From Bradyrhizobium sp. SZCCT0153 (GTDB taxonomy: Bacteria > Pseudomonadota > Alphaproteobacteria > Rhizobiales > Xanthobacteraceae): a stretch of DNA of 64,000 nucleotides. This document shows, one piece after another, positions 1-64,000 of this stretch. The notes below the pieces were generated by a model that was not told where the DNA came from, did not search any database, and was given only the letters and a program-made list of their open reading frames with translations. Where the stretch lies: NCBI RefSeq assembly GCF_018129995.1, contig NZ_JAFCKS010000010.1, forward strand, positions 124,001 through 188,000, given 5' to 3'. The number at the start of each line of letters is the position of its first letter. Position 1 is the first letter of the stretch. A program made the position numbers and the translations under genes.

Positions 1-383
1 ACGCGGCGCTCCAGCTGCTGCGCGATCGATTCGGCCACCAGCGTCGCATCGAGCTCCGGCTTGCGGATTTCGACGATGTTGATGACGACGTCGGACGAGG
101 TGATGTCCGCGACCTTCTTGCGAAGCTTGTCGATGTCGGCACCCTTCTTGCCGATCACCACGCCCGGACGAGCCGAGTGGATGGTGACGCGGCACTTCTT
201 GTGCGGACGCTCGATCACGATGCGGGCGACGGCCGCCTGCTTGAGCTCCTTGTGCAGGATCTCGCGGATCTTGACATCCTCGTGCAGCAGCTTGCCGTAC
301 TCCTGCTTGCCGGCGAACCAGCGCGAATCCCAGGTCCGGTTGATGCCCAGACGCAGGCCGATCGGATTGATCTTTTGACCCAT
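1..383 (-). CDS. rpsC: 30S ribosomal protein S3, partial (C-terminus beyond window edge)
   Basis: S3 binds the head of the 30S subunit near the mRNA entry channel. The visible 127 codons start [20 protein letters not shown] at 383 and include the KH-domain stretch [18 protein letters not shown], both typical of S3. There is no stop before position 1, so the rest of the gene lies outside the window. It is the most distal visible gene of the S10 operon, 18 bp after the stop of rplV. Identification is secure; only the length is unknown. Confidence 0.97.
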
Positions 384-401
384 CGTTTTCTCCTGCGTCC
401 C

Positions 402-788
402 TTAAGCCGCTGCTTCGGCTTCGACCTGACGAACGATGATCGTCAGCTGTGAAAATGGTTTGTAGACACGGCCCGAGCGGCCACGGCCGCGGGGGGCAAA
501 GCGCTTCATCACGAGGCCGTTGCCGACGAAGGCCTGCGCCACGACGAGATCGTCGACGTCGAGGTCGTGGTTGTTCTCGGCGTTGGCAATAGCCGATTCC
601 AGGCACTTCTTCACGTCAACCGCGATCCGCTTGCGCGAAAACTGCAGGTCGGCGAGCGCAGCAGCCGCCTTCCGGCCGCGAATGAGCTGGGCGACCAGGT
701 TGAGCTTCTGCGGGCTCACCCGCAGCATCCGGGCGACCGCCTTGGCCTCGTTCTCGGCGAGGCTCCGTTCGCGCTTAGGTTTGCTCAT
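402..788 (-). CDS. rplV: 50S ribosomal protein L22
   Basis: L22 binds 23S rRNA and its beta-hairpin lines the peptide exit tunnel. The 128-residue product has the family core ([20 protein letters not shown] near residue 20, and a C-terminal block with [18 protein letters not shown]). The length is normal for Alphaproteobacteria. It lies 10 bp after the stop of rpsS and upstream of rpsC in the S10 operon. Nothing unusual is seen. Confidence 0.97.
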
Positions 789-798
789 CGTTTAATCC

Positions 799-1077
799 TC
801 AAGCCTTCTTGGCTTTCTTGTCCCCGGAGTGGCCATGGAAGGTCCGGGTCGGCGAGAACTCACCGAACTTGTGACCGACCATTTCCTCGTTGACGGCCAC
901 GGGCACGTGCTTCTGACCGTTGTAGACGCCGAAGGTCAGGCCGACGAACTGCGGCAGGATCGTCGAGCGACGGCTCCAGATCTTGATGACGTCGTGACGG
1001 CCGGACGCGCGCGCGGCATCTGCCTTCTTGAGCAGAGAACCCTCGACGAACGGGCCTTTCCAGACTGAACGAACCAT
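799..1077 (-). CDS. rpsS: 30S ribosomal protein S19
   Basis: S19 sits in the head of the 30S subunit and contacts S13 and 16S rRNA. The 92-residue product begins [20 protein letters not shown] and contains the signature [20 protein letters not shown] near the C-terminus. The lysine-rich tail ends KKAKKA. It sits between rplB (12 bp upstream) and rplV (10 bp downstream) in the usual S10-operon position. Confidence 0.97.
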
Positions 1078-1089
1078 GTCCGGCGTTCC

Positions 1090-1923
1090 TTACTTCTTCC
1101 GCTTGTGGCGGCTTAGGAGAATGAATTTGTTGGTCGACTTGTTGCTGCGGGTCTTCTTGCCCTTGGTCGGCTTGCCCCACGGAGTGACCGGGTGGCGACC
1201 GCCCGAGGTACGACCTTCACCACCGCCGTGCGGATGGTCGATCGGGTTCATCGAAACGCCGCGGTTGTGCGGCTTGCGGCCCAGCCAACGGTTGCGGCCG
1301 GCCTTGCCGATCGACGTGTTCATGTGATCCGGGTTCGACACCGCGCCGATCGTGCCGCGGCACCGGCCGTGCACCAGGCGCTGCTCGCCCGAATTCAGGC
1401 GGATGATCACGTAGTCATGGTCGCGACCGACGAGCTGGGCATAGGTGCCCGCGGAACGGGCCAGCTGGCCGCCCTTCCCGATCTTGACCTCGATGTTGTG
1501 GATGATCGTGCCGACCGGCATGTTGCCGAGCGGCATGACGTTGCCCGGCTTCACGTCGACATAGTTGCCGGCAACGACGGAATCGCCGACGGCCAGGCGC
1601 TGCGGCGCCAGGATATAGGCCTGGGTGCCGTCCTCGTACTTGACGAGCGCGATGAACGCGGTGCGGTTCGGATCGTATTCCAGCCGCTCGACCGTCGCGG
1701 GCGCATCGAGCCTGTCACGCTTGAAGTCGACGACGCGCAGCGTCCGCTTGTGACCACCGCCGCGGAAGCGCACGGTGATGCGACCGGTGTTGTTGCGGCC
1801 GCCCGAGGAGTGCTTGCCTTCGGTGAGCGCCTTGACCGGCTTGCCCTTGTAGAGCGCCGAACGATCGACCATGACCAGCTGGCGCTGGCCCGGCGTCGTG
1901 GGATTGAATGTCTTCAGTGCCAT
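1090..1923 (-). CDS. rplB: 50S ribosomal protein L2
   Basis: L2 is a primary 23S rRNA-binding protein needed for subunit association and peptidyl-transferase activity. The product is 277 aa, normal for the family, with the conserved C-terminal stretch [20 protein letters not shown] around residues 220-240 and a basic tail. It is 12 bp downstream of rplW and 12 bp upstream of rpsS. No anomaly is seen. Confidence 0.97.
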
Positions 1924-1935
1924 CGTCGTACGACC

Positions 1936-2238
1936 TTACAGACCGGTGGTGACGTCGATCCGGTGGCCCTCTTCGAGGGTCACGATCGCGCGCTTGGTGT
2001 TCGACTGCGAGCCGAGATTGCCGCGGAAGATCTTGGTCTTGCCCTTGCGGACCAGCGTGTTGACGCTCTTGACCTTGACGTCGAACAGCTTCTCGATCGC
2101 TTCCTTGATCTGCGGCTTGGTCGCCTTCGCGGCCACCTTGAACAGCACCTTGTTGTGCTCCGAGGCGATCGTCGCCTTTTCGGTCACGACCGGCGACAGG
2201 ATCACGTCGTAGTGGCGAGGCTCGATGTTCTTCGTCAT
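1936..2238 (-). CDS. rplW: 50S ribosomal protein L23
   Basis: L23 lies at the tunnel exit and is the docking site for trigger factor and SRP. The 100-residue product shows the family pattern [20 protein letters not shown] near residues 15-35 and the [18 protein letters not shown] block. Its ATG at 2238 overlaps the stop codon of rplD by 4 bp (ATGA), which implies translational coupling. Confidence 0.96.
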
Positions 2239-2855
2239 TTGAAGCGCGCCTCCAGCGCATCGATGGCGGCCTTGGTCAGAACGAGCTTCTGACGGCGCAG
2301 GATGTCATAGACGTTGATGCCCTGGATCGGCAGCACGTCCATGTTCGGAATGTTGCGGGCCGCAGCCGCAAAGCCGTTGTTGAGCTCGGCGCCGTCGATG
2401 ATCAGGGCGTTGGTGAGCCCCAGACCCGAGAAGTGGCCGAGCAGCGCCTTGGTCTTGGCGGCTTCCAGCGCGGCCTTGTCGATCACGACGAGATCGCCGT
2501 CCTTGGCCTTGGCCGAGAGCGCATGCTTTAGAGCCAGCGCGCGGACCTTCTTCGGCAGGTCGGTGGCGTGCGAACGCACCACCGGACCGAAGGCCCGGCC
2601 GCCGCCGCGGAACTGCGGCACGCGGGCCGAGCCGTGACGAGCACCGCCGGTGCCCTTCTGCTTGTACATCTTCTTGCCGGTGCGCCAGATCTCGGCGCGG
2701 CCCTTGGCCTTGTGCGTGCCGGCCTGGCGCTTGTTGAGCTGCCACTGCACGCAACGTGCAATGATGTCCTGGCGCGGCTCGAGACCGAAAATGGTATCGG
2801 AGAGCTGGACCGAGCCGGCTTCCTTACCTTCGAGGGTGGTGACCTTCAATTCCAT
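2235..2855 (-). CDS. rplD: 50S ribosomal protein L4
   Basis: L4 binds 23S rRNA and has an extended loop in the exit tunnel; in E. coli it also represses the S10 operon. I place the start at the ATG at 2855, giving [20 protein letters not shown] and 206 residues, the usual length; an open frame to 2900 adds only a basic stretch that overlaps rplC. The conserved loop motif [20 protein letters not shown] is present. It starts 1 bp after the rplC stop and overlaps rplW by 4 bp. Confidence 0.95.
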
Positions 2856-2856
2856 C

Positions 2857-3570
2857 TCACGCCTCCTGCGCAGCCGGGGCGGCTTCCGCTTCGCCAGCAA
2901 CCTTGAACTTGCCGGGCTTCGGAGCTTCCTTAGGCAGCGGCTTCTTGACGGCGTCGCGCACGCGGATCCAGCCGCCCTTGGAGCCGGGAACGGCGCCTTC
3001 GACGAGGATCAGGCCGCGCTCGACATCGAGCTGGACGACTCGAAGGTTGAGCGTGGTGATGCGGTCGACACCCATATGGCCGGGCATCTTCTTGTTCTTC
3101 CAGGTCTTGCCGGGGTCCTGACGGCCGCCGGTCGAACCGATCGAGCGGTGCGAGACCGACACGCCGTGCGTAGCGCGCAGACCGCCGAAGTTCCAGCGCT
3201 TCATGCCGCCGGCGAAGCCTTTACCGACCGAGGTGCCGGTGACGTCGACGAACTGGCCGACCACGAAGTGGTCGGCGAGAATCTCGGCGCCGACAGGGAT
3301 CATGGCATCCGCGGAGACGCGGAATTCCTCGACCTGCCGCTTCGGCTCGACCTTGGCGACAGCGAACTGGCCGCGCTCCGCCTTGGGCATGTACACGGTC
3401 TTGCGGCTGCCAGAACCAAGCTGGAGCGCGACGTAACCGTTTTTCTCTTCAGTGCGGTGGCCTACGACCTGGCAATTGCCGAGCTTCAGCACGGTCACGG
3501 GGATATGTTCGCCGGCCTCTGTAAAGACCCGCGTCATCCCGACCTTTTGTGCGATCACTCCGGAGCGCAT
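2857..3570 (-). CDS. rplC: 50S ribosomal protein L3
   Basis: L3 is an early-assembly 23S rRNA protein near the peptidyl-transferase centre. The product is 237 aa, longer than the 209 aa of E. coli L3 because of an Ala/Pro/Lys-rich C-terminal tail (about residues 212-237), which is usual in Alphaproteobacteria. The start [20 protein letters not shown] and the motif [20 protein letters not shown] are diagnostic. It follows rpsJ after 53 bp. Confidence 0.97.
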
Positions 3571-3623
3571 CGGCGTGCTTCCTGTTCTTTCTGTCCGCTA
3601 GTCGCGAACGTGATCCAAAAATC

Positions 3624-3932
3624 TTAGAGCTTGATCTCGACGTCGACACCGGCGGCCAGGTCGAGCTTCATCAAAGCATCGACGGTCTGCGGGGTCGGAT
3701 CGACGATGTCGAGCAGACGCTTGTGGGTGCGCATCTCGAACTGTTCGCGGCTCTTCTTGTCGACGTGCGGCGAACGGTTGACGGTGAACTTCTCGATGCG
3801 GGTGGGCAGCGGAATGGGTCCGCGGACCTGCGCGCCGGTGCGCTTCGCCGTGTTCACGATCTCGCGGGTCGACGTATCGAGGATACGATGGTCGAACGCC
3901 TTGAGCCGGATACGAATGTTTTGGCCGTTCAT
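3624..3932 (-). CDS. rpsJ: 30S ribosomal protein S10 (NusE)
   Basis: S10 is part of the 30S head and, as NusE, pairs with NusB in antitermination and with NusG to couple transcription and translation. The 102-residue product begins [19 protein letters not shown] and contains the block [20 protein letters not shown]. It is the first gene of the S10 block; the 82-bp spacer separating it from tuf contains a strong hairpin (3965-3996). Confidence 0.97.
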
Positions 3933-3957
3933 TGCCGTGGTCTTTCTTCAGTGGGTG

Positions 3958-3996
3958 GCGAATAGCGAATAGCGAATGTCTCCATTCGCTACTCGC
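3958..3996 (-). repeat. tandem heptamer repeat forming a hairpin with a GAGA loop between tuf and rpsJ
   Basis: Three tandem copies of a 7-bp unit (gcgaata, gcgaata, gcgaatg) occupy 3958-3978. The last two pair with 3983-3996. Read as the tuf-to-rpsJ transcript, the hairpin is a 14-bp stem with one G-U wobble, closed by the tetraloop GAGA (GNRA class). No T-run follows, so it is not a classical terminator. It could be a processing or mRNA-stability element between tuf and the S10 genes, or a small genomic palindrome that landed in the spacer. Confidence 0.6.
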
Positions 3997-4014
3997 CGAT
4001 CCCTATTCTCGTAA

Positions 4015-5205
<1,191 letters not shown>

Positions 5206-5245
5206 TTGACTCTCCGTTCAATCGTCAGCTTTCAACCGACGACAA

Positions 5246-7318
<2,073 letters not shown>

Positions 7319-7351
7319 GAGTCGTTCCTTGCAAGTCCGGGTGTGTCGCCG

Positions 7352-7837
<486 letters not shown>

Positions 7838-8209
7838 TTACTTCGGACGCTTGGCGCCGTACTTCGAACGACGCTGCTTACGGTTCTTGACGCCCTGGGT
7901 ATCCAGAACGCCGCGGAGGATGTGGTAGCGCACGCCGGGCAAGTCCTTGACGCGGCCGCCGCGGATCATGACCACCGAGTGCTCCTGGAGGTTATGGCCC
8001 TCACCAGGGATGTAGCCGATCACCTCGAAGCCGTTGGTCAGGCGCACCTTGGCAACCTTACGAAGCGCCGAGTTCGGCTTCTTCGGGGTCGTGGTGTAAA
8101 CGCGCGTGCAAACGCCGCGCTTCTGCGGCGACTGCTGCAGCGCCGGCACCTTCTTGCGCGACTTCTGCACTTCCCGCGGTTGAGCGATCAGCTGGTTGAT
8201 CGTCGGCAT
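7838..8209 (-). CDS. rpsL: 30S ribosomal protein S12
   Basis: S12 shapes the decoding centre. The 123-residue product has the signatures [20 protein letters not shown] and [17 protein letters not shown]. The two lysines whose substitution gives streptomycin resistance in other bacteria (in TTPKKPN and GRVKDLPG) are both wild type. It is the first gene of the str operon, preceded by an unusually long structured leader with a candidate promoter at 8664-8691. Confidence 0.98.
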
Positions 8210-8660
8210 CCTGGCCTTACCCTTTGTGTTCTGCCGCGGCCCCTTGCGGGTCCGCTGTCTTGCCGCGGCCCGTCACCGGGTCCGCAAATTCTTTCGAGCT
8301 ACCCGCCCGACGAGGCCACCTTCCGCGGGACAATCCGCACAAAGCGAAATTGCGCCAACCGCACCATCACTGAGCGGAAAGCGTTACGACGCCACAGAGG
8401 ACCGCGATATTCAGACCGGTCAGCTTGAAGCTGCGGTCCGCGCACCGAGGTCATGCATCCGAATTCGATCTCGAGAGAGCTTGCTCAAGAGAACTAAAAT
8501 CGCACTGGCATTGCCTAGCTATGATCGACAGCGTTTGAGCGGCATTCGTCGAGGTTGGTGCCCGTGTTTAGCGACCCTTGGGGGTTCACAGAACCTTGGA
8601 GGTCAACGGGTGGCCCGTTCCGACGTTGGCGATGCTCACCGCCTGTCGTTAAGTGAGGCG
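8210..8660 (-). promoter_or_regulatory. long structured 5' leader of the rpsL operon
   Basis: No convincing gene lies in the 689 bp between rpsL and the divergent FAD gene at 8899; plus-strand open frames here have no start signal or family match. Transcription from the candidate promoter at 8664-8691 would give a leader of about 450 nt. Near its 5' end are two small perfect hairpins (arms 8605-8610/8614-8619 and 8583-8587/8591-8595). Near the 3' end are two tandem GNRA-loop hairpins (8236-8285). The middle (about 8290-8580) shows nothing I can name. The placement suggests a regulatory leader for the translation genes. Confidence 0.5.
8236..8285 (-). ncRNA. tandem GNRA-tetraloop hairpins just upstream of rpsL
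   Basis: Two imperfect direct repeats of about 28-30 bp (8228-8255 and 8256-8285) each fold, as rpsL-sense RNA, into a hairpin. The proximal one (8236-8255) pairs gcgg with ccgc and ccc with ggg around the loop GCAA, with an A/G mismatch. The distal one (8265-8285) pairs gcgg with ccgc and cccg with cggg around GUGA, with a bulged A. Both loops are GNRA although the sequences differ, which suggests selection on structure. The proximal hairpin ends 26 nt before the rpsL start. Confidence 0.45.
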
Positions 8661-8663
8661 CTT

Positions 8664-8691
8664 TCTATAAGTGGGAGTCGATCAAGTCAAG
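8664..8691 (-). promoter_or_regulatory. candidate sigma-70 promoter for the rpsL operon
   Basis: Read on the minus strand, CTTGACT (8685-8691) is followed after 15-16 bp by TATAGA (8664-8669). This resembles the alphaproteobacterial housekeeping consensus (CTTGAC, about 17 bp, CTATAT). The spacing is slightly short. It is the best match in the 689-bp spacer and points toward rpsL. Confidence 0.5.
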
Positions 8692-8761
8692 GCGAAACGA
8701 CAGTCACAAAACGCTTCTCGCGCCTATGGAATTTGCCAGTTTGCCGCGCTCACCAAGCCTT

Positions 8762-8775
8762 TCCCATATGGGAAC
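8762..8775. promoter_or_regulatory. perfect 14-bp palindrome, candidate operator
   Basis: TTCCCATATGGGAA is its own reverse complement. It lies about 70 bp upstream of the candidate rpsL promoter and 124 bp upstream of the divergent FAD gene, next to an AT-rich stretch (about 8795-8850) with TATAAT-like sequences. A dimeric regulator could bind here to control either side; which regulator is unknown. Confidence 0.35.
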
Positions 8776-8898
8776 GCAGCGCAGGTTCGGCCACCTCAAA
8801 ATATAATTACACCCGGATAAAATATACTTTTATTACCCTTGCTAAGGCTTTCTTTCCGATTGAGGCGTCAATCTGCCCCCTTCGCCGAGATTTACGCC

Positions 8899-10128
8899 AT
8901 GCGCTACACCGATATTGCCATCATCGGCGGAGGACTTTCGGGCTCGACCGCCGCCGCGATGCTCGGCCGCGCCGGTATTTCGACTGTCCTGATCGATCCG
9001 CATGAGAGCTATCCGGCGGACTTTCGAGTCGAAAAACTCAGTGGTCACGTGCAGGTCGAGCGATTCCTGAAGACCGGAATCGCCGAATCGGTGCTGCGCC
9101 GCGCGACCTTCGTCGGCAAGAACTGGATCGCCCGCTTCGGCCAACTCCTCGACAAGGCCCCCAGCCGCCAATTCAACATCCTCTACGATTCCCTCGTTAA
9201 CACCGTCCGCGACGACATCGCTGCCAGCGTCGAGCGAATCTGCGCCAAGGCCGTCTCGGTCGAGACGAGCCCGGAACGGCAGAAGATCACGCTCTCCAAC
9301 GACGAGGTGGTCTCGGCCCGGCTGGTCGTGCTCGCCAACGGCCTCAATGTCGGCCTGCGCCGCCAGCTCGGCATCGCGCGAACAGTCATCAGCGCCTGCC
9401 ACTCGATCTCAATCGGGTTCGACGTGGTGCCGGCGGGACGGAATTCGTTCGACTTCCCGGCGCTGACCTATTTCTCGGAACGGCCGAGCGACCGCATCCC
9501 CTACCTCACGCTGTTTCCGATCGGGGCGAGGATGCGCGCCAATCTGTTCGTCTACCGCGGCTTCGACGATCCCTGGCTGCATGAATTGCGCCGGGCGCCG
9601 GCCGAGACGCTGAACGCCGCGCTGCCGCGGCTGAAGCGCATCACCGGCGCATTCGACGTTCCCGGCGAGATCAAGATCCGCCCGGTCGATCTCTATGTGA
9701 ACGACGCAAGCGGCCAGCCCGGCCTCGTGCTGGTGGGCGATGCCTTCGCGACCTCCTGCCCTGCCGCCGGCACCGGCTGCGACAAGGTCTTCACCGACGT
9801 CGAGCGACTCTGCAATGTCTACATCCCGCAATGGCTCGCCTCCGACGGGATGGATACCGACAAGATCGCCGCTTTCTATGCCGATCCGGTCAAGCGGGCG
9901 TGCGACGAATGGTCGGCGGCGAAGGCATTCGACTTCCGTTCAGTATCGATCGCGACGAGCCCCTACTGGGCGGCGCAGCGCTGGGCACGCTTCCTTGCCT
10001 GGTCGGTTCAGGGGCTGCTGCGGCCTCTTGGAGGAGCTGTCCATCTGGAGCCGAACTTCCTCGGTCACTCCTCCTCGTCGTCCTCGTCGAGGTCGTCTTC
10101 ATCCTCGTCGCTGTCGTCGCCGGCCTGA
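8899..10128 (+). CDS. FAD-dependent oxidoreductase of unknown substrate
   Basis: The start MRYTDIAIIGGGLSGSTAAA (ATG 8899) carries the Rossmann GxGxxG at the very N-terminus, so upstream in-frame ATGs are unlikely. A second FAD-contacting motif, LVLVGDAFATSCPAAGTGCD, lies near residues 275-295. The 409-aa layout matches group A flavin monooxygenases, geranylgeranyl reductases and halogenase-like proteins (FAD_binding_3 type). The substrate cannot be told. The last 21 codons run antisense through the end of the convergent ABC gene (64-bp overlap) and encode a Ser-rich tail that is probably a by-product of the neighbour's acidic codons. Confidence 0.85.
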   Translation: MRYTDIAIIGGGLSGSTAAAMLGRAGISTVLIDPHESYPADFRVEKLSGHVQVERFLKTGIAESVLRRATFVGKNWIARFGQLLDKAPSRQFNILYDSLVNTVRDDIAASVERICAKAVSVETSPERQKITLSNDEVVSARLVVLANGLNVGLRRQLGIARTVISACHSISIGFDVVPAGRNSFDFPALTYFSERPSDRIPYLTLFPIGARMRANLFVYRGFDDPWLHELRRAPAETLNAALPRLKRITGAFDVPGEIKIRPVDLYVNDASGQPGLVLVGDAFATSCPAAGTGCDKVFTDVERLCNVYIPQWLASDGMDTDKIAAFYADPVKRACDEWSAAKAFDFRSVSIATSPYWAAQRWARFLAWSVQGLLRPLGGAVHLEPNFLGHSSSSSSSRSSSSSSLSSPA

Positions 10129-12074
10129 GCCGCCGTGCCATGCGGCTGGTGGATCTGGTCGTTCCACAGCTTGCGGTAGGTGCCGTTCTTCGCCAGCAAC
10201 TCGGCATGCGAGCCGCGCTCGATCGCCCTGCCCCCTGAAATCACGATGATCTCGTCCATCTCGACCACCGAGGTCAGGCGGTGAGTCGACCAGATCACGG
10301 TGCGACCCTTGGCGACCTTGAGCAGCGTACGGTTGATCGCGGCTTCCGTGGTCTGGTCGAGCGCCGAGGTAGCCTCGTCCAGCAGCAGCACGGAAGGATT
10401 ACGGATGACCGCGCGCGCGATCGCGACCCGCTGGCGCTGGCCGCCCGAGAGGGTATCGCCGCGCTCGCCCACCGGCGTGTCGTACCGCTGCGGCAGGCTC
10501 ATGATGTAGCGGTGGATCTCGGCCTTCCTGGCCGCCTCCTCGACCTCCTCGTCGGTCGCGCCTTCCTTGCCGAGGCGGATGTTCTCGCGGATCGACATGT
10601 TGAACAGCATGTTCTCCTGGAACACGACCGCCATGCTCCGGCGCAGCGAATCCAGCGTCACCTTGCGGACGTCGACCCCGTCGATAGTGACGCGGCCCTC
10701 GTCGGGCACGTAGAGTCGCAGGATCAAATTGAGCAGCGTGCTCTTGCCGGAACCTGAGGGACCGACGATGGCGATGCGCTTGCCGACGTCGAGCTTGAGG
10801 CTGAGATTGTCCAGCACCGGGGTCTGGCTGCCCTCGTACTGGAACGTCACGCGGTCGAAGGTGATGTCGTGGGTGATGCGCGGCAGGTCCGGCGCACCGG
10901 CACGATCGGCCCCGCGCGTCGGCTCGTCGAGCAGCTCCTGAATGTGCCGGATCGCGGCGGCCGAAGAGATCGACACCGGAATGAAGTGCATGACGTGGGC
11001 GATGTTGTAGGAGACCTCCCAGAACGCGCTCTCGAAGGTGACGAAAGTACCGATGGTGATCTGGCCCTTGGTCGCCAGATAGGCGCCGATCGCGAGCACC
11101 ACGAGGTGCAGGAGCAGCACCGAGATGGTGACCGTGCGCTCCACCATGGTCGACAGGAACGCGGCCGAGGCGATCCTGTTGCGCGTCTCGTCGTTGCGGA
11201 AAGCGAAGAAGCCGAACATCCTGCGCTGCAGGCTGAACGCCTTGATCACGGCCTGCGCAGCGACGTTTTCCTGCACCATGCCGAGCAGCGCGCTCTCGTT
11301 CAGCTTCTGCTCGTAATTGGCCTGCACCGCCTTCGGAGTGAGCATGCGCGGGCCGATCAGCGTGATCGGGAACACCAGCAGCGCGACCGCCGCCAGCTGC
11401 CAGTTCAGGAACAGCATCAGGATAATGCCGGCGATCAATTCCAGGAACGGCAGCGCCGCGCTGTTGGCAAAGGTCTTGACCGAGCCTTCGAAGGCCGAGA
11501 GGTCGACGGAAAAGCGCGACAGGATCTCGCCGCGCTTGGTGCGGCCGAAATACGCCGCCGGCAGGTCCTGGACATGCTCGAACAGCCGTTTGCGGACATC
11601 GGAAATGATGCAGGCGGCCAGCCGCGCATCCCAGCGCTCGTACCAGACCGCGACGATCGAGGTGAAGATGCCGGCGACCGCGAGCACCCCGAGGATCTTG
11701 TACAGCGCGTGAAAATCCTCCTCGCCGAGCGCGTCGTCGATCAGGTACTTCAGGCTGAGCGGCATGATGACGTTGAACAGCGTCTCGACGAAGACGCCGA
11801 ACGCCACGAAGGACAGCATCCGCTTGTAGTTGACCAGGAAGGGTTTGACGAAACCCAGGATGGTCGCGAGCGCGCCGGCAGCCTCGCGCGCGGTAAAGAC
11901 GACAAGATCCTCGTCCTCATCGTCGTCGTCGAGCTCCAGCTCGTCATCCTCCTCGTCTTCGTCGTCCTCGTCGTCTTCGAGGTCGGGCTTGACGGGGGCG
12001 AGCTTGTCGTCGAGCTCGGCCGCCTCTTCCGCAGCAAGCTTCTTTTTGTCGGGAGAAGGAGGCCTGGACGCCAT
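10065..12074 (-). CDS. ABC exporter, fused membrane and ATPase domains
   Basis: The 669-aa protein has six predicted membrane helices (about residues 85-370) followed by an ATPase domain with Walker A GPSGSGKST, signature LSGGQRQRV, Walker B VLLLDEATSALD and switch histidine STHR. This is a type IV exporter half-transporter (MsbA/multidrug/lipid family) acting as a dimer in the inner membrane; the cargo is unknown. Both ends are strongly acidic: an Asp/Glu stretch at about residues 30-58 and a tail of Asp/Glu at the C-terminus. It lies downstream of the fusion gene at 12208 across a hairpin, so it may be transcribed separately. Confidence 0.93.
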   Translation of the reverse strand: MASRPPSPDKKKLAAEEAAELDDKLAPVKPDLEDDEDDEDEEDDELELDDDDEDEDLVVFTAREAAGALATILGFVKPFLVNYKRMLSFVAFGVFVETLFNVIMPLSLKYLIDDALGEEDFHALYKILGVLAVAGIFTSIVAVWYERWDARLAACIISDVRKRLFEHVQDLPAAYFGRTKRGEILSRFSVDLSAFEGSVKTFANSAALPFLELIAGIILMLFLNWQLAAVALLVFPITLIGPRMLTPKAVQANYEQKLNESALLGMVQENVAAQAVIKAFSLQRRMFGFFAFRNDETRNRIASAAFLSTMVERTVTISVLLLHLVVLAIGAYLATKGQITIGTFVTFESAFWEVSYNIAHVMHFIPVSISSAAAIRHIQELLDEPTRGADRAGAPDLPRITHDITFDRVTFQYEGSQTPVLDNLSLKLDVGKRIAIVGPSGSGKSTLLNLILRLYVPDEGRVTIDGVDVRKVTLDSLRRSMAVVFQENMLFNMSIRENIRLGKEGATDEEVEEAARKAEIHRYIMSLPQRYDTPVGERGDTLSGGQRQRVAIARAVIRNPSVLLLDEATSALDQTTEAAINRTLLKVAKGRTVIWSTHRLTSVVEMDEIIVISGGRAIERGSHAELLAKNGTYRKLWNDQIHQPHGTAAQAGDDSDEDEDDLDEDDEEE

Positions 12075-12121
12075 GAAACCAACCGATGCTGACGGCCGGC
12101 ATGACCGCAGAGAAAGCAGAA

Positions 12122-12140
12122 AATAGCGGAAACCGCTATT
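12122..12140 (-). terminator. hairpin followed by T-rich run, candidate terminator
   Basis: Arms aatagcgg (12122-12129) and ccgctatt (12133-12140) form a perfect 8-bp stem with a 3-nt loop. On the minus strand it is followed by TTTTC, so it could end transcription of the gene stopping at 12208, or attenuate read-through into the ABC gene that starts at 12074. Confidence 0.45.
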
Positions 12141-12207
12141 GCACCGATTCTATGCGATCAGAATGAATTCGGCAAAGCAAATGGCGAATCCGGCTCGGTC
12201 CTTGCCG

Positions 12208-14268
12208 CTACTCCTCGTCCTCGTCTTCGACCTTGTCGAAGAAGGAATAGCGCAAGCTGTCGGCGTCGGCGTACCACTGGCCCGGGCCCTTGTTGGCGGC
12301 GAGCGTCGCCTCCCAGAGCGCGTCGGTGCAATCCTTGCGGTGCATCGACAGGTCGAAGCCGTTGCCGAAGAACAGTTCGGACCATTCCCACCAAGTGCCG
12401 AGCTTCCTGACCCCGCGCAACAGGTCGTAGCGGTCGATGACCGTCGAGGCCATGTCGGAGGTGATCGAGCCGAACACGAGGCCGGTCTTGACCACGCGGT
12501 TCAGCTCCCGGATCCCGCGGACCACTTGCTTCGGGGAAACGTGGCAGAGGCTGGTCTCGAACACGAAGTCGAACGCGCCGTCCTTGAACGGCATGTCGGT
12601 GATCGAGCCGAGCTTGTTATACTTCTTCAGCGCTTTCGGCGTTTTGGCGTGGATCGCGCGGTTGTTCTCGATGCCGAAGGCATCAAAGCCGCGATCGCGC
12701 AGTGCGCCGACCAGCTCCCCGCTGGCCGAGCCCGCGACCAATAGCTTGGCACCCTTGGTCTTGCCCCAGACGATGCCGATCAGCCTGGTGAGGTAATCCG
12801 GATCGGTGAAGTGACGCCACGCCTCGCTATAGGGGCCGAGGCCGCGATAGTTTGCGAAATAGTCGCGATCGATCTTGTCGGACAGCGGCTTGTCGTCCTG
12901 CGAACGCTCGCGGCGGAGGCGCATCATCTCGGTCAGGATGATGTCGGTCGCCGCGTCCGAGGAGTCGAGCAAACCGTTCAGCGTCGAGTCGAACAGATAG
13001 TCGCCGACCACGACGATTCCGGGATGCTCTTTCGGCTCGGGCCGGTGATTGGTCATGACGTCGCGCACGGGCAAGCCGCCCGGAATCGCGTTCACCGACG
13101 ACAGCCAGCGGTGGATCTTGCCCTCCATGACATGCGAACGCGCATCGCCGAGCGAGGCCGGCAGCGATTTCAGCGCGGCGTCGATCAGCTCCTGGTCGGA
13201 GAGATTGGCGAAGGCCAGCGCGTCGGAGCCCGGAATCAGCCAGTTCAGTACGCCGTGGTTGCCGACGTCGTGACGCGCGCCTTCGTTGTAGACGCAGCAG
13301 CCACCGAAGGCCTCCGACATGAACCAGGCGCCCGTGATCTTGTCGCCCCAGAACGGCGTGTCGAACAGGATCGAGACGCGCAAATAATGCGCGGGGCGGT
13401 CGAAATAGGAAACGTGCTTGACCATCGACTTGCGGAGCTGCTCGCCCTCCCAGCCCATGGTGGCAAGCCAGGAATGCGGCAGGCAGACCAGCACGAGATC
13501 GAAGTCGCGCGTCTCCGGGCCCTTGCCGTTCATCATCTTGAGCTGGTAGCGGCCCGTCGGCGCCTTGCCGACGGTGAGCACGCGGTGATTGAGCTGGATG
13601 TCGGCATTGACCTCCGACTGCAGGCACTCGATCAGCTGCTCGTTGCCGTTCTGGATGGAATAGAGGCCGATATAGCCGTCGACATCCATCAGATAGTTCT
13701 TGAGCGCGTTGAGGCCGTTGGTGTTGTGGCTCTCGGTCGCAATGTCCGAGCGTGCCATCACCTTGAAGAAACGCTTTGCGGTCTCGTCCTCGACCTCCTC
13801 GTCGAGCACCTGCTCGGCGGTCTTGTAGGCCCAGGGGTTCTCGTTGTCGTGCGCGCCGACGCCTTCGTAATATTCGATCGGCGACATCGCCTCGGCGCAG
13901 CGCTCGCGGAACGTCTCGATCGCGGCCGCAGTCCTGGCGCCGTATTTGCGGCGCATGCCGGCGACGTCGTTGAGCAGCTCGCCGCCGAACTGCACCTGTT
14001 CGGCGTCCATCGGAATGGTCTGCAGGCCGAAATGCTGGATCAGTTCGCGCAGCGGATCCGGCCCGGTCATCGAGTAGTCGTAGATCTCGGCGACGCCGGC
14101 CTCGTACATCGCGGGCGCGGAATCGAATTTACGCGTGACGATCTTGCCGCCGAGCCGGTCGGATGCCTCGTAGATGGTGACGCGGCAGAGATCGCCGAGC
14201 TTGCGCTTCAGATACCAAGCGCTCATCAGCCCGCCGGGGCCGCCGCCTACGATTGCCAGATCAAGCAT
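12208..14268 (-). CDS. flavin amine oxidase-like / SAM methyltransferase fusion
   Basis: The 686-aa product has two parts. Residues 1 to about 450 look like an FAD amine-oxidase/protoporphyrinogen-oxidase-type flavoprotein: LAIVGGGPGGLMSAWYLKRK at the N-terminus, an EASDRLGG motif, and GIVVVGDYLFDSTLNGLLDS near residue 430. From about residue 495 a class I methyltransferase follows (LLVAGSASGELVGALRDRGF, then DMPFKDGAFDFVFETS). The tail is acidic (VEDEDEE). Two enzymes in one chain suggest successive steps on one substrate, which I cannot name. Its neighbours are the ABC exporter downstream and rpoC upstream. Confidence 0.8.
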   Translation of the reverse strand: MLDLAIVGGGPGGLMSAWYLKRKLGDLCRVTIYEASDRLGGKIVTRKFDSAPAMYEAGVAEIYDYSMTGPDPLRELIQHFGLQTIPMDAEQVQFGGELLNDVAGMRRKYGARTAAAIETFRERCAEAMSPIEYYEGVGAHDNENPWAYKTAEQVLDEEVEDETAKRFFKVMARSDIATESHNTNGLNALKNYLMDVDGYIGLYSIQNGNEQLIECLQSEVNADIQLNHRVLTVGKAPTGRYQLKMMNGKGPETRDFDLVLVCLPHSWLATMGWEGEQLRKSMVKHVSYFDRPAHYLRVSILFDTPFWGDKITGAWFMSEAFGGCCVYNEGARHDVGNHGVLNWLIPGSDALAFANLSDQELIDAALKSLPASLGDARSHVMEGKIHRWLSSVNAIPGGLPVRDVMTNHRPEPKEHPGIVVVGDYLFDSTLNGLLDSSDAATDIILTEMMRLRRERSQDDKPLSDKIDRDYFANYRGLGPYSEAWRHFTDPDYLTRLIGIVWGKTKGAKLLVAGSASGELVGALRDRGFDAFGIENNRAIHAKTPKALKKYNKLGSITDMPFKDGAFDFVFETSLCHVSPKQVVRGIRELNRVVKTGLVFGSITSDMASTVIDRYDLLRGVRKLGTWWEWSELFFGNGFDLSMHRKDCTDALWEATLAANKGPGQWYADADSLRYSFFDKVEDEDEE

Positions 14269-14403
14269 GAGAGTTCCGTGGTCTCCGGCCCTGCCCCTGT
14301 CACGGGATCCACCGGTCTAAACTCTCCTAGCAGAAGCGCTTTTGCGCCTGAAGGAAAGATGAACAAATGTTGATCTTGCACCGCAACAGGCAAACAAAGC
14401 AGC

Positions 14404-14430
14404 AAAAAGGCCGGCTTGCGCCGGCCTTTT
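14404..14430 (-). terminator. Rho-independent terminator after rpoC (bidirectional shape)
   Basis: A perfect 7-bp GC stem (ggccggc 14409-14415 with gccggcc 14420-14426) with a 4-nt loop is flanked by A5 on one side and T4 on the other, so it can work in both directions. In the rpoC sense the loop is GCAA and the stem is followed by T5. It lies 32 bp after the rpoC stop and should end the rplKAJL-rpoBC transcription unit. Confidence 0.85.
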
Positions 14431-14461
14431 CATTGTCCTCGGTATTCCTACGGATGAACGA

Positions 14462-18658
<4,197 letters not shown>

Positions 18659-18751
18659 CGTCTTCTCCTCGCGTGCCGGTCGCCTACGGCCGCAAATTCG
18701 AAAATCACTCGAGCGGGGCGCCCTGCCCTCAAGGCCTCGGGTCGGGCGCCG

Positions 18752-18776
18752 ATGCCCGGCCGTGAAGGCCGGGCAT
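18752..18776 (-). repeat. GC-rich inverted repeat in the rpoB-rpoC spacer
   Basis: Arms atgcccggcc (18752-18761) and ggccgggcat (18767-18776) form a perfect 10-bp stem with a 5-nt loop in the 129-bp spacer. No T-run follows. It resembles the GC-rich palindromic repeats I recall as scattered through Bradyrhizobium genomes, so it may be a genomic repeat copy; it could still affect stability or stoichiometry of the rpoBC message. Confidence 0.6.
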
Positions 18777-18787
18777 GAAAGGTCGTA

Positions 18788-22906
<4,119 letters not shown>

Positions 22907-23386
22907 CGTGGCCTCTCATTTCGTCGCCCGCTCGGGGCGCGTCGTCCAAGAAGCGGCTGCCACCACTCCCCGGGTTGAATTTTTCGAACCCGTTTTGGGG
23001 ACCAAAAATCCAGTTTCAGGCCGTCATGTCCTGAATCTGTTCTTCAGATCTTCAAAACGCAAAACGACGCGCGGGGCGCATAGGCACGCCCGCCCGTCAC
23101 AACGATCGTCTTCACGGACTGCAAAAGCCCGAAATAGCTTGCTCTCCCAACGGCTTACAGGGAAATCCGGCATCCCTGCCCACCGCGCTTTCGTGCTGCC
23201 GACCCGATATGGGGCGACAATAGTGGAGATTCGAGGGGTAAACCCTCAAATCCCCACACTTTTCCGTGTTCGGCCTGCGTCGGGACGTTCCGTCGCACGC
23301 CTTTTGCATCTGGCCCACCCTTTCGAGATGGTCAGAGATCCCGGTTTCGCTGACGCTCGCCGGGATCTTGTGCCAGTAAGCGTTGC
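22907..23386 (-). promoter_or_regulatory. rplL-rpoB spacer with two hairpins and a weak candidate promoter
   Basis: I see no gene in these 480 bp. Just after rplL is a 9-bp perfect stem (agatcccgg 23336-23344 with ccgggatct 23360-23368, 15-nt loop). Farther on, 23228-23252 folds in the rpoB-sense RNA into a 10-bp stem with one U-G wobble and a 5-nt loop. In E. coli the same spacer holds an attenuator and an RNase III site that lower rpoBC relative to rplJL, so an analogous role is reasonable. A weak minus-strand promoter (TTGAGG 23244-23249, 18 bp, CACTAT 23220-23225) overlaps the second hairpin. Confidence 0.5.
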
Positions 23387-23758
23387 TTACTTGAGCTCGA
23401 CCTTTGCGCCAGCCTTCTCGAGCTGGACCTTGATCTTCTCGGCTTCGTCCTTGTTCACGCCTTCCTTGACAGGCTTCGGCGCGCCCTCGACGAGGTCCTT
23501 TGCTTCCTTCAGGCCCAGGCCGGTGATGGCGCGGACTTCCTTGATGACCTCGATCTTCTTGTCGCCGGCGGCGGCCAGAACGACCGTGAACTCGGTCTTC
23601 TCTTCCGCCGGAGCGGCGGCAGCAGCGGCGGGACCGGCAACGGCCACTGCCGCAGCGGCGGACACGCCCCACTTTTCTTCGAGGAGCTTCGCGAGTTCGG
23701 CAGCTTCGAGCACGGTGAGGCTCGAGAGGTCGTCAACGATCTTCTGCAAGTCAGCCAT
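23387..23758 (-). CDS. rplL: 50S ribosomal protein L7/L12
   Basis: L7/L12 forms the flexible stalk dimers that recruit translation GTPases. The 123-residue product has an N-terminal dimerisation part ([20 protein letters not shown]), an Ala-rich hinge (about residues 33-52) and the C-terminal domain with [20 protein letters not shown]. It lies 54 bp downstream of rplJ and is followed at once by a hairpin. Confidence 0.98.
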
Positions 23759-23812
23759 TGTTCAGTTTCCTTGAATGTAAGTCTGGTTCGGGTTTGAGTT
23801 TTGCGAAGGGCG

Positions 23813-24331
23813 TCAGGCCGCTTCGCCCTTTGAGGCATGAGCCTGGATGACGCGCGCGAGCTTGCCCGCGGGCGCATTGGCGAGCTGAGCGAGCTTGGTC
23901 GCCGGGGCCACAAGCAGGCCGACGATCTTTGCACGCAGCTCGTCAAGCGACGGCAGCGAGGCAAGAGCCTTCACGCCGTCGACATTCAGGACGGTCGTTC
24001 CCATCGAGCCGCCGATGATGACGAACTTTTCGTTCGTCTTGGCGAATTCGACGGCGACCTTTGGCGCCGCTACCGGATCATTCGAAGTGGCGATCACGGT
24101 CGGTCCCTTCAGCATGGGACCGATGGCAACGACGTCAGTGCCTTCAAGAGCAATTTTGGCGAGACGGTTCTTCGAGACCTTCACCGAGGCGCCAGCCTGC
24201 TTCATCTGCGTCCGCAGCTTCTGCATCTGGGCAACGGTCAGGCCGGAATATTGGGCAACGACCGCGACGCTCGTGGTCTTGAAGACCCCATTGAGCTGTT
24301 CGACCGCTTCCTTTTTTGCCGCTCGTTCCAC
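23813..24331 (-). CDS. rplJ: 50S ribosomal protein L10 (GTG start)
   Basis: L10 anchors the L7/L12 dimers to the 50S stalk base. I choose the GTG at 24331 (first residues [18 protein letters not shown]), giving 172 aa, the normal length, with a purine-rich ribosome site just upstream. The frame stays open to 24451, but the extra 40 residues match no L10 and the in-frame ATG at 24358 has no ribosome site. The upstream region contains a candidate L10-type leader stem. Confidence 0.94.
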
Positions 24332-24918
24332 AGCAAGCTCTTTCCGGTTGGCGGTCATCGCGAAAGCGGGACCGCCGGGTTGCACCCATCGTCCCGCCCA
24401 AACCTGAACCTCAGGGCCAAAACCCATCGGACACGCCGGGCAAGACGACAATTCAAAGCCTGCCCTCCGGGAGCCCGCTAAGGCCCACGGCGTGTCGAGG
24501 TCCGAACCAGACCCGTTCCGCGGAGCCAGCCGTAAAGCTGGGCGCGAAGTGAAATCCGGTCTTCACCCGTCTATGCAGGCCATGCGATTAAGCCGTTGAG
24601 AAATCGAGATTCCCCGCGGGCGCCTGCAGTCTTGGACAGGACAAGGTCAGCCGGCGAACCGCCCGACCTCTGCCCGCACTCCACCAACCGACGGGTTTTC
24701 TTCCCTTTTCCGGCAAATCCTTACGGACGTCCTGAAAAGGAATGATCTCCTGTCTTGTCGGGTTTTCGGAATGCGTGCACGAACGCGCCAGCCGAGGCCG
24801 GCACGTCCGGAAGCGGTTCTTTAACCGCTCGGAGCCTGCTTGCCAAGAGCAAAATTCACACCAGTTCCAATCCGTTGCCGCGGATGCCTGTCCTGGGCCG
24901 ACAAGGGCTGATTCAGGC
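24332..24918 (-). promoter_or_regulatory. rplJ leader region with long-range stem
   Basis: This 587-bp spacer separates rplJ from the dehydrogenase gene. A long-range 9-bp stem pairs 24430-24438 (gacacgccg) with 24488-24496 (cggcgtgtc) and encloses a smaller ctcc/ggag hairpin, ending about 100 nt before rplJ. This is the general position of the autogenous L10 leader known in other bacteria. A 7-bp hairpin (24812-24818 with 24823-24829) lies about 90 bp past the dehydrogenase stop and may end that transcript. I find no convincing promoter. A 114-codon minus frame (24588-24932) has low-complexity basic sequence and I do not call it. Confidence 0.4.
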
Positions 24919-25866
24919 TCATTTGACCCCATGAGGCAGCGACTTGCCCTCGAAGAACGCGCCTAGATTCGTCAGCACGCAATCCTGCATGGCGACGTGC
25001 GATTCGAGGGTGTGACCGCCGATATGCGGCGCGAGCACTACGTTAGCGAGCGCCGTCAGGGCGTCGGGGGCGTGCGGTTCGTTGTCGAAGACGTCGAGGC
25101 CGGCCCCCGCAATGGTCTTGTCGGTCAGGGCCGCTACCAGGGCCTTCTCGTCGATGACAGAGCCGCGGGAGATGTTGACGACATAGCCGTCCGCGCCCAG
25201 GCGCTTCAGGATGTCCGCATTGACGACATGCTGGGTGTCGGCCCCTGCCCGGACCGCGATCATCAGCACGCTGCACCAATCGGCCAGCGCCTCCAGGGTC
25301 GGGAAATATTGATAGGGCAAATCGTACTTAGTCCGGCTGAAATAGCCGATTTCGCTCTCGAAGGCGGCACAGCGCGCGGCGATCTTGCGACCGATCTCGC
25401 CCATGCCGTAGACGCCGATGCGGCGGCCGGGCATGCCGGCCTTGGGCCGCATCATCGGCGACGGCATTGACGCCACCCAATCGCCGCTGCGGACATATTG
25501 GTCGGCAGCCAGGATCCGCCGCGTCGTCGCGAGCATCAAGGTCATCGCGATGTCGGCGACCGAGGCCGCATTGGCGCCCGGGCTGTGGCCGACTTCGATG
25601 TTGCGGGCTGCGGCCGCCTTCAGGTCGATGCCGTCATAGCCGGTGCCATAGCAGACGATGGCGCCGAGCTTCGGAAACAGGTCCATCGCCTCCGCGTCGA
25701 GCGGCGTGCCGCCCGCGGTGAGCAGCGCGCGGATGCCACTCAGTTCATCGGCCGAAAACACTTCGCGCGCGGGCTTGCCGCCGGTATCGAGCAGTTCGAA
25801 CCGCTCGGCGAAACGCACCATCATCGTCTTGGGAAAGCGCGAGTAGATCAGGACCTTGTCAGCCAT
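24919..25866 (-). CDS. D-isomer-specific 2-hydroxyacid dehydrogenase
   Basis: This family reduces 2-keto acids (for example glyoxylate or hydroxypyruvate) with NAD(P)H. The start MADKVLIYSRFPKTMMVRFA (ATG 25866) gives 315 aa. Seen are the nucleotide motif GVYGMGEIGRKIAARC near residues 148-163, the catalytic Arg in IAVRAGADTQ, the Glu in DVFDNEPHAPDAL and the His in VLAPHIGGHT. The substrate is not assignable. It sits inside the ribosomal operon, between rplA and rplJ, on the same strand with a 90-bp spacer after rplA, so it is probably co-transcribed with rplKA. Confidence 0.9.
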   Translation of the reverse strand: MADKVLIYSRFPKTMMVRFAERFELLDTGGKPAREVFSADELSGIRALLTAGGTPLDAEAMDLFPKLGAIVCYGTGYDGIDLKAAAARNIEVGHSPGANAASVADIAMTLMLATTRRILAADQYVRSGDWVASMPSPMMRPKAGMPGRRIGVYGMGEIGRKIAARCAAFESEIGYFSRTKYDLPYQYFPTLEALADWCSVLMIAVRAGADTQHVVNADILKRLGADGYVVNISRGSVIDEKALVAALTDKTIAGAGLDVFDNEPHAPDALTALANVVLAPHIGGHTLESHVAMQDCVLTNLGAFFEGKSLPHGVK

Positions 25867-25956
25867 TGTTCTTGTTTCCGGTAAACGTCGCCACAAACGA
25901 TGAGGGGCGGAATCGGTTGCCCGATTCCGCCCCTCACCTCATGCAATTTTCAAACC

Positions 25957-26649
25957 TTAGCCGAGAATGGTGCCCGGCTCGACCTTCACGCCCGGGCCCA
26001 TCGTCGAGGACACCGCAACGCGCTGGATGTAGGTCCCCTTGGAACCGGCGGGCTTGGCCTTCGAAACAGCATCGGCCAGCGCCTTGATGTTCTCGACCAG
26101 CTTCTCCTCGGAGAACGAGGCCTTGCCGACGCCGGCCTGCAGGATGCCGGCCTTCTCGACACGGAACTCGACCGATCCGCCCTTGGCACCCTTCACCGCA
26201 CCGGTGACGTCCATGGTCACGGTGCCGATCTTCGGGTTCGGCATCAGGCCGCGCGGGCCGAGCACCTTACCGAGACGGCCGACCAGCGGCATCATGTCGG
26301 GGGTGGCGATACAGCGGTCGAAATCGATCGAGCCGTTCTGCACCTTCTCGACCAGGTCTTCGGCGCCGACGACGTCGGCGCCCGCAGCCTTGGCCTCGTC
26401 GGCCTTGGCGCCGCGGGCGAACACGCCGACGCGGAGCGTACGGCCGGTGCCGTTCGGCAGGGTCACGACGCCGCGGACCATCTGGTCGGCGTGGCGCGGA
26501 TCGACGCCGAGATTGATCGCGACCTCGATGGTCTCGTCGAACTTCGCTTTCGCGCGTTCCTTGACCATCTTGATGGCGTCCGCGAGCGGGTAAAGCTTTT
26601 CGCGGTCAACACCTTCGCGGGCTTTGTTCAAACGCTTTCCGATTGCCAT
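25957..26649 (-). CDS. rplA: 50S ribosomal protein L1
   Basis: L1 forms the mobile stalk at the E site and often represses its own operon. The 230-residue product starts [20 protein letters not shown] and has the family signature [20 protein letters not shown] near residues 119-138. It follows rplK after 6 bp. The length is typical. Confidence 0.98.
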
Positions 26650-26655
26650 GAGCCC

Positions 26656-27084
26656 TTACCCCGCCACTTCCAGACCCATCGAGCGGGCAGAGCCCTCGAC
26701 CATCTTCATGGCCGATTCGATGGTGTCGCAATTGAGATCCTTCATCTTCTTCTCGGCGATCTCGCGCACCTGCGCCTTGGTCACCGCGCCGGCCTTGTCG
26801 CGGCCCGGCGCCTTCGAGCCGGACTGGATTTTTGCAGCCTGCTTGAGGAAGAAGGACATCGGCGGCGTCTTCATCTCGAAGGTGAAGGAACGGTCCGCAT
26901 AGATGGTGATGACCACCGGGATCGGGGTGTTCTTCTCTTCCTTCTGGGTCTGGGCGTTGAACGCCTTGCAGAACTCCATGATGTTGAGACCGCGCTGACC
27001 GAGCGCGGGACCGATCGGGGGCGAAGGATTCGCCGCACCGGCCGGGACCTGAAGCTTCAGGTATCCGGTCACTTTCTTTGCCAT
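26656..27084 (-). CDS. rplK: 50S ribosomal protein L11
   Basis: L11 forms the GTPase-associated centre with 23S rRNA and is needed for RelA activation. The 142-residue product has [20 protein letters not shown] near residues 17-36 and the C-terminal RNA-binding part with [21 protein letters not shown] strong ribosome site (aggag) precedes the ATG. A small GC hairpin (27101-27105 with 27112-27116) sits just ahead of it, where an L1 operator might be; that is a guess. Confidence 0.98.
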
Positions 27085-27215
27085 GTATCACTCCTGTTGT
27101 GCCGGCCTGGACCGGCGGTTTCAGGTTCCGTGGTTGGGATCGAGCGCGGCTGGCAACCGCCCTCTTCCTCCCACGGCCTATTTTCGCGCGAAGCTTCGCT
27201 TCACGCGTCGTCCGG

Positions 27216-27770
27216 TCAGACCTTCTCGACCTGACCGAATTCCAGCTCGACCGGCGTGGCGCGGCCGAAGATCGACACCGCGACCTTCACGCGCGAGCGC
27301 GCCTCGTCGATTTCCTCGACCACACCCGAGAACGAGGCGAACGGGCCGTCGGCCACGCGCACGTTCTCGCCGATCTCGAACGACACCGACGCCTTCGGCC
27401 GTTCCACGCCCTCCTGCACCTGGTGCAGGATGCGCATGGCCTCGGATTCCGAGATCGGCATCGGCTTGTTTTCGGCGCCGAGGAAGCCCGTCACCTTCGG
27501 CGTGTTCTTGATCAGATGAAACGCCTCGTCGGTCAGCTTCATCTTCACTAGCACGTAGCCCGGGAAGAACTTGCGCTCGGCGTCGATCTTGCGGCCGCGG
27601 CGCACTTCCGTGACCTTCTCGGTCGGGACCAGCACCAGCTCGAACAGCTCCTCGAGCCCGCGCTGCTTGGCCTGCTCGCGGATCGATTCGGCGACCTTCT
27701 TTTCGAAATTCGAATAGGCGTGGACGATGTACCAGCGCTTGTCAGACAATTGAGCCGTTGCTGTTGCCAT
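27216..27770 (-). CDS. nusG: transcription termination/antitermination factor NusG
   Basis: NusG binds polymerase through its NGN domain and Rho or S10 through its KOW domain. The 184-residue product shows the NGN start KRWYIVHAYSNFEKKVAESI near residues 11-30 and the KOW segment ASFSGVVEEIDEARSRVKVA near residue 145. Its ATG overlaps the secE stop by one base (TGATG). A 131-bp spacer separates it from rplK. Confidence 0.98.
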   Translation of the reverse strand: MATATAQLSDKRWYIVHAYSNFEKKVAESIREQAKQRGLEELFELVLVPTEKVTEVRRGRKIDAERKFFPGYVLVKMKLTDEAFHLIKNTPKVTGFLGAENKPMPISESEAMRILHQVQEGVERPKASVSFEIGENVRVADGPFASFSGVVEEIDEARSRVKVAVSIFGRATPVELEFGQVEKV

Positions 27771-27961
27771 CAGTGGATGCCCAGAAGGAAGGTGATGAGG
27801 TAGCGGATGATCTGGTCGGCGGCGAAGAAGAAGATCGAGGCCACGGCGACCATCACGAACACCATGATGGTGGTGATCGTGGTCTCGCGGCGGGTCGGCC
27901 AGGTGACCTTGGCGGTCTCCGAGCGCACTTCCTGCAAGAACTTGAACGGGCTGACTGCCAT
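27770..27961 (-). CDS. secE: preprotein translocase subunit SecE
   Basis: SecE clamps the SecY channel in the inner membrane. I place the start at the ATG at 27961 (MAVSPFKFLQEVRSETAKVT), giving 63 aa, the short single-helix form usual in Alphaproteobacteria; the open frame to 28087 is non-family sequence. The amphipathic KVTWPTRRET block is followed by one membrane helix (about residues 30-57). It overlaps nusG by one base. A good promoter lies about 170 bp upstream. Confidence 0.96.
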   Translation of the reverse strand: MAVSPFKFLQEVRSETAKVTWPTRRETTITTIMVFVMVAVASIFFFAADQIIRYLITFLLGIH

Positions 27962-28134
27962 CGTTTGATGTCCAACGTCCGTCGACAGACGCGAATGAAT
28001 TTCAGGGATCCGAACAGCCGCCGTTGGCCCAGCCCTCTGTCTTGAAGGATGAGCCGGAAACCGGGCTCGATTGTTCGGGGATTTCAAAGCCGCGCCGGAA
28101 ATCCGCGTTTAACGGGCCGGCAGCGAGTGCGGGG

Positions 28135-28163
28135 TATCTACTGCGGATGGGACCAAAGGTCAA
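28135..28163 (-). promoter_or_regulatory. sigma-70 promoter for secE-nusG
   Basis: On the minus strand TTGACC (28158-28163) and TAGATA (28135-28140) are separated by exactly 17 bp. This is close to the alphaproteobacterial housekeeping consensus. It would give a 5' leader of roughly 165 nt to secE, and separates the secE-rpoC unit from the carbohydrate island. The rest of the 375-bp spacer (27962-28336) holds a terminator-like repeat and no gene. Confidence 0.65.
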
Positions 28164-28293
28164 GATAGAGAGGGCTCGCACGGACAACCCGACCTCCCCG
28201 GACGACCGAACAGAGCCCAGGCCGATCAAGGGCTTATCTGCCCCTGCCAAAGCGCCGTCCCGGAGCTTCAGCCGGTTCCTTGCAGAACGACAG

Positions 28294-28322
28294 TAAAGGG
28301 GTCCCTCTCCTGCCCCCCTTTA
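28294..28322 (-). terminator. inverted repeat, candidate terminator of the 28337-31336 operon
   Basis: Arms taaagggg (28294-28301) and ccccttta (28315-28322) pair perfectly around a 13-nt loop, 14 bp past the stop of the methyltransferase gene. No long T-run follows, so termination strength is uncertain; it marks the edge between the island and the secE unit. Confidence 0.45.
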
Positions 28323-28336
28323 GCGACCTGGCACGG

Positions 28337-29605
28337 TCAGTCGGCCCGATCGACCACGGAGATACCGGGCAGCGGCACCACGAACTTTCCGCCCTCGGCG
28401 AAATAACGGGCATGCTTGGCCCGGATCGGATCCACATAGCGCCAAGCGAAGACGACGACGAACGCCGGCTTGCGCTCGTAAAGGGCTGCGGGCGGCAGAA
28501 TCGAAATGTCGTATCCCGGGCCGGCCATCACGTTCGCCTTCTTGGGGTCGTCGTCCACCAGGAAGTCGATCTTGTTCTCCAGGCCGAACTGCGGCAGCAG
28601 GGTCGTGGTGCCGACGGAGACGCCGTAGCCGGCCACCAGCTGACCGCGCGCGTGGGCGGCATCGGCCATCGCGACCAGCTCGTCCCGGATGGCGGCGATT
28701 CTCTTCGCATAGGGCGCATAATAGGCCGGCCGGTCGACGCCGAGCCGGTCTTCCTCGGCGACGAAGCGGGCAACCTCCGCAGACGGCTTCTTGGCGCCGC
28801 CAACGCGCTGCACCGTCACGCGGATCGAACCGCCCTTGGTCCAGATGTGCTGGACGTCGATCAATTCCATGCCGAGCCGCGCGAAGAAGCGCGTCAGCGG
28901 CTTGATGTTAAAATACGACAGATGCTCGTGGTAGACAGTGTCGAGAAGGTTCTTCTCGGTGACGTCAACGCCGTATTGCGTCTCGAAAACGAACAACCCG
29001 TCCGGCGCAAGCACGTCGCGAACCCCGATCACCAGCGGATCGAGATTGTCGACATTGGCGATCATGTTATTGGCGATGACGACGCTGGCCGCACCATGGC
29101 TCTGCAGAATGCGGTGACCAATGGCATCGGTGAAGAAATCGCCGATAGTCTCGATCCCCGCTTCCGTCGCACGCCGCGCGATGTCGACGGCGGGATCGAC
29201 ACCCAGTACCCGCATGCCGCGCTCTTTGAAGAAGCCGAGCAGCGAGCCGTCATTGCTGCCGAGTTCGACGACCAGCGAGCCCGGCGCAATCCCGAAACGG
29301 CTGATGACGTCGTTGGCATAGCCTGCGAAATGCTCCCGCAGGCCGAGCGAGAGCGAGGTCGTGTAGACGTAGTTGCGGTACTGGATCTCCGGATTGCCGA
29401 CATGGAGAATCTGGAGGTGGCCGCAGTCTGCGCACAGGTGCAGCGCCATCGGCACGGCGGCCCGAAAGACGGGATCGTCGACGCTGGCGTCCGGCACCTG
29501 GAAGTTCGGCGTGCCAATGGGCATGCCAGCCATGGGGACGACCAGTTCCTGCTTGTCCGAATGACAAAGGCGGCAGGTATGACGAACGTAGAACAGGTTT
29601 TTCAT
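28337..29605 (-). CDS. sugar C-methyltransferase-like protein (TylC3/NovU type)
   Basis: The layout matches SAM-dependent C-methyltransferases of deoxysugar pathways. First is a zinc-binding head (CRLCHSDKQ near residues 10-18, then CADCGHLQ near residue 57). Next comes a SAM-binding core (LVVELGSNDGSLLGFFKERG near residues 112-131). Last is a C-terminal lobe with QLVAGYGVSVGTTTLLPQFG. I use the ATG at 29605 (422 aa) because upstream residues match nothing. It is the last gene of a minus-strand operon with 29690 and 30725. A second protein of the same architecture lies at 35236. Action on an NDP-keto-sugar is inferred from the family. Confidence 0.85.
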   Translation of the reverse strand: MKNLFYVRHTCRLCHSDKQELVVPMAGMPIGTPNFQVPDASVDDPVFRAAVPMALHLCADCGHLQILHVGNPEIQYRNYVYTTSLSLGLREHFAGYANDVISRFGIAPGSLVVELGSNDGSLLGFFKERGMRVLGVDPAVDIARRATEAGIETIGDFFTDAIGHRILQSHGAASVVIANNMIANVDNLDPLVIGVRDVLAPDGLFVFETQYGVDVTEKNLLDTVYHEHLSYFNIKPLTRFFARLGMELIDVQHIWTKGGSIRVTVQRVGGAKKPSAEVARFVAEEDRLGVDRPAYYAPYAKRIAAIRDELVAMADAAHARGQLVAGYGVSVGTTTLLPQFGLENKIDFLVDDDPKKANVMAGPGYDISILPPAALYERKPAFVVVFAWRYVDPIRAKHARYFAEGGKFVVPLPGISVVDRAD

Positions 29606-29689
29606 TGTGGGACCGGAAAACGGAGACACGCGCGGGTGAGGCAATCCTACCCTGTGGAGATCAGATCGGCGGCAATGATTCAAGAGCGA

Positions 29690-30712
29690 TCAAGGGTGGC
29701 TCGATACCTCCTCGGCTTTCGCCAGCCCGTAGTCCGCCGATGCTTCCGCAGCCTTCGCTGCCTTGTCCGCCGAATATGAGCCGCGCTCCCGACTTGCTAG
29801 CCAGATCACGCCGCCTGCGAGACCGATGAGGACGCTGACGGCACCCAGCAGGATTGAAACCGACAGCGCTTCCTCGGAAGGAACGCCCGCCAGACCGAGA
29901 CAGGCGACCATCGCCCCTTCACGAACGCCCCAGCCGCTGATCGAGATCGGAACTGCGGTCAGCAGGATCACCGGCGGAATCAGAACGGCGGCGTCCACCA
30001 CCGAGAGTTGCGCTCCTACGCCGCGGGCCAGGGCATAACAAGCCGCCGCCGTCACGAGATGGATGAGGAGCGCCGATCCGAAAAGCAAACCGCGGTGCTC
30101 GGATTGCAGGAGAAGGAATCTGACGAGCGTTCCGAACCGGACGAAGCTCGCGATCGCGGGAAACGCGATGAGGCGCTTGGGCAGGCGATCGAGCGTCAAC
30201 AGCACCACGGTGCCGGCGACGCCCGCCAATGTCAGCCCGCCGATGGCCAGGATCGCGGCCTGATTGGACACGCGCGACATCAGGAACGGCAATCCGGCCA
30301 CCATCAGCACGATCAGCCCGATCAACGCCGTGAAACGGTCCGCTGCAACGCCCTTGACCGCTTCCGGCCACTGCACGCCACGCTGGCGCAGCAGCCACAT
30401 TCGCACCGCATCGCCGCCGACCGACGACGGCAATACCTGATTGAACCAGAGGCTGATCATGAGGATTCGCCAGCCGGCCAGCCAGTCCAGCGACACGCCG
30501 AGCGCGCGCATGATCAGCTCCCACCGGCCGTTGAGCGCGAAGGTCTGAACGAATATCAGCGCGAGCGCGAGCACGAACAGGAACGGATCGACGGAGACGA
30601 GGTGGGTCCGCAACGCATGCAGATCGAGACCGCGCGCGATGTAGATCAGCACGGCGATCGACAGCAGAAGTTTTACTGAAAACAGGACCGCCTGCTTGAG
30701 CCGCGACTGCAT
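29690..30712 (-). CDS. polytopic membrane protein, LPG_synthase_TM/flippase-like family
   Basis: The 340-aa product has about eight hydrophobic helices and the family landmarks ALNGRWELIMRALGVSL near residue 64, FNQVLPSSVGGDAVRMWLLR near residues 89-108 and PISISGWGVREGAMVACLGL near residue 256. These are shared by the membrane half of lysylphosphatidylglycerol synthases and by stand-alone relatives often found with glycosyltransferases. There is no catalytic soluble domain, so a lipid or lipid-linked-sugar handling role in the inner membrane is only an inference. It starts 12 bp after the SIS gene stop. Confidence 0.75.
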   Translation of the reverse strand: MQSRLKQAVLFSVKLLLSIAVLIYIARGLDLHALRTHLVSVDPFLFVLALALIFVQTFALNGRWELIMRALGVSLDWLAGWRILMISLWFNQVLPSSVGGDAVRMWLLRQRGVQWPEAVKGVAADRFTALIGLIVLMVAGLPFLMSRVSNQAAILAIGGLTLAGVAGTVVLLTLDRLPKRLIAFPAIASFVRFGTLVRFLLLQSEHRGLLFGSALLIHLVTAAACYALARGVGAQLSVVDAAVLIPPVILLTAVPISISGWGVREGAMVACLGLAGVPSEEALSVSILLGAVSVLIGLAGGVIWLASRERGSYSADKAAKAAEASADYGLAKAEEVSSHP

Positions 30713-30724
30713 CGGATGCCCGCC

Positions 30725-31336
30725 TCAGGATGCCGGATATTCCGCGCGACCGATAACGAGGTCGATCGCGGCCATCATCCAGAACTGGTGCGTGGTCTCG
30801 ACGATGTTGTAGCTGCGGCTGTCGGCCCAGAAATTGATGTCCCCGAGGTTGCGCAGGGGGTTGTCCTCGTTCATGCCCGACAGCGTGATCACGCCGAGCT
30901 TCATCGTCCGTGCCTGTGCAACCGCATTGAGGATGTTCTTCGAACGCCCCGACGAGCTGATCGCGACCAGACAGTCGCCGGCGCGGGCGCTCAACCGCAC
31001 GGCATGCGCGATCCAGTCCTCGAAGCCGTAGTCGTTGGCAAGGCACGACATCATGCTTGCATCGCTGAAGCACAGTGCGGGCACAGCGGCGTTCTTCGCC
31101 AGATCGATAGCCAGATGCGAGGCGATACCGGCCGAGCCGCCGTTGCCGATGAAGATGACGCGGCCACCCTGCTCGCGGGCGCGCAACCAGGCCGCGCGCG
31201 TGGCGGAGATCCTGGCAAAAACACCGTCGTCCGCCGCCGTCGCGCGATGGAGGCGTTGCACGTAATCGTCGAGAAAAGCCTTGTGATCGGGATCGACGGA
31301 CTCGGCTGGCATGGGCTGGCGGCTCGATTGCAACAT
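30725..31336 (-). CDS. SIS-domain sugar isomerase, GmhA-like
   Basis: The 204-aa product (ATG 31336; an ATG at 31312 is also possible) aligns by eye with phosphoheptose isomerase. It has the phosphate-binding loop GRVIFIGNGGSAGIASHLAI, the FSDASMMSCLANDYGFED block, CLVAISSSGRSKNI, and a C-terminal NIVETTHQFWMMAAIDLVIG keeping the His of the GmhA active site. GmhA converts sedoheptulose 7-phosphate to heptose 7-phosphate. Here the neighbouring sugar kinase/nucleotidyltransferase and split transketolase support an aldose-ketose isomerase role on a sugar phosphate. It heads a minus operon divergent from the epimerase gene. Confidence 0.85.
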   Translation of the reverse strand: MLQSSRQPMPAESVDPDHKAFLDDYVQRLHRATAADDGVFARISATRAAWLRAREQGGRVIFIGNGGSAGIASHLAIDLAKNAAVPALCFSDASMMSCLANDYGFEDWIAHAVRLSARAGDCLVAISSSGRSKNILNAVAQARTMKLGVITLSGMNEDNPLRNLGDINFWADSRSYNIVETTHQFWMMAAIDLVIGRAEYPAS

Positions 31337-31365
31337 GACGGGGTGATACCGGCTATTACCAGGGA

Positions 31366-31390
31366 TTGCAAAGGTATAATACTTGCAAAG
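31366..31390. promoter_or_regulatory. repeated TTGCAAAG boxes flanking a TATAAT, divergent promoter region
   Basis: Two identical octamers, TTGCAAAG at 31366-31373 and 31383-31390, lie 17 bp apart and each contains the palindrome TTGCAA. Between them is TATAAT (31375-31380), a possible -10 for the rightward epimerase operon; read leftward it gives TATTATAC for the SIS operon. I see no good -35. The arrangement looks like a two-site operator over a divergent promoter. Confidence 0.35.
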
Positions 31391-31469
31391 TTTGCGAGCG
31401 GCTGGTAGTCGGCTTTCGGGTTTCACTCAAACATTGGCGAGCCTGTTTCGCTGGGCATTCGCGTCACGG

Positions 31470-32507
31470 ATGTTCCCCATGAAATGCATCGTTACTGGCG
31501 GCGCCGGCTTCATTGGAAGTCACCTCGTCGATCGCCTCCTGGATGACGGCCACGAGGTCATCGCGCTCGACAATTTTGTGATCGGACGGCCCGAAAATCT
31601 GGCCGCGCGTGCCAATTCGAGCCAGCTCAACATCGTGCGGGCCGACGTCACCGACCTCGATTCGATCAGACCGTATTTCAACGGTGTCGACTGGGTCTTC
31701 CATCTCGCGGCGCTGGCCGACATCGTTCCCTCGATCGAGTCCCCGATCCCCTATCATCGCGCCAATGTCGACGGCACGGTCAACGTTCTCGAGGCCGCAC
31801 GGCAGGCGGGCGCCAACCGCTTCGTTTACGCCGCATCGTCGTCCTGCTACGGAATTCCCGACGCCTATCCGACCCCGGAGAGCGCCGAGATCCGTCCGAT
31901 GTATCCCTATGCGCTCACCAAGAATCTCGGTGAGCAGTGCGTCATGCATTGGTGCCAGGTCTACAAGCTGCCCGCGGTCGCGCTGCGTCTGTTCAACGTG
32001 TACGGGCCGCGCCACCGTACCACGGGCACTTACGGTGCGGTGTTCGGCGTCTTCATGGCGCAGAAGCTCGCCGGCAAGCCCTTCACGGTGGTTGGCGATG
32101 GCGAGCAGACCCGCGACTTCACCTTCGTCAGCGATGTCGCCGATGCCTTCGTGACCGCCGCGCGCTCGGAGGTCTCGAACGAGATATTCAACGTCGGCTC
32201 CGACAACACCTACAGCGTCAACCGGCTGGTCGAGCTTCTCGGCGGCGACAAGGTCCACATTCCCAAGCGGCCCGGCGAGCCCGACTGCACCTACGCCGAC
32301 ATCACCAAGATCAAGCGGGTCCTGAAATGGACCCCGAAAGTGAAGTTCGAGGTCGGCGTCGCGACGATGCTGAAGTCGATGGACCAGTACAAGGACGCTC
32401 CCCTTTGGACGGTGGACAAGATCGCCGACGCCACCAAGGACTGGTTCAAATATCTTGGTGGCGAAAACGATTCGGCGTCCGGCACGTCGCAGAAGGCAAG
32501 CCGTTGA
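31470..32507 (+). CDS. NAD-dependent sugar-nucleotide epimerase/dehydratase (extended SDR)
   Basis: The Rossmann start MKCIVTGGAGFIGSHLVDRL follows the ATG at 31479; an in-frame ATG at 31470 adds three residues. The active-site pattern is an SSSCYG serine block (YAASSSCYGIPDAYPT) and YPYALTK (Tyr-x3-Lys). This is the GalE/RmlB/WbpP superfamily; length is about 345 aa. Epimerases of this type act on NDP-sugars at C4 or other positions. It is first in a plus-strand operon followed by the kinase/nucleotidyltransferase and a second SDR, so its substrate is probably the sugar nucleotide made there. Confidence 0.88.
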   Translation: MFPMKCIVTGGAGFIGSHLVDRLLDDGHEVIALDNFVIGRPENLAARANSSQLNIVRADVTDLDSIRPYFNGVDWVFHLAALADIVPSIESPIPYHRANVDGTVNVLEAARQAGANRFVYAASSSCYGIPDAYPTPESAEIRPMYPYALTKNLGEQCVMHWCQVYKLPAVALRLFNVYGPRHRTTGTYGAVFGVFMAQKLAGKPFTVVGDGEQTRDFTFVSDVADAFVTAARSEVSNEIFNVGSDNTYSVNRLVELLGGDKVHIPKRPGEPDCTYADITKIKRVLKWTPKVKFEVGVATMLKSMDQYKDAPLWTVDKIADATKDWFKYLGGENDSASGTSQKASR

Positions 32508-32596
32508 GCCGACGCGTTCGAACTCAATGCTCTCGCCGCCAACCGATCATTTCCGGGTCGGTCAACCGAGACCGACCTGCGCTTTAGGTAATTCAC

Positions 32597-34162
32597 ATGG
32601 GTAATGCTCCGACAGACAAGCCGACCGGCCATCCGGCCCCGCACGAGAAGATCAAGACGATCGAGGAACTGGCCGCGATCGCGCGGGCCGCGCAGGCAGA
32701 AGGCCGGACCGTCGCACTCTGCCACGGCGTGTTCGATCTCGTGCATCTCGGCCATGTCCGGCACATCCTGGCAGCGCGCAACGAGGCTGACGTCGTCATC
32801 GTGACCGTGACGGCCGACCGTTTCGTCAACAAGGGACCGGGACGGCCGATCTTTCCGGAGAACATGCGCGCGGAGATGCTGGCCGCGCTCGGCACGGTCG
32901 ACTGGGTCGGAATCAACCGGACCTCGAGCGCCGAGCCGATCCTCGATGCCGTACGCCCCGACATCTACGTGAAGGGTTCGGACTACGAAAATCCCGAGGA
33001 TGACGTCACCGGCAAGATCGCCACCGAGCGGGAGGTCGTCGAACGCCATGGCGGCCGCGTCGTCTTCACGCGCGACGTCACCTTCAGCTCGTCGTCGCTG
33101 ATGAATCGCTACTTCGACATCTACGATCCCCCCCTGCGCGACTACCTCCAGAAGGTGCGCGAAGGCGGCGGCGCCGAACGCCTGCTGAAGCTGATCGACA
33201 AGATCCAGGACATGCACGTCGTGCTGGTCGGCGACACCATCATCGACGAATACCAGTACGTCACGGCGCTCGGAAAGGCCTCGAAGGAAAACATCGTCGC
33301 CACACTGTTCAAGAACGGCGAGCAATTTGCCGGCGGCGTCATTGCCGCGGCCAATCACGTGGCGAGCTTCTGCAAGTCCGTGGAGATCGTCACGACGCTC
33401 GGTGGCAACGACTACCCGGAAGAGTTCATCCGCGCGCATGTCCGCCCGAACGTCACGCTCACGCCGATCCGCATTCAGGGCCGTCCGACGACCCGCAAAT
33501 TGCGGTACGTCGAGCTTGGATATCTGCACAAGCTCTTCGAAGTATACACCATGGACGACACGCCGCTCGACGAGGCCGAGCGGAAGGAGATCGACCAAAT
33601 CACCGCCGAGCGCGTTCGCGGCGGGGACGTGGTGATCGTCACCGATTTCGGTCACGGCATGATCGCGCCAAGCACGATCGATGCCCTGATCGCCAACTCC
33701 AAGTTCCTGGCGATCAACGCCCAGAGCAACAGCGGAAACCACGGCTATAATCTGGTCACGAAATATCCGCGGGCCGACTACCTCTGCATCGACGCGCCGG
33801 AAGCCCGGCTGGCGGCCACCGACAAGTTCAGCGACATCGCGTCGGTGATCGAGAACGGACTGCACGGCAAGATCGACTGCGACAACATGATCATCACGCA
33901 CGGCTCGTTCGGCTGCTACCCCTTCTCGTCGAAGACCGGCGTGGCGCGCGTTCCCGCTTTCACCAAGACAGTCGTCGACACCGTCGGCGCGGGGGACGCC
34001 TTCCTGACGATCACCGCGCCTCTGGTCGCCGCCGGCGGCAATATCGAGGACGTCGCCTTCATCGGCAACGCTGCAGGCGCGATCAAGGTCGGTATCGTCG
34101 GCCACCGCAGTTCGGTCGAAAAGGTGCCACTGGTCAAATTCGTCACCGCGTTGCTGAAGTAA
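32597..34162 (+). CDS. bifunctional nucleotidyltransferase / PfkB sugar kinase, reversed HldE order
   Basis: The 521-aa product starts with a cytidylyltransferase-fold domain (LCHGVFDLVHLGHVRHIL, HxGH at residues 50-53, about residues 30-170). It ends with a PfkB/ribokinase domain (LVGDTIIDEYQYV near residue 214; anion hole and catalytic base in VGAGDAFL near residue 465). E. coli HldE has kinase first and nucleotidyltransferase second, so the order here is swapped. By analogy it would phosphorylate a sugar phosphate at C1 and transfer a nucleotide to it. The second SDR starts 27 bp downstream. Nucleotide and sugar specificity are unknown. Confidence 0.85.
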   Translation: MGNAPTDKPTGHPAPHEKIKTIEELAAIARAAQAEGRTVALCHGVFDLVHLGHVRHILAARNEADVVIVTVTADRFVNKGPGRPIFPENMRAEMLAALGTVDWVGINRTSSAEPILDAVRPDIYVKGSDYENPEDDVTGKIATEREVVERHGGRVVFTRDVTFSSSSLMNRYFDIYDPPLRDYLQKVREGGGAERLLKLIDKIQDMHVVLVGDTIIDEYQYVTALGKASKENIVATLFKNGEQFAGGVIAAANHVASFCKSVEIVTTLGGNDYPEEFIRAHVRPNVTLTPIRIQGRPTTRKLRYVELGYLHKLFEVYTMDDTPLDEAERKEIDQITAERVRGGDVVIVTDFGHGMIAPSTIDALIANSKFLAINAQSNSGNHGYNLVTKYPRADYLCIDAPEARLAATDKFSDIASVIENGLHGKIDCDNMIITHGSFGCYPFSSKTGVARVPAFTKTVVDTVGAGDAFLTITAPLVAAGGNIEDVAFIGNAAGAIKVGIVGHRSSVEKVPLVKFVTALLK

Positions 34163-34189
34163 CGCGAACGGCAATTCTGGAGAACGACA

Positions 34190-35191
34190 GTGATTGATCA
34201 AAAATGGAATGTGATGGTCACCGGTGGCGCCGGCTATGTCGGCAGCGTGCTGGTTCCCCATTTGCTCGCCGCGGGCCACAAGGTCACCGTGCTCGACCTG
34301 TTCATGTACGGCGAGGACGTCTTCGACGCCGTCCGCAACAACCCCAATTTGCGCCTGATCAAGGGCGACATCCGCGACGAGGCCGCGATCAACGAGGCCC
34401 TGCGCGGCAACAACGCGGTGATCCATCTCGCCTGCATCTCCAACGACCCGTCGTTCGAACTCGACCCGTCGCTCGGAAAATCCATCAATTACGATTGCTT
34501 CCGGCCGATGGTGCGCGCCGCGAAGAAGGCCGGCATCAAGCGCTTCATCTACGCGTCCTCGTCCAGCGTCTACGGCATCAAGGACGAGGCCGAGGTGACG
34601 GAGGATCTGTCCTGTGAGCCGCTGACCGACTACTCGAAATTCAAGGCGATGTGCGAGACCGACCTTGCCGAGGAGGCCGCGTCGGGGTTCGTCACATGCA
34701 CCGTCCGTCCCGCCACCGTCTGCGGTTACGCGCCGCGGCAGCGGCTCGACGTCGTCGTCAACATCCTGACCAATCTCGCGGTCAACACGGGCCGCATTCG
34801 CGTGTTCGGCGGAACGCAGCGCAGACCCAACCTGCACATCGAGGACATGTCCGCGGCCTATCTGTTCCTGCTGCAGCAGGACGACGCGAAGATCGACGGC
34901 AAGACCTACAATATCGGCTACGAGAATCACTCGCTGATGAAGATCGCCGATATCGTCAAGTCGGTGGTCGGCAGCAATGTCGACGTCGCGGTGGAGCCGA
35001 CCGACGATCTGCGCTCATACCACGTCTCGTCGGAGAAGATCCGCCGCGAGCTCGGCTTTGCGCCGACGCACACGATCGAGCAGGCCGTGTCGGGGCTGGT
35101 CGACGCCTTCAAGTCCGGCCGTCTGCCGAACTCGCTCAACGACCCCCGGTACTTCAACATCAAGATGATGCAGAACATCAGCCTGAAGTGA
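34190..35191 (+). CDS. NAD-dependent epimerase/dehydratase (extended SDR)
   Basis: This second extended SDR of the operon has 333 residues, a Rossmann start MVTGGAGYVGSVLVPHLLAA near residue 9 and the active-site segments YASSSSVYGIKDEAEVTE and LTDYSKFKAM (Tyr-x3-Lys). It ends with a substrate-domain region with SEKIRRELGFAPTH. It is clearly different in sequence from the SDR at 31470. By position it is the HldD-like or dehydratase step after the nucleotidyltransferase; the actual reaction is not determined. A hairpin in the convergent spacer probably ends the operon. Confidence 0.87.
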   Translation: MIDQKWNVMVTGGAGYVGSVLVPHLLAAGHKVTVLDLFMYGEDVFDAVRNNPNLRLIKGDIRDEAAINEALRGNNAVIHLACISNDPSFELDPSLGKSINYDCFRPMVRAAKKAGIKRFIYASSSSVYGIKDEAEVTEDLSCEPLTDYSKFKAMCETDLAEEAASGFVTCTVRPATVCGYAPRQRLDVVVNILTNLAVNTGRIRVFGGTQRRPNLHIEDMSAAYLFLLQQDDAKIDGKTYNIGYENHSLMKIADIVKSVVGSNVDVAVEPTDDLRSYHVSSEKIRRELGFAPTHTIEQAVSGLVDAFKSGRLPNSLNDPRYFNIKMMQNISLK

Positions 35192-35208
35192 GCCGCGGAG
35201 GTCCCGAC

Positions 35209-35231
35209 CAAGCCGGCTCCTCGCCGGCTTG
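35209..35231. terminator. hairpin in convergent spacer, candidate bidirectional terminator
   Basis: Arms caagccggc (35209-35217) and gccggcttg (35223-35231) form a perfect 9-bp stem with a 5-nt loop in the 44-bp gap between the convergent genes ending at 35191 and 35236. T-runs are weak on both sides, but position and stem strength favour a shared terminator. Confidence 0.55.
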
Positions 35232-35235
35232 ATCC

Positions 35236-36438
35236 CTACAGCGTCTCGAGGCGATCAAGCTCCCGCCAGATGTCGGCGGGCGCGAAGATCGAGAAGATGG
35301 CGTGCGGCCGGTCGAGCATGTTTTTCAGCTTCGCCGTCACCACGGCTTCATTCTCGTTGTTCACCGCGAGGAGACAAACGAGAGGCGCCGACGACTTCTT
35401 CAGCTCATCCGGCGAACGGATCGCGATGCGAGAGCCCGGCATGAACAGGCCCTGACGCTCCTTCTGATCGTCGATGGCGAAATCGACCAGCGAACCGAGC
35501 TCGAGCGAGTTGGTGTACGTGCAGGCCCGGCATCCGGCGCCATACATCACGATGTCCGTCCCTTTGGCCTTCAGGCGCGAGAGCGCGGGAACCAGGCGGC
35601 GCCCATAGTCGCGGGCCAACTCGCCGAACTTCTCCGCCGCCGCAGCCGATGCGCCGCCGTCGAACGCCGGCGGGTTCAGCTTGCTGCGGCGTGCCGTCAC
35701 TGCAAGCGAGCCGCCGCTGAAATTGTACTTTTTGACGGCAACGGCCTCGAACCCCTTGCGCGCGAGCAAGGCCAGCAGCGTCTCCTCCGTGAAGTAGTTG
35801 ACGTGCTCCTCCCACAGGACGGAGATGTCGCCGGCCGCGCGGCCCGGCGCGAAATCCGGAACGGCGATGAACAGGTAACCGTCATCGGAGAGCGTGCGGT
35901 CGATACAATCGAAGAAATTCTCGAAATCGCCGATGTGCTCGAGGACCTGGCGCGACACCACGAGGTCGAACTTGCCGTGACGTGCGACGGCGTCCTGACA
36001 GATCGCCGGGCTCACCATGTCGCAATGGACTTCGAGCCCGCGCTTTCGGGCAATCTCGCTCGATACTGAATTCGGCTCGACGCCGACAAGGGCCTCTGCA
36101 CCGCGCTTGCGCAGCTCTTCGAGGAAACGGCCGTCGTTGCAGCCGATCTCGAAGACACTTCTCGGCTTGACGAAGGAGTGGATGGTGTCGAGCTCGTCGG
36201 GCTCGTGCGGCTCGACCTTCCAGCTGCTGAAGTTGAAGTTGAAGTCGCGATACAGGATATCGGGATCGATCGGCTCGGCGATTTGCGGCAGTCCGCAGGC
36301 ATCGCAGACTTTCACGGCGAACGGAAAACGCTCTTCGCTCTCGTCCCGTTGACGCAACATCCGGTGGGCAATCGGCATGGGTCCGAGGTCGATGACCGGG
36401 CGCAACCGATCGGAGCGGCAGAGACGGCAGAGCTGCAT
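35236..36438 (-). CDS. second sugar C-methyltransferase-like protein
   Basis: From the ATG at 36438 the product is 400 aa. It has the same three-part layout as the protein at 28337. The zinc head is MQLCRLCRSDRLRPVIDLGP with a later CDACGLPQIAEP. The SAM-binding core is SVFEIGCNDGRFLEELRKRG near residues 95-114. The C-terminal lobe includes DIVMYGAGCRACTYTNSLEL. It is the last gene of an operon with a polytopic protein and the split transketolase. Two non-identical C-methyltransferases suggest two methyl-branching steps or two sugars; some members of this family catalyse other C-C chemistry. Confidence 0.82.
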   Translation of the reverse strand: MQLCRLCRSDRLRPVIDLGPMPIAHRMLRQRDESEERFPFAVKVCDACGLPQIAEPIDPDILYRDFNFNFSSWKVEPHEPDELDTIHSFVKPRSVFEIGCNDGRFLEELRKRGAEALVGVEPNSVSSEIARKRGLEVHCDMVSPAICQDAVARHGKFDLVVSRQVLEHIGDFENFFDCIDRTLSDDGYLFIAVPDFAPGRAAGDISVLWEEHVNYFTEETLLALLARKGFEAVAVKKYNFSGGSLAVTARRSKLNPPAFDGGASAAAAEKFGELARDYGRRLVPALSRLKAKGTDIVMYGAGCRACTYTNSLELGSLVDFAIDDQKERQGLFMPGSRIAIRSPDELKKSSAPLVCLLAVNNENEAVVTAKLKNMLDRPHAIFSIFAPADIWRELDRLETL

Positions 36439-36491
36439 GGTCACAGGGTCTTTCCGATTTTCAAAGCGAGGCGACTGTTCTGGGAACCTTG

Positions 36492-37436
36492 TTAGTCGGA
36501 GCCAACGGCCTTCCGTACCACGTCGGCGATGTTTGCGGCATGCAGGCCGAACGTTTCCATCAGCCATTCCTGGTTGCCGTAGTCGCTGGCGAAGACATCG
36601 GGAATGCCGATCCGGCGTATCCTCGGCACGCGCCCGTCGAAGCGCTCGACCAGCGCATCGGTGACGGCACTGCCGAGGCCACCAATGACCGTATGTTCTT
36701 CGACCGTGACGACGAGACGGGATGCGCGCGCGTATTTTTCAATGGCGGCGACATCCAACGGCTTCACCGTCGGCATGTGCAGAACGTGACAGGCGATGCC
36801 GTCCGCCGCCAGCATCTCTGCGGCCTGCAGCGCCTGCGTGGTTGCAACGCCGGTTCCGACGAGCAGGACCGGGTTCGATTTTCCGCCCTCGGCTTCGCGC
36901 AGCAGATAGGCTTGCCCGATCGCGAAGCCATGCTCCGGCCTGGTCACCACCCGGTCGCCGCCCTTGCCGAGCCGTATGTAGATCGGGTGCGGCCAGTCCA
37001 CCGACACGGCCATGAACCGCTTCATCTCCTCGGCGTCGGCCGGCGCGACCACGGTCATGTTGGGCAGCGCCCGCATGATCGCGATATCCTCGATCGCTTC
37101 ATGCGTGGGGCCCAGCGGTGCGTAGACCAGCCCGCCGCCGTTCGCGATCAGCCTCACCGGCAGGTCGTGCACGCATAGATCGACAGCGACCTGCTCGTAG
37201 CAGCGGCGGGTGATGAAGGTCGCAATCGTATTGACATAGGGAATCGCACCGTCCAGGGCCATGCCGGCTGCCATGCCGATGACGTTCTGCTCCGAGACGC
37301 CTTCCATGTACCAGCGGTCCGGAAACTGTTCCTGCATGCCGGCCAGCAGGCCGGGGCTGAGGTCGGATCCGATGAAGACGACGCGGTCATCGGCCTTGGC
37401 CAGCTCGTACACCATGTTAACGCAGGTCTGTCGCAT
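36492..37436 (-). CDS. transketolase-like C-terminal subunit
   Basis: The 314-aa product (ATG 37436) carries the pyrimidine-binding and C-terminal domains of a transketolase: MEGVSEQNVIGMAAGMALDG with the catalytic Glu, TFITRRCYEQVAVDLC, GGLVYAPLGPTHEAIEDIAI, and a C-terminal segment RLVVTVEEHTVIGGLGSAVT. Its ATG overlaps the stop of the N-terminal subunit by one base, so the two halves should be made together. Split transketolases of this type occur in sugar and antibiotic clusters, where they transfer two-carbon units; the acceptor here is unknown. Confidence 0.88.
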   Translation of the reverse strand: MRQTCVNMVYELAKADDRVVFIGSDLSPGLLAGMQEQFPDRWYMEGVSEQNVIGMAAGMALDGAIPYVNTIATFITRRCYEQVAVDLCVHDLPVRLIANGGGLVYAPLGPTHEAIEDIAIMRALPNMTVVAPADAEEMKRFMAVSVDWPHPIYIRLGKGGDRVVTRPEHGFAIGQAYLLREAEGGKSNPVLLVGTGVATTQALQAAEMLAADGIACHVLHMPTVKPLDVAAIEKYARASRLVVTVEEHTVIGGLGSAVTDALVERFDGRVPRIRRIGIPDVFASDYGNQEWLMETFGLHAANIADVVRKAVGSD

Positions 37437-38287
37437 CAGCGCGGCTCCAAGGCGGCATAAAGGCGCTCGCCGAGCTCGGCTGTAACCTTCGACTTGTGAT
37501 GCCATTCGGGGTCGTGCTCGGCGAACGGGAGCCCCTTCCCCTTCACGGTGTGGCAGACGATCGCAGTTGGCCGGCCGGCATCGAGCGGCACACGTGCGAA
37601 AAGCTTCTGCAGCTTTGCAACGTCATGGCCATCGACCTCCTCGGCCGCAAATCCGAAAGCCCGCCACTTGTCGAGCAGCGGCTCCAGTTCCTGGATGTGA
37701 GCGGTCGCGCCGGCAGACTGGATCTTGTTGTAGTCAATGATGGCGACGAGATTGGACAGCTTGTGCTTGCCTGCGGAAAGCGCCGCTTCCCATACCGAGC
37801 CCTCGTTGATTTCGCCGTCACCCATGATCACGAAGACGCGGCTGTCGCGCTTCTGCATGCGGGCGGCCAGCGCCATGCCAACGCCGATCGAGAGGCCGTG
37901 GCCGAGCGCGCCGGTCGAGGCCTCGACGCCGGGCACCTTGCCGTGCTCGGGGTGACCGCCGAGGATCGATCCCTTGCGGCAGAACGTCTTGAGCAGATCG
38001 GTCGGGAAGTAACCCTTGTCGGCCAGCAGCGCATAGAGGGCGAGGCATCCATGGCCCTTGCTCAGAATGCAGCGATCGCGCAGCGACCAGCCCGGCTCGC
38101 TGGGCCGATGGCGCAGCACGTCGTCATAGAGCACGCGCAGAATTTCGATCGGCGACATCGACGAGCCGACGTGACCGCGCTCACCACCGACCAGGGCGTC
38201 CACCACCAGGCGCCGCAACCAGATCGATCGTTCATCAAGTGGCAGGCTCTTTGGAGACCGGGCAAGAGCAACCGAATCGGCAGTCAT
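37436..38287 (-). CDS. transketolase-like N-terminal (TPP-binding) subunit
   Basis: The 283-aa product contains the thiamine diphosphate module: SKGHGCLALYALLADKGYFP near residues 74-93, GGHPEHGKVPGVEASTGALG near residue 111, and the Mg/TPP motif FVIMGDGEINEGSVWEAALS followed by IIDYNKIQ. It overlaps the upstream membrane-protein gene by 4 bp (ATGA) and the C-terminal subunit by 1 bp. Placement inside a surface-carbohydrate operon points to a dedicated ketose-phosphate source or two-carbon branching step rather than the pentose phosphate pathway. Confidence 0.9.
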   Translation of the reverse strand: MTADSVALARSPKSLPLDERSIWLRRLVVDALVGGERGHVGSSMSPIEILRVLYDDVLRHRPSEPGWSLRDRCILSKGHGCLALYALLADKGYFPTDLLKTFCRKGSILGGHPEHGKVPGVEASTGALGHGLSIGVGMALAARMQKRDSRVFVIMGDGEINEGSVWEAALSAGKHKLSNLVAIIDYNKIQSAGATAHIQELEPLLDKWRAFGFAAEEVDGHDVAKLQKLFARVPLDAGRPTAIVCHTVKGKGLPFAEHDPEWHHKSKVTAELGERLYAALEPR

Positions 38288-40443
38288 CGTGGAGGGCTTT
38301 CGGGACGGGGTTGTTCCGCGGATTTCTTCAGGCGATAGAGCGTCAAGGTGGTGGAGCGCTCGCTCGTTGGGGCATAATCCTTGTTGATCAGATTGACAAG
38401 CTGCTCGGAGGCGTCCGGGGCTTGGTTCAGGGGACGGTTATCGACAAAGACGAGGTCGGCATCCCTGAACGAGCGGTCGACGAAGGCGGGGTCAAACGCG
38501 AACATCAGCGGCATGAAGACCGATTTCGGCGGGCGTTGCGCTTCAGCCAGATAGGCCCAGTCGACGAGTGATACCACCAGGGCACGCTGATGAGGCGGAA
38601 CATGCCGCTGGATCAACGCGATGTCGTCGGCCGATATCCCGGTCAGTAGCTGCGGCCAATCCCACCCCATCGTGTCGGTGCTCGCGAAATAGTCGCGGTA
38701 GGAAAGCTCGTCGTACAGATGCGAGGGTGCGACGATCGCCTTGGCAAGGCTGGGATAGGCTATGTAGGCCGGCAGCCCGTAAGGATACGGGTTCGCGCGA
38801 TCGGTGACCTTGAGAAGAAACAATCCGGCCGCAAGAAAAGGCGCAGCCGCCACGCCGACACGCGTGGCCCTGCCCGCTTTTGCGAGGGCGATACGCGCTC
38901 CGGAAGTGCTCCAGAGAAAATGCCCCCACCAGCAGATCACAACGATGAGCGGCGCGGCATTCTGGTGCCACTCGGCATCCAGCGAACGATTGATCCATTT
39001 CGTCAGCATGCCGAGACCGACAAAGGACAGCATCGCCAGTACACCTGCGACCTGCCGTTCGCGCACGCTCAAGGCGTCAGGCCGGCACCACATGAAAAAC
39101 CAGAGCCCGCCGATCGTGACGATGGCGACGGTCGGCAGGGGAAGGTTGTAGAACACGCTCCAGATCGTATTCCACCGCACCACCTCGCCGTCCCACCCTC
39201 CTGCGTAGGCCATGATCGGCTGCACGGCGGCAGTCAGAAACGACCAGGATAGCGACGACGGCCCCAGAAATAGCCAAGACACGGCAAAGAACATCGCGAT
39301 CGATCCGACCACGAAAATGACGATCGTAGCGAGCTCAAGCGGCCGATTGCAGCGTGAGATGAATATCCCGCCGCATCCCGCCAGGATCAGATAGAGCCCG
39401 ACCTCGGTATGCCAGAACAAGGAGATGCCGGCGAAGATCGACATCACGAGCACGGGCGCCAAGCGCTGCCGCCCTCCACAGAACCAGCCGAAGGCGAGCA
39501 CGAACGGAAACAGCAATGGATATCGGGCCGGATATGCCGAGGGGGCATCGAACGCAAGATAAGTCGAGAAGTTCAGTACCGCGGTGAAAACGGGCGCGGC
39601 GAATGCCAGCAGCCGACTGCCGGTCAAAAACATCAGCAACAGATACTCGGCGCCATAGAACAACAAGGTGATTGCGACGGTCAGCTCGACGGCGCTGATC
39701 GCTACGTTTCTCCAGCCTGATCCCATCAGGTACGAGAAGGCCGGCCCCAGCCCCGGGCCGTAGTGAGAGTAGAAATCCAGACCAGGCGTCAAATGAGAGC
39801 CGTAGCTGTAAAGCCCCGGACCAACGAAATAGCTGATCTTCGCGATGCTGATGCCGATGTGCGCGGCCAGCCGGTCGCTACTTGCAGGGAGAAGCAGCAT
39901 GCAGATGGCGACGATCGCAATCGCGTCGACCCAATTCACGCGGCGGGCGGTCGACGCAGCGATGACCGCCGGCTCGTATTGTCCGCGCCGCCAGCGAAGC
40001 GCAGCGACAACACTCGCCAGAGCCATGCACAGGAACAGGAATTGCAGACCCGTGCTTGCAGCCAACAGACCGAGGTGGGTGAGACCGACGATTGCAAACA
40101 GCAAGATGGCATTGCCGGGCGGCGGCATCTGACGCGCAGCGACGCGCCAATTGGCCAGGACGACCGCCACTGGGCCGAACATATAGAACGGCAGGTACAG
40201 AATGCGGTCGCGCAGTTCCGAATGAGTCAGATCGACGCCCGAGGCAATTGCGCTCTTCAGCGCCACCCACAGCAGCGCACATGCGATGAAGACGGTCAAA
40301 GCTACGTGGATCGAGAACCAGAATCGGGTGGGAATCTCGGCGAGAGCGGGTGCCAACAAGGCGACCTGCGATGCTGCCCGATCAGACTCGGCACTGCGCT
40401 CGAATGAAGCCTCGCCGTCACCGTGCTGTGCGCTTGAACTCAT
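38284..40443 (-). CDS. large polytopic membrane protein, possibly GT-C-like
   Basis: From the ATG at 40443 the product is 719 aa, with a short cytoplasmic start, roughly twelve or more hydrophobic helices up to about residue 560, and a C-terminal soluble part of about 150 residues. The layout resembles GT-C glycosyltransferases or polymer-handling proteins, but I recognise no diagnostic motif. It is the first gene of the operon with the split transketolase (4-bp overlap) and a C-methyltransferase. A candidate promoter with a palindrome lies about 100 bp upstream. Confidence 0.65.
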   Translation of the reverse strand: MSSSAQHGDGEASFERSAESDRAASQVALLAPALAEIPTRFWFSIHVALTVFIACALLWVALKSAIASGVDLTHSELRDRILYLPFYMFGPVAVVLANWRVAARQMPPPGNAILLFAIVGLTHLGLLAASTGLQFLFLCMALASVVAALRWRRGQYEPAVIAASTARRVNWVDAIAIVAICMLLLPASSDRLAAHIGISIAKISYFVGPGLYSYGSHLTPGLDFYSHYGPGLGPAFSYLMGSGWRNVAISAVELTVAITLLFYGAEYLLLMFLTGSRLLAFAAPVFTAVLNFSTYLAFDAPSAYPARYPLLFPFVLAFGWFCGGRQRLAPVLVMSIFAGISLFWHTEVGLYLILAGCGGIFISRCNRPLELATIVIFVVGSIAMFFAVSWLFLGPSSLSWSFLTAAVQPIMAYAGGWDGEVVRWNTIWSVFYNLPLPTVAIVTIGGLWFFMWCRPDALSVRERQVAGVLAMLSFVGLGMLTKWINRSLDAEWHQNAAPLIVVICWWGHFLWSTSGARIALAKAGRATRVGVAAAPFLAAGLFLLKVTDRANPYPYGLPAYIAYPSLAKAIVAPSHLYDELSYRDYFASTDTMGWDWPQLLTGISADDIALIQRHVPPHQRALVVSLVDWAYLAEAQRPPKSVFMPLMFAFDPAFVDRSFRDADLVFVDNRPLNQAPDASEQLVNLINKDYAPTSERSTTLTLYRLKKSAEQPRPESPPR

Positions 40444-40534
40444 CGGGACGTGGCACCCTTCTGCCGATGCACGTTCGTTCTCGAAAGCAGACGCCGCCCG
40501 CCATCGCGCGCCGCGCGATAAATTCGATAGCAAC

Positions 40535-40579
40535 CAATTGTAATCATTACATATTCCGACACAAAGAATACTACAATTG
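40535..40579 (-). promoter_or_regulatory. candidate promoter with nested palindromes upstream of the 40443 gene
   Basis: In a locally AT-rich stretch, TGTAATCATTACA (40539-40551) is a perfect 13-bp palindrome, and CAATTGTA (40535-40542) is repeated inverted as TACAATTG (40572-40579). On the minus strand TTGTAG (40571-40576) and TATGTA (40548-40553) are 17 bp apart, so the palindrome covers a plausible -10. This looks like a regulated promoter for the membrane protein/transketolase operon. The rest of the 501-bp spacer (40444-40944) shows nothing I can name. Confidence 0.45.
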
Positions 40580-40944
40580 CCGCGTCAGCCGGTTACGACC
40601 TTCGCGAGCAGGCTATGAAAATGCATACCGGCTTTATCGCGCCAATCAAGAACTGATCTCGTTATCCGGACCAGGCGTTGGATGAAGGCCTTTCACGCGA
40701 CGCGGCCTTCCGGTCGCCGTCATGGAGATTCCGCCTTCGCGTAGACAAGCTGCGGCGCTTTCGCTTGCCCGCAATCCCCCCGCTGTGATTACTTCCCCCG
40801 CCCGGGTGCGGATGCTATCAGGGCCGTCGGTGCACAGGCAGTCGCCCATCGTGCATTGCTCAAACGTTCCACTGCGTGAGCTTGTGTCTTCACCGTCATC
40901 GTCGTGGTCCTGAGCGGCCTGGCCTCAGCCCTGAATTCGCGTTT

Positions 40945-42966
40945 ATGAACAACTCTCCCATCGGCCAAAACGAAAGCGTCGACTATCGTCCCGATATCGA
41001 TGGACTCCGAGCGATTGCAGTCGTTTCGGTCGTCGCGTTCCACGCGTTTCCCGGCCTCGCGCCGGGCGGGTATGTCGGAGTCGACATCTTTTTCGTGATC
41101 TCCGGCTTTCTGATCTCCTCGATCATCATGAAAGGTCTGGATCAGAACAGCTTCAGCTTCGCCGACTTCTATGCCCGGCGCATATTGCGGATTTTCCCTG
41201 CGCTGATCGTGGTCCTGGGATCGTGCCTGATCTTCGGCTGGTTCACGCTGGTGCCTCACAAATATCAGCAACTCGGTCAGGAGATCGAGGCCGGCACGAC
41301 CTTCGTGGCAAACATCCTGTTCTGGCGGCAATCGGGATATTTCGACACCGCAGCAGAGGCGAAGCCGCTGCTGCATCTGTGGTCGCTGGGCGTTGAAGAG
41401 CAATTTTATATCGTTTGGCCGCTGGTACTTTACCTGTGCGCTCGCGCGCGCATGAAGCAGTTGCCGGTCATCGTCGCCATCATGGTCGTTTCATTCGCGG
41501 CGAATTGCTACGCGGTCAGGATCGAGGCGGCCGACGCCTTCTACCTGCCGCACGCCCGATTTTGGGAGCTACTGGCCGGGGCAGTTCTCGCCTGGTTCAA
41601 ACTTTCGGGCGCGACACGGGTCAAATCCGCCATCGACCAGTCCTTTCAGGCTCGCACCGGCCGCACGATCTCGCTCGCCGACCTGGAATCCGTCATTGGA
41701 TTATGCCTGATCGCGATTGCTCTCTACCGTCTGAACAAGGACAGTCTCTTTCCCGGCTGGCGCGCATTATTGCCGGTGGGAGGTGCGTTCCTGCTGATTT
41801 CGGCCGGCCAGCAGGCGTGGCTCAACCGAAATGTCCTTTCAAATCGCGCGATCGTCTTCATCGGTCTGATCAGCTATCCGCTTTATCTTTGGCACTGGCC
41901 CGTCCTGTATTTCATCCGAACGAACGTGCTCGTTCCCTCCACGGCCCAACTTGTCGGCGCCATGGCATTGAGCGTTCTTCTTGCATGGCTCACGTATGTC
42001 GTCGTTGAGCTTCCGCTCAGGCGCAGCAAATCTCGCTGGCGTTCCCTCAGCCTATCGGCGACGGCGACTGCCGCAATCATGGCAGCGGTGCTCGGCGCCG
42101 GCTTTGCAGCCAATATCACCAACGGGCTTCCGCAACGAAACCTGGACAACGTTGCGAGCGTGCTGCAGTACCGGAAATACAACTACTGGATCGACTACAG
42201 GAACGACCACTGCCTGCTGTTCGGCAAGGAGCAGATTTTCTCGCCGATTTGTGTCGAGGCAGACAAGATCGCTGCCGGCGCTCCGGTGCTGGCCATCTGG
42301 GGCGACTCCCATGGCGCCCATCTTTACCGCGGGATCAAGGACAACCCGGCAAGCGACAGGTTCGCCATCGCTCAATTCACGTCGAGTTCCTGTCCGCCCG
42401 TCTTTGATTTCGACAAGGTTGGCGTTCCGCTCTGCCGTCCGATCAACGACTCGATCCGAAAGGAATTTGGGGAGATCAAACCCAAAGTCGTCGTGCTAGC
42501 TCATGACTGGCCGCAATCGGAGAAAGAGGACGCGCTCGACCGACTTGCCGGGACGGTGGAAATCCTGAGGAACATGGGGGTTGAAAGAATTGTCCTGATA
42601 GGCCCGGTGCCGCATTGGGAGGGAACGCTGCCCGATGTGCTGTCACGCTATGTCGGTGAGCACCATTCGGCGACGTTGCCCGGCCGCATGACCTTCGGAG
42701 TGGTCCACCACATGGAGGATATCGATCGCGATATGGCCGGGCGGGCCGCCACCCTCGGGATCGAGTACATTTCGCCAATCAAGCAGCTGTGCAATACGGA
42801 TGGTTGCCTGACCATGGTGCCGGACGCACCCGATATTCCAATGGCGTGGGATGCCGCGCACTTCACCCGCGAAGGTTCGCGCTATTTCGTCAATCTCGTT
42901 GCCGAGAAGCTGTTTGCCCTGCCCCGGCTTGGCAGCACCGCACCGGCAAATACGCTGACCCGCTAG
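40945..42966 (+). CDS. membrane O-acyltransferase with C-terminal SGNH domain (OafA-like)
   Basis: The 673-aa product (ATG 40945) begins with the acyltransferase-3 signature YRPDIDGLRAIAVVSVVAFH. It has about ten membrane helices with GYVGVDIFFVISGFLISSII near residues 49-68 and WSLGVEEQFYIVWPLVLYL, then a periplasmic SGNH domain (about residues 440-665). The SGNH nucleophile motif is AIWGDSHGAH and the catalytic Asp-His pair is DAAHFTREG. Such proteins acetylate O-antigen or other envelope polysaccharides. It converges on, and overlaps by 4 bp, the HAD-kinase fusion gene. Confidence 0.9.
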   Translation: MNNSPIGQNESVDYRPDIDGLRAIAVVSVVAFHAFPGLAPGGYVGVDIFFVISGFLISSIIMKGLDQNSFSFADFYARRILRIFPALIVVLGSCLIFGWFTLVPHKYQQLGQEIEAGTTFVANILFWRQSGYFDTAAEAKPLLHLWSLGVEEQFYIVWPLVLYLCARARMKQLPVIVAIMVVSFAANCYAVRIEAADAFYLPHARFWELLAGAVLAWFKLSGATRVKSAIDQSFQARTGRTISLADLESVIGLCLIAIALYRLNKDSLFPGWRALLPVGGAFLLISAGQQAWLNRNVLSNRAIVFIGLISYPLYLWHWPVLYFIRTNVLVPSTAQLVGAMALSVLLAWLTYVVVELPLRRSKSRWRSLSLSATATAAIMAAVLGAGFAANITNGLPQRNLDNVASVLQYRKYNYWIDYRNDHCLLFGKEQIFSPICVEADKIAAGAPVLAIWGDSHGAHLYRGIKDNPASDRFAIAQFTSSSCPPVFDFDKVGVPLCRPINDSIRKEFGEIKPKVVVLAHDWPQSEKEDALDRLAGTVEILRNMGVERIVLIGPVPHWEGTLPDVLSRYVGEHHSATLPGRMTFGVVHHMEDIDRDMAGRAATLGIEYISPIKQLCNTDGCLTMVPDAPDIPMAWDAAHFTREGSRYFVNLVAEKLFALPRLGSTAPANTLTR

Positions 42967-44606
42967 GTCGAGCTATCCGCGGTCTCGGCTCTGGCAAGCA
43001 TCGCCTTCGCTTTCTCGAGCTGTTGCTCCAACACGTCGCGGTGCTCGGCCTGAACGCCGGCCGCGACCCTGCGCGCCCATCGCTCGGGCAGGAATTCGTT
43101 GAGCAGGATCATTGTCCATCGCAGGGCATAGAGCGGCAGGCAGACGCGCAGTCGCACGTCGAAACCGCGTTCTGCGCCGAACAGGCCGACCATGCCCTGG
43201 CGGAATTGCCGCGCAAGATCGGGCGACAAATTCATGCCGGGATGCAACATGAAATCGCATGTCAGCTTCACCGGGTCATCCCAGCCGAAATATTCGAAAT
43301 CCAGGAACACGAGACGCCCATCCGGCCGCTGCAATGCGTTGTGAAAACCGAAATCGGACGGACTAAGGCAACGGGCGGACGAATCGAGCGGTGCGTCGAA
43401 ATCCACATGCTCTCCACGGCACAGTTCCTTCGCACGCTCCACCGTACGAACGGCAGTTCCGGCAAATCGGACGGCGAGAAAAGCATCGAGATGTGCGTGC
43501 GAAGCCGCGGCGTCCTTCAGCACCGCAAACCGCCGCTCCACCTGCGCAACAATATCTGCGGGACTGAAGCAGGCCTCGGACGCGGTCGGCATCATGGCAG
43601 CGGTTTGGTGGCCGGAAAGCTTAAGCAGTTCGCCCACGAATGCTATCGCCGCCTCGACCGTGGACGCATTTGCCACGGGGGACTGTCCGTCGATCCAGTC
43701 ATACAGTGCGAACCCTGACATGGGATCAGAGGCCAGCGGCGCCGGTACCTGCGTCGCACCGGCCTGTCGCATGAACTGAAGGGCCCTGAACTCCGTAGCC
43801 AGCCGGTCGCGCGGATCGGATGCTTGCCGGGGATATTGCTTGAGCGCAAAGCGCGCGCCGTCGACCGCGGTGATCCGGAACAATCGGTTGTTGCCGCCGG
43901 CTCGCACCGGCTCGATCGATCGTATCGGAGCCCCGATCAGATCGACCGCGATCCGCGTGGTCTCGTCGAGTATGTTGGCCGCGGCGGCTTCCGGTTCGCC
44001 AAGGACATGCCGCGTGATATCAGCCCAGGTCGCCTTGGCGATGATCGCACCGCTGCCGACGGGCGCGTTCCCAGACGTGAACAGAACCCGGCTGACGTCG
44101 CCTGGAAATGCCGGATCTACGAACACTTCCTCGAGGTCGTCTATGAAAACGGTGCAACCGAGCATCCCGATGCGCGCGATCTTCTCGGCGCGCGTGTCTG
44201 CGAAGAAGACGTTTGGGCGCACGAGTCCGCTGCGGTCCTGCTCGAAGAAGCCCCGCGCCTCCATCCAGCGCAAGGCGCCCTCGCGCAGGTCGGCTCGCGT
44301 CTCGTCATAGTTCGCAAATCGGGTCTTGTGGCTGACGATGAACAGGCTGAGTCCGCGCCGATGAGCCGCCTCGAAGAACTCCATCACGCCGGGAAACGGT
44401 ACGGCCTCGTGCATGCGCGGCCCGTAGACCTCACCTTGCAGGACCTGCCACTTGATTTCGCCGTGATCGAGCTTGCGGACCGAGTCGCGCAGCTGCTTCT
44501 TGGTGCCCTCGAAATCGGCGGCAACCCAGCCTCGCCCGCGCGCGGCCTCTACGAAAACCGCGTCGTAATTCGCGATAGTGTTGTCGAAATCGACTCCGAT
44601 CCGCAC
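42963..44606 (-). CDS. HAD-like domain fused to APH/choline-kinase-like phosphotransferase
   Basis: The 547-aa product starts at a GTG (44606). Residues 1 to about 200 are HAD-like: MRIGVDFDNTIANYDAVFVE holds the two Asp of motif I, with LFIVSHKT (motif II) and VFIDDLEEVF (motif IV). Residues from about 215 are a protein-kinase-like phosphotransferase: AGGNNRLFRI, FALKQYP, then SPSDFGFHNAL in the catalytic-loop position (usual HGD replaced by PSD) and VFLDFEYFGWDDP. A phosphatase-plus-kinase chain in a sugar cluster suggests processing of a phosphorylated sugar or lipid carrier. It is divergent from the 2OG-oxygenase operon. Confidence 0.78.
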   Translation of the reverse strand: MRIGVDFDNTIANYDAVFVEAARGRGWVAADFEGTKKQLRDSVRKLDHGEIKWQVLQGEVYGPRMHEAVPFPGVMEFFEAAHRRGLSLFIVSHKTRFANYDETRADLREGALRWMEARGFFEQDRSGLVRPNVFFADTRAEKIARIGMLGCTVFIDDLEEVFVDPAFPGDVSRVLFTSGNAPVGSGAIIAKATWADITRHVLGEPEAAAANILDETTRIAVDLIGAPIRSIEPVRAGGNNRLFRITAVDGARFALKQYPRQASDPRDRLATEFRALQFMRQAGATQVPAPLASDPMSGFALYDWIDGQSPVANASTVEAAIAFVGELLKLSGHQTAAMMPTASEACFSPADIVAQVERRFAVLKDAAASHAHLDAFLAVRFAGTAVRTVERAKELCRGEHVDFDAPLDSSARCLSPSDFGFHNALQRPDGRLVFLDFEYFGWDDPVKLTCDFMLHPGMNLSPDLARQFRQGMVGLFGAERGFDVRLRVCLPLYALRWTMILLNEFLPERWARRVAAGVQAEHRDVLEQQLEKAKAMLARAETADSST

Positions 44607-44967
44607 GAAACCCGCCTACTTCAGCTGTGACCCACCCGGGGCGCTCCGAGGCCCGACTCGGCTGGACGCCGGCCGTATCGCGTCAACCAGGCCACCGATC
44701 GTCCCCGCAGAAAATATGTCATGTCGACCTCTCCGAGGGCGGCATTTATCCGGGAATAAGGTTCGACGAGCACTTTGTCGATTCCTAAGTTTCAGCCGTT
44801 CCAGGCCGTTTTTGCAGAGCCCCGTTCGCAGTTTCCGGCGCCGGCCACGCCAGGCGGGACGTCCGGCAAACGGAGCGGAGGCCCATTCCGGTTTCTTCGC
44901 GTAGGGCCCTTCCAGTCGGCTTGCGATATCAGCTATAATTCGGCGCAGCACGCGGGAGTTGTTTTGC
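44607..44967. promoter_or_regulatory. divergent spacer with candidate -10 for the 44968 operon
   Basis: No gene is supported in these 361 bp. TATAAT at 44934-44939 is a good -10 for the rightward operon, with a poor -35 (TTCCAG, 44910-44915, 18 bp spacing). A ribosome site GGGAG (44954-44958) precedes the ATG at 44968. Nothing clear points leftward to the GTG at 44606. Confidence 0.4.
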
Positions 44968-45774
44968 ATGATCGACACGGCGTTCGTTTCGGCCGAAGAG
45001 CAGTCGTTAACCAACCGGTTCATCGACGAGGGGTTCATCACGACCCCGGCGGATGACCGCGCCGGGCTTGATCGGATTCAGCGGCGGGCCGCGGAACTCG
45101 CGGCGGATTTCCTGCGCCTGCCCCATTCCAACGATCCGCAGGATCTACTGGACAACATTCATACGCGGGTCAGCGTCGCCGAGCTCAACGCACTCCGAAT
45201 GCACGTGATCACCGGTCTCAATGCGGAGCCGTGGCTGCGCCCGACCTATTTCCGCCTGGCGCGCTCGACGATCGAGACCATCGTCGGCAACGAGCTCTGC
45301 ATGCAGCGCCGGGTCAATCTCAGCATCCAGCTCCCCGGCGACGACTCCTCCCTGCTCGCCACACATTCCGACGTCTGGTCGGGCGACTCGCCGTTCGAGG
45401 TCGTGGTATGGGTGCCCCTGGTCAATGTCCACCGGACCAAAGCGATGTACCTGCTGTCGCCGTCCCTGAACGGCGAGATGCAGGACCGGATGGCGAGCCT
45501 GCGCAGCGCTGAGGAGCTGTACAAGACGATCAAGCCGCACGCGACCTTCATCGAGATCCCCTACGGTCACGTGATGCTGTTCAACCAGACCCTGATGCAC
45601 GGCAATCGCGTCAACGAGGAATCCAGCACGCGCTGGAGCATGAACTGCCGCTTCAAGAGCATCATGTCGCCCTACGCGGACAAGCGCTTCGGCGAGTTCT
45701 TCGAACCGATCCTGCTGCGCCCGGCGACACGGGTCGGAATGCAATACAAGCTGCCGGGAGGCTTCCATGGCTGA
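44968..45774 (+). CDS. 2OG-Fe(II) oxygenase of the sporadic carbohydrate cluster type
   Basis: The 268-aa product has the non-haem iron pattern of 2-oxoglutarate dioxygenases: His-x-Asp in LLATHSDVWSGDSPFEVVVW near residue 132, then the distal His in FNQTLMHGNRVNEESSTRW with the 2OG-binding Arg. It is directly followed, with an 8-bp overlap, by an LIC12192-type protein. I recognise this pairing as the 'sporadic carbohydrate cluster' set first named from Leptospira O-antigen loci. It probably hydroxylates or otherwise oxidises a sugar; the substrate is unknown. A GGGAG site precedes the ATG. Confidence 0.82.
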   Translation: MIDTAFVSAEEQSLTNRFIDEGFITTPADDRAGLDRIQRRAAELAADFLRLPHSNDPQDLLDNIHTRVSVAELNALRMHVITGLNAEPWLRPTYFRLARSTIETIVGNELCMQRRVNLSIQLPGDDSSLLATHSDVWSGDSPFEVVVWVPLVNVHRTKAMYLLSPSLNGEMQDRMASLRSAEELYKTIKPHATFIEIPYGHVMLFNQTLMHGNRVNEESSTRWSMNCRFKSIMSPYADKRFGEFFEPILLRPATRVGMQYKLPGGFHG

Positions 45775-46159
45775 GCAAGCCGGCCATCGCGGCTATATCG
45801 GCGCCCGGCCGCTGAACGGCAGCCGCACTCCGCAGCACGTCCAGAACATCGTGATCCGCGACTACGCGAAGCGGAAGAACCTGCAATATCTGCTCAGCGC
45901 CACCGAGCATATCATGCCCGGCAGCTACATGGTGCTCGAGGACATCCTGGACGAGTTGCCGCGGCTGCGCGGCCTGATCCTCTACAGCATCTTCATGCTG
46001 CCGCCCGACGAAGCGCGGCGACGGGAGATCTACGACCGCGTGCTGCGCGAGGGCTGCGACCTGCACGCAGCCGTCGAGGAGATCACGCTTTCGTCGCGGG
46101 ACGGCATTCAGGCCGTCGAGGACATCCTGCTGGTCAACAAATTCGCGACCATCCTCTGA
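45767..46159 (+). CDS. LIC12192-family sporadic carbohydrate cluster protein
   Basis: The 130-aa product opens MAEQAGHRGYIGARPLNGSR and continues with PQHVQNIVIRDYAKRKNLQY and ATEHIMPGSYMVLEDILDEL. I recognise this as the small LIC12192 family found sporadically in surface-carbohydrate loci of unrelated bacteria; its biochemical role was unknown as far as I know. It is soluble, with no catalytic motif I can name. It overlaps the oxygenase by 8 bp and has its own ribosome site (gggagg), so the two are translationally linked. Confidence 0.8.
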   Translation: MAEQAGHRGYIGARPLNGSRTPQHVQNIVIRDYAKRKNLQYLLSATEHIMPGSYMVLEDILDELPRLRGLILYSIFMLPPDEARRREIYDRVLREGCDLHAAVEEITLSSRDGIQAVEDILLVNKFATIL

Positions 46160-46186
46160 CAATGTCGCGAACAGCCTGTGGCGACC

Positions 46187-46783
46187 ATGGCTTCATCTTC
46201 TTCGAGTGAAACGACCGAGCTGCGCCGGACGACGTCGCTACGCGCGCAGAATCCGGAAGTCTACTATTCCAATGACGCCATCGTCACTGCGGACGACGCG
46301 ACGATCAGCGAGCTGAAACGCATCGCCGCAGGCAATCCGCGTTTGCGCAGCCGGCTATGCACGCATCCGGATCCATCGTCCGGCCTTCATGAGATGCTGA
46401 TCGTGCATCATCGCGAGGCCTATGTTCGACCCCACATGCACCTGGGCAAGCCGGAGTCGTTTTATGTAATGGAAGGAACCGCGCAGGCGGTAATCTTCGA
46501 AGACGATGGCCGCATTCGCGACGTGTTCGAGATGGCGCCCTACGGACAAGGCTCCCTCTGCTACTACCGGATGCCCGAAAAGGTGTTCCATTCGCTTCTG
46601 ATCACCTCGGAATGGCTGGTGTTTCACGAAACCACCGCTGGCCCGTTCGATCCGTCTCGCACGGCCTTTCCCGACTGGGCCCCTGATGGCAGCGATGCCT
46701 CAGAGGTCCACGAATACGTGGCGAGGATCGCCATGCTTGCCGCCGGGCATCGAGCCGGGCAAGGCAAGGTTCTGCGAGCGTGA
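46187..46783 (+). CDS. WbuC-family cupin metalloprotein
   Basis: The product (198 aa from the ATG at 46187; a GTG at 46178 is an alternative) has a cupin core with the metal-binding set PHMHLGKPESFYVMEGTAQA near residues 85-104 and a C-terminal His in VFHSLLITSEWLVFHETTAG. WbuC-type cupins are common in O-antigen clusters and are thought to be sugar-modifying or isomerising enzymes, though their reactions are poorly known. It continues the oxygenase/LIC12192 operon, and its stop overlaps the next start (GTGA). Confidence 0.82.
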   Translation: MASSSSSETTELRRTTSLRAQNPEVYYSNDAIVTADDATISELKRIAAGNPRLRSRLCTHPDPSSGLHEMLIVHHREAYVRPHMHLGKPESFYVMEGTAQAVIFEDDGRIRDVFEMAPYGQGSLCYYRMPEKVFHSLLITSEWLVFHETTAGPFDPSRTAFPDWAPDGSDASEVHEYVARIAMLAAGHRAGQGKVLRA

Positions 46784-48537
46784 GCGTCTTTGCCGGTTTC
46801 GATGATTTTCGCATGAAGACTGCCTCGAAAGCAGCAGCTCACCGTTCCTGGAGACGGCCAGGCATTGCCTATGTCTACCTGGCAATGGCACTGGCGATCG
46901 CCGCGAGCGTGCCTGCGCTGTTCGCGCGCCAGGTCTTCGGCGACGACTGGACCGTCTACTACATCTATTGGACCCAAGGCGCAGTCGGTCTTGCGCGCCT
47001 GCTATGGGAGGCAGCCCATGCCGGCTTTGCCATCCCCATGACCGTGTCTGTTGCGCTTTTGCCCGACATGCCCGATCTCGCCGCGCGGCTCGCCGGACTG
47101 GGTTGCCATATCGTGAACGGCATATTGCTTTACGCCGTTCTCTCACGATCACCGCATACAAGGCGGATCAGGGACCTCGTCACGGCGCTGTTCCTGCTCA
47201 GCCCATTCTATGCAATTCGCCTGACGCAAAACGCGGTCTATGACTTCTTTCTCCTGTTCTATTTGCTGTCCTACGAGTTGAGCTACTCGAAGGTCCGGGC
47301 GCTCCGATGGACGGCGCCGTTCAGCCTGCTCTTCGCATTGTCCCTCGAGACACTGATCGCCCTCGAGCCGCTCCGCATCGTGCTGGCGCGGTCCCCGACC
47401 GAACGTTGGACGCAGACGCTCGCACGTCTTGTTCCGTTCTGGCTGGCCATCGCGGTCATGATCGTGCTGCGGCTGACAATTCTGGGAAAGAGCGGTCACT
47501 ACGCCGGGCAGTATGGTTTCACGCCTGACATTGCCGTCATCAGCCAGGCACTGGCTACCCATCTGCTGGCCTTCCCGCGCGGCCTCGCCTACGCATACTC
47601 CCAAGGCTTCAAGCTTCTCGGCCGCCCCGTTTCGACCATGCTGACATTCGCAGCGATCGCCGTATTCGTCCTGTTCTCATCAGGCGCACTGCGGACGTCC
47701 TGGATGCTCAAGAGCCGCGCCTCGACCGGAAGCCTGCTGCTTTTGCTGCTGTTGGGAGCCGCAATGGCCGTCCTCGGCGCCATTCCCTACGCGCTTGCCG
47801 GGCTCTATGGCGACATGGGACGGGGCGAATCGAGACTGCTCTTTCCATCGCAATTCGGCATGTTGATCCTGATGGCCGCCATCATGCAGATGATTCCGAC
47901 ACCCCGTCTTCGTACGGCGGCCGCTGGTGGCGTGATCACAATTTTCGCACTTTCGTTGGTGCACGATTCCAAATGGCTGCTGTACGACGGGCTGGTCACC
48001 GGTGACATGCAGCGGCAAGTCCGTGCAGCCTTGCTGGCGGATCCCGAGCCCAAGGTCGTGAAGCTCCTGATCTCGGACAGTTACGGCATTCCATTCCGCG
48101 CGCGGTGCCTTGCGGCAAATGACATGAATGTCGCACAAGCGACGCTGCGTGACGAAGGTCGAGGACGATCGTTTGTCTACACCGACTTTTGCGGGGATCT
48201 TACTTCAGGGGCCGCCTCGCGCGGCCGCTGCTCGATTTCCTACCTCGAATTCTTTCCTTGCCCACAACGCCAGGAGACCTGGCGTTATCGCGCCGCGCCC
48301 GCGATTCCGCCGCTCAATGACATGAGCTTGTTCGAGATCCTGAGGGAGGTCCTCGAGGATGCTCCTTCAGCCACCGGAGGCCGTGGGGAGCTCATGCAAT
48401 TGAAGGATGGCGAGCCGACGCCCCTGGCGAGAGCGGAGTATCGGCCGCCGTGCCAACGGCCTGGCGTCCGTGGGGCGGCTTGGCTCCTAGCCCTGCCGTC
48501 ACCCGCATGCGATGAAGCATCTCCGGGAGTTCAGTAG
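46780..48537 (+). CDS. polytopic GT-C-like membrane protein
   Basis: The 585-aa product starts at a GTG overlapping the cupin stop; an ATG at 46813 is an alternative. After one membrane helix comes FARQVFGDDWTVYYIYWTQG, an acidic pair in the first outer loop as in GT-C glycosyltransferases. About ten more helices follow, then a C-terminal outer part of about 150 residues with several Cys (CLAANDMN, YTDFCGD, RGRCSISYLEFFPCP). It shares this layout, and the N-terminal DDW, with the protein at 51008. A periplasm-facing sugar transferase using a lipid-linked donor is the likeliest role. Confidence 0.65.
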   Translation: MSVFAGFDDFRMKTASKAAAHRSWRRPGIAYVYLAMALAIAASVPALFARQVFGDDWTVYYIYWTQGAVGLARLLWEAAHAGFAIPMTVSVALLPDMPDLAARLAGLGCHIVNGILLYAVLSRSPHTRRIRDLVTALFLLSPFYAIRLTQNAVYDFFLLFYLLSYELSYSKVRALRWTAPFSLLFALSLETLIALEPLRIVLARSPTERWTQTLARLVPFWLAIAVMIVLRLTILGKSGHYAGQYGFTPDIAVISQALATHLLAFPRGLAYAYSQGFKLLGRPVSTMLTFAAIAVFVLFSSGALRTSWMLKSRASTGSLLLLLLLGAAMAVLGAIPYALAGLYGDMGRGESRLLFPSQFGMLILMAAIMQMIPTPRLRTAAAGGVITIFALSLVHDSKWLLYDGLVTGDMQRQVRAALLADPEPKVVKLLISDSYGIPFRARCLAANDMNVAQATLRDEGRGRSFVYTDFCGDLTSGAASRGRCSISYLEFFPCPQRQETWRYRAAPAIPPLNDMSLFEILREVLEDAPSATGGRGELMQLKDGEPTPLARAEYRPPCQRPGVRGAAWLLALPSPACDEASPGVQ

Positions 48538-48600
48538 AACGTCCAGATCGAACCTGGACCCGGGCCCGGCAACTTAAGAATTGTGACGCAGCCTGCGGCG

Positions 48601-48606
48601 CTATAT
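48601..48606 (+). promoter_or_regulatory. possible -10 box upstream of 48775
   Basis: CTATAT at 48601-48606 is an exact match to the alphaproteobacterial -10, but the only -35-like sequence (TTGTGA, 48581-48586) is 14 bp away, too close. The remaining part of the 237-bp spacer has a small 6-bp hairpin (48541-48546 with 48554-48559) after the preceding gene. Confidence 0.25.
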
Positions 48607-48774
48607 AGGCTTCAGCGACGCCGCGTGTGTTTTGGCGCCGATGTTCGCCCGTCATTCCGCAAAGAGCCCGAACAGTGACCGACTCTTGCCGCCTCAGCCC
48701 TTCGACCGATCCGTGGCCGGTCATTGACCTCTCGAGCGAATTCGGTCGGCGCGCGACAGCCACAGGGGCGCAGC

Positions 48775-49980
48775 ATGGCTGAGGACAAGCTTTTCAACTA
48801 TTACGAACGTCAAAACATCCTGCCGACGTTCGCGAATTTCAAGTCACCCGGCGAACTCGATGCCTATGCCCGTGCGCGCCGCGAGCTGTTTTCGGACAAG
48901 CTGGTGTTGCCGCCACGCCTGTTCCGTGACGCCGAGGTCCTCGAGTTCGGTCCGGATTCCGGCGAGAACGCCCTGGTGTTTGCCGGCTGGGGCGCAAACA
49001 TGACGCTCGCCGAACCGAACCGGCAGGCCCACGCGCGGATTCAGGCCTATTTCTCGCATTTCGGGCAGACCGCCCGCCTTCGCGAGCTGGCATCGTCAGA
49101 TGTCGAAGGATTTGGGAGCGATCGCCGCTTCGACGTGGTCGATGCCGAAGGCTTCATCTACACGATCCAGCCGAGCGCGACCTGGCTTCGCATTTTCCAT
49201 CGCCTGCTCAATCCGGACGGATATGCCATCGTTTCGTATTACGAGCGCTACGGCGGCTTCTTCGAACTCGCGCTCAAGGCCATCCATGCGGCCGGCAAGG
49301 CCCTGTCGGAACGTCCAGCGCTGGAAACGGCGAAGCTGCTGTACGAGGCGAAATGGAACAGCATTCCGCACACCCGCAGCTTCGAATCCTGGCTGATGGA
49401 CGTGCTCGAAAATCCCTTCGTCCGACGCCGGTATTTCCTCGATGCCGTGGAATTGTGCACGTCGGCGCATGAACTGGGGTTCGACATCCATTCGGCATGG
49501 CCGTCGTACCACGACAATGTTGACGTCTACTGGCACAGGAAGGTCCTGTCCTCCGACGAAAAGCTGCGTCGCTCCGTGCGCCATCTCGAGCGGAGCCGAC
49601 TGAGCTTCCTCGGCGGACGAAAGCTCTATCTAGTCGGCAAGTCCGACGCGGTGAGCACGATCACGACCTTGATCGAAGGTCTGCTCGTCGACGTCGACAG
49701 GCTGATCGACGACCCCTTCGGAGACAGCCTTCCCCGTGTGATCTCGAGCCTCGCCGAATTGCGCGACACAGCGCGCGCGACCGAGATCTTCGCTGACGAA
49801 GCTGCCGACATCGCAGCAATCAACGCGACGCTCGACAGTTTCCATCGCATCTTCAGCGCGATCGGACAGCGCGATTTTTCCGCGGTCACGGCCCTCACCC
49901 GAACTGAAGCGGCGTTCATCAACACCTGGGGACAGCCGACGCACTTCCTCGTCGTTCGCAAGCGTTTCGAGGAAGAGTAG
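48775..49980 (+). CDS. SAM-dependent methyltransferase
   Basis: The 401-aa product (ATG 48775, preceded by aggggc) has a class I SAM-binding motif, EVLEFGPDSGENALVFAGWG near residues 56-75, followed by MTLAEPNRQAHARI and a RFDVVDAEGFIYTI strand. The second half, from about residue 215, matches nothing I can name and contains an IINxLxEGxLxDVD-like helical region. It is 3 bp upstream of the Gfo/Idh/MocA dehydrogenase and probably modifies the same sugar, by O- or C-methylation. Confidence 0.78.
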   Translation: MAEDKLFNYYERQNILPTFANFKSPGELDAYARARRELFSDKLVLPPRLFRDAEVLEFGPDSGENALVFAGWGANMTLAEPNRQAHARIQAYFSHFGQTARLRELASSDVEGFGSDRRFDVVDAEGFIYTIQPSATWLRIFHRLLNPDGYAIVSYYERYGGFFELALKAIHAAGKALSERPALETAKLLYEAKWNSIPHTRSFESWLMDVLENPFVRRRYFLDAVELCTSAHELGFDIHSAWPSYHDNVDVYWHRKVLSSDEKLRRSVRHLERSRLSFLGGRKLYLVGKSDAVSTITTLIEGLLVDVDRLIDDPFGDSLPRVISSLAELRDTARATEIFADEAADIAAINATLDSFHRIFSAIGQRDFSAVTALTRTEAAFINTWGQPTHFLVVRKRFEEE

Positions 49981-49983
49981 CAA

Positions 49984-51018
49984 GTGCGTCCTGGCATTGG
50001 CATCATCGGGACCGGCATGGTCGGCCAGATGTGCCATCTTGCCAATTTCGTTGCCAATCCCGCTTGCCGCGTGGTCGCGATCGCCGATCTCCGACCGGAT
50101 CTCGCTGCCGCGGCGGCGCAAAAATTCGGCGTCACACGAGTCTACGCCACACACCGGGAACTGCTTGCCGACAACGAAATATCCGGCGTGGTCGTGGTGA
50201 CGAAACGCCGGGCCACGGGCCCGATCGTCCTGGATGCGCTGAACGCCGGACGGCACGTGCTGTCGGAGAAGCCGATGGCCTACACGACGGCCCAGGCAAG
50301 CACGCTCGTCGCGGCTGCCCGGCGGCAGAGCCTTGTCTACAGCATCGGCTACATGAAGCGCCACGACGCCGGCGTGGCGCGCGCGCTGGCCGAGCTGGCG
50401 CGCATTCGAAGCGAAGGGACGCTCGGACGCATGATCGGCGCGCGAGGCTGGTGCTTCGCCGGTAACACCGGCGGATCGCGCGAGACCTTCGTCATGACCG
50501 GCGAAACCCGGCCCGACGGGCTCGAGCTCTGGCAGGACGGTCCGGACTGGATGCCGATCGCGAGGCGGCCGGGCTACGACAACTTTCTGAACGTCTTCAG
50601 CCACATCATCAATCTGGCGCGCCATATGCTCGGGCCTTCGCCCGCTGTCGCCGAAAGCAGTGTCGAAGTCTCCGGCGCCGCGCGCCTCACTCTCGACTTC
50701 GACGGCGTCGGCTGCGTGCTGGAACTTGCAAATGGATCGGAGGGCGCCTGGCGCGAAGGACTGACGATCAACTTCGAGCGCGGCGCCGTGACCATCGAAC
50801 TGCCGGCTCCCTTTGCCGGGGAAGAGGCGCAGATCATCCTCGACTGCGATGGTCGTCTCACCCGGCTGCCGCGCGAAAAGAGTTGGGCCTTTCGACGTCA
50901 GGCCGATGCATTCGTCTCCGATATCATCGAACGAAAGGCTCCCCTGGCGTCCGGCGAGGATTCGATCGTCGACATTGCACTGGCAGAGGCGGTCTGGAAG
51001 CGGCAGGTCACTGGCTAG
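49984..51018 (+). CDS. Gfo/Idh/MocA-family oxidoreductase
   Basis: The family uses NAD(P) on sugars, NDP-sugars or inositols. The 344-aa product starts at a GTG with a ggaagag ribosome site. It has the Rossmann motif GIGIIGTGMVGQMCHLANFV, the conserved HVLSEKPMAY (EKP motif) near residue 94, and a substrate domain with ARNM-equivalent helix region DNFLNVFSHIINLARHMLG. It follows the methyltransferase by 3 bp and overlaps the convergent gene at 51008 by 11 bp. Substrate unknown; a keto-sugar intermediate is likely. Confidence 0.88.
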   Translation: MRPGIGIIGTGMVGQMCHLANFVANPACRVVAIADLRPDLAAAAAQKFGVTRVYATHRELLADNEISGVVVVTKRRATGPIVLDALNAGRHVLSEKPMAYTTAQASTLVAAARRQSLVYSIGYMKRHDAGVARALAELARIRSEGTLGRMIGARGWCFAGNTGGSRETFVMTGETRPDGLELWQDGPDWMPIARRPGYDNFLNVFSHIINLARHMLGPSPAVAESSVEVSGAARLTLDFDGVGCVLELANGSEGAWREGLTINFERGAVTIELPAPFAGEEAQIILDCDGRLTRLPREKSWAFRRQADAFVSDIIERKAPLASGEDSIVDIALAEAVWKRQVTG

Positions 51019-52690
51019 GCTTCGCGCCTTCGATCGGCAGGATGCCGGCGATCGGCCCAACGTCGATCGTGACCTGCGCGAGTTGATCCAGGAACTGCGA
51101 TACATCGCAGCGCGCAAGCAGCCGGCAGGCGTAATATCTCCGAGCCAGCACCATGTTCGGCGCGGCGGCGGGGCCAGGCTGCAATGAGATCGTCGCCTGC
51201 CGTCCCGACGGATCGAAATGGCGGAACGCGCTTCCGGGCGCCGTGCGCGCCTCTTCCATTTCCCGGAGGATCGACGGCCTCTCCGCACGCAGCGCGAAAC
51301 CGAAGAAGGGCTGATTGCCCCAAGCGAGCCGGAGGATGCCGCTGACCTCGGCGAGACCGAACGGCACGTGTCGCGACGGGAAATCGACGAAGCCGTCGTC
51401 GAGCGCGAAGACCGTCGCAGCCGGCTGGGTCCGGCTGGCGAGAGCGCGCGCCAGGGCCTCCTGCTTCAGTGTCCTCGCCTGCATGAAAATGTAGCCGTTC
51501 CACAGCATGCCGATCGACAGCATCGTTCCCAATCCGAACACGACTGCAAAGGCGAGGCCGGGACGGGTCCAACGTTCGGCCGCCCGCTTGAAGGCGAGCA
51601 GCGTCAGCGCCGACGGTAGGCCGAACATCAGGAGATGACGGCTCTCATAGAAATGCGATGTCGCAGGCCTCAGGCCGGCGATGAGATAGGGGAGCGACAA
51701 TGCCAGGAACAGAATTACGGCGAGCGCGAGCGGCAGGGCGTTCAAGCTCCGACAGCCGGTCGGCTCTGTGTCGGAGCGAAGCAGCATCAACGCGATGCCG
51801 ACGAGGACCGCGGCAAGGATGAAGAGCTTTGGGCTGTCGACCGCCGCGTGAAGGGTGTTGACGACGACGTCGGTGTAGCCGGTGGCAAAAAAGACCCTCC
51901 ACCCCTGCACCAATTCGCCCAGGTTCGGTAAATGGGCGTTGTAGTGCTGCGCATATACGCCGCTACGCTTGAACCAGACATTGAGCGCGCCCCAATAGAC
52001 CAGAGGCAGCACGACCAGTTCGGGATAAGCCACGGCGCAGCGCCAGGCCGCGCGCCATGTGCGGCGAACGAAGCCCTGCCCCGCGTCACAGGCCCGCCAA
52101 AAGGCAACGAAGAGACCGAACATCAGGAAGGCGTAGAGCACGATCGTCGAGTTCAATGCGAAGCTCAGCAGGAACACGAGCGCACACATCACGCGGAGCA
52201 GCAGGGATCGCAAGCCGCCGGCGCCATAGGCGAGACTGAGCAGCCACGCGCCGACGAACGACAGCCCAAAGCTCAGGACGTAGACCGCGTTCGCCTTGCC
52301 CGCCCAGAGCTGGTAGCCGGGATAGGTCCAGACGATCAATGCAACGCCGACGGCCTCGGCGCGGTCGAGCAGATTGAGCCGCGTGGCCGTCAGCACCAGG
52401 CATGTCGCGCCGAAGAGAATTCCGGCGATCGCCATCGATACCATCGCGACAACCGGAGCGCCCGTCCAATTCGCGAAGGTGTCGTAGCTGTAGAAAATCG
52501 GATGGCCGGCACCGGACAGCAGGAAATCGATGTCGATGACGAAATCAGGACGCGGCTTGAGCACCAGCCAGTCGTCCATGAAGAGACCGTCGTTCAGCAG
52601 CATAGGCGCGTGCGCAGCCAGCAACACCACGAGGAGGATTGCTATCGGGCGCAACAGCAAGGATTTGCCCGGACGGTGGAGGAAGGTCAT
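51008..52690 (-). CDS. polytopic GT-C-like membrane protein
   Basis: The product is 560 aa from the ATG at 52690 (a GTG at 52708 is possible). The first helix is followed by NDGLFMDDWLVLKPRPDFV, giving the acidic pair expected of GT-C glycosyltransferases, then about ten helices and a C-terminal outer segment of about 120 residues. The order of helices and the DDW motif match the protein at 46780, though sequence similarity by eye is low. It is transcribed toward the dehydrogenase and divergently from the small membrane-protein pair. Confidence 0.65.
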   Translation of the reverse strand: MTFLHRPGKSLLLRPIAILLVVLLAAHAPMLLNDGLFMDDWLVLKPRPDFVIDIDFLLSGAGHPIFYSYDTFANWTGAPVVAMVSMAIAGILFGATCLVLTATRLNLLDRAEAVGVALIVWTYPGYQLWAGKANAVYVLSFGLSFVGAWLLSLAYGAGGLRSLLLRVMCALVFLLSFALNSTIVLYAFLMFGLFVAFWRACDAGQGFVRRTWRAAWRCAVAYPELVVLPLVYWGALNVWFKRSGVYAQHYNAHLPNLGELVQGWRVFFATGYTDVVVNTLHAAVDSPKLFILAAVLVGIALMLLRSDTEPTGCRSLNALPLALAVILFLALSLPYLIAGLRPATSHFYESRHLLMFGLPSALTLLAFKRAAERWTRPGLAFAVVFGLGTMLSIGMLWNGYIFMQARTLKQEALARALASRTQPAATVFALDDGFVDFPSRHVPFGLAEVSGILRLAWGNQPFFGFALRAERPSILREMEEARTAPGSAFRHFDPSGRQATISLQPGPAAAPNMVLARRYYACRLLARCDVSQFLDQLAQVTIDVGPIAGILPIEGAKPSQ

Positions 52691-52747
52691 CGGGCGTAGA
52701 TTTCGCACGCTTGCCAGAGCCCCGCAAGGGAGCGAAGCCGGCCTCCC

Positions 52748-52776
52748 TTGACCGGAAAAATCCGACCACCTATAGA
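52748..52776 (+). promoter_or_regulatory. strong sigma-70 promoter for the 52826-54742 operon
   Basis: TTGACC (52748-52753) and TATAGA (52771-52776) are separated by exactly 17 bp, the clearest housekeeping promoter in the island. A small perfect inverted repeat (agact 52774-52778 with agtct 52783-52787) covers the expected start point. It would give a 5' leader of about 43 nt and shows that the open frame before 52826 is not coding. Confidence 0.7.
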
Positions 52777-52825
52777 CTTTTCAGTCTGGATCGGCCTGAG
52801 AGGCAACCGGGGCGATTTTCCGCAA

Positions 52826-53326
52826 ATGAACATGCTTCCGGGTCCCACGCAGATCGCTGCGATTTGTCTCAGTGCCGCGCTTCCGCTGCTTTTGATGTGC
52901 TATGCGCGGATCATTCGCGGATCTGGCCGTCGCTTTCGGCTGGGATGCGTGAGCGTGGTCGTTCTCTTTGTCATCGCCTGCATCGCGATTCCGGGTCAAC
53001 GAAATCTTGACGACGTGCTCGGCGGTCTCTTCCTGCTGGCGACGGCAATCATGCTTTGCTACGTTCTGTTCAGCCTGCTGGCCTGGGGTTTCACGCTGAC
53101 GCTGCTCACGTCACTGGTCCAGGCCGGGCGCCCCCTCACCTCGGAGCAATGGGCCGCGGCCTACATGCAGGGCGGCGACATCGGGACCTTCGCGCACAAT
53201 CGACTGAAGCTCCTGACCGGTTCGGGACTGGTGATGACGACCGATGACAAGCTGGCGCCGACGGCCAAGGGGTTGGCGGTGACTTATCTCGTCAAGCTGG
53301 TTCGCTTGTCGACCGGCCTTGGGTGA
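52826..53326 (+). CDS. small membrane protein with C-terminal soluble domain, unknown
   Basis: The 166-aa product has three hydrophobic helices (about residues 8-25, 36-54 and 62-92) and a soluble C-terminal part of about 65 residues (AHNRLKLLTGSGLVMTTDDK, then LAPTAKGLAVTYLVKLVRL) that looks like a small winged-helix fold. It is followed by a gene for a protein of the same layout. I know no function. The conserved pairing ahead of a GT2 glycosyltransferase suggests a scaffold or partner for sugar transfer at the membrane. Confidence 0.7.
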   Translation: MNMLPGPTQIAAICLSAALPLLLMCYARIIRGSGRRFRLGCVSVVVLFVIACIAIPGQRNLDDVLGGLFLLATAIMLCYVLFSLLAWGFTLTLLTSLVQAGRPLTSEQWAAAYMQGGDIGTFAHNRLKLLTGSGLVMTTDDKLAPTAKGLAVTYLVKLVRLSTGLG

Positions 53327-53333
53327 ATTTTCG

Positions 53334-53840
53334 ATGTCCTTTGCTGTCGGGTTCATCGCCGCCATCGCCTTCGCCCTGCTGGCACCAGTCCTGCAATTCA
53401 TGGCCCGCGCTTTCGCGTGGTCGATTGCGCCGGTGATCCTGCTCGCAATCGGTGCAATCGTCTCACATGGTTTCGGCGTCGTACTCGGCGTTTTGATCGT
53501 CCCGCAATTCCGGTATTGGGACGCCGCCTCGATTTTCGCGTTTTGCGTCATGGGCTATGTTTTCGCCTTTGGGGCGGTGTACAAGTCGGTTTCGCTGGAG
53601 ATCCTGCTGAGCCTCGTCGACCGGCCGGAGCGGACCGCCCCGCTATCCGAGGTCGTCGAACGCCAGGTTCCACATCTGTTCCAGGGACGAGCTAAGATTC
53701 TTGTCGATGGCGGGCTGGTCGAACAGGTCGACTCGCGCTTTGCCGCGACTGCGGCCGGCCGGAACATGGCAGGCCGCATCGGTCGTTTGCGCCGATTCTT
53801 CGGCATTGGAGACACGGGCCTCTACGACTTTATCGATTAG
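53334..53840 (+). CDS. small membrane protein, second of a similar pair, unknown
   Basis: I use the ATG at 53334, with gggtga just upstream (168 aa); it starts 7 bp after the previous stop. Three hydrophobic helices (about residues 5-30, 32-56 and 64-88) precede a soluble part with SLEILLSLVDRPERTAPLSE and LVDGGLVEQVDSRFAATAAG that again looks winged-helix-like. The match to its neighbour in size, topology and the LxxxGLVxxxxxxxxxTxxG pattern suggests an old duplication. Function unknown. Confidence 0.7.
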   Translation: MSFAVGFIAAIAFALLAPVLQFMARAFAWSIAPVILLAIGAIVSHGFGVVLGVLIVPQFRYWDAASIFAFCVMGYVFAFGAVYKSVSLEILLSLVDRPERTAPLSEVVERQVPHLFQGRAKILVDGGLVEQVDSRFAATAAGRNMAGRIGRLRRFFGIGDTGLYDFID

Positions 53841-53980
53841 TTGCCTTGAGGACACGCCCCCGCCCAATTGTGACAGTTCCGCAGACCGGTGTGTCGGCGC
53901 GATGTTGTTCGGTCGGCGCGGATGACTTAGAGTTGCATCCGGTTTCAACCGTACAGAGTGGCCGGAAACGGCAGTATCCG

Positions 53981-54742
53981 ATGACATCTCCCAAGGCCGC
54001 CAAAAAGCTGACCATCGTCATTCCGGCATTGAACGAGCAGGACAAGATCGCCGACACCATCGACGGCGTCTTGCCGCTGGCCCGCGAGCTGCTCGACGAT
54101 TTCGAGATCTTCCTGATCGACGATGGCAGCGATGACGCGACCGGCGCGATCATGGACGACTACGCGACCAGGGATTCGCGGATCATCGTGCGGCATCACG
54201 CGGAACGGCGCGGCGTCGGCGCTGGCTTCAAATACGCGCTGTCCCATGCGAAGTTCGATGCCATCACGCTGATCCCCGGCGATCACGCCTTTCAGGACGA
54301 AGGCATCGCCAGGATGTTCAAGGCGGCGGGCGCCGCCGACATTGTGATCACCTACCGCGACAATCAATCGGACCGTTCCGTCAATCGCTCGATCCAGTCG
54401 CATTCGCTGCGGTTCATCCTCAATTGCCTGTTCGGCTTCTGGTTGTCCGACTACCACAGCATGATCATCTACCCCGTGAAATGGCTGCGCCAGATCGCGG
54501 TGGACGTCGACGGCTACGGCTACCAGATCTGCTCCCTGATCTCGCTGCTCCAGCTCGGCCTCACCCACGTCCAGGTGCCCGTGAGCCTGAATGCGGAGCT
54601 GAAGGGATCATCGCGCGCGCTGCGTCCGCACACCTATCTGCAGCTCGGCCAGACCATCCTTTCGCTGCTTCGCCGCGTGCCGATCCGCAACATTGATCTC
54701 AGCCAGGTGCCTTCGGACGCCGGGCGGACCGCTGCTCGCTGA
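53981..54742 (+). CDS. family 2 glycosyltransferase
   Basis: The start MTSPKAAKKLTIVIPALNEQ (ATG 53981) leads into the GT-A fold; the product is 253 aa. The nucleotide-binding Asp lie in FLIDDGSDDATG near residue 45 and the metal-binding position is in LIPGDHAFQDEG near residue 98. Hydrophobic segments near residues 150-170 and 195-215 suggest membrane association, as in dolichol- or undecaprenyl-phosphate sugar synthases. It could supply the lipid-linked sugar used by the GT-C-like proteins. It ends the 52826 operon. Confidence 0.85.
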   Translation: MTSPKAAKKLTIVIPALNEQDKIADTIDGVLPLARELLDDFEIFLIDDGSDDATGAIMDDYATRDSRIIVRHHAERRGVGAGFKYALSHAKFDAITLIPGDHAFQDEGIARMFKAAGAADIVITYRDNQSDRSVNRSIQSHSLRFILNCLFGFWLSDYHSMIIYPVKWLRQIAVDVDGYGYQICSLISLLQLGLTHVQVPVSLNAELKGSSRALRPHTYLQLGQTILSLLRRVPIRNIDLSQVPSDAGRTAAR

Positions 54743-54877
54743 GCGGCGGTCGAAGACCGCGCGCGCGACCATCGGGTCGCGACAGGTCTGTCTCAGGCCT
54801 TGAGGGCCTATCTCCGGGATTCAAGACGCGAGACCTTGTCCAGCCCGCCAGCAACTAATCTAACTATTTGATTTCGC

Positions 54878-54953
54878 TGGCAGGAGTGGCAGGGCTCGAA
54901 CCTGCGACCCCCGGTTTTGGAGACCGGTGCTCTACCAATTGAGCTACACTCCT
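54878..54953 (-). tRNA. tRNA-Trp (anticodon CCA)
   Basis: The minus strand folds into a full cloverleaf: acceptor arms aggagtg (54947-54953) and its complement at 54882-54888, an anticodon loop with CCA at 54918-54920 inside the ccggt/accgg stem, a T arm containing GGTTCGAGCC, and an encoded CCA end (54878-54880). In many Alphaproteobacteria this gene lies immediately upstream of secE; here about 27 kb separates them. Confidence 0.97.
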
Positions 54954-55101
54954 ACGAACCTGCGTTGCCGCGGCTCAGGGCCGCTTTCAAGCACAGGGGG
55001 CGACCGGATTGCAAGGGAGAAGCGCACCGGCGCCGCTTGTTCACACCGCGACTTCTGGGCGAAGGTTGGTCTCCAACGACAAGAACAACCCGGGAGCCCC
55101 C

Positions 55102-56325
55102 ATGACCGCCCAAGCTGCCACGACAGCCCCCTCCACAGCCCAGACTCCGCCTTTGCCGGAAGCCCGCCCCGAAACGCTCGGGCTGTCGCGTCCCCGCCTC
55201 CAGGCCATGTCGGACGCTTTCAAGCGCGAAATCGACAAGGGAACCGTTCCCGGCGTCACCGTGCTGGTGGCGCGGCGGGGCCAGGTCGGCTGGTTCGAGG
55301 CGCTCGGCAGGCAGAACCCGGCGGCCCCGGCACCGATGGCGCAAGATTCGATCTTCCGGATCTTCTCGATGACCAAGCCGATCGTCTCGGTTGGCATCAT
55401 GGCGCTGGTCGAGGACGGTTACCTCCTCCTGAACGACCCTGTGGCCAAATTCATCCCGGAGTTCGGCGATCAAAAGGTCGGCGTGGTCAGCGGCGGCAAG
55501 CTGGAACTGGTTCCGCCCAAGCGGGCGATGACGGTGCAGGACCTGCTCCGCCACACCTCGGGCCTCACCTATGAGCACCAGGGCGATGGCCCCGTGCACA
55601 AGATCTACCAGGACTCGCGGGTACGCAGCCGCAAGATCACCAATGCCGAGCACGCCGCGATGGTGGCGAGCTTCCCGCTGGTCTGCCATCCCGGTGACGA
55701 GTTCAACTACAGCCGCTCCACCGATATCCTCGGCCGCATCATCGAGGTCGCCAGCGGCAAATCACTCGGCGCGTTCCTGACCGAGCGCGTGCTTGCCCCG
55801 CTCCGAATGGCCGAGACCGGCTTTGCCACGAGCGAGGCCAATGCCGGTCGGCTGGCCGAGCCGTTCGCGGCCGATCCCTGGACCGGCGACAAGGTCGCGC
55901 TGTTCAACATGCTCGAGCAGCCTGTGATGGAGTCCGGCGGCGGCGGTCTCGTCTCGACCACGATGGACTATGCCCGCTTCGCGCTGATGCTGCGCAATGG
56001 CGGCACGCTCGACGGCAACAGGATCATCGGCCGCAAGACGCTGGAGCTGATGGCCTCCGATCACCTCGGGCCGCACGTCGTGACCAACGGCACGCTGCTG
56101 TCGCCCGGGCACGGCTTCGGCCTCGGCTTCGCCGTGCGCCGCGAGGCCGGCATCGCGCCCTTCCCCGGCAGCGTCGGCCAGTATTTCTGGAGCGGCATTG
56201 CCGGAACGTTCTTCTGGATCGATCCGAAGGAGGATCTGTTCGCGGTGTTCATGAGCCAGGGCCCGGGCCAGCGCGACTACACGCGGACGCTGGTGCGGGA
56301 TCTGGTCTACGCGGCGGTTGAGTAG
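55102..56325 (+). CDS. beta-lactamase-family serine hydrolase (EstB-like)
   Basis: The 407-aa product (ATG 55102, with cgggag upstream) has the class C beta-lactamase/DD-peptidase fold motifs. The Ser-x-x-Lys is in FRIFSMTKPIVSVGIMAL near residue 95, the Tyr is in EFNYSRSTDILGRIIE near residue 198, and a C-terminal YFWSGIAGTFFWIDPKEDLF stands in the KTG region. The Trp-Ser-Gly form and lack of an obvious export signal suggest an esterase rather than a true beta-lactamase. The substrate is unknown. Confidence 0.88.
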   Translation: MTAQAATTAPSTAQTPPLPEARPETLGLSRPRLQAMSDAFKREIDKGTVPGVTVLVARRGQVGWFEALGRQNPAAPAPMAQDSIFRIFSMTKPIVSVGIMALVEDGYLLLNDPVAKFIPEFGDQKVGVVSGGKLELVPPKRAMTVQDLLRHTSGLTYEHQGDGPVHKIYQDSRVRSRKITNAEHAAMVASFPLVCHPGDEFNYSRSTDILGRIIEVASGKSLGAFLTERVLAPLRMAETGFATSEANAGRLAEPFAADPWTGDKVALFNMLEQPVMESGGGGLVSTTMDYARFALMLRNGGTLDGNRIIGRKTLELMASDHLGPHVVTNGTLLSPGHGFGLGFAVRREAGIAPFPGSVGQYFWSGIAGTFFWIDPKEDLFAVFMSQGPGQRDYTRTLVRDLVYAAVE

Positions 56326-56330
56326 CCTTT

Positions 56331-58298
56331 TCAGGCACGCGCCAACACGGCAGGCTCCGCAACAGACGGCGCGGAGCCAACCTGGCCTTGTGCCATGGAG
56401 ACGACGATTTGCGCCGCCTCGCGCAGCGAGGTGGCAAACAGATCGGCCTTCGCCGTCTCACGCAGCTCGTCGATGTTTGCGACGTCCTCCGCCCAGCATC
56501 CAACCATGATGGACGCATGCGGCAGCTTGCGGCGAAGCCGGCGCACCGCGTAGCGCAGATGCGCCGGGCTCGTGATGCCGACATAGCCCAGACAGACCAA
56601 GGCCACGCCTGACGTCTCGAGACGGAAGATGCTGGCGGTGGACAAGGCCTCCGGTCCTTCGACACGGCTGCCGACGCCATGCGCGCGGCACAGCTGCGCG
56701 AGCATGATCGCACCGGCCTCGTCGAGCATGGTACGGCCGCCAATGCAGAGCACGGCATTTTCGCCGCGAAATGGCTCCGCAAGTTTGGCTGCATCGAGCA
56801 CGGGGATGTCCGGTCGGTCACTGGCCGGGGCGACGGTTTCGACGGCATCGGCTGCTTCGGCATCCTCGGTGCGCTCACTCCCGACGGGACGGCCGTCATC
56901 CAGGTCGGAGAGATCGTCGACAAATTCAACCACGGTATCGCGGATGCGTGCGAGCCGGATCTGGTCCAGGGCAGCGCGGTCGAGGTCCGATTGGGCCAGT
57001 TGCATACCCTTGAGCGCGACTTCATCGTAATAGGCCGCGAGCGACCGCTCCTTGAGAAATTGCTCGGCCTTTTCGGCCGCTTCGGTCGGGTCCCCGGCCA
57101 GCATGCGCTGATAAAAGATCTCCGGAGGCGACAGCGCCGGGCGATCGCCGAACATGACGTCCAGAAAGGACAGCCTTTCGACGTGGCGGCCCAGGACGAC
57201 CAGACAGACGGTGAGCGGCGTGGCGAGGACCAGCCCGATCGGTCCCCACAGCGCCGTCCAGAACGTTGCCGAGACGACGACAGCCACGGGCGAAAGCCCC
57301 GTGGTGTGACCGTACAACAGAGGTTCGACGACCTGCCCGACCAGCGGTTCGATGACGAAGAAAAGCGCCGCCGTCCAGGCCAACATCCACCAGCCCGGAT
57401 CGACCGCCACCGCGAGCGCAAGTGGAAACGCCGCAGCTATGATCGAGCCGATATAAGGCACAAAGCGAAGCACGGCCGCGAGAATGCCCCACAGCGCTGC
57501 GCTGGGAATCCCGATCAGCCACAGGCCGGTTCCAATCAACACGCCGAAACCCGTATTAAGCATGAGCTGATTGAGGAAAAGCCGGCTCAAGCGAGCCGCT
57601 GCGTCGTCGAGTGCCGCGGTCGTCCGTTGCAGATCGTGTGAGCCGGCTAGCCTGATCAGGCGGTTTCGAAGATCTTCGCGCTGAATCAGGATGAAGATCA
57701 CGAAGATGACGATGATGCCTGTCGTCGCCAGCGGCGACACCAGGGGCGCGATCAGCGAGCGCAGGCTCTCCAGCGCGCCGGGATCAGGCTGCAGCACCTC
57801 CACTGGGACGGGCTTGACGCCGGGGTGAGCCGGCGTGCCGGAGGTCAGCGGGTTGGCCGGCGCGACCGACTTGGGCTTGTCCAGCTCCTTGCCCAGGTCC
57901 TGAAGCATCTCGGCGGCACGCTCGAGCGTGGAACTGCCCCCTGCGACGCCGCGCACCGACTGGATCTTGGACAGAATCGTGACTTGGTACTTCGGCAGAT
58001 CGCCAGCCAAGCCGTTCAGCTGCGTGGCGATCACGCTTCCCAAGGCGAAAATGATGGCGAAGGCAAACAGCACGACACCGACGACAGCCAGCGCACGCGG
58101 GGCATGGAGACGCTGCACCAACCTGACGGGTGCTGCAAGAACGAAGCTCAGCAGAATGGCGAGCGCGACAGGAACGAAGATTTCCCGCCCGAGATAGAGC
58201 CCCGCGACGATAATGACGCTCAGGATCGCCGCGCCCACCGTGACAACCATTGCGGAGACGTCGTCGGCGGATTGCGGCTTGATCACCGTGGGGATCAT
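56331..58298 (-). CDS. AI-2E family transporter with an extra C-terminal domain
   Basis: Residues 1 to about 370 match the AI-2E/PerM family: paired N-terminal helices (IIVAGLYLGREIFVPVALAI), and a C-terminal membrane block with PSAALWGILAAVLRFVPYIG and GLSPVAVVVSATFWTALWGP. The remaining 280 residues have a helical linker with VMFGDRPALSPPEIFYQRML and then an alpha/beta domain (VLCIGGRTMLDEAGAIMLAQ; VALVCLGYVGITSPAHLRYA) resembling a B12-binding-like or Rossmann fold. Family members are usually about 350 aa, so the total of 655 aa is notable. Cargo is unknown; 'AI-2' is only a family label. Confidence 0.85.
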   Translation of the reverse strand: MIPTVIKPQSADDVSAMVVTVGAAILSVIIVAGLYLGREIFVPVALAILLSFVLAAPVRLVQRLHAPRALAVVGVVLFAFAIIFALGSVIATQLNGLAGDLPKYQVTILSKIQSVRGVAGGSSTLERAAEMLQDLGKELDKPKSVAPANPLTSGTPAHPGVKPVPVEVLQPDPGALESLRSLIAPLVSPLATTGIIVIFVIFILIQREDLRNRLIRLAGSHDLQRTTAALDDAAARLSRLFLNQLMLNTGFGVLIGTGLWLIGIPSAALWGILAAVLRFVPYIGSIIAAAFPLALAVAVDPGWWMLAWTAALFFVIEPLVGQVVEPLLYGHTTGLSPVAVVVSATFWTALWGPIGLVLATPLTVCLVVLGRHVERLSFLDVMFGDRPALSPPEIFYQRMLAGDPTEAAEKAEQFLKERSLAAYYDEVALKGMQLAQSDLDRAALDQIRLARIRDTVVEFVDDLSDLDDGRPVGSERTEDAEAADAVETVAPASDRPDIPVLDAAKLAEPFRGENAVLCIGGRTMLDEAGAIMLAQLCRAHGVGSRVEGPEALSTASIFRLETSGVALVCLGYVGITSPAHLRYAVRRLRRKLPHASIMVGCWAEDVANIDELRETAKADLFATSLREAAQIVVSMAQGQVGSAPSVAEPAVLARA

Positions 58299-58424
58299 CT
58301 GTCTCGCTTTTCGCCCTCGCCCACCCTACCGGTTGACGATGAATGCGAGGGCTAACGAGCCGGAAAGTGGTTGGTTCCTCGCCGGATCGGCTCGGCCAAC
58401 CGTCTTCCCTCCTGCGCGAGGCCC

Positions 58425-59192
58425 TCAGCTGATCGTCGCGCCGCCGTCGATCACCATGGTCTGGCCGGTCATGAAGTCCCCGGCCGCGGATCCCAGGAAC
58501 ACGGCGGCACCGGCGATCTCGTCGGGAATGCCGATGCGCAACAGCGGTGAGCGCGCGGTCGACGCCTTCAAATTCTCCGGATTGTCCCACAGCGCTTTCG
58601 CAAAATCGGTCTTGATCAGGCCGGGCGCGATGCAGTTCACGCGGATGTTGTGCTTGCCGTATTCGCAGGCGAGGTTGCGCGCGAGCTGCATGTCGGCGGC
58701 CTTCGAGATTGCGTAGGCGCCGAGGATGGTCGAGCCCTTGAGACCGCCGATCGAGGACACGATGATGACCGAGCCATCCTTGCGCTCGATCATCTGCGGC
58801 ACCACCATCGAGATCAGCCAGTTGTTGGCGACGATGTTGTTGTCCAGGATCTTCCTGAACTGATCGTCGGAGATGCCCGCGAGCGGACCGTAATACGGGT
58901 TCGAGGCGGCGTTGCAGACTAGCACGTCGATCTTGCCGAAGGCGCGGTTGCTTTCGTCGACCAAATTTTGCAGATTTTCCTTGGACGAGATGTTGGCGGC
59001 GACCGCGACCGCCGTGCCCTTGCCGAACTTGCCGTTGATGCCCTTGGCGACTTCCTCGCAGACGTCGGCCTTGCGCGAGGAGATCACGACCTTGGCGCCG
59101 TGCTCGGCCATGCGCTCGGCGATCGCAAGCCCGATGCCGCGCGTCGATCCGGTGATGACGGCGACTTTCCCCTTCATGTCGAACAAGGTCAT
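58425..59192 (-). CDS. short-chain dehydrogenase/reductase
   Basis: The 255-aa classical SDR starts at the ATG at 59192 behind a gggagag ribosome site. It has the cofactor motif VAVITGSTRGIGLAIAERMA, the NAAS block, a catalytic Ser in VIIVSSIGG, Tyr-x3-Lys in AYAISKAADM and the C-terminal MVIDGGATIS. The family oxidises or reduces alcohols and ketones with NAD(P)(H); the substrate is not assignable. The 126-bp spacer to the AI-2E gene shows nothing notable. Confidence 0.92.
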   Translation of the reverse strand: MTLFDMKGKVAVITGSTRGIGLAIAERMAEHGAKVVISSRKADVCEEVAKGINGKFGKGTAVAVAANISSKENLQNLVDESNRAFGKIDVLVCNAASNPYYGPLAGISDDQFRKILDNNIVANNWLISMVVPQMIERKDGSVIIVSSIGGLKGSTILGAYAISKAADMQLARNLACEYGKHNIRVNCIAPGLIKTDFAKALWDNPENLKASTARSPLLRIGIPDEIAGAAVFLGSAAGDFMTGQTMVIDGGATIS

Positions 59193-59277
59193 GTTTCTCT
59201 CCCAGAGTGCGTTATGATTGGTTCGAAGCTTACGCCGCGTCCGCGCGAGCGGATAATGACTTAGGCAAGTTTTGGCC

Positions 59278-59976
59278 TCAGGCGAGCTTCTTGACTTCCG
59301 GACCCGCCAGCTGATGCATTGCCGCGTGCGCATCGTCCGCGATCCACGGCTGCTGGTTCACCATCGGCAGCCGCCAGACCGTGCGCTCGGGGCTTGCGAA
59401 ATGATCGAGCCGCGTGATCGAGCAATTGTCGATGTCGAACGACAGCGCCTTCTCCAGCTGCCCCTCGAGCGCGAGCCCGAGCGCCGCCTTGATGGTGCCG
59501 CCATGGGCGACCGCGATCACGTCCTGGCCGGCTGCCTCGGCATTGATCCGCTCGATGGTGCGGCGCGTGCGGTTGTAGAGGTCCATGAAGCTTTCCCCGC
59601 CGGGCGCGGGCTCGTTGATGTCGGCGAACCAGCTCGAGCCGACGGGGCGGCTTGCGATGAACTGGGCGCGGTTCATGCCCTGCCAGCGCCCGAGGTTCTG
59701 CTCGGCAAGGTCTGCTTCCCACTTCATCGACGCAGGCCGGGGAAAGCCGGCCGCCCAGATCGCTTCGGCGGTCTGATGCGTACGCATCAGATTGCTCGAA
59801 TACCAGACTGCCTTGCGTGGCAGCACCTTGGCAACAGCATTGAACACGTAGGTGTCGCTGGTGTCGCAGGCGAGATCGCTCTGGCCGTAGATGTTGCCGC
59901 CGTCGTTGCGCACCGGCGCGTGACGGACCCACCACCAGCGTGTCGTGACCACATTGGGCTTGTCTGCGCCTGCCAT
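59278..59976 (-). CDS. histidine phosphatase family protein
   Basis: The 232-aa product has the phosphoglycerate-mutase-superfamily catalytic motif WWVRHAPVRNDGGNIYGQSD near the N-terminus (RHxx with the phosphorylated His), a later MRTHQTAEAIWAAGF block, and the second His in VIAVAHGGTIKAALGLALEG. The size suits a cofactor-independent phosphatase such as a CobC- or GpmB-like enzyme. It has no informative neighbours. Confidence 0.9.
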   Translation of the reverse strand: MAGADKPNVVTTRWWWVRHAPVRNDGGNIYGQSDLACDTSDTYVFNAVAKVLPRKAVWYSSNLMRTHQTAEAIWAAGFPRPASMKWEADLAEQNLGRWQGMNRAQFIASRPVGSSWFADINEPAPGGESFMDLYNRTRRTIERINAEAAGQDVIAVAHGGTIKAALGLALEGQLEKALSFDIDNCSITRLDHFASPERTVWRLPMVNQQPWIADDAHAAMHQLAGPEVKKLA

Positions 59977-60023
59977 CGAACCCCTTCCATCCCGTGTGAT
60001 GTCGCTGTACGTCAGGTGTGAAC

Positions 60024-60065
60024 GTGTCTCAAGACACTTTACCGTTTGAAATCTTGTTTGAAATT
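60024..60065. promoter_or_regulatory. palindrome and direct repeat upstream of the 60111 SDR
   Basis: GTGTCTCAAGACAC (60024-60037) is a 14-bp inverted repeat with a 2-bp centre. It is followed by a direct repeat TTTGAAAT at 60045-60052 and 60057-60064. The cluster lies 45-85 bp upstream of the SDR start and between divergent genes, a typical place for a TetR- or GntR-type operator. No regulator gene is adjacent. Confidence 0.4.
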
Positions 60066-60110
60066 CCGTCGCGCGGCAAGCGTCGCGCGAGGCACAAAAG
60101 GGAGAAACGC

Positions 60111-60896
60111 ATGGGCCGCCTGCAAGGCAAATCCGTCATCATCACCGGCGCCGGCAGCGGCATCGGTCGCGCCGCCGCCCTGCTGTTCACCCGGGAAGGC
60201 GCCAAGCTGATCGCGGTCGATCGCACCGAGGCGGTGAAGGAGACCGTCGACGAGGTGAAGAAGGCCGGCGGCGTCGCGGAAGCCATGATGGCGGACGCGG
60301 GCTCCGAACAGGACGTCATCGCCGTGATCGACAGGGCGGTGCAGGCGCACGGCCGCCTCGACGTGATCTGGGCGAATGCCGGCGTCAGCGGCGGTCTCGT
60401 CCCGCTCGGCGAGCAGACCGTGGAGCAGTGGCAGGAGGTTTTGCGGATCAATCTGATCGGACCGTTCCTCGCGGTGAAGCATGCCATGCCGCACATGGTG
60501 AAGCAGCAGTCCGGCGCGATCGTGCTCACCGCGTCCGTCGCCGGTCTCAAGGCCGGCGCCAGCGGTCATCCCTATGCCGCGAGCAAGGCCGGCGTCATCA
60601 GCCTGGTGCAGACCACGGCGTATTCGCTCACCGGCACCGGCGTGCGCATCAACGCGGTCTGCCCGGGCCTGATCGAGACCGGCATGACCAAGCCGATCTT
60701 CGACCGCGCCAAGGAGCGCGGCACCTCCGACAAGATCGGCCAGCTCAATCCGCTCAAGCGCCCCGGCCAACCGCACGAACTCGCCGCGATGGGATTGTTC
60801 CTGGCCAGCGACGAAGCCTCGTATGTGAACGGCCAGGCGTTCCCGGTGGACGGCGGCCTGACGGCGTCGATGCCGTATACGGGCAAGCCGGTTTAG
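60111..60896 (+). CDS. short-chain dehydrogenase/reductase
   Basis: The 261-aa SDR starts MGRLQGKSVIITGAGSGIGR (ATG 60111) behind a clear ribosome site (aagggag). It has the NAGVSGG block, a catalytic Ser in IVLTASVAGLKAG, Tyr-x3-Lys in HPYAASKAGVISL, and the C-terminal YVNGQAFPVDGGLTASMPYT. The substrate is unknown. A GC hairpin repeat follows 8 bp after the stop. Confidence 0.92.
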   Translation: MGRLQGKSVIITGAGSGIGRAAALLFTREGAKLIAVDRTEAVKETVDEVKKAGGVAEAMMADAGSEQDVIAVIDRAVQAHGRLDVIWANAGVSGGLVPLGEQTVEQWQEVLRINLIGPFLAVKHAMPHMVKQQSGAIVLTASVAGLKAGASGHPYAASKAGVISLVQTTAYSLTGTGVRINAVCPGLIETGMTKPIFDRAKERGTSDKIGQLNPLKRPGQPHELAAMGLFLASDEASYVNGQAFPVDGGLTASMPYTGKPV

Positions 60897-60904
60897 CACA
60901 CAGT

Positions 60905-60930
60905 GTCGTCACGGCCTTCGCCGGGACGAC
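60905..60930. repeat. palindromic GC-rich repeat after the SDR gene
   Basis: gtcgtc (60905-60910) pairs with gacgac (60925-60930) and cggc (60912-60915) with gccg (60920-60923), around a 4-nt loop with one mismatch. It has the look of the short palindromic repeats common in intergenic DNA of this genus and could also stop transcription of the SDR. Confidence 0.5.
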
Positions 60931-61059
60931 GGCGGAGAGATAGCGAGCCGGCTGCATCAACCTCGTCATTGCGAGCAATGATGGAGTGTGGGGGACGCCG
61001 TCGCTTTTCTCATTTCGTATTTTCAATTGCAGACACGCCTTCGCATCCTCGCGGCCTGT

Positions 61060-61530
61060 TCGCCCGAGCTTTGCTTCGTCGCCTTCCCCCCAAATGAAAG
61101 AGGGCGCAGGGAAGACCGGGTGCCGGCTGGCACCCGCGGTCCACTGTGCGAAGGTTGCGCTACAAGAAGCTGCACAGCGGCATACAGGTGTAGCCAGGAC
61201 ATCCCGGCCTTCCCTGCGCAGTGGGTTTACGGCTTATGTCGTGATCTCCCCGGGGAGCGTTGCGCTATTGCCCCCGTCGCCTTGCAGATGGCTGACGCGT
61301 GCGTCCGGTTGGACGACATGCATCACCACAAGACTTGGCGCACAGACCCCGGGCGCCAGGACCACACGATTTTGCCGTACGCCGATCACACCGGTCGTGT
61401 GCGCGAGGCGCCTTGCTCACGGTTGCCCGCCCTGCAAAACCCTTCGCGCCGATGTCATCTGCGTCCACCGCCGCCCGGCCCGCGTTCGTGACGATCGCGA
61501 TACGCCCCTCTTCCTTGGGCCGGGTTGAGG
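61060..61530 (+). repeat. Bradyrhizobium/Rhodopseudomonas-type intergenic repeat copy (by recognition)
   Basis: The sequence and its frame-1 pseudo-translation (EGAGKTGCRLAPAVHC, then HTGVARTSRPSLRSGFTAYV) match a dispersed repeat I recall as appearing many times in Bradyrhizobiaceae genomes and often mis-annotated as a hypothetical protein. It contains a perfect 7-bp hairpin (61118-61124 with 61129-61135). The limits are approximate, and this is recognition from memory, not a search. Confidence 0.5.
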
Positions 61531-61607
61531 CGACACATACGCCCTTTCCGAATTTCGGTAAAGTGGAATATTTTTCGCCGTGAGCGTTGACCGATCCATG
61601 GCGTGTT

Positions 61608-61622
61608 TTGCCCGTCGGGCAA
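61608..61622. repeat. short perfect palindrome
   Basis: TTGCCCGTCGGGCAA pairs 7 bp on each side of a single central base. This is a motif that I recall near the larger repeat in related genomes. Confidence 0.5.
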
Positions 61623-61633
61623 CGCAAGGGATT

Positions 61634-61711
61634 GTAGCCCGGATGAGCGAAGCGACATCCGGGATTCGCGGCACGAGCGGTCCCGGGTATCGCTCCGCTC
61701 ACCCGGGCTAC
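61634..61711. repeat. pair of inverted REP-like 31-bp units
   Basis: The unit at 61634-61664 and the unit at 61681-61711 are reverse complements of each other at 27 of 31 positions, separated by 16 bp. Each is itself a hairpin built on cccgg/ccggg arms around a GAGCG core. The arrangement resembles a two-unit REP element (BIME). A third unit lies at 63430-63460. Confidence 0.75.
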
Positions 61712-61805
61712 TGGTCTCTGGGCCTATGTTGATTTGCCCGCCCGGCCCTCACGTTGGTATGGTTCCTGCAAGCACTGGGCCTCCATCCCCTGACAGAACG
61801 AGACA

Positions 61806-62978
61806 ATGCAGAGCTCAAGACCCGACCGGATTCGAAAACTCCTCGCCGACCTCGTCGCCTTCGACACCGTCAGCGATCGCACCAACCTGCCGCTGATTGC
61901 ACACATCGAGAGCTATCTCGCCGGGTTCGGCATCAAGGGCGAGCGCTTTGTGGACGCAACCGGGCAAAAGGCTTCGCTGTGGGTCACGATCGGCCCCGCG
62001 GACCGCCCGGGCCTGGTGCTGTCGGGCCATACCGACGTCGTACCTGTGGTGGGTCAGGACTGGAGCCACGATCCGTTCAAGCTGGTCGAGCGCGACGGCA
62101 AGCTCTACGGCCGCGGCACCACCGACATGAAGGGCTTTGTCGCGGTGTGCCTTGCCATGGTGCCGGAAATGGTCGAGGCCAAGCTCACGACGCCGATCCA
62201 TCTCGCCATCTCCTATGACGAGGAGATCGGCTGCGTCGGCGTTCGGCCGATGCTCGGCGAGGTCGCGAAAAAACGGATCAAACCGCTCGGCGCCTTCATC
62301 GGCGAGCCGACCGAGATGAAGGTCATCATCGGCCACAAGGGCAAGCACGGCGTGCGCGCGACCTTTCACGGGCTCGCCCGCCACTCCTCGATTGCGCCCG
62401 ACGGCGTCAACGCGATCGAATACGCGGCCGAGCTGATCGTCGAGATCCGCCACCGCGCCGTGGCGCTTGCGGCCATGCGCGCAACCGACAGCCTCTACGA
62501 CGTTCCGCACTCGACGCTGCTCACCAGCATCGTGCATGGCGGCGCCGCACTGAACATCGTGCCCGATACCTGCACGGTGGATTTCGAATGCCGCGGCATC
62601 GGCATCACCGAGTCGCGGGAGGTGACGGATGCGATCGTCGCCTGGGCGAAGGCCGAGCTGGAGCCGGCGATGAAGGCGAGAAGCCCCGAGTGCGGCATCG
62701 ATTTCGAGGAAATCCTCGACTACCCCGCGCTCGACACCGCGGCCGATGCCACGATCGTCACGCTGGCCAAGAGCCTTGCCGGACGCAACGACCACGCCAA
62801 GGTCGCCTTCGGCACCGAGGCGAGCCTGTTTGCCAGCATGGCCGATGTGCCATCAGTGGTGATCGGCCCGGGCTCGATCGCGCAGGCGCATACGCCGGAT
62901 GAGTTCGTGGAGATGGCGGAGCTGGAGAAATGCGCGGGGTTTGTGGAGAGGCTGATTGCGCATTGTGTGAAGGGTTAG
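61806..62978 (+). CDS. argE: acetylornithine deacetylase (M20 family)
   Basis: The 390-aa product has the di-zinc M20 layout: SGHTDVVPV near residue 77 (His and Asp ligands), YGRGTTDMKGFVAVCLAM near residue 102 (Asp), ISYDEEIGCVGVRPM near residue 136 (catalytic and ligand Glu), a lid domain, and a C-terminal His in GSIAQAHTPDEFVEMAELEK. The GxGTxDMKGF form and the length favour ArgE, which removes acetyl from N-acetylornithine in arginine synthesis. Related acyl-amino-acid deacylases cannot be excluded. Confidence 0.83.
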   Translation: MQSSRPDRIRKLLADLVAFDTVSDRTNLPLIAHIESYLAGFGIKGERFVDATGQKASLWVTIGPADRPGLVLSGHTDVVPVVGQDWSHDPFKLVERDGKLYGRGTTDMKGFVAVCLAMVPEMVEAKLTTPIHLAISYDEEIGCVGVRPMLGEVAKKRIKPLGAFIGEPTEMKVIIGHKGKHGVRATFHGLARHSSIAPDGVNAIEYAAELIVEIRHRAVALAAMRATDSLYDVPHSTLLTSIVHGGAALNIVPDTCTVDFECRGIGITESREVTDAIVAWAKAELEPAMKARSPECGIDFEEILDYPALDTAADATIVTLAKSLAGRNDHAKVAFGTEASLFASMADVPSVVIGPGSIAQAHTPDEFVEMAELEKCAGFVERLIAHCVKG

Positions 62979-62996
62979 TTGGCAACCGGTAAGCCC

Positions 62997-63380
62997 ATGG
63001 CAGTGAAAGTCCGACCGCAACTAAGATCACTCTTCAGTCCGGACGCTGATCCGATTGAACAATTCATGCCGGACGGACCGTTCGGGATTTTGGTCATGGC
63101 GATGATTGGACCTGCGGACAGCTTGGGTGAAGAGTCGTTCGACTTCATGCTCTGCACTCCCGATTGGTTCGCTTCGCATATGAAGAGCAACATCGTCGAA
63201 GGAAGGCACTACCTCTTCGTCAAGGATTTCAACTACGAGCAACTAAAAACTTTTATCGAAGACTATTGCGCCAAATGCTCGGCGAACTCATGGTCTGAGG
63301 TTGCCGAGAGGCTGGCTCGCCTCGGGAAATGGGAGTTTGAGGACTACACGGAATACAAGCCGCCCCCAGCAGCGTGGTGA
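62997..63380 (+). CDS. Imm8-like immunity protein, orphan
   Basis: The 127-aa product (ATG 62997; a TTG at 62979 adds six residues) has the landmarks of the Imm8 family of polymorphic-toxin immunity proteins: PQLRSLFSPDADPIEQFMPD, LVMAMIGPADSLGEESFDFM, LCTPDWF, EGRHYLFVKDFNYEQL and ARLGKWEFEDYTEY. No toxin or secretion gene is adjacent, so it may protect against a toxin encoded elsewhere or made by neighbours. Codon choice looks more AT-rich than its flanks, which fits transfer. It lies 18 bp after argE and just before a REP unit. Confidence 0.75.
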   Translation: MAVKVRPQLRSLFSPDADPIEQFMPDGPFGILVMAMIGPADSLGEESFDFMLCTPDWFASHMKSNIVEGRHYLFVKDFNYEQLKTFIEDYCAKCSANSWSEVAERLARLGKWEFEDYTEYKPPPAAW

Positions 63381-63429
63381 AGGAGGCGCGGCAGGGTGTG
63401 AGCATCCGCAGTGTCTGAACGGGCGGCTG

Positions 63430-63460
63430 TCCCGGGTATCGCTGAGCTCACCCGGGCTAC
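63430..63460. repeat. third REP-like 31-bp unit
   Basis: This copy matches the unit at 61681-61711 at 29 of 31 positions, the two differences lying in the loop. It sits in the 84-bp convergent spacer between the Imm8-like gene and the phosphotransferase gene. Confidence 0.75.
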
Positions 63461-63464
63461 GACG

Positions 63465-64000
63465 TTAAACCGCGCCCGCCTTTTGCGCGTATTCCCATGA
63501 CGCCTTCGACAGCGGCACGGTGCGCTTGGCTGATTCCAGCGCCTTGGCGTTCGCCGCGGTGCCGTCACGGACGCGGCCGGCGATGCCTTGGGTGATGCCG
63601 GCGAGGCGGAACAGATTGTAGGCGAAGTACCAGTTCAGATCGGGCACCGTCATCTTGGTAACGTTGCAATAGATCTGCGCCGCTTCTTCCACGCTCGGAA
63701 TGTTGAGCGTCTTGAGGTCGGCACCGTCGAGGCCCGGCATGACCCACTGCATCAGCAGATAGGTGAAGTCGGCCATGGGATCGCCGAGCGTCGACAGCTC
63801 CCAGTCCAGCACGGCCAGCACGCGCGGTTCCGTCGGATGGAAAATCATGTTGTCGAGGCGATAGTCGCCGTGCACCACGGAGACGCGGGCCTGCTCCGGC
63901 ACCGTGCGCGGCAGCCATTCGGCGACCTTCTCGAACTCGGGAATGTGCTGGGTCTCGGACGCCCGATATTGCTTGGTCCAGCGGTCGATCTGGCGCGCGA
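63465..64000 (-). CDS. aminoglycoside-phosphotransferase-family protein, partial (N-terminus beyond window)
   Basis: The frame runs to the window edge, so the start is missing; 178 codons are visible. It has the kinase catalytic loop VSVVHGDYRLDNMIFHPTEP (His-Gly-Asp and Asn) and AVLDWELSTLGDPMADFTYL (Asp of the DFG position). This form is typical of the phosphotransferases found beside acyl-CoA dehydrogenases (ACAD10/11-like), not of antibiotic resistance enzymes. The substrate is unknown. Confidence 0.9.
   Translation of the reverse strand, partial: ARQIDRWTKQYRASETQHIPEFEKVAEWLPRTVPEQARVSVVHGDYRLDNMIFHPTEPRVLAVLDWELSTLGDPMADFTYLLMQWVMPGLDGADLKTLNIPSVEEAAQIYCNVTKMTVPDLNWYFAYNLFRLAGITQGIAGRVRDGTAANAKALESAKRTVPLSKASWEYAQKAGAV

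Follow-up and report, generated by a model that had tools for sequence, protein, structure and literature searches.

What sugar would a Bradyrhizobium strain make with a gene island encoding a transketolase in two halves, a GmhA-like isomerase and a fused sugar kinase/nucleotidyltransferase? The island (28337-54742) adjoins a tRNA-Trp gene in a 64,000-nucleotide stretch of Bradyrhizobium sp. SZCCT0153 DNA, which is referred to here as the window. A sequence-only reading had proposed that the island follows the logic of ADP-heptose synthesis step for step with different proteins, and had suggested bradyrhizose as a precedent for its product. From gene content, homology, co-inheritance and a primer match, all of which were observed, we infer the reactions, chain length and acceptor discussed below. 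The island probably provides the precursor of an unusual surface sugar and handles its transfer; as its core is homologous to that of the bradyrhizose operon, the likeliest product would be a heptose or a longer sugar of the bradyrhizose kind.

Gene content of the island

The island genes named in the sequence-only reading are real: each is an open frame whose third codon positions are GC-rich, with Pfam or NCBIfam matches, and the genes recur across 42 or all of 43 loci. The features are as follows (E-values are given unless bits are stated).

28337-29683, minus: CMT1, C-methyltransferase (Methyltransf_13/23/14; Methyltransf_14 1.6e-42)
29690-30712, minus: flippase-like membrane protein, LPG_synthase_TM (PF03706 5e-47; TIGR00374 67.3 bits, cut-off 43.2)
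30725-31426, minus: SIS, GmhA-like ketose/aldose phosphate isomerase, substrate putative (SIS_2 9e-12)
31383-32507, plus: SDR1, extended SDR (Epimerase 2.7e-63); true start probably later, near 31470
32597-34162, plus: NTKIN, N-terminal nucleotidyltransferase (CTP_transf_like 2.4e-14) then C-terminal PfkB sugar kinase (9.2e-20), reversed HldE order
34190-35191, plus: SDR2, extended SDR common to the bradyrhizose operon (Epimerase 2.7e-41; 44% to SDR2_B)
35236-36567, minus: CMT2, second C-methyltransferase (family match)
36492-37505, minus: TKC, transketolase C-terminal half (Transket_pyr 2.1e-29, Transketolase_C 1.9e-26)
37436-38287, minus: TKN, transketolase N-terminal half (Transketolase_N 1.3e-49)
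38284-40533, minus: membrane protein, about 11 TM segments, no family match (GT-C-like is a guess)
40876-42966, plus: acyltransferase AT3 fused to an SGNH domain (Acyl_transf_3 5.6e-27, SGNH 1.2e-28)
42963-44606, minus: APH-type kinase (42963-43943; APH 1.1e-11) fused to HAD phosphatase (43944-44606; by motifs)
44959-45774, plus: TIGR04324 sporadic carbohydrate cluster 2OG-Fe(II) oxygenase (336.3 bits, cut-off 150; 1.1e-100)
45767-46159, plus: TIGR04323 sporadic carbohydrate cluster protein, SPC1 (168.4 bits, cut-off 55; 5.7e-50)
46178-46783, plus: WbuC-family cupin (TIGR04366 130.6 bits, cut-off 42)
46780-48537, plus: membrane protein, about 7 TM segments, no family match (GT-C-like is a guess)
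48724-49980, plus: methyltransferase (Methyltransf_23 1.1e-19)
49984-51018, plus: Gfo/Idh/MocA oxidoreductase (PF01408 1.8e-22)
51008-52708, minus: membrane protein, about 8 TM segments, no family match (GT-C-like is a guess)
52748-53326, plus: small membrane protein, 4 TM segments
53319-53840, plus: small membrane protein, 4 TM segments
53846-54742, plus: family 2 glycosyltransferase, GT2 (Glycos_transf_2 1.6e-23)

The TIGR04324 oxygenase, the TIGR04323 protein, the WbuC cupin and the APH fusion were absent from the sequence-only reading. The two extended SDRs that it placed at 31470 and 34190 both match the Epimerase family. Neither is an HldD by the family model (TIGR02197, heptose_epim, cut-off 274.6), to which SDR1 scores 121.1 bits and SDR2 67.2 bits. 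SDR1 carries SSSCYG in place of TDEVYG, which we take to be the dehydratase motif.

The split transketolase and the HAD-APH protein

The split transketolase read at 36492-38287 was recovered as two matched halves. The best PDB match of TKN is 6yak (3.3e-69), and GHVG, SKGHG, GGHPE, GDGEINEG and WHH are all found in it; that of TKC is the split transketolase 6yaj (7.8e-61), with GPTHEAIED and the E of GVSEQN conserved. The pair thus has the two subunits, the ThDP motif and the donor-site histidines of a split transketolase, the histidines being conserved in 15/15 aligned rows. Judged by sequence and PDB matches, TKN/TKC is a predicted transketolase with predicted ketol transfer activity.

A HAD domain had been read at 42963. 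It is present, but the gene encodes a HAD-APH fusion and the HAD part lies at 43944-44606. Pfam matches APH alone, and the HAD motifs (D6, D8, T10, S92, K142, D156/D157) are invariant in 8/8 aligned homologues. The HAD part has a weak PDB match to the phosphoserine phosphatase 1f5s (E 0.0057), and assignment to GmhB was not obtained, as the HAD-containing proteins of the window and of locus L001, where HAD and APH are separate genes, gave no NCBIfam match at E 0.001.

Compared with the standard island, the window strain lacks two aminotransferases and one methyltransferase and has a rearranged middle part; the CMT2 counterpart lies downstream of WbuC in relatives (loci L096 and L097). The transketolase/HAD-APH part looks foreign and was apparently replaced by a divergent cassette. 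These losses could mean that the window's version is a remnant that makes nothing, which we consider very unlikely since the genes that are left have intact frames with normal codon-position GC, and the catalytic residues are conserved in the replaced transketolase.

The isomerase and the reversed HldE

The isomerase read at 30725 as GmhA-like holds up by its SIS_2 match, although it scores 84.5 bits against NCBIfam gmhA (TIGR00441, cut-off 209.45). Such a threshold is demanding: at 207.2 bits even the top Bradyrhizobium match fails, and only 2/14 control genomes pass. The best PDB match is the phosphoheptose isomerase 2i22 (3e-19). In the alignment H61 is kept, and the E65 position is D in 7/7 module SIS proteins and E in two canonical rows. 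In the C-terminal motif, by an alignment judged by eye, M is found in the window and L001 and H in the other SIS rows; with M in place of this H (H180), SIS might be something other than a GmhA-type isomerase. The residue numbers H61, E65 and H180 are presumed.

Both domains of the nucleotidyltransferase/PfkB kinase read at 32597 were found. Their order is the opposite of that in HldE, and NTKIN scores 154.4 bits against the HldE model (NF008454, cut-off 521), so it does not pass as an HldE by that model. The best PDB match, 5x9q, is to the N-terminal domain, and the C-terminal domain matches the heptose 7-phosphate kinase 4e84. NTKIN is 96% identical to the L001 copy, and a tree separates 21 reversed rows from three canonical HldE at 100/100. 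By these matches, SIS and NTKIN are remote relatives of GmhA and HldE and not unrelated stand-ins.

The canonical hldE of the same genome lies on another contig (C18) than the island (C2), and a gmhA search of this genome gave, besides the island SIS, a single weak match (E 1.2e-4). This pattern would be expected if SIS (and HAD) stood in for lost chromosomal gmhA/gmhB and fed the normal ADP-heptose route. However, 76/94 sampled genomes without reversed HldE also have no gmhA-like match at 1e-8, and some HldE-like match is present in 143/146 genomes; gmhA is thus commonly lacking even in genomes with no island to take its place, which makes such a replacement most improbable.

Occurrence in Bradyrhizobium and beyond

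A first scan covered 43 Bradyrhizobium/Bradyrhizobiaceae loci. SIS, SDR1, NTKIN and SDR2 were found in 43/43, as was CMT1 (83-97%). Both transketolase halves, HAD/APH and the TIGR04324 oxygenase were found in 42/43, the contig of L010 ending first, and the flippase-like gene in 34/43. With the core at 43/43 or 42/43, the gene association is not due to chance. Among 146 Bradyrhizobium genomes, reversed HldE is present in 52, 42 of the island type (84-100%) and 10 distant (28-32%), and all 52 also have the split transketolase (same contig in 51/52, 3.5-4.9 kb off) and SIS (same contig, 1.8-4.5 kb off). Three versions of the module occur among these genomes, and loci of the third carry an extra transaldolase (PF00923 2.5e-37, 4/4 loci examined).

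Similar loci are present outside Bradyrhizobium, and the island gene order recurs in another phylum (L044). Reversed HldE was found in 50/398 Pseudomonadota genomes, often without a transketolase nearby. Because 13 of 20 reversed-HldE loci retrieved from outside the genus have no strong split transketolase nearby (some contigs are short), the kinase/nucleotidyltransferase is not tied to the split transketolase.

YerE-type enzymes add a two-carbon branch to an NDP-keto-sugar. The split transketolase could act in this way instead of building a sugar-phosphate chain, and its occurrence without reversed HldE in L084-L086, where neighbouring genes distantly resemble NTP_transferase and gdh (25-28%), is consistent with this. 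So are an Actinoplanes cluster with a split transketolase beside DegT aminotransferase genes, in the available description of which no HldE-like gene is named (PMC13390465), and the 4-C-branched sugar reported in the Rhodopseudomonas palustris O-antigen (PMC9912281). We nevertheless regard such late branching as unlikely, since the transketolase-type donor histidines are intact, the best match is a split transketolase, the neighbours (SIS, HAD and kinases) work on sugar phosphates, and the third version adds a transaldolase.

The bradyrhizose operon

The gdh operon of Bradyrhizobium ORS285 has been tied to bradyrhizose, a ten-carbon O-antigen sugar; a gdh insertion mutant, possibly polar according to its authors, was without bradyrhizose (PMC4743980). 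The consulted sections of this 2016 paper name the gene cluster and give no biosynthetic route, the word transketolase is absent from its text, and no route was found in the literature searched. The published gdh primers match convergently, about 380 bp apart, in a homologous operon of other Bradyrhizobium genomes, with mismatches of 1 and 2 (L057), 3 and 1 (L056) and 3 and 5 (L062). Matches to the rfaL primers lie at a distance of 43 kb in genome G064 (0-2 mismatches) and of 40 kb in G145 (0-3); the distance given in the consulted part of the paper is about 44 kb (PMC4743980). The primer-marked operon has 11 genes, in agreement with the published count, and is colinear in 5/5 loci.

Seven of these 11 genes are common to the island: reversed HldE, TKN, TKC, SIS, HAD, APH and SDR2, with identities of 27-46% and E-values of 2.7e-13 to 4.8e-80 (tblastn on the window). 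The suggested link to bradyrhizose thus gains independent support. The operon has its own gdh, Zn-ADH (ADH_B), NTP_transferase (NTP_B) and methyltransferase (MT_B); the last three have no match in the window at E 1e-4 and gdh_B matches SDR1 at only 25%, so the island should not make bradyrhizose itself. The island lies at a different locus and, unlike the operon, has SDR1, CMT1, the TIGR04324/TIGR04323 pair, WbuC and the transfer genes. With no more than 27% identity between NTKIN and the operon copy, the sugar or the nucleotide may also differ.

Proposed pathway

Because reversed HldE, split transketolase and SIS co-occur, a heptose-like route from a ketose phosphate to an NDP-sugar is well supported as a prediction. 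TKN and TKC would extend an aldose phosphate by a two-carbon ketol unit to give a ketose phosphate, which SIS would convert back to the aldose form. Phosphorylation at C1 would fall to the PfkB domain, possibly helped by the APH kinase; HAD would take off the terminal phosphate, and NTKIN would form the NDP-sugar with its N-terminal domain. SDR1/SDR2, the C-methyltransferases, the oxygenase and the acyltransferase could then modify it, and GT2 and the membrane proteins could pass it to a surface glycan.

It is possible, though we do not favor it, that the transketolase does no more than provide sedoheptulose 7-phosphate, the end product being an ordinary heptose, methylated and oxidised. Housekeeping transketolase already makes sedoheptulose 7-phosphate, so a dedicated, co-inherited enzyme suggests another substrate; the homologous operon also serves a C10 sugar, and the D at the E65 position sets the module SIS proteins apart from the canonical rows. 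Heptose enzymes do match the SIS, kinase and nucleotidyltransferase domains well, many reversed-HldE loci are without transketolase, and the reversed fusion CBU0678 of Coxiella is described, in the part of the source consulted, on a heptose model (PMC5843353).

A bolder reading, which we put forward only tentatively, is that reversed HldE, split transketolase, SIS, HAD, APH and SDR2 together act as a general module that builds the chains of C8-C10 surface sugars. Bradyrhizose would be one product, and the island would make a second one, a higher-carbon, perhaps carbocyclic sugar not yet described, in 42/146 sampled Bradyrhizobium genomes and in other phyla, changed in the window strain by an in-place swap of the carbon-carbon-bond cassette. 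If the bradyrhizose operon is viewed as a heptose pathway that has been remodelled and given a transketolase of its own, the first half of its route becomes testable, and the module offers a gene signature by which more unusual surface sugars could be found. If the sugar is surface-borne, as bradyrhizose is, legume hosts would meet it, and species-by-species knowledge would aid symbiosis work.

Comparison with known systems

The ADP-heptose pathway (GmhA, HldE, GmhB, HldD) has the same order of reaction types, and SIS and both NTKIN domains are remotely homologous to its enzymes; the island differs in its reversed domain order, in scores far under the curated cut-offs and in its extra split transketolase and APH. 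The ADP-heptose logic first proposed thus stands in that the reaction types are present, co-inherited and separate from hldE, but the claim of different proteins is not supported, given the GmhA and HldE relatives.

The lincomycin octose steps run in the order transaldolase, isomerase, kinase, phosphatase, nucleotidyltransferase. As far as the part consulted shows, including the functions in its Table 1 (LmbR, LmbN, LmbP, LmbK, LmbO), the transaldolase builds the chain and the enzymes lead to a GDP-octose (PMC12945683). That pathway has a transaldolase in place of the transketolase, separate kinase and nucleotidyltransferase, and an antibiotic rather than a surface glycan as its end; none of the island proteins scanned with Pfam matched a transaldolase family.

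The island has both marker proteins of the sporadic carbohydrate cluster (NCBIfam TIGR04323/TIGR04324) side by side, each well over cut-off. The name is a database label, the tool output states no function, and no use of the phrase was found in the literature searched.

Coxiella CBU0678 shares the nucleotidyltransferase-before-kinase order of NTKIN, a likeness of domain order alone; in the part of the source consulted it is needed for full-length LPS and its region is implicated in virenose synthesis (PMC5843353). The reversed order itself is therefore already known, and it is common in Pseudomonadota. Both transketolase halves align over most of their length with the Carboxydothermus split transketolase (PDB 6yak/6yaj), an entry that implies no sugar-nucleotide genes. 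The Actinoplanes wps-2 polysaccharide cluster, which is of the Wzx/Wzy type, has a split transketolase, a SAM methyltransferase and two DegT aminotransferases; the likeness is by description only, and SIS and HAD genes are likewise not named in the portion consulted (PMC13390465). A split transketolase in a surface-polysaccharide cluster is, on that description, already published.

Gene content and setting of the island

The genes named in the sequence-only reading of the island (window 28337-54742) are all real, with open frames and family matches. On one side lies a minus-strand flank ending near 28087 that, from gene sizes and protein starts, we take to hold rpoC-rpoB, ribosomal protein genes, nusG and secE. 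A tRNA-Trp gene at 54878-54953 bounds the island on the other side, and the GC content in 2-kb windows is 59%-66%. Beyond that reading, the nucleotidyltransferase/kinase (NTKIN) is an HldE-like fusion with its domain order reversed and the HAD domain is fused to an APH-type kinase. The island also carries the marker pair of the NCBIfam 'sporadic carbohydrate cluster', a term absent from the open-licence papers searched:

44959-46159, TIGR04324 (336 bits, cut-off 150) and TIGR04323 (168 bits, cut-off 55), then a WbuC cupin

TIGR04323 is found in only 7 of 398 Pseudomonadota genomes, six of them Bradyrhizobium, and is therefore too sparse for dating the cluster. The structure predicted for the TIGR04323 protein (45767-46159; pLDDT 82.6) resembles the catalytic domain of serine recombinases; the best match is 3bvp (E 1.7e-3, prob 1.0), and no match reaches E 0.001. 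Its conserved arginine 14 is not followed by a serine in any of the 6 rows aligned, as compared by eye with resolvase motifs. The model thus predicts a recombinase-like fold inside a sugar cluster. Three large membrane proteins (38284-40533, 46780-48537, and 51008-52708) have no Pfam or NCBIfam match; two of them show GDDW/DDW-like motifs near the N-terminus, and all three are possibly GT-C glycosyltransferases.

Relation to the heptose pathway

In the genome of the window strain a canonical HldE, with the kinase domain first, lies on contig C18 and the island on contig C2. The genes beside this canonical HldE are, from their protein starts, presumably hldD and a heptosyltransferase gene. A two-domain tree, in which some long branches were flagged, separates 21 reversed from 3 canonical proteins at 100/100, and no island enzyme reaches the curated cut-offs for GmhA, HldE or HldD. 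Because of this split, the sub-cut-off scores and the separate canonical HldE, the island would appear to work like the Hld pathway without being a member of it. The parallel NDP-sugar pathway proposed in the sequence-only reading is borne out in this separateness and in the Hld-like gene logic, and that interpretation as a whole has partial support, which in places goes beyond what the sequence alone could have told its author; the reactions, chain length and target glycan we infer from sequence.

The own genome has no good gmhA match besides the GmhA-like isomerase SIS of the island. At its canonical locus (L094, C18:232000-251900) hldE is present and no gmhA was found; G064 has gmhA at that place (L082, 7880-8593), and a small HAD-like ORF beside it is likewise absent from the ORF list of L094. 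A gmhA-like match is absent in 76 of the 146 Bradyrhizobium genomes sampled. The idea that SIS replaces a lost gmhA was dropped since a gmhA-like match is likewise missing from 76 of the 94 sampled genomes that carry no reversed HldE.

The bradyrhizose operon

Bradyrhizose, a ten-carbon inositol-fused sugar, makes up the whole of one Bradyrhizobium O-antigen (PMC9912281, PMC9042403). Insertion in gdh abolishes it, with polar effects not excluded by the authors, and the gdh cluster is described as eleven mostly sugar-modifying genes ~44 kb from rfaL (PMC4743980). The word 'transketolase' does not occur in that paper. The published gdh and rfaL primers (PMC4743980) were used to locate the operon. 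In three loci both gdh primers fall within a single SDR gene, convergent and at a spacing of ~380 bp, with 1 + 2 mismatches in L057, 3 + 1 in L056, and 3 + 5 in L062. Among 13 photosynthetic genomes, the forward gdh primer has a single site in G064, a single site in G145 and none in the other 11, and the reversed control gave none. Both strains' rfaL primers have their sites beside the canonical hldE, 43 kb (G064) and 40 kb (G145) from gdh. Primers, gene count and spacing suggest that the primer-matching genomes are the published strains or near kin.

The operon, with L062 as gene reference, reads on one strand MT, APH, HAD, Zn-ADH, TKC, TKN, gdh, SIS, SDR2, NTP_transferase, and reversed HldE, where TKN and TKC are the halves of a split transketolase; the eleven genes are colinear in 5 of 5 loci. 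Seven of the operon products match the window: SDR2 (44%), TKN (46%), TKC (40%), HAD (43%), APH (37%), SIS (34%), and NTKIN (27%). At E 1e-4 the window gave no hit for Zn-ADH, NTP_transferase or MT, and its SDR1 is only 25% identical to gdh. This common core of seven products partly supports the earlier suggestion that the island may build an unusual sugar, made plausible there by bradyrhizose. A simple motif scan of the gene matching gdh (L062:5775-6773) finds no GxxGxxG and no YxxxK, so the annotation as a dTDP-glucose 4,6-dehydratase (PMC4743980) deserves doubt.

Distribution and variation in Bradyrhizobium

The first scan gave 49 loci, of which 42 are titled Bradyrhizobium, 1 is Bradyrhizobiaceae (L016), and 6 are other MAGs (L037, proteobacterial, 84%; L044; L046-L049). 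The standard island has the order CMT1, flippase, SIS, SDR1, NTKIN, SDR2, HAD, APH, TKN, TKC, two DegT aminotransferases, TIGR04324, TIGR04323, methyltransferase, and WbuC. The flippase gene is missing in 9 of the 43 Bradyrhizobium/Bradyrhizobiaceae loci. From SDR1 to TIGR04323 an Ignavibacteriota locus (L044) has the identical order, and nearly the same gene set is present in a genome from another family of the same class (L089).

NTKIN is found at 84-100% identity in 42 of the 146 Bradyrhizobium genomes and a reversed fusion at 28-32% in 10 more. All 52 also have the split transketolase, 3.5-4.9 kb away on the same contig in 51 and on another contig in G071, and an SIS gene 1.8-4.5 kb from the reversed HldE. 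Two genomes (G062 and G136) have an island-like SIS and no long NTKIN match. More split transketolases occur in Bradyrhizobium with no reversed HldE nearby (L084-L088), and those of L084-L086 adjoin genes remotely like NTP_transferase and gdh. Photo_RC is present in 13 of the 146 genomes, with the island in 3 (G060, G112, and G134), the bradyrhizose-type operon in 2 (G064 and G145), and the transaldolase-containing third type of locus in 2 (G081 and G130); the operon also occurs in three genomes that lack Photo_RC (G031, G082 and G097). A tie of island or operon to photosynthesis was rejected since neither follows Photo_RC.

The window strain is a variant. Across the 43 loci, identities to its flanking genes are high: CMT1 83-97%, flippase 70-94%, SIS 72-94%, SDR1 82-94%, NTKIN 88-96%, SDR2 93-98%, TIGR04324 83-89%, and WbuC 77-86%. 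The block between them is divergent (TKN 64-66%, TKC 54-59%, HAD-APH 36-40%) and inverted; CMT2 has moved in, an acyltransferase has been gained, and the methyltransferase and the two DegT aminotransferases are absent; the loss of the latter predicts a sugar lacking the amino groups of the standard one. In the other island genomes TKN is at least 91% identical to the standard copy; that of the window, at 64%, is the single exception among the 42. The window transketolase is nearest to Rhodospirillaceae-type sequences (67% to L090, from the genome of L047). In the tree the remaining Bradyrhizobium copies group with the Ignavibacteriota transketolase at 100/99 and leave that of the window outside, and NTKIN is an ordinary Bradyrhizobium copy. 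As the divergent transketolase and HAD-APH sit among conserved flanking genes including NTKIN, the block looks as if it had been exchanged in place, as happens in O-antigen loci.

The reversed fusion outside the genus

A reversed fusion is present in 50 of the 398 Pseudomonadota genomes at E 1e-25 or better. We examined 20 such loci from 19 non-genus genomes, counting a split transketolase as strong at 51% or more. Seven have a strong one within the stretch (L130, L131, L133, L137, L139, L145, and L146), L140 has a weak one, and the 12 others have none or a weak match to one half (L134, L138 and L149 being on short contigs). The co-occurrence check proposed with the sequence-only reading therefore holds in the genus sample, where the two always share a genome, and fails beyond it, and strict coupling was rejected. 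L146 (G228:C74), in a ~1.8 Mb genome of another family, is bradyrhizose-operon-like (SDR2 71%, TKN 59%, gdh 55%, NTKIN 50%).

Neither part is new alone: a reversed fusion, CBU0678, has been described as needed for full-length LPS (PMC5843353) and a split transketolase in an Actinoplanes polysaccharide cluster is in print (PMC13390465). PMC11766843 mentions transketolase only within a list of enzymes. Among the open-licence papers found that treat transketolase together with O-antigen, heptose or nucleotide sugar, or the O-antigen of Bradyrhizobium, none has a title or opening abstract lines about the module. Relative to those papers, recognition of the module and of its place within the bradyrhizose operon appears to be new.

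Catalytic motifs and proposed chain building

For both TKN and TKC the best match is the Carboxydothermus split transketolase. When 15 loci are aligned with that enzyme, the histidines of GHxG, SKGH, GHPE and the WH region are kept, as are the GDGE/SDGE...EG motif and, in TKC, the TH/SH motif. The roles of these motifs we assume by comparison with yeast and E. coli transketolase. Their conservation favours a ketol donor. A DXS-like acetyl transfer giving a methyl end was set back, as transketolase-type histidines stand in 15 of 15 aligned rows. SIS keeps the histidine at GmhA position 61; position 65 is D in 7/7 module rows and E in 2/2 canonical rows. A C-terminal histidine of other SIS rows, presumably position 180 in GmhA numbering, is M in the window and the standard island L001 (read by eye). 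The HAD quartet does not vary among the 8 homologues aligned, and SDR1 and SDR2 have SSSxYG-type motifs, not the TDEVYG of 4,6-dehydratases.

The third type of locus (L058-L061) has SDR2 (55-57%), SDR1 (57-58%), SIS, reversed HldE, a methyltransferase, TKN and TKC, and a transaldolase (PF00923, 2.5e-37) in 4/4 loci; a fifth genome, G054, lies outside this count. A third-type-like locus outside the genus (L148, G420:C55) has a transaldolase (59%), a UDP-glucose-dehydrogenase-like gene (55%), and a reversed HldE (31%). Because transketolase and transaldolase types adjoin the same activation genes, these two carbon-chain enzyme types favour chain building on sugar phosphates. In the lincomycin octose route the steps run from transaldolase through isomerase, kinase and phosphatase to nucleotidyltransferase. 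Genes with these functions are listed in Table 1 of PMC12945683, and the transaldolase of the third type is the point of comparison.
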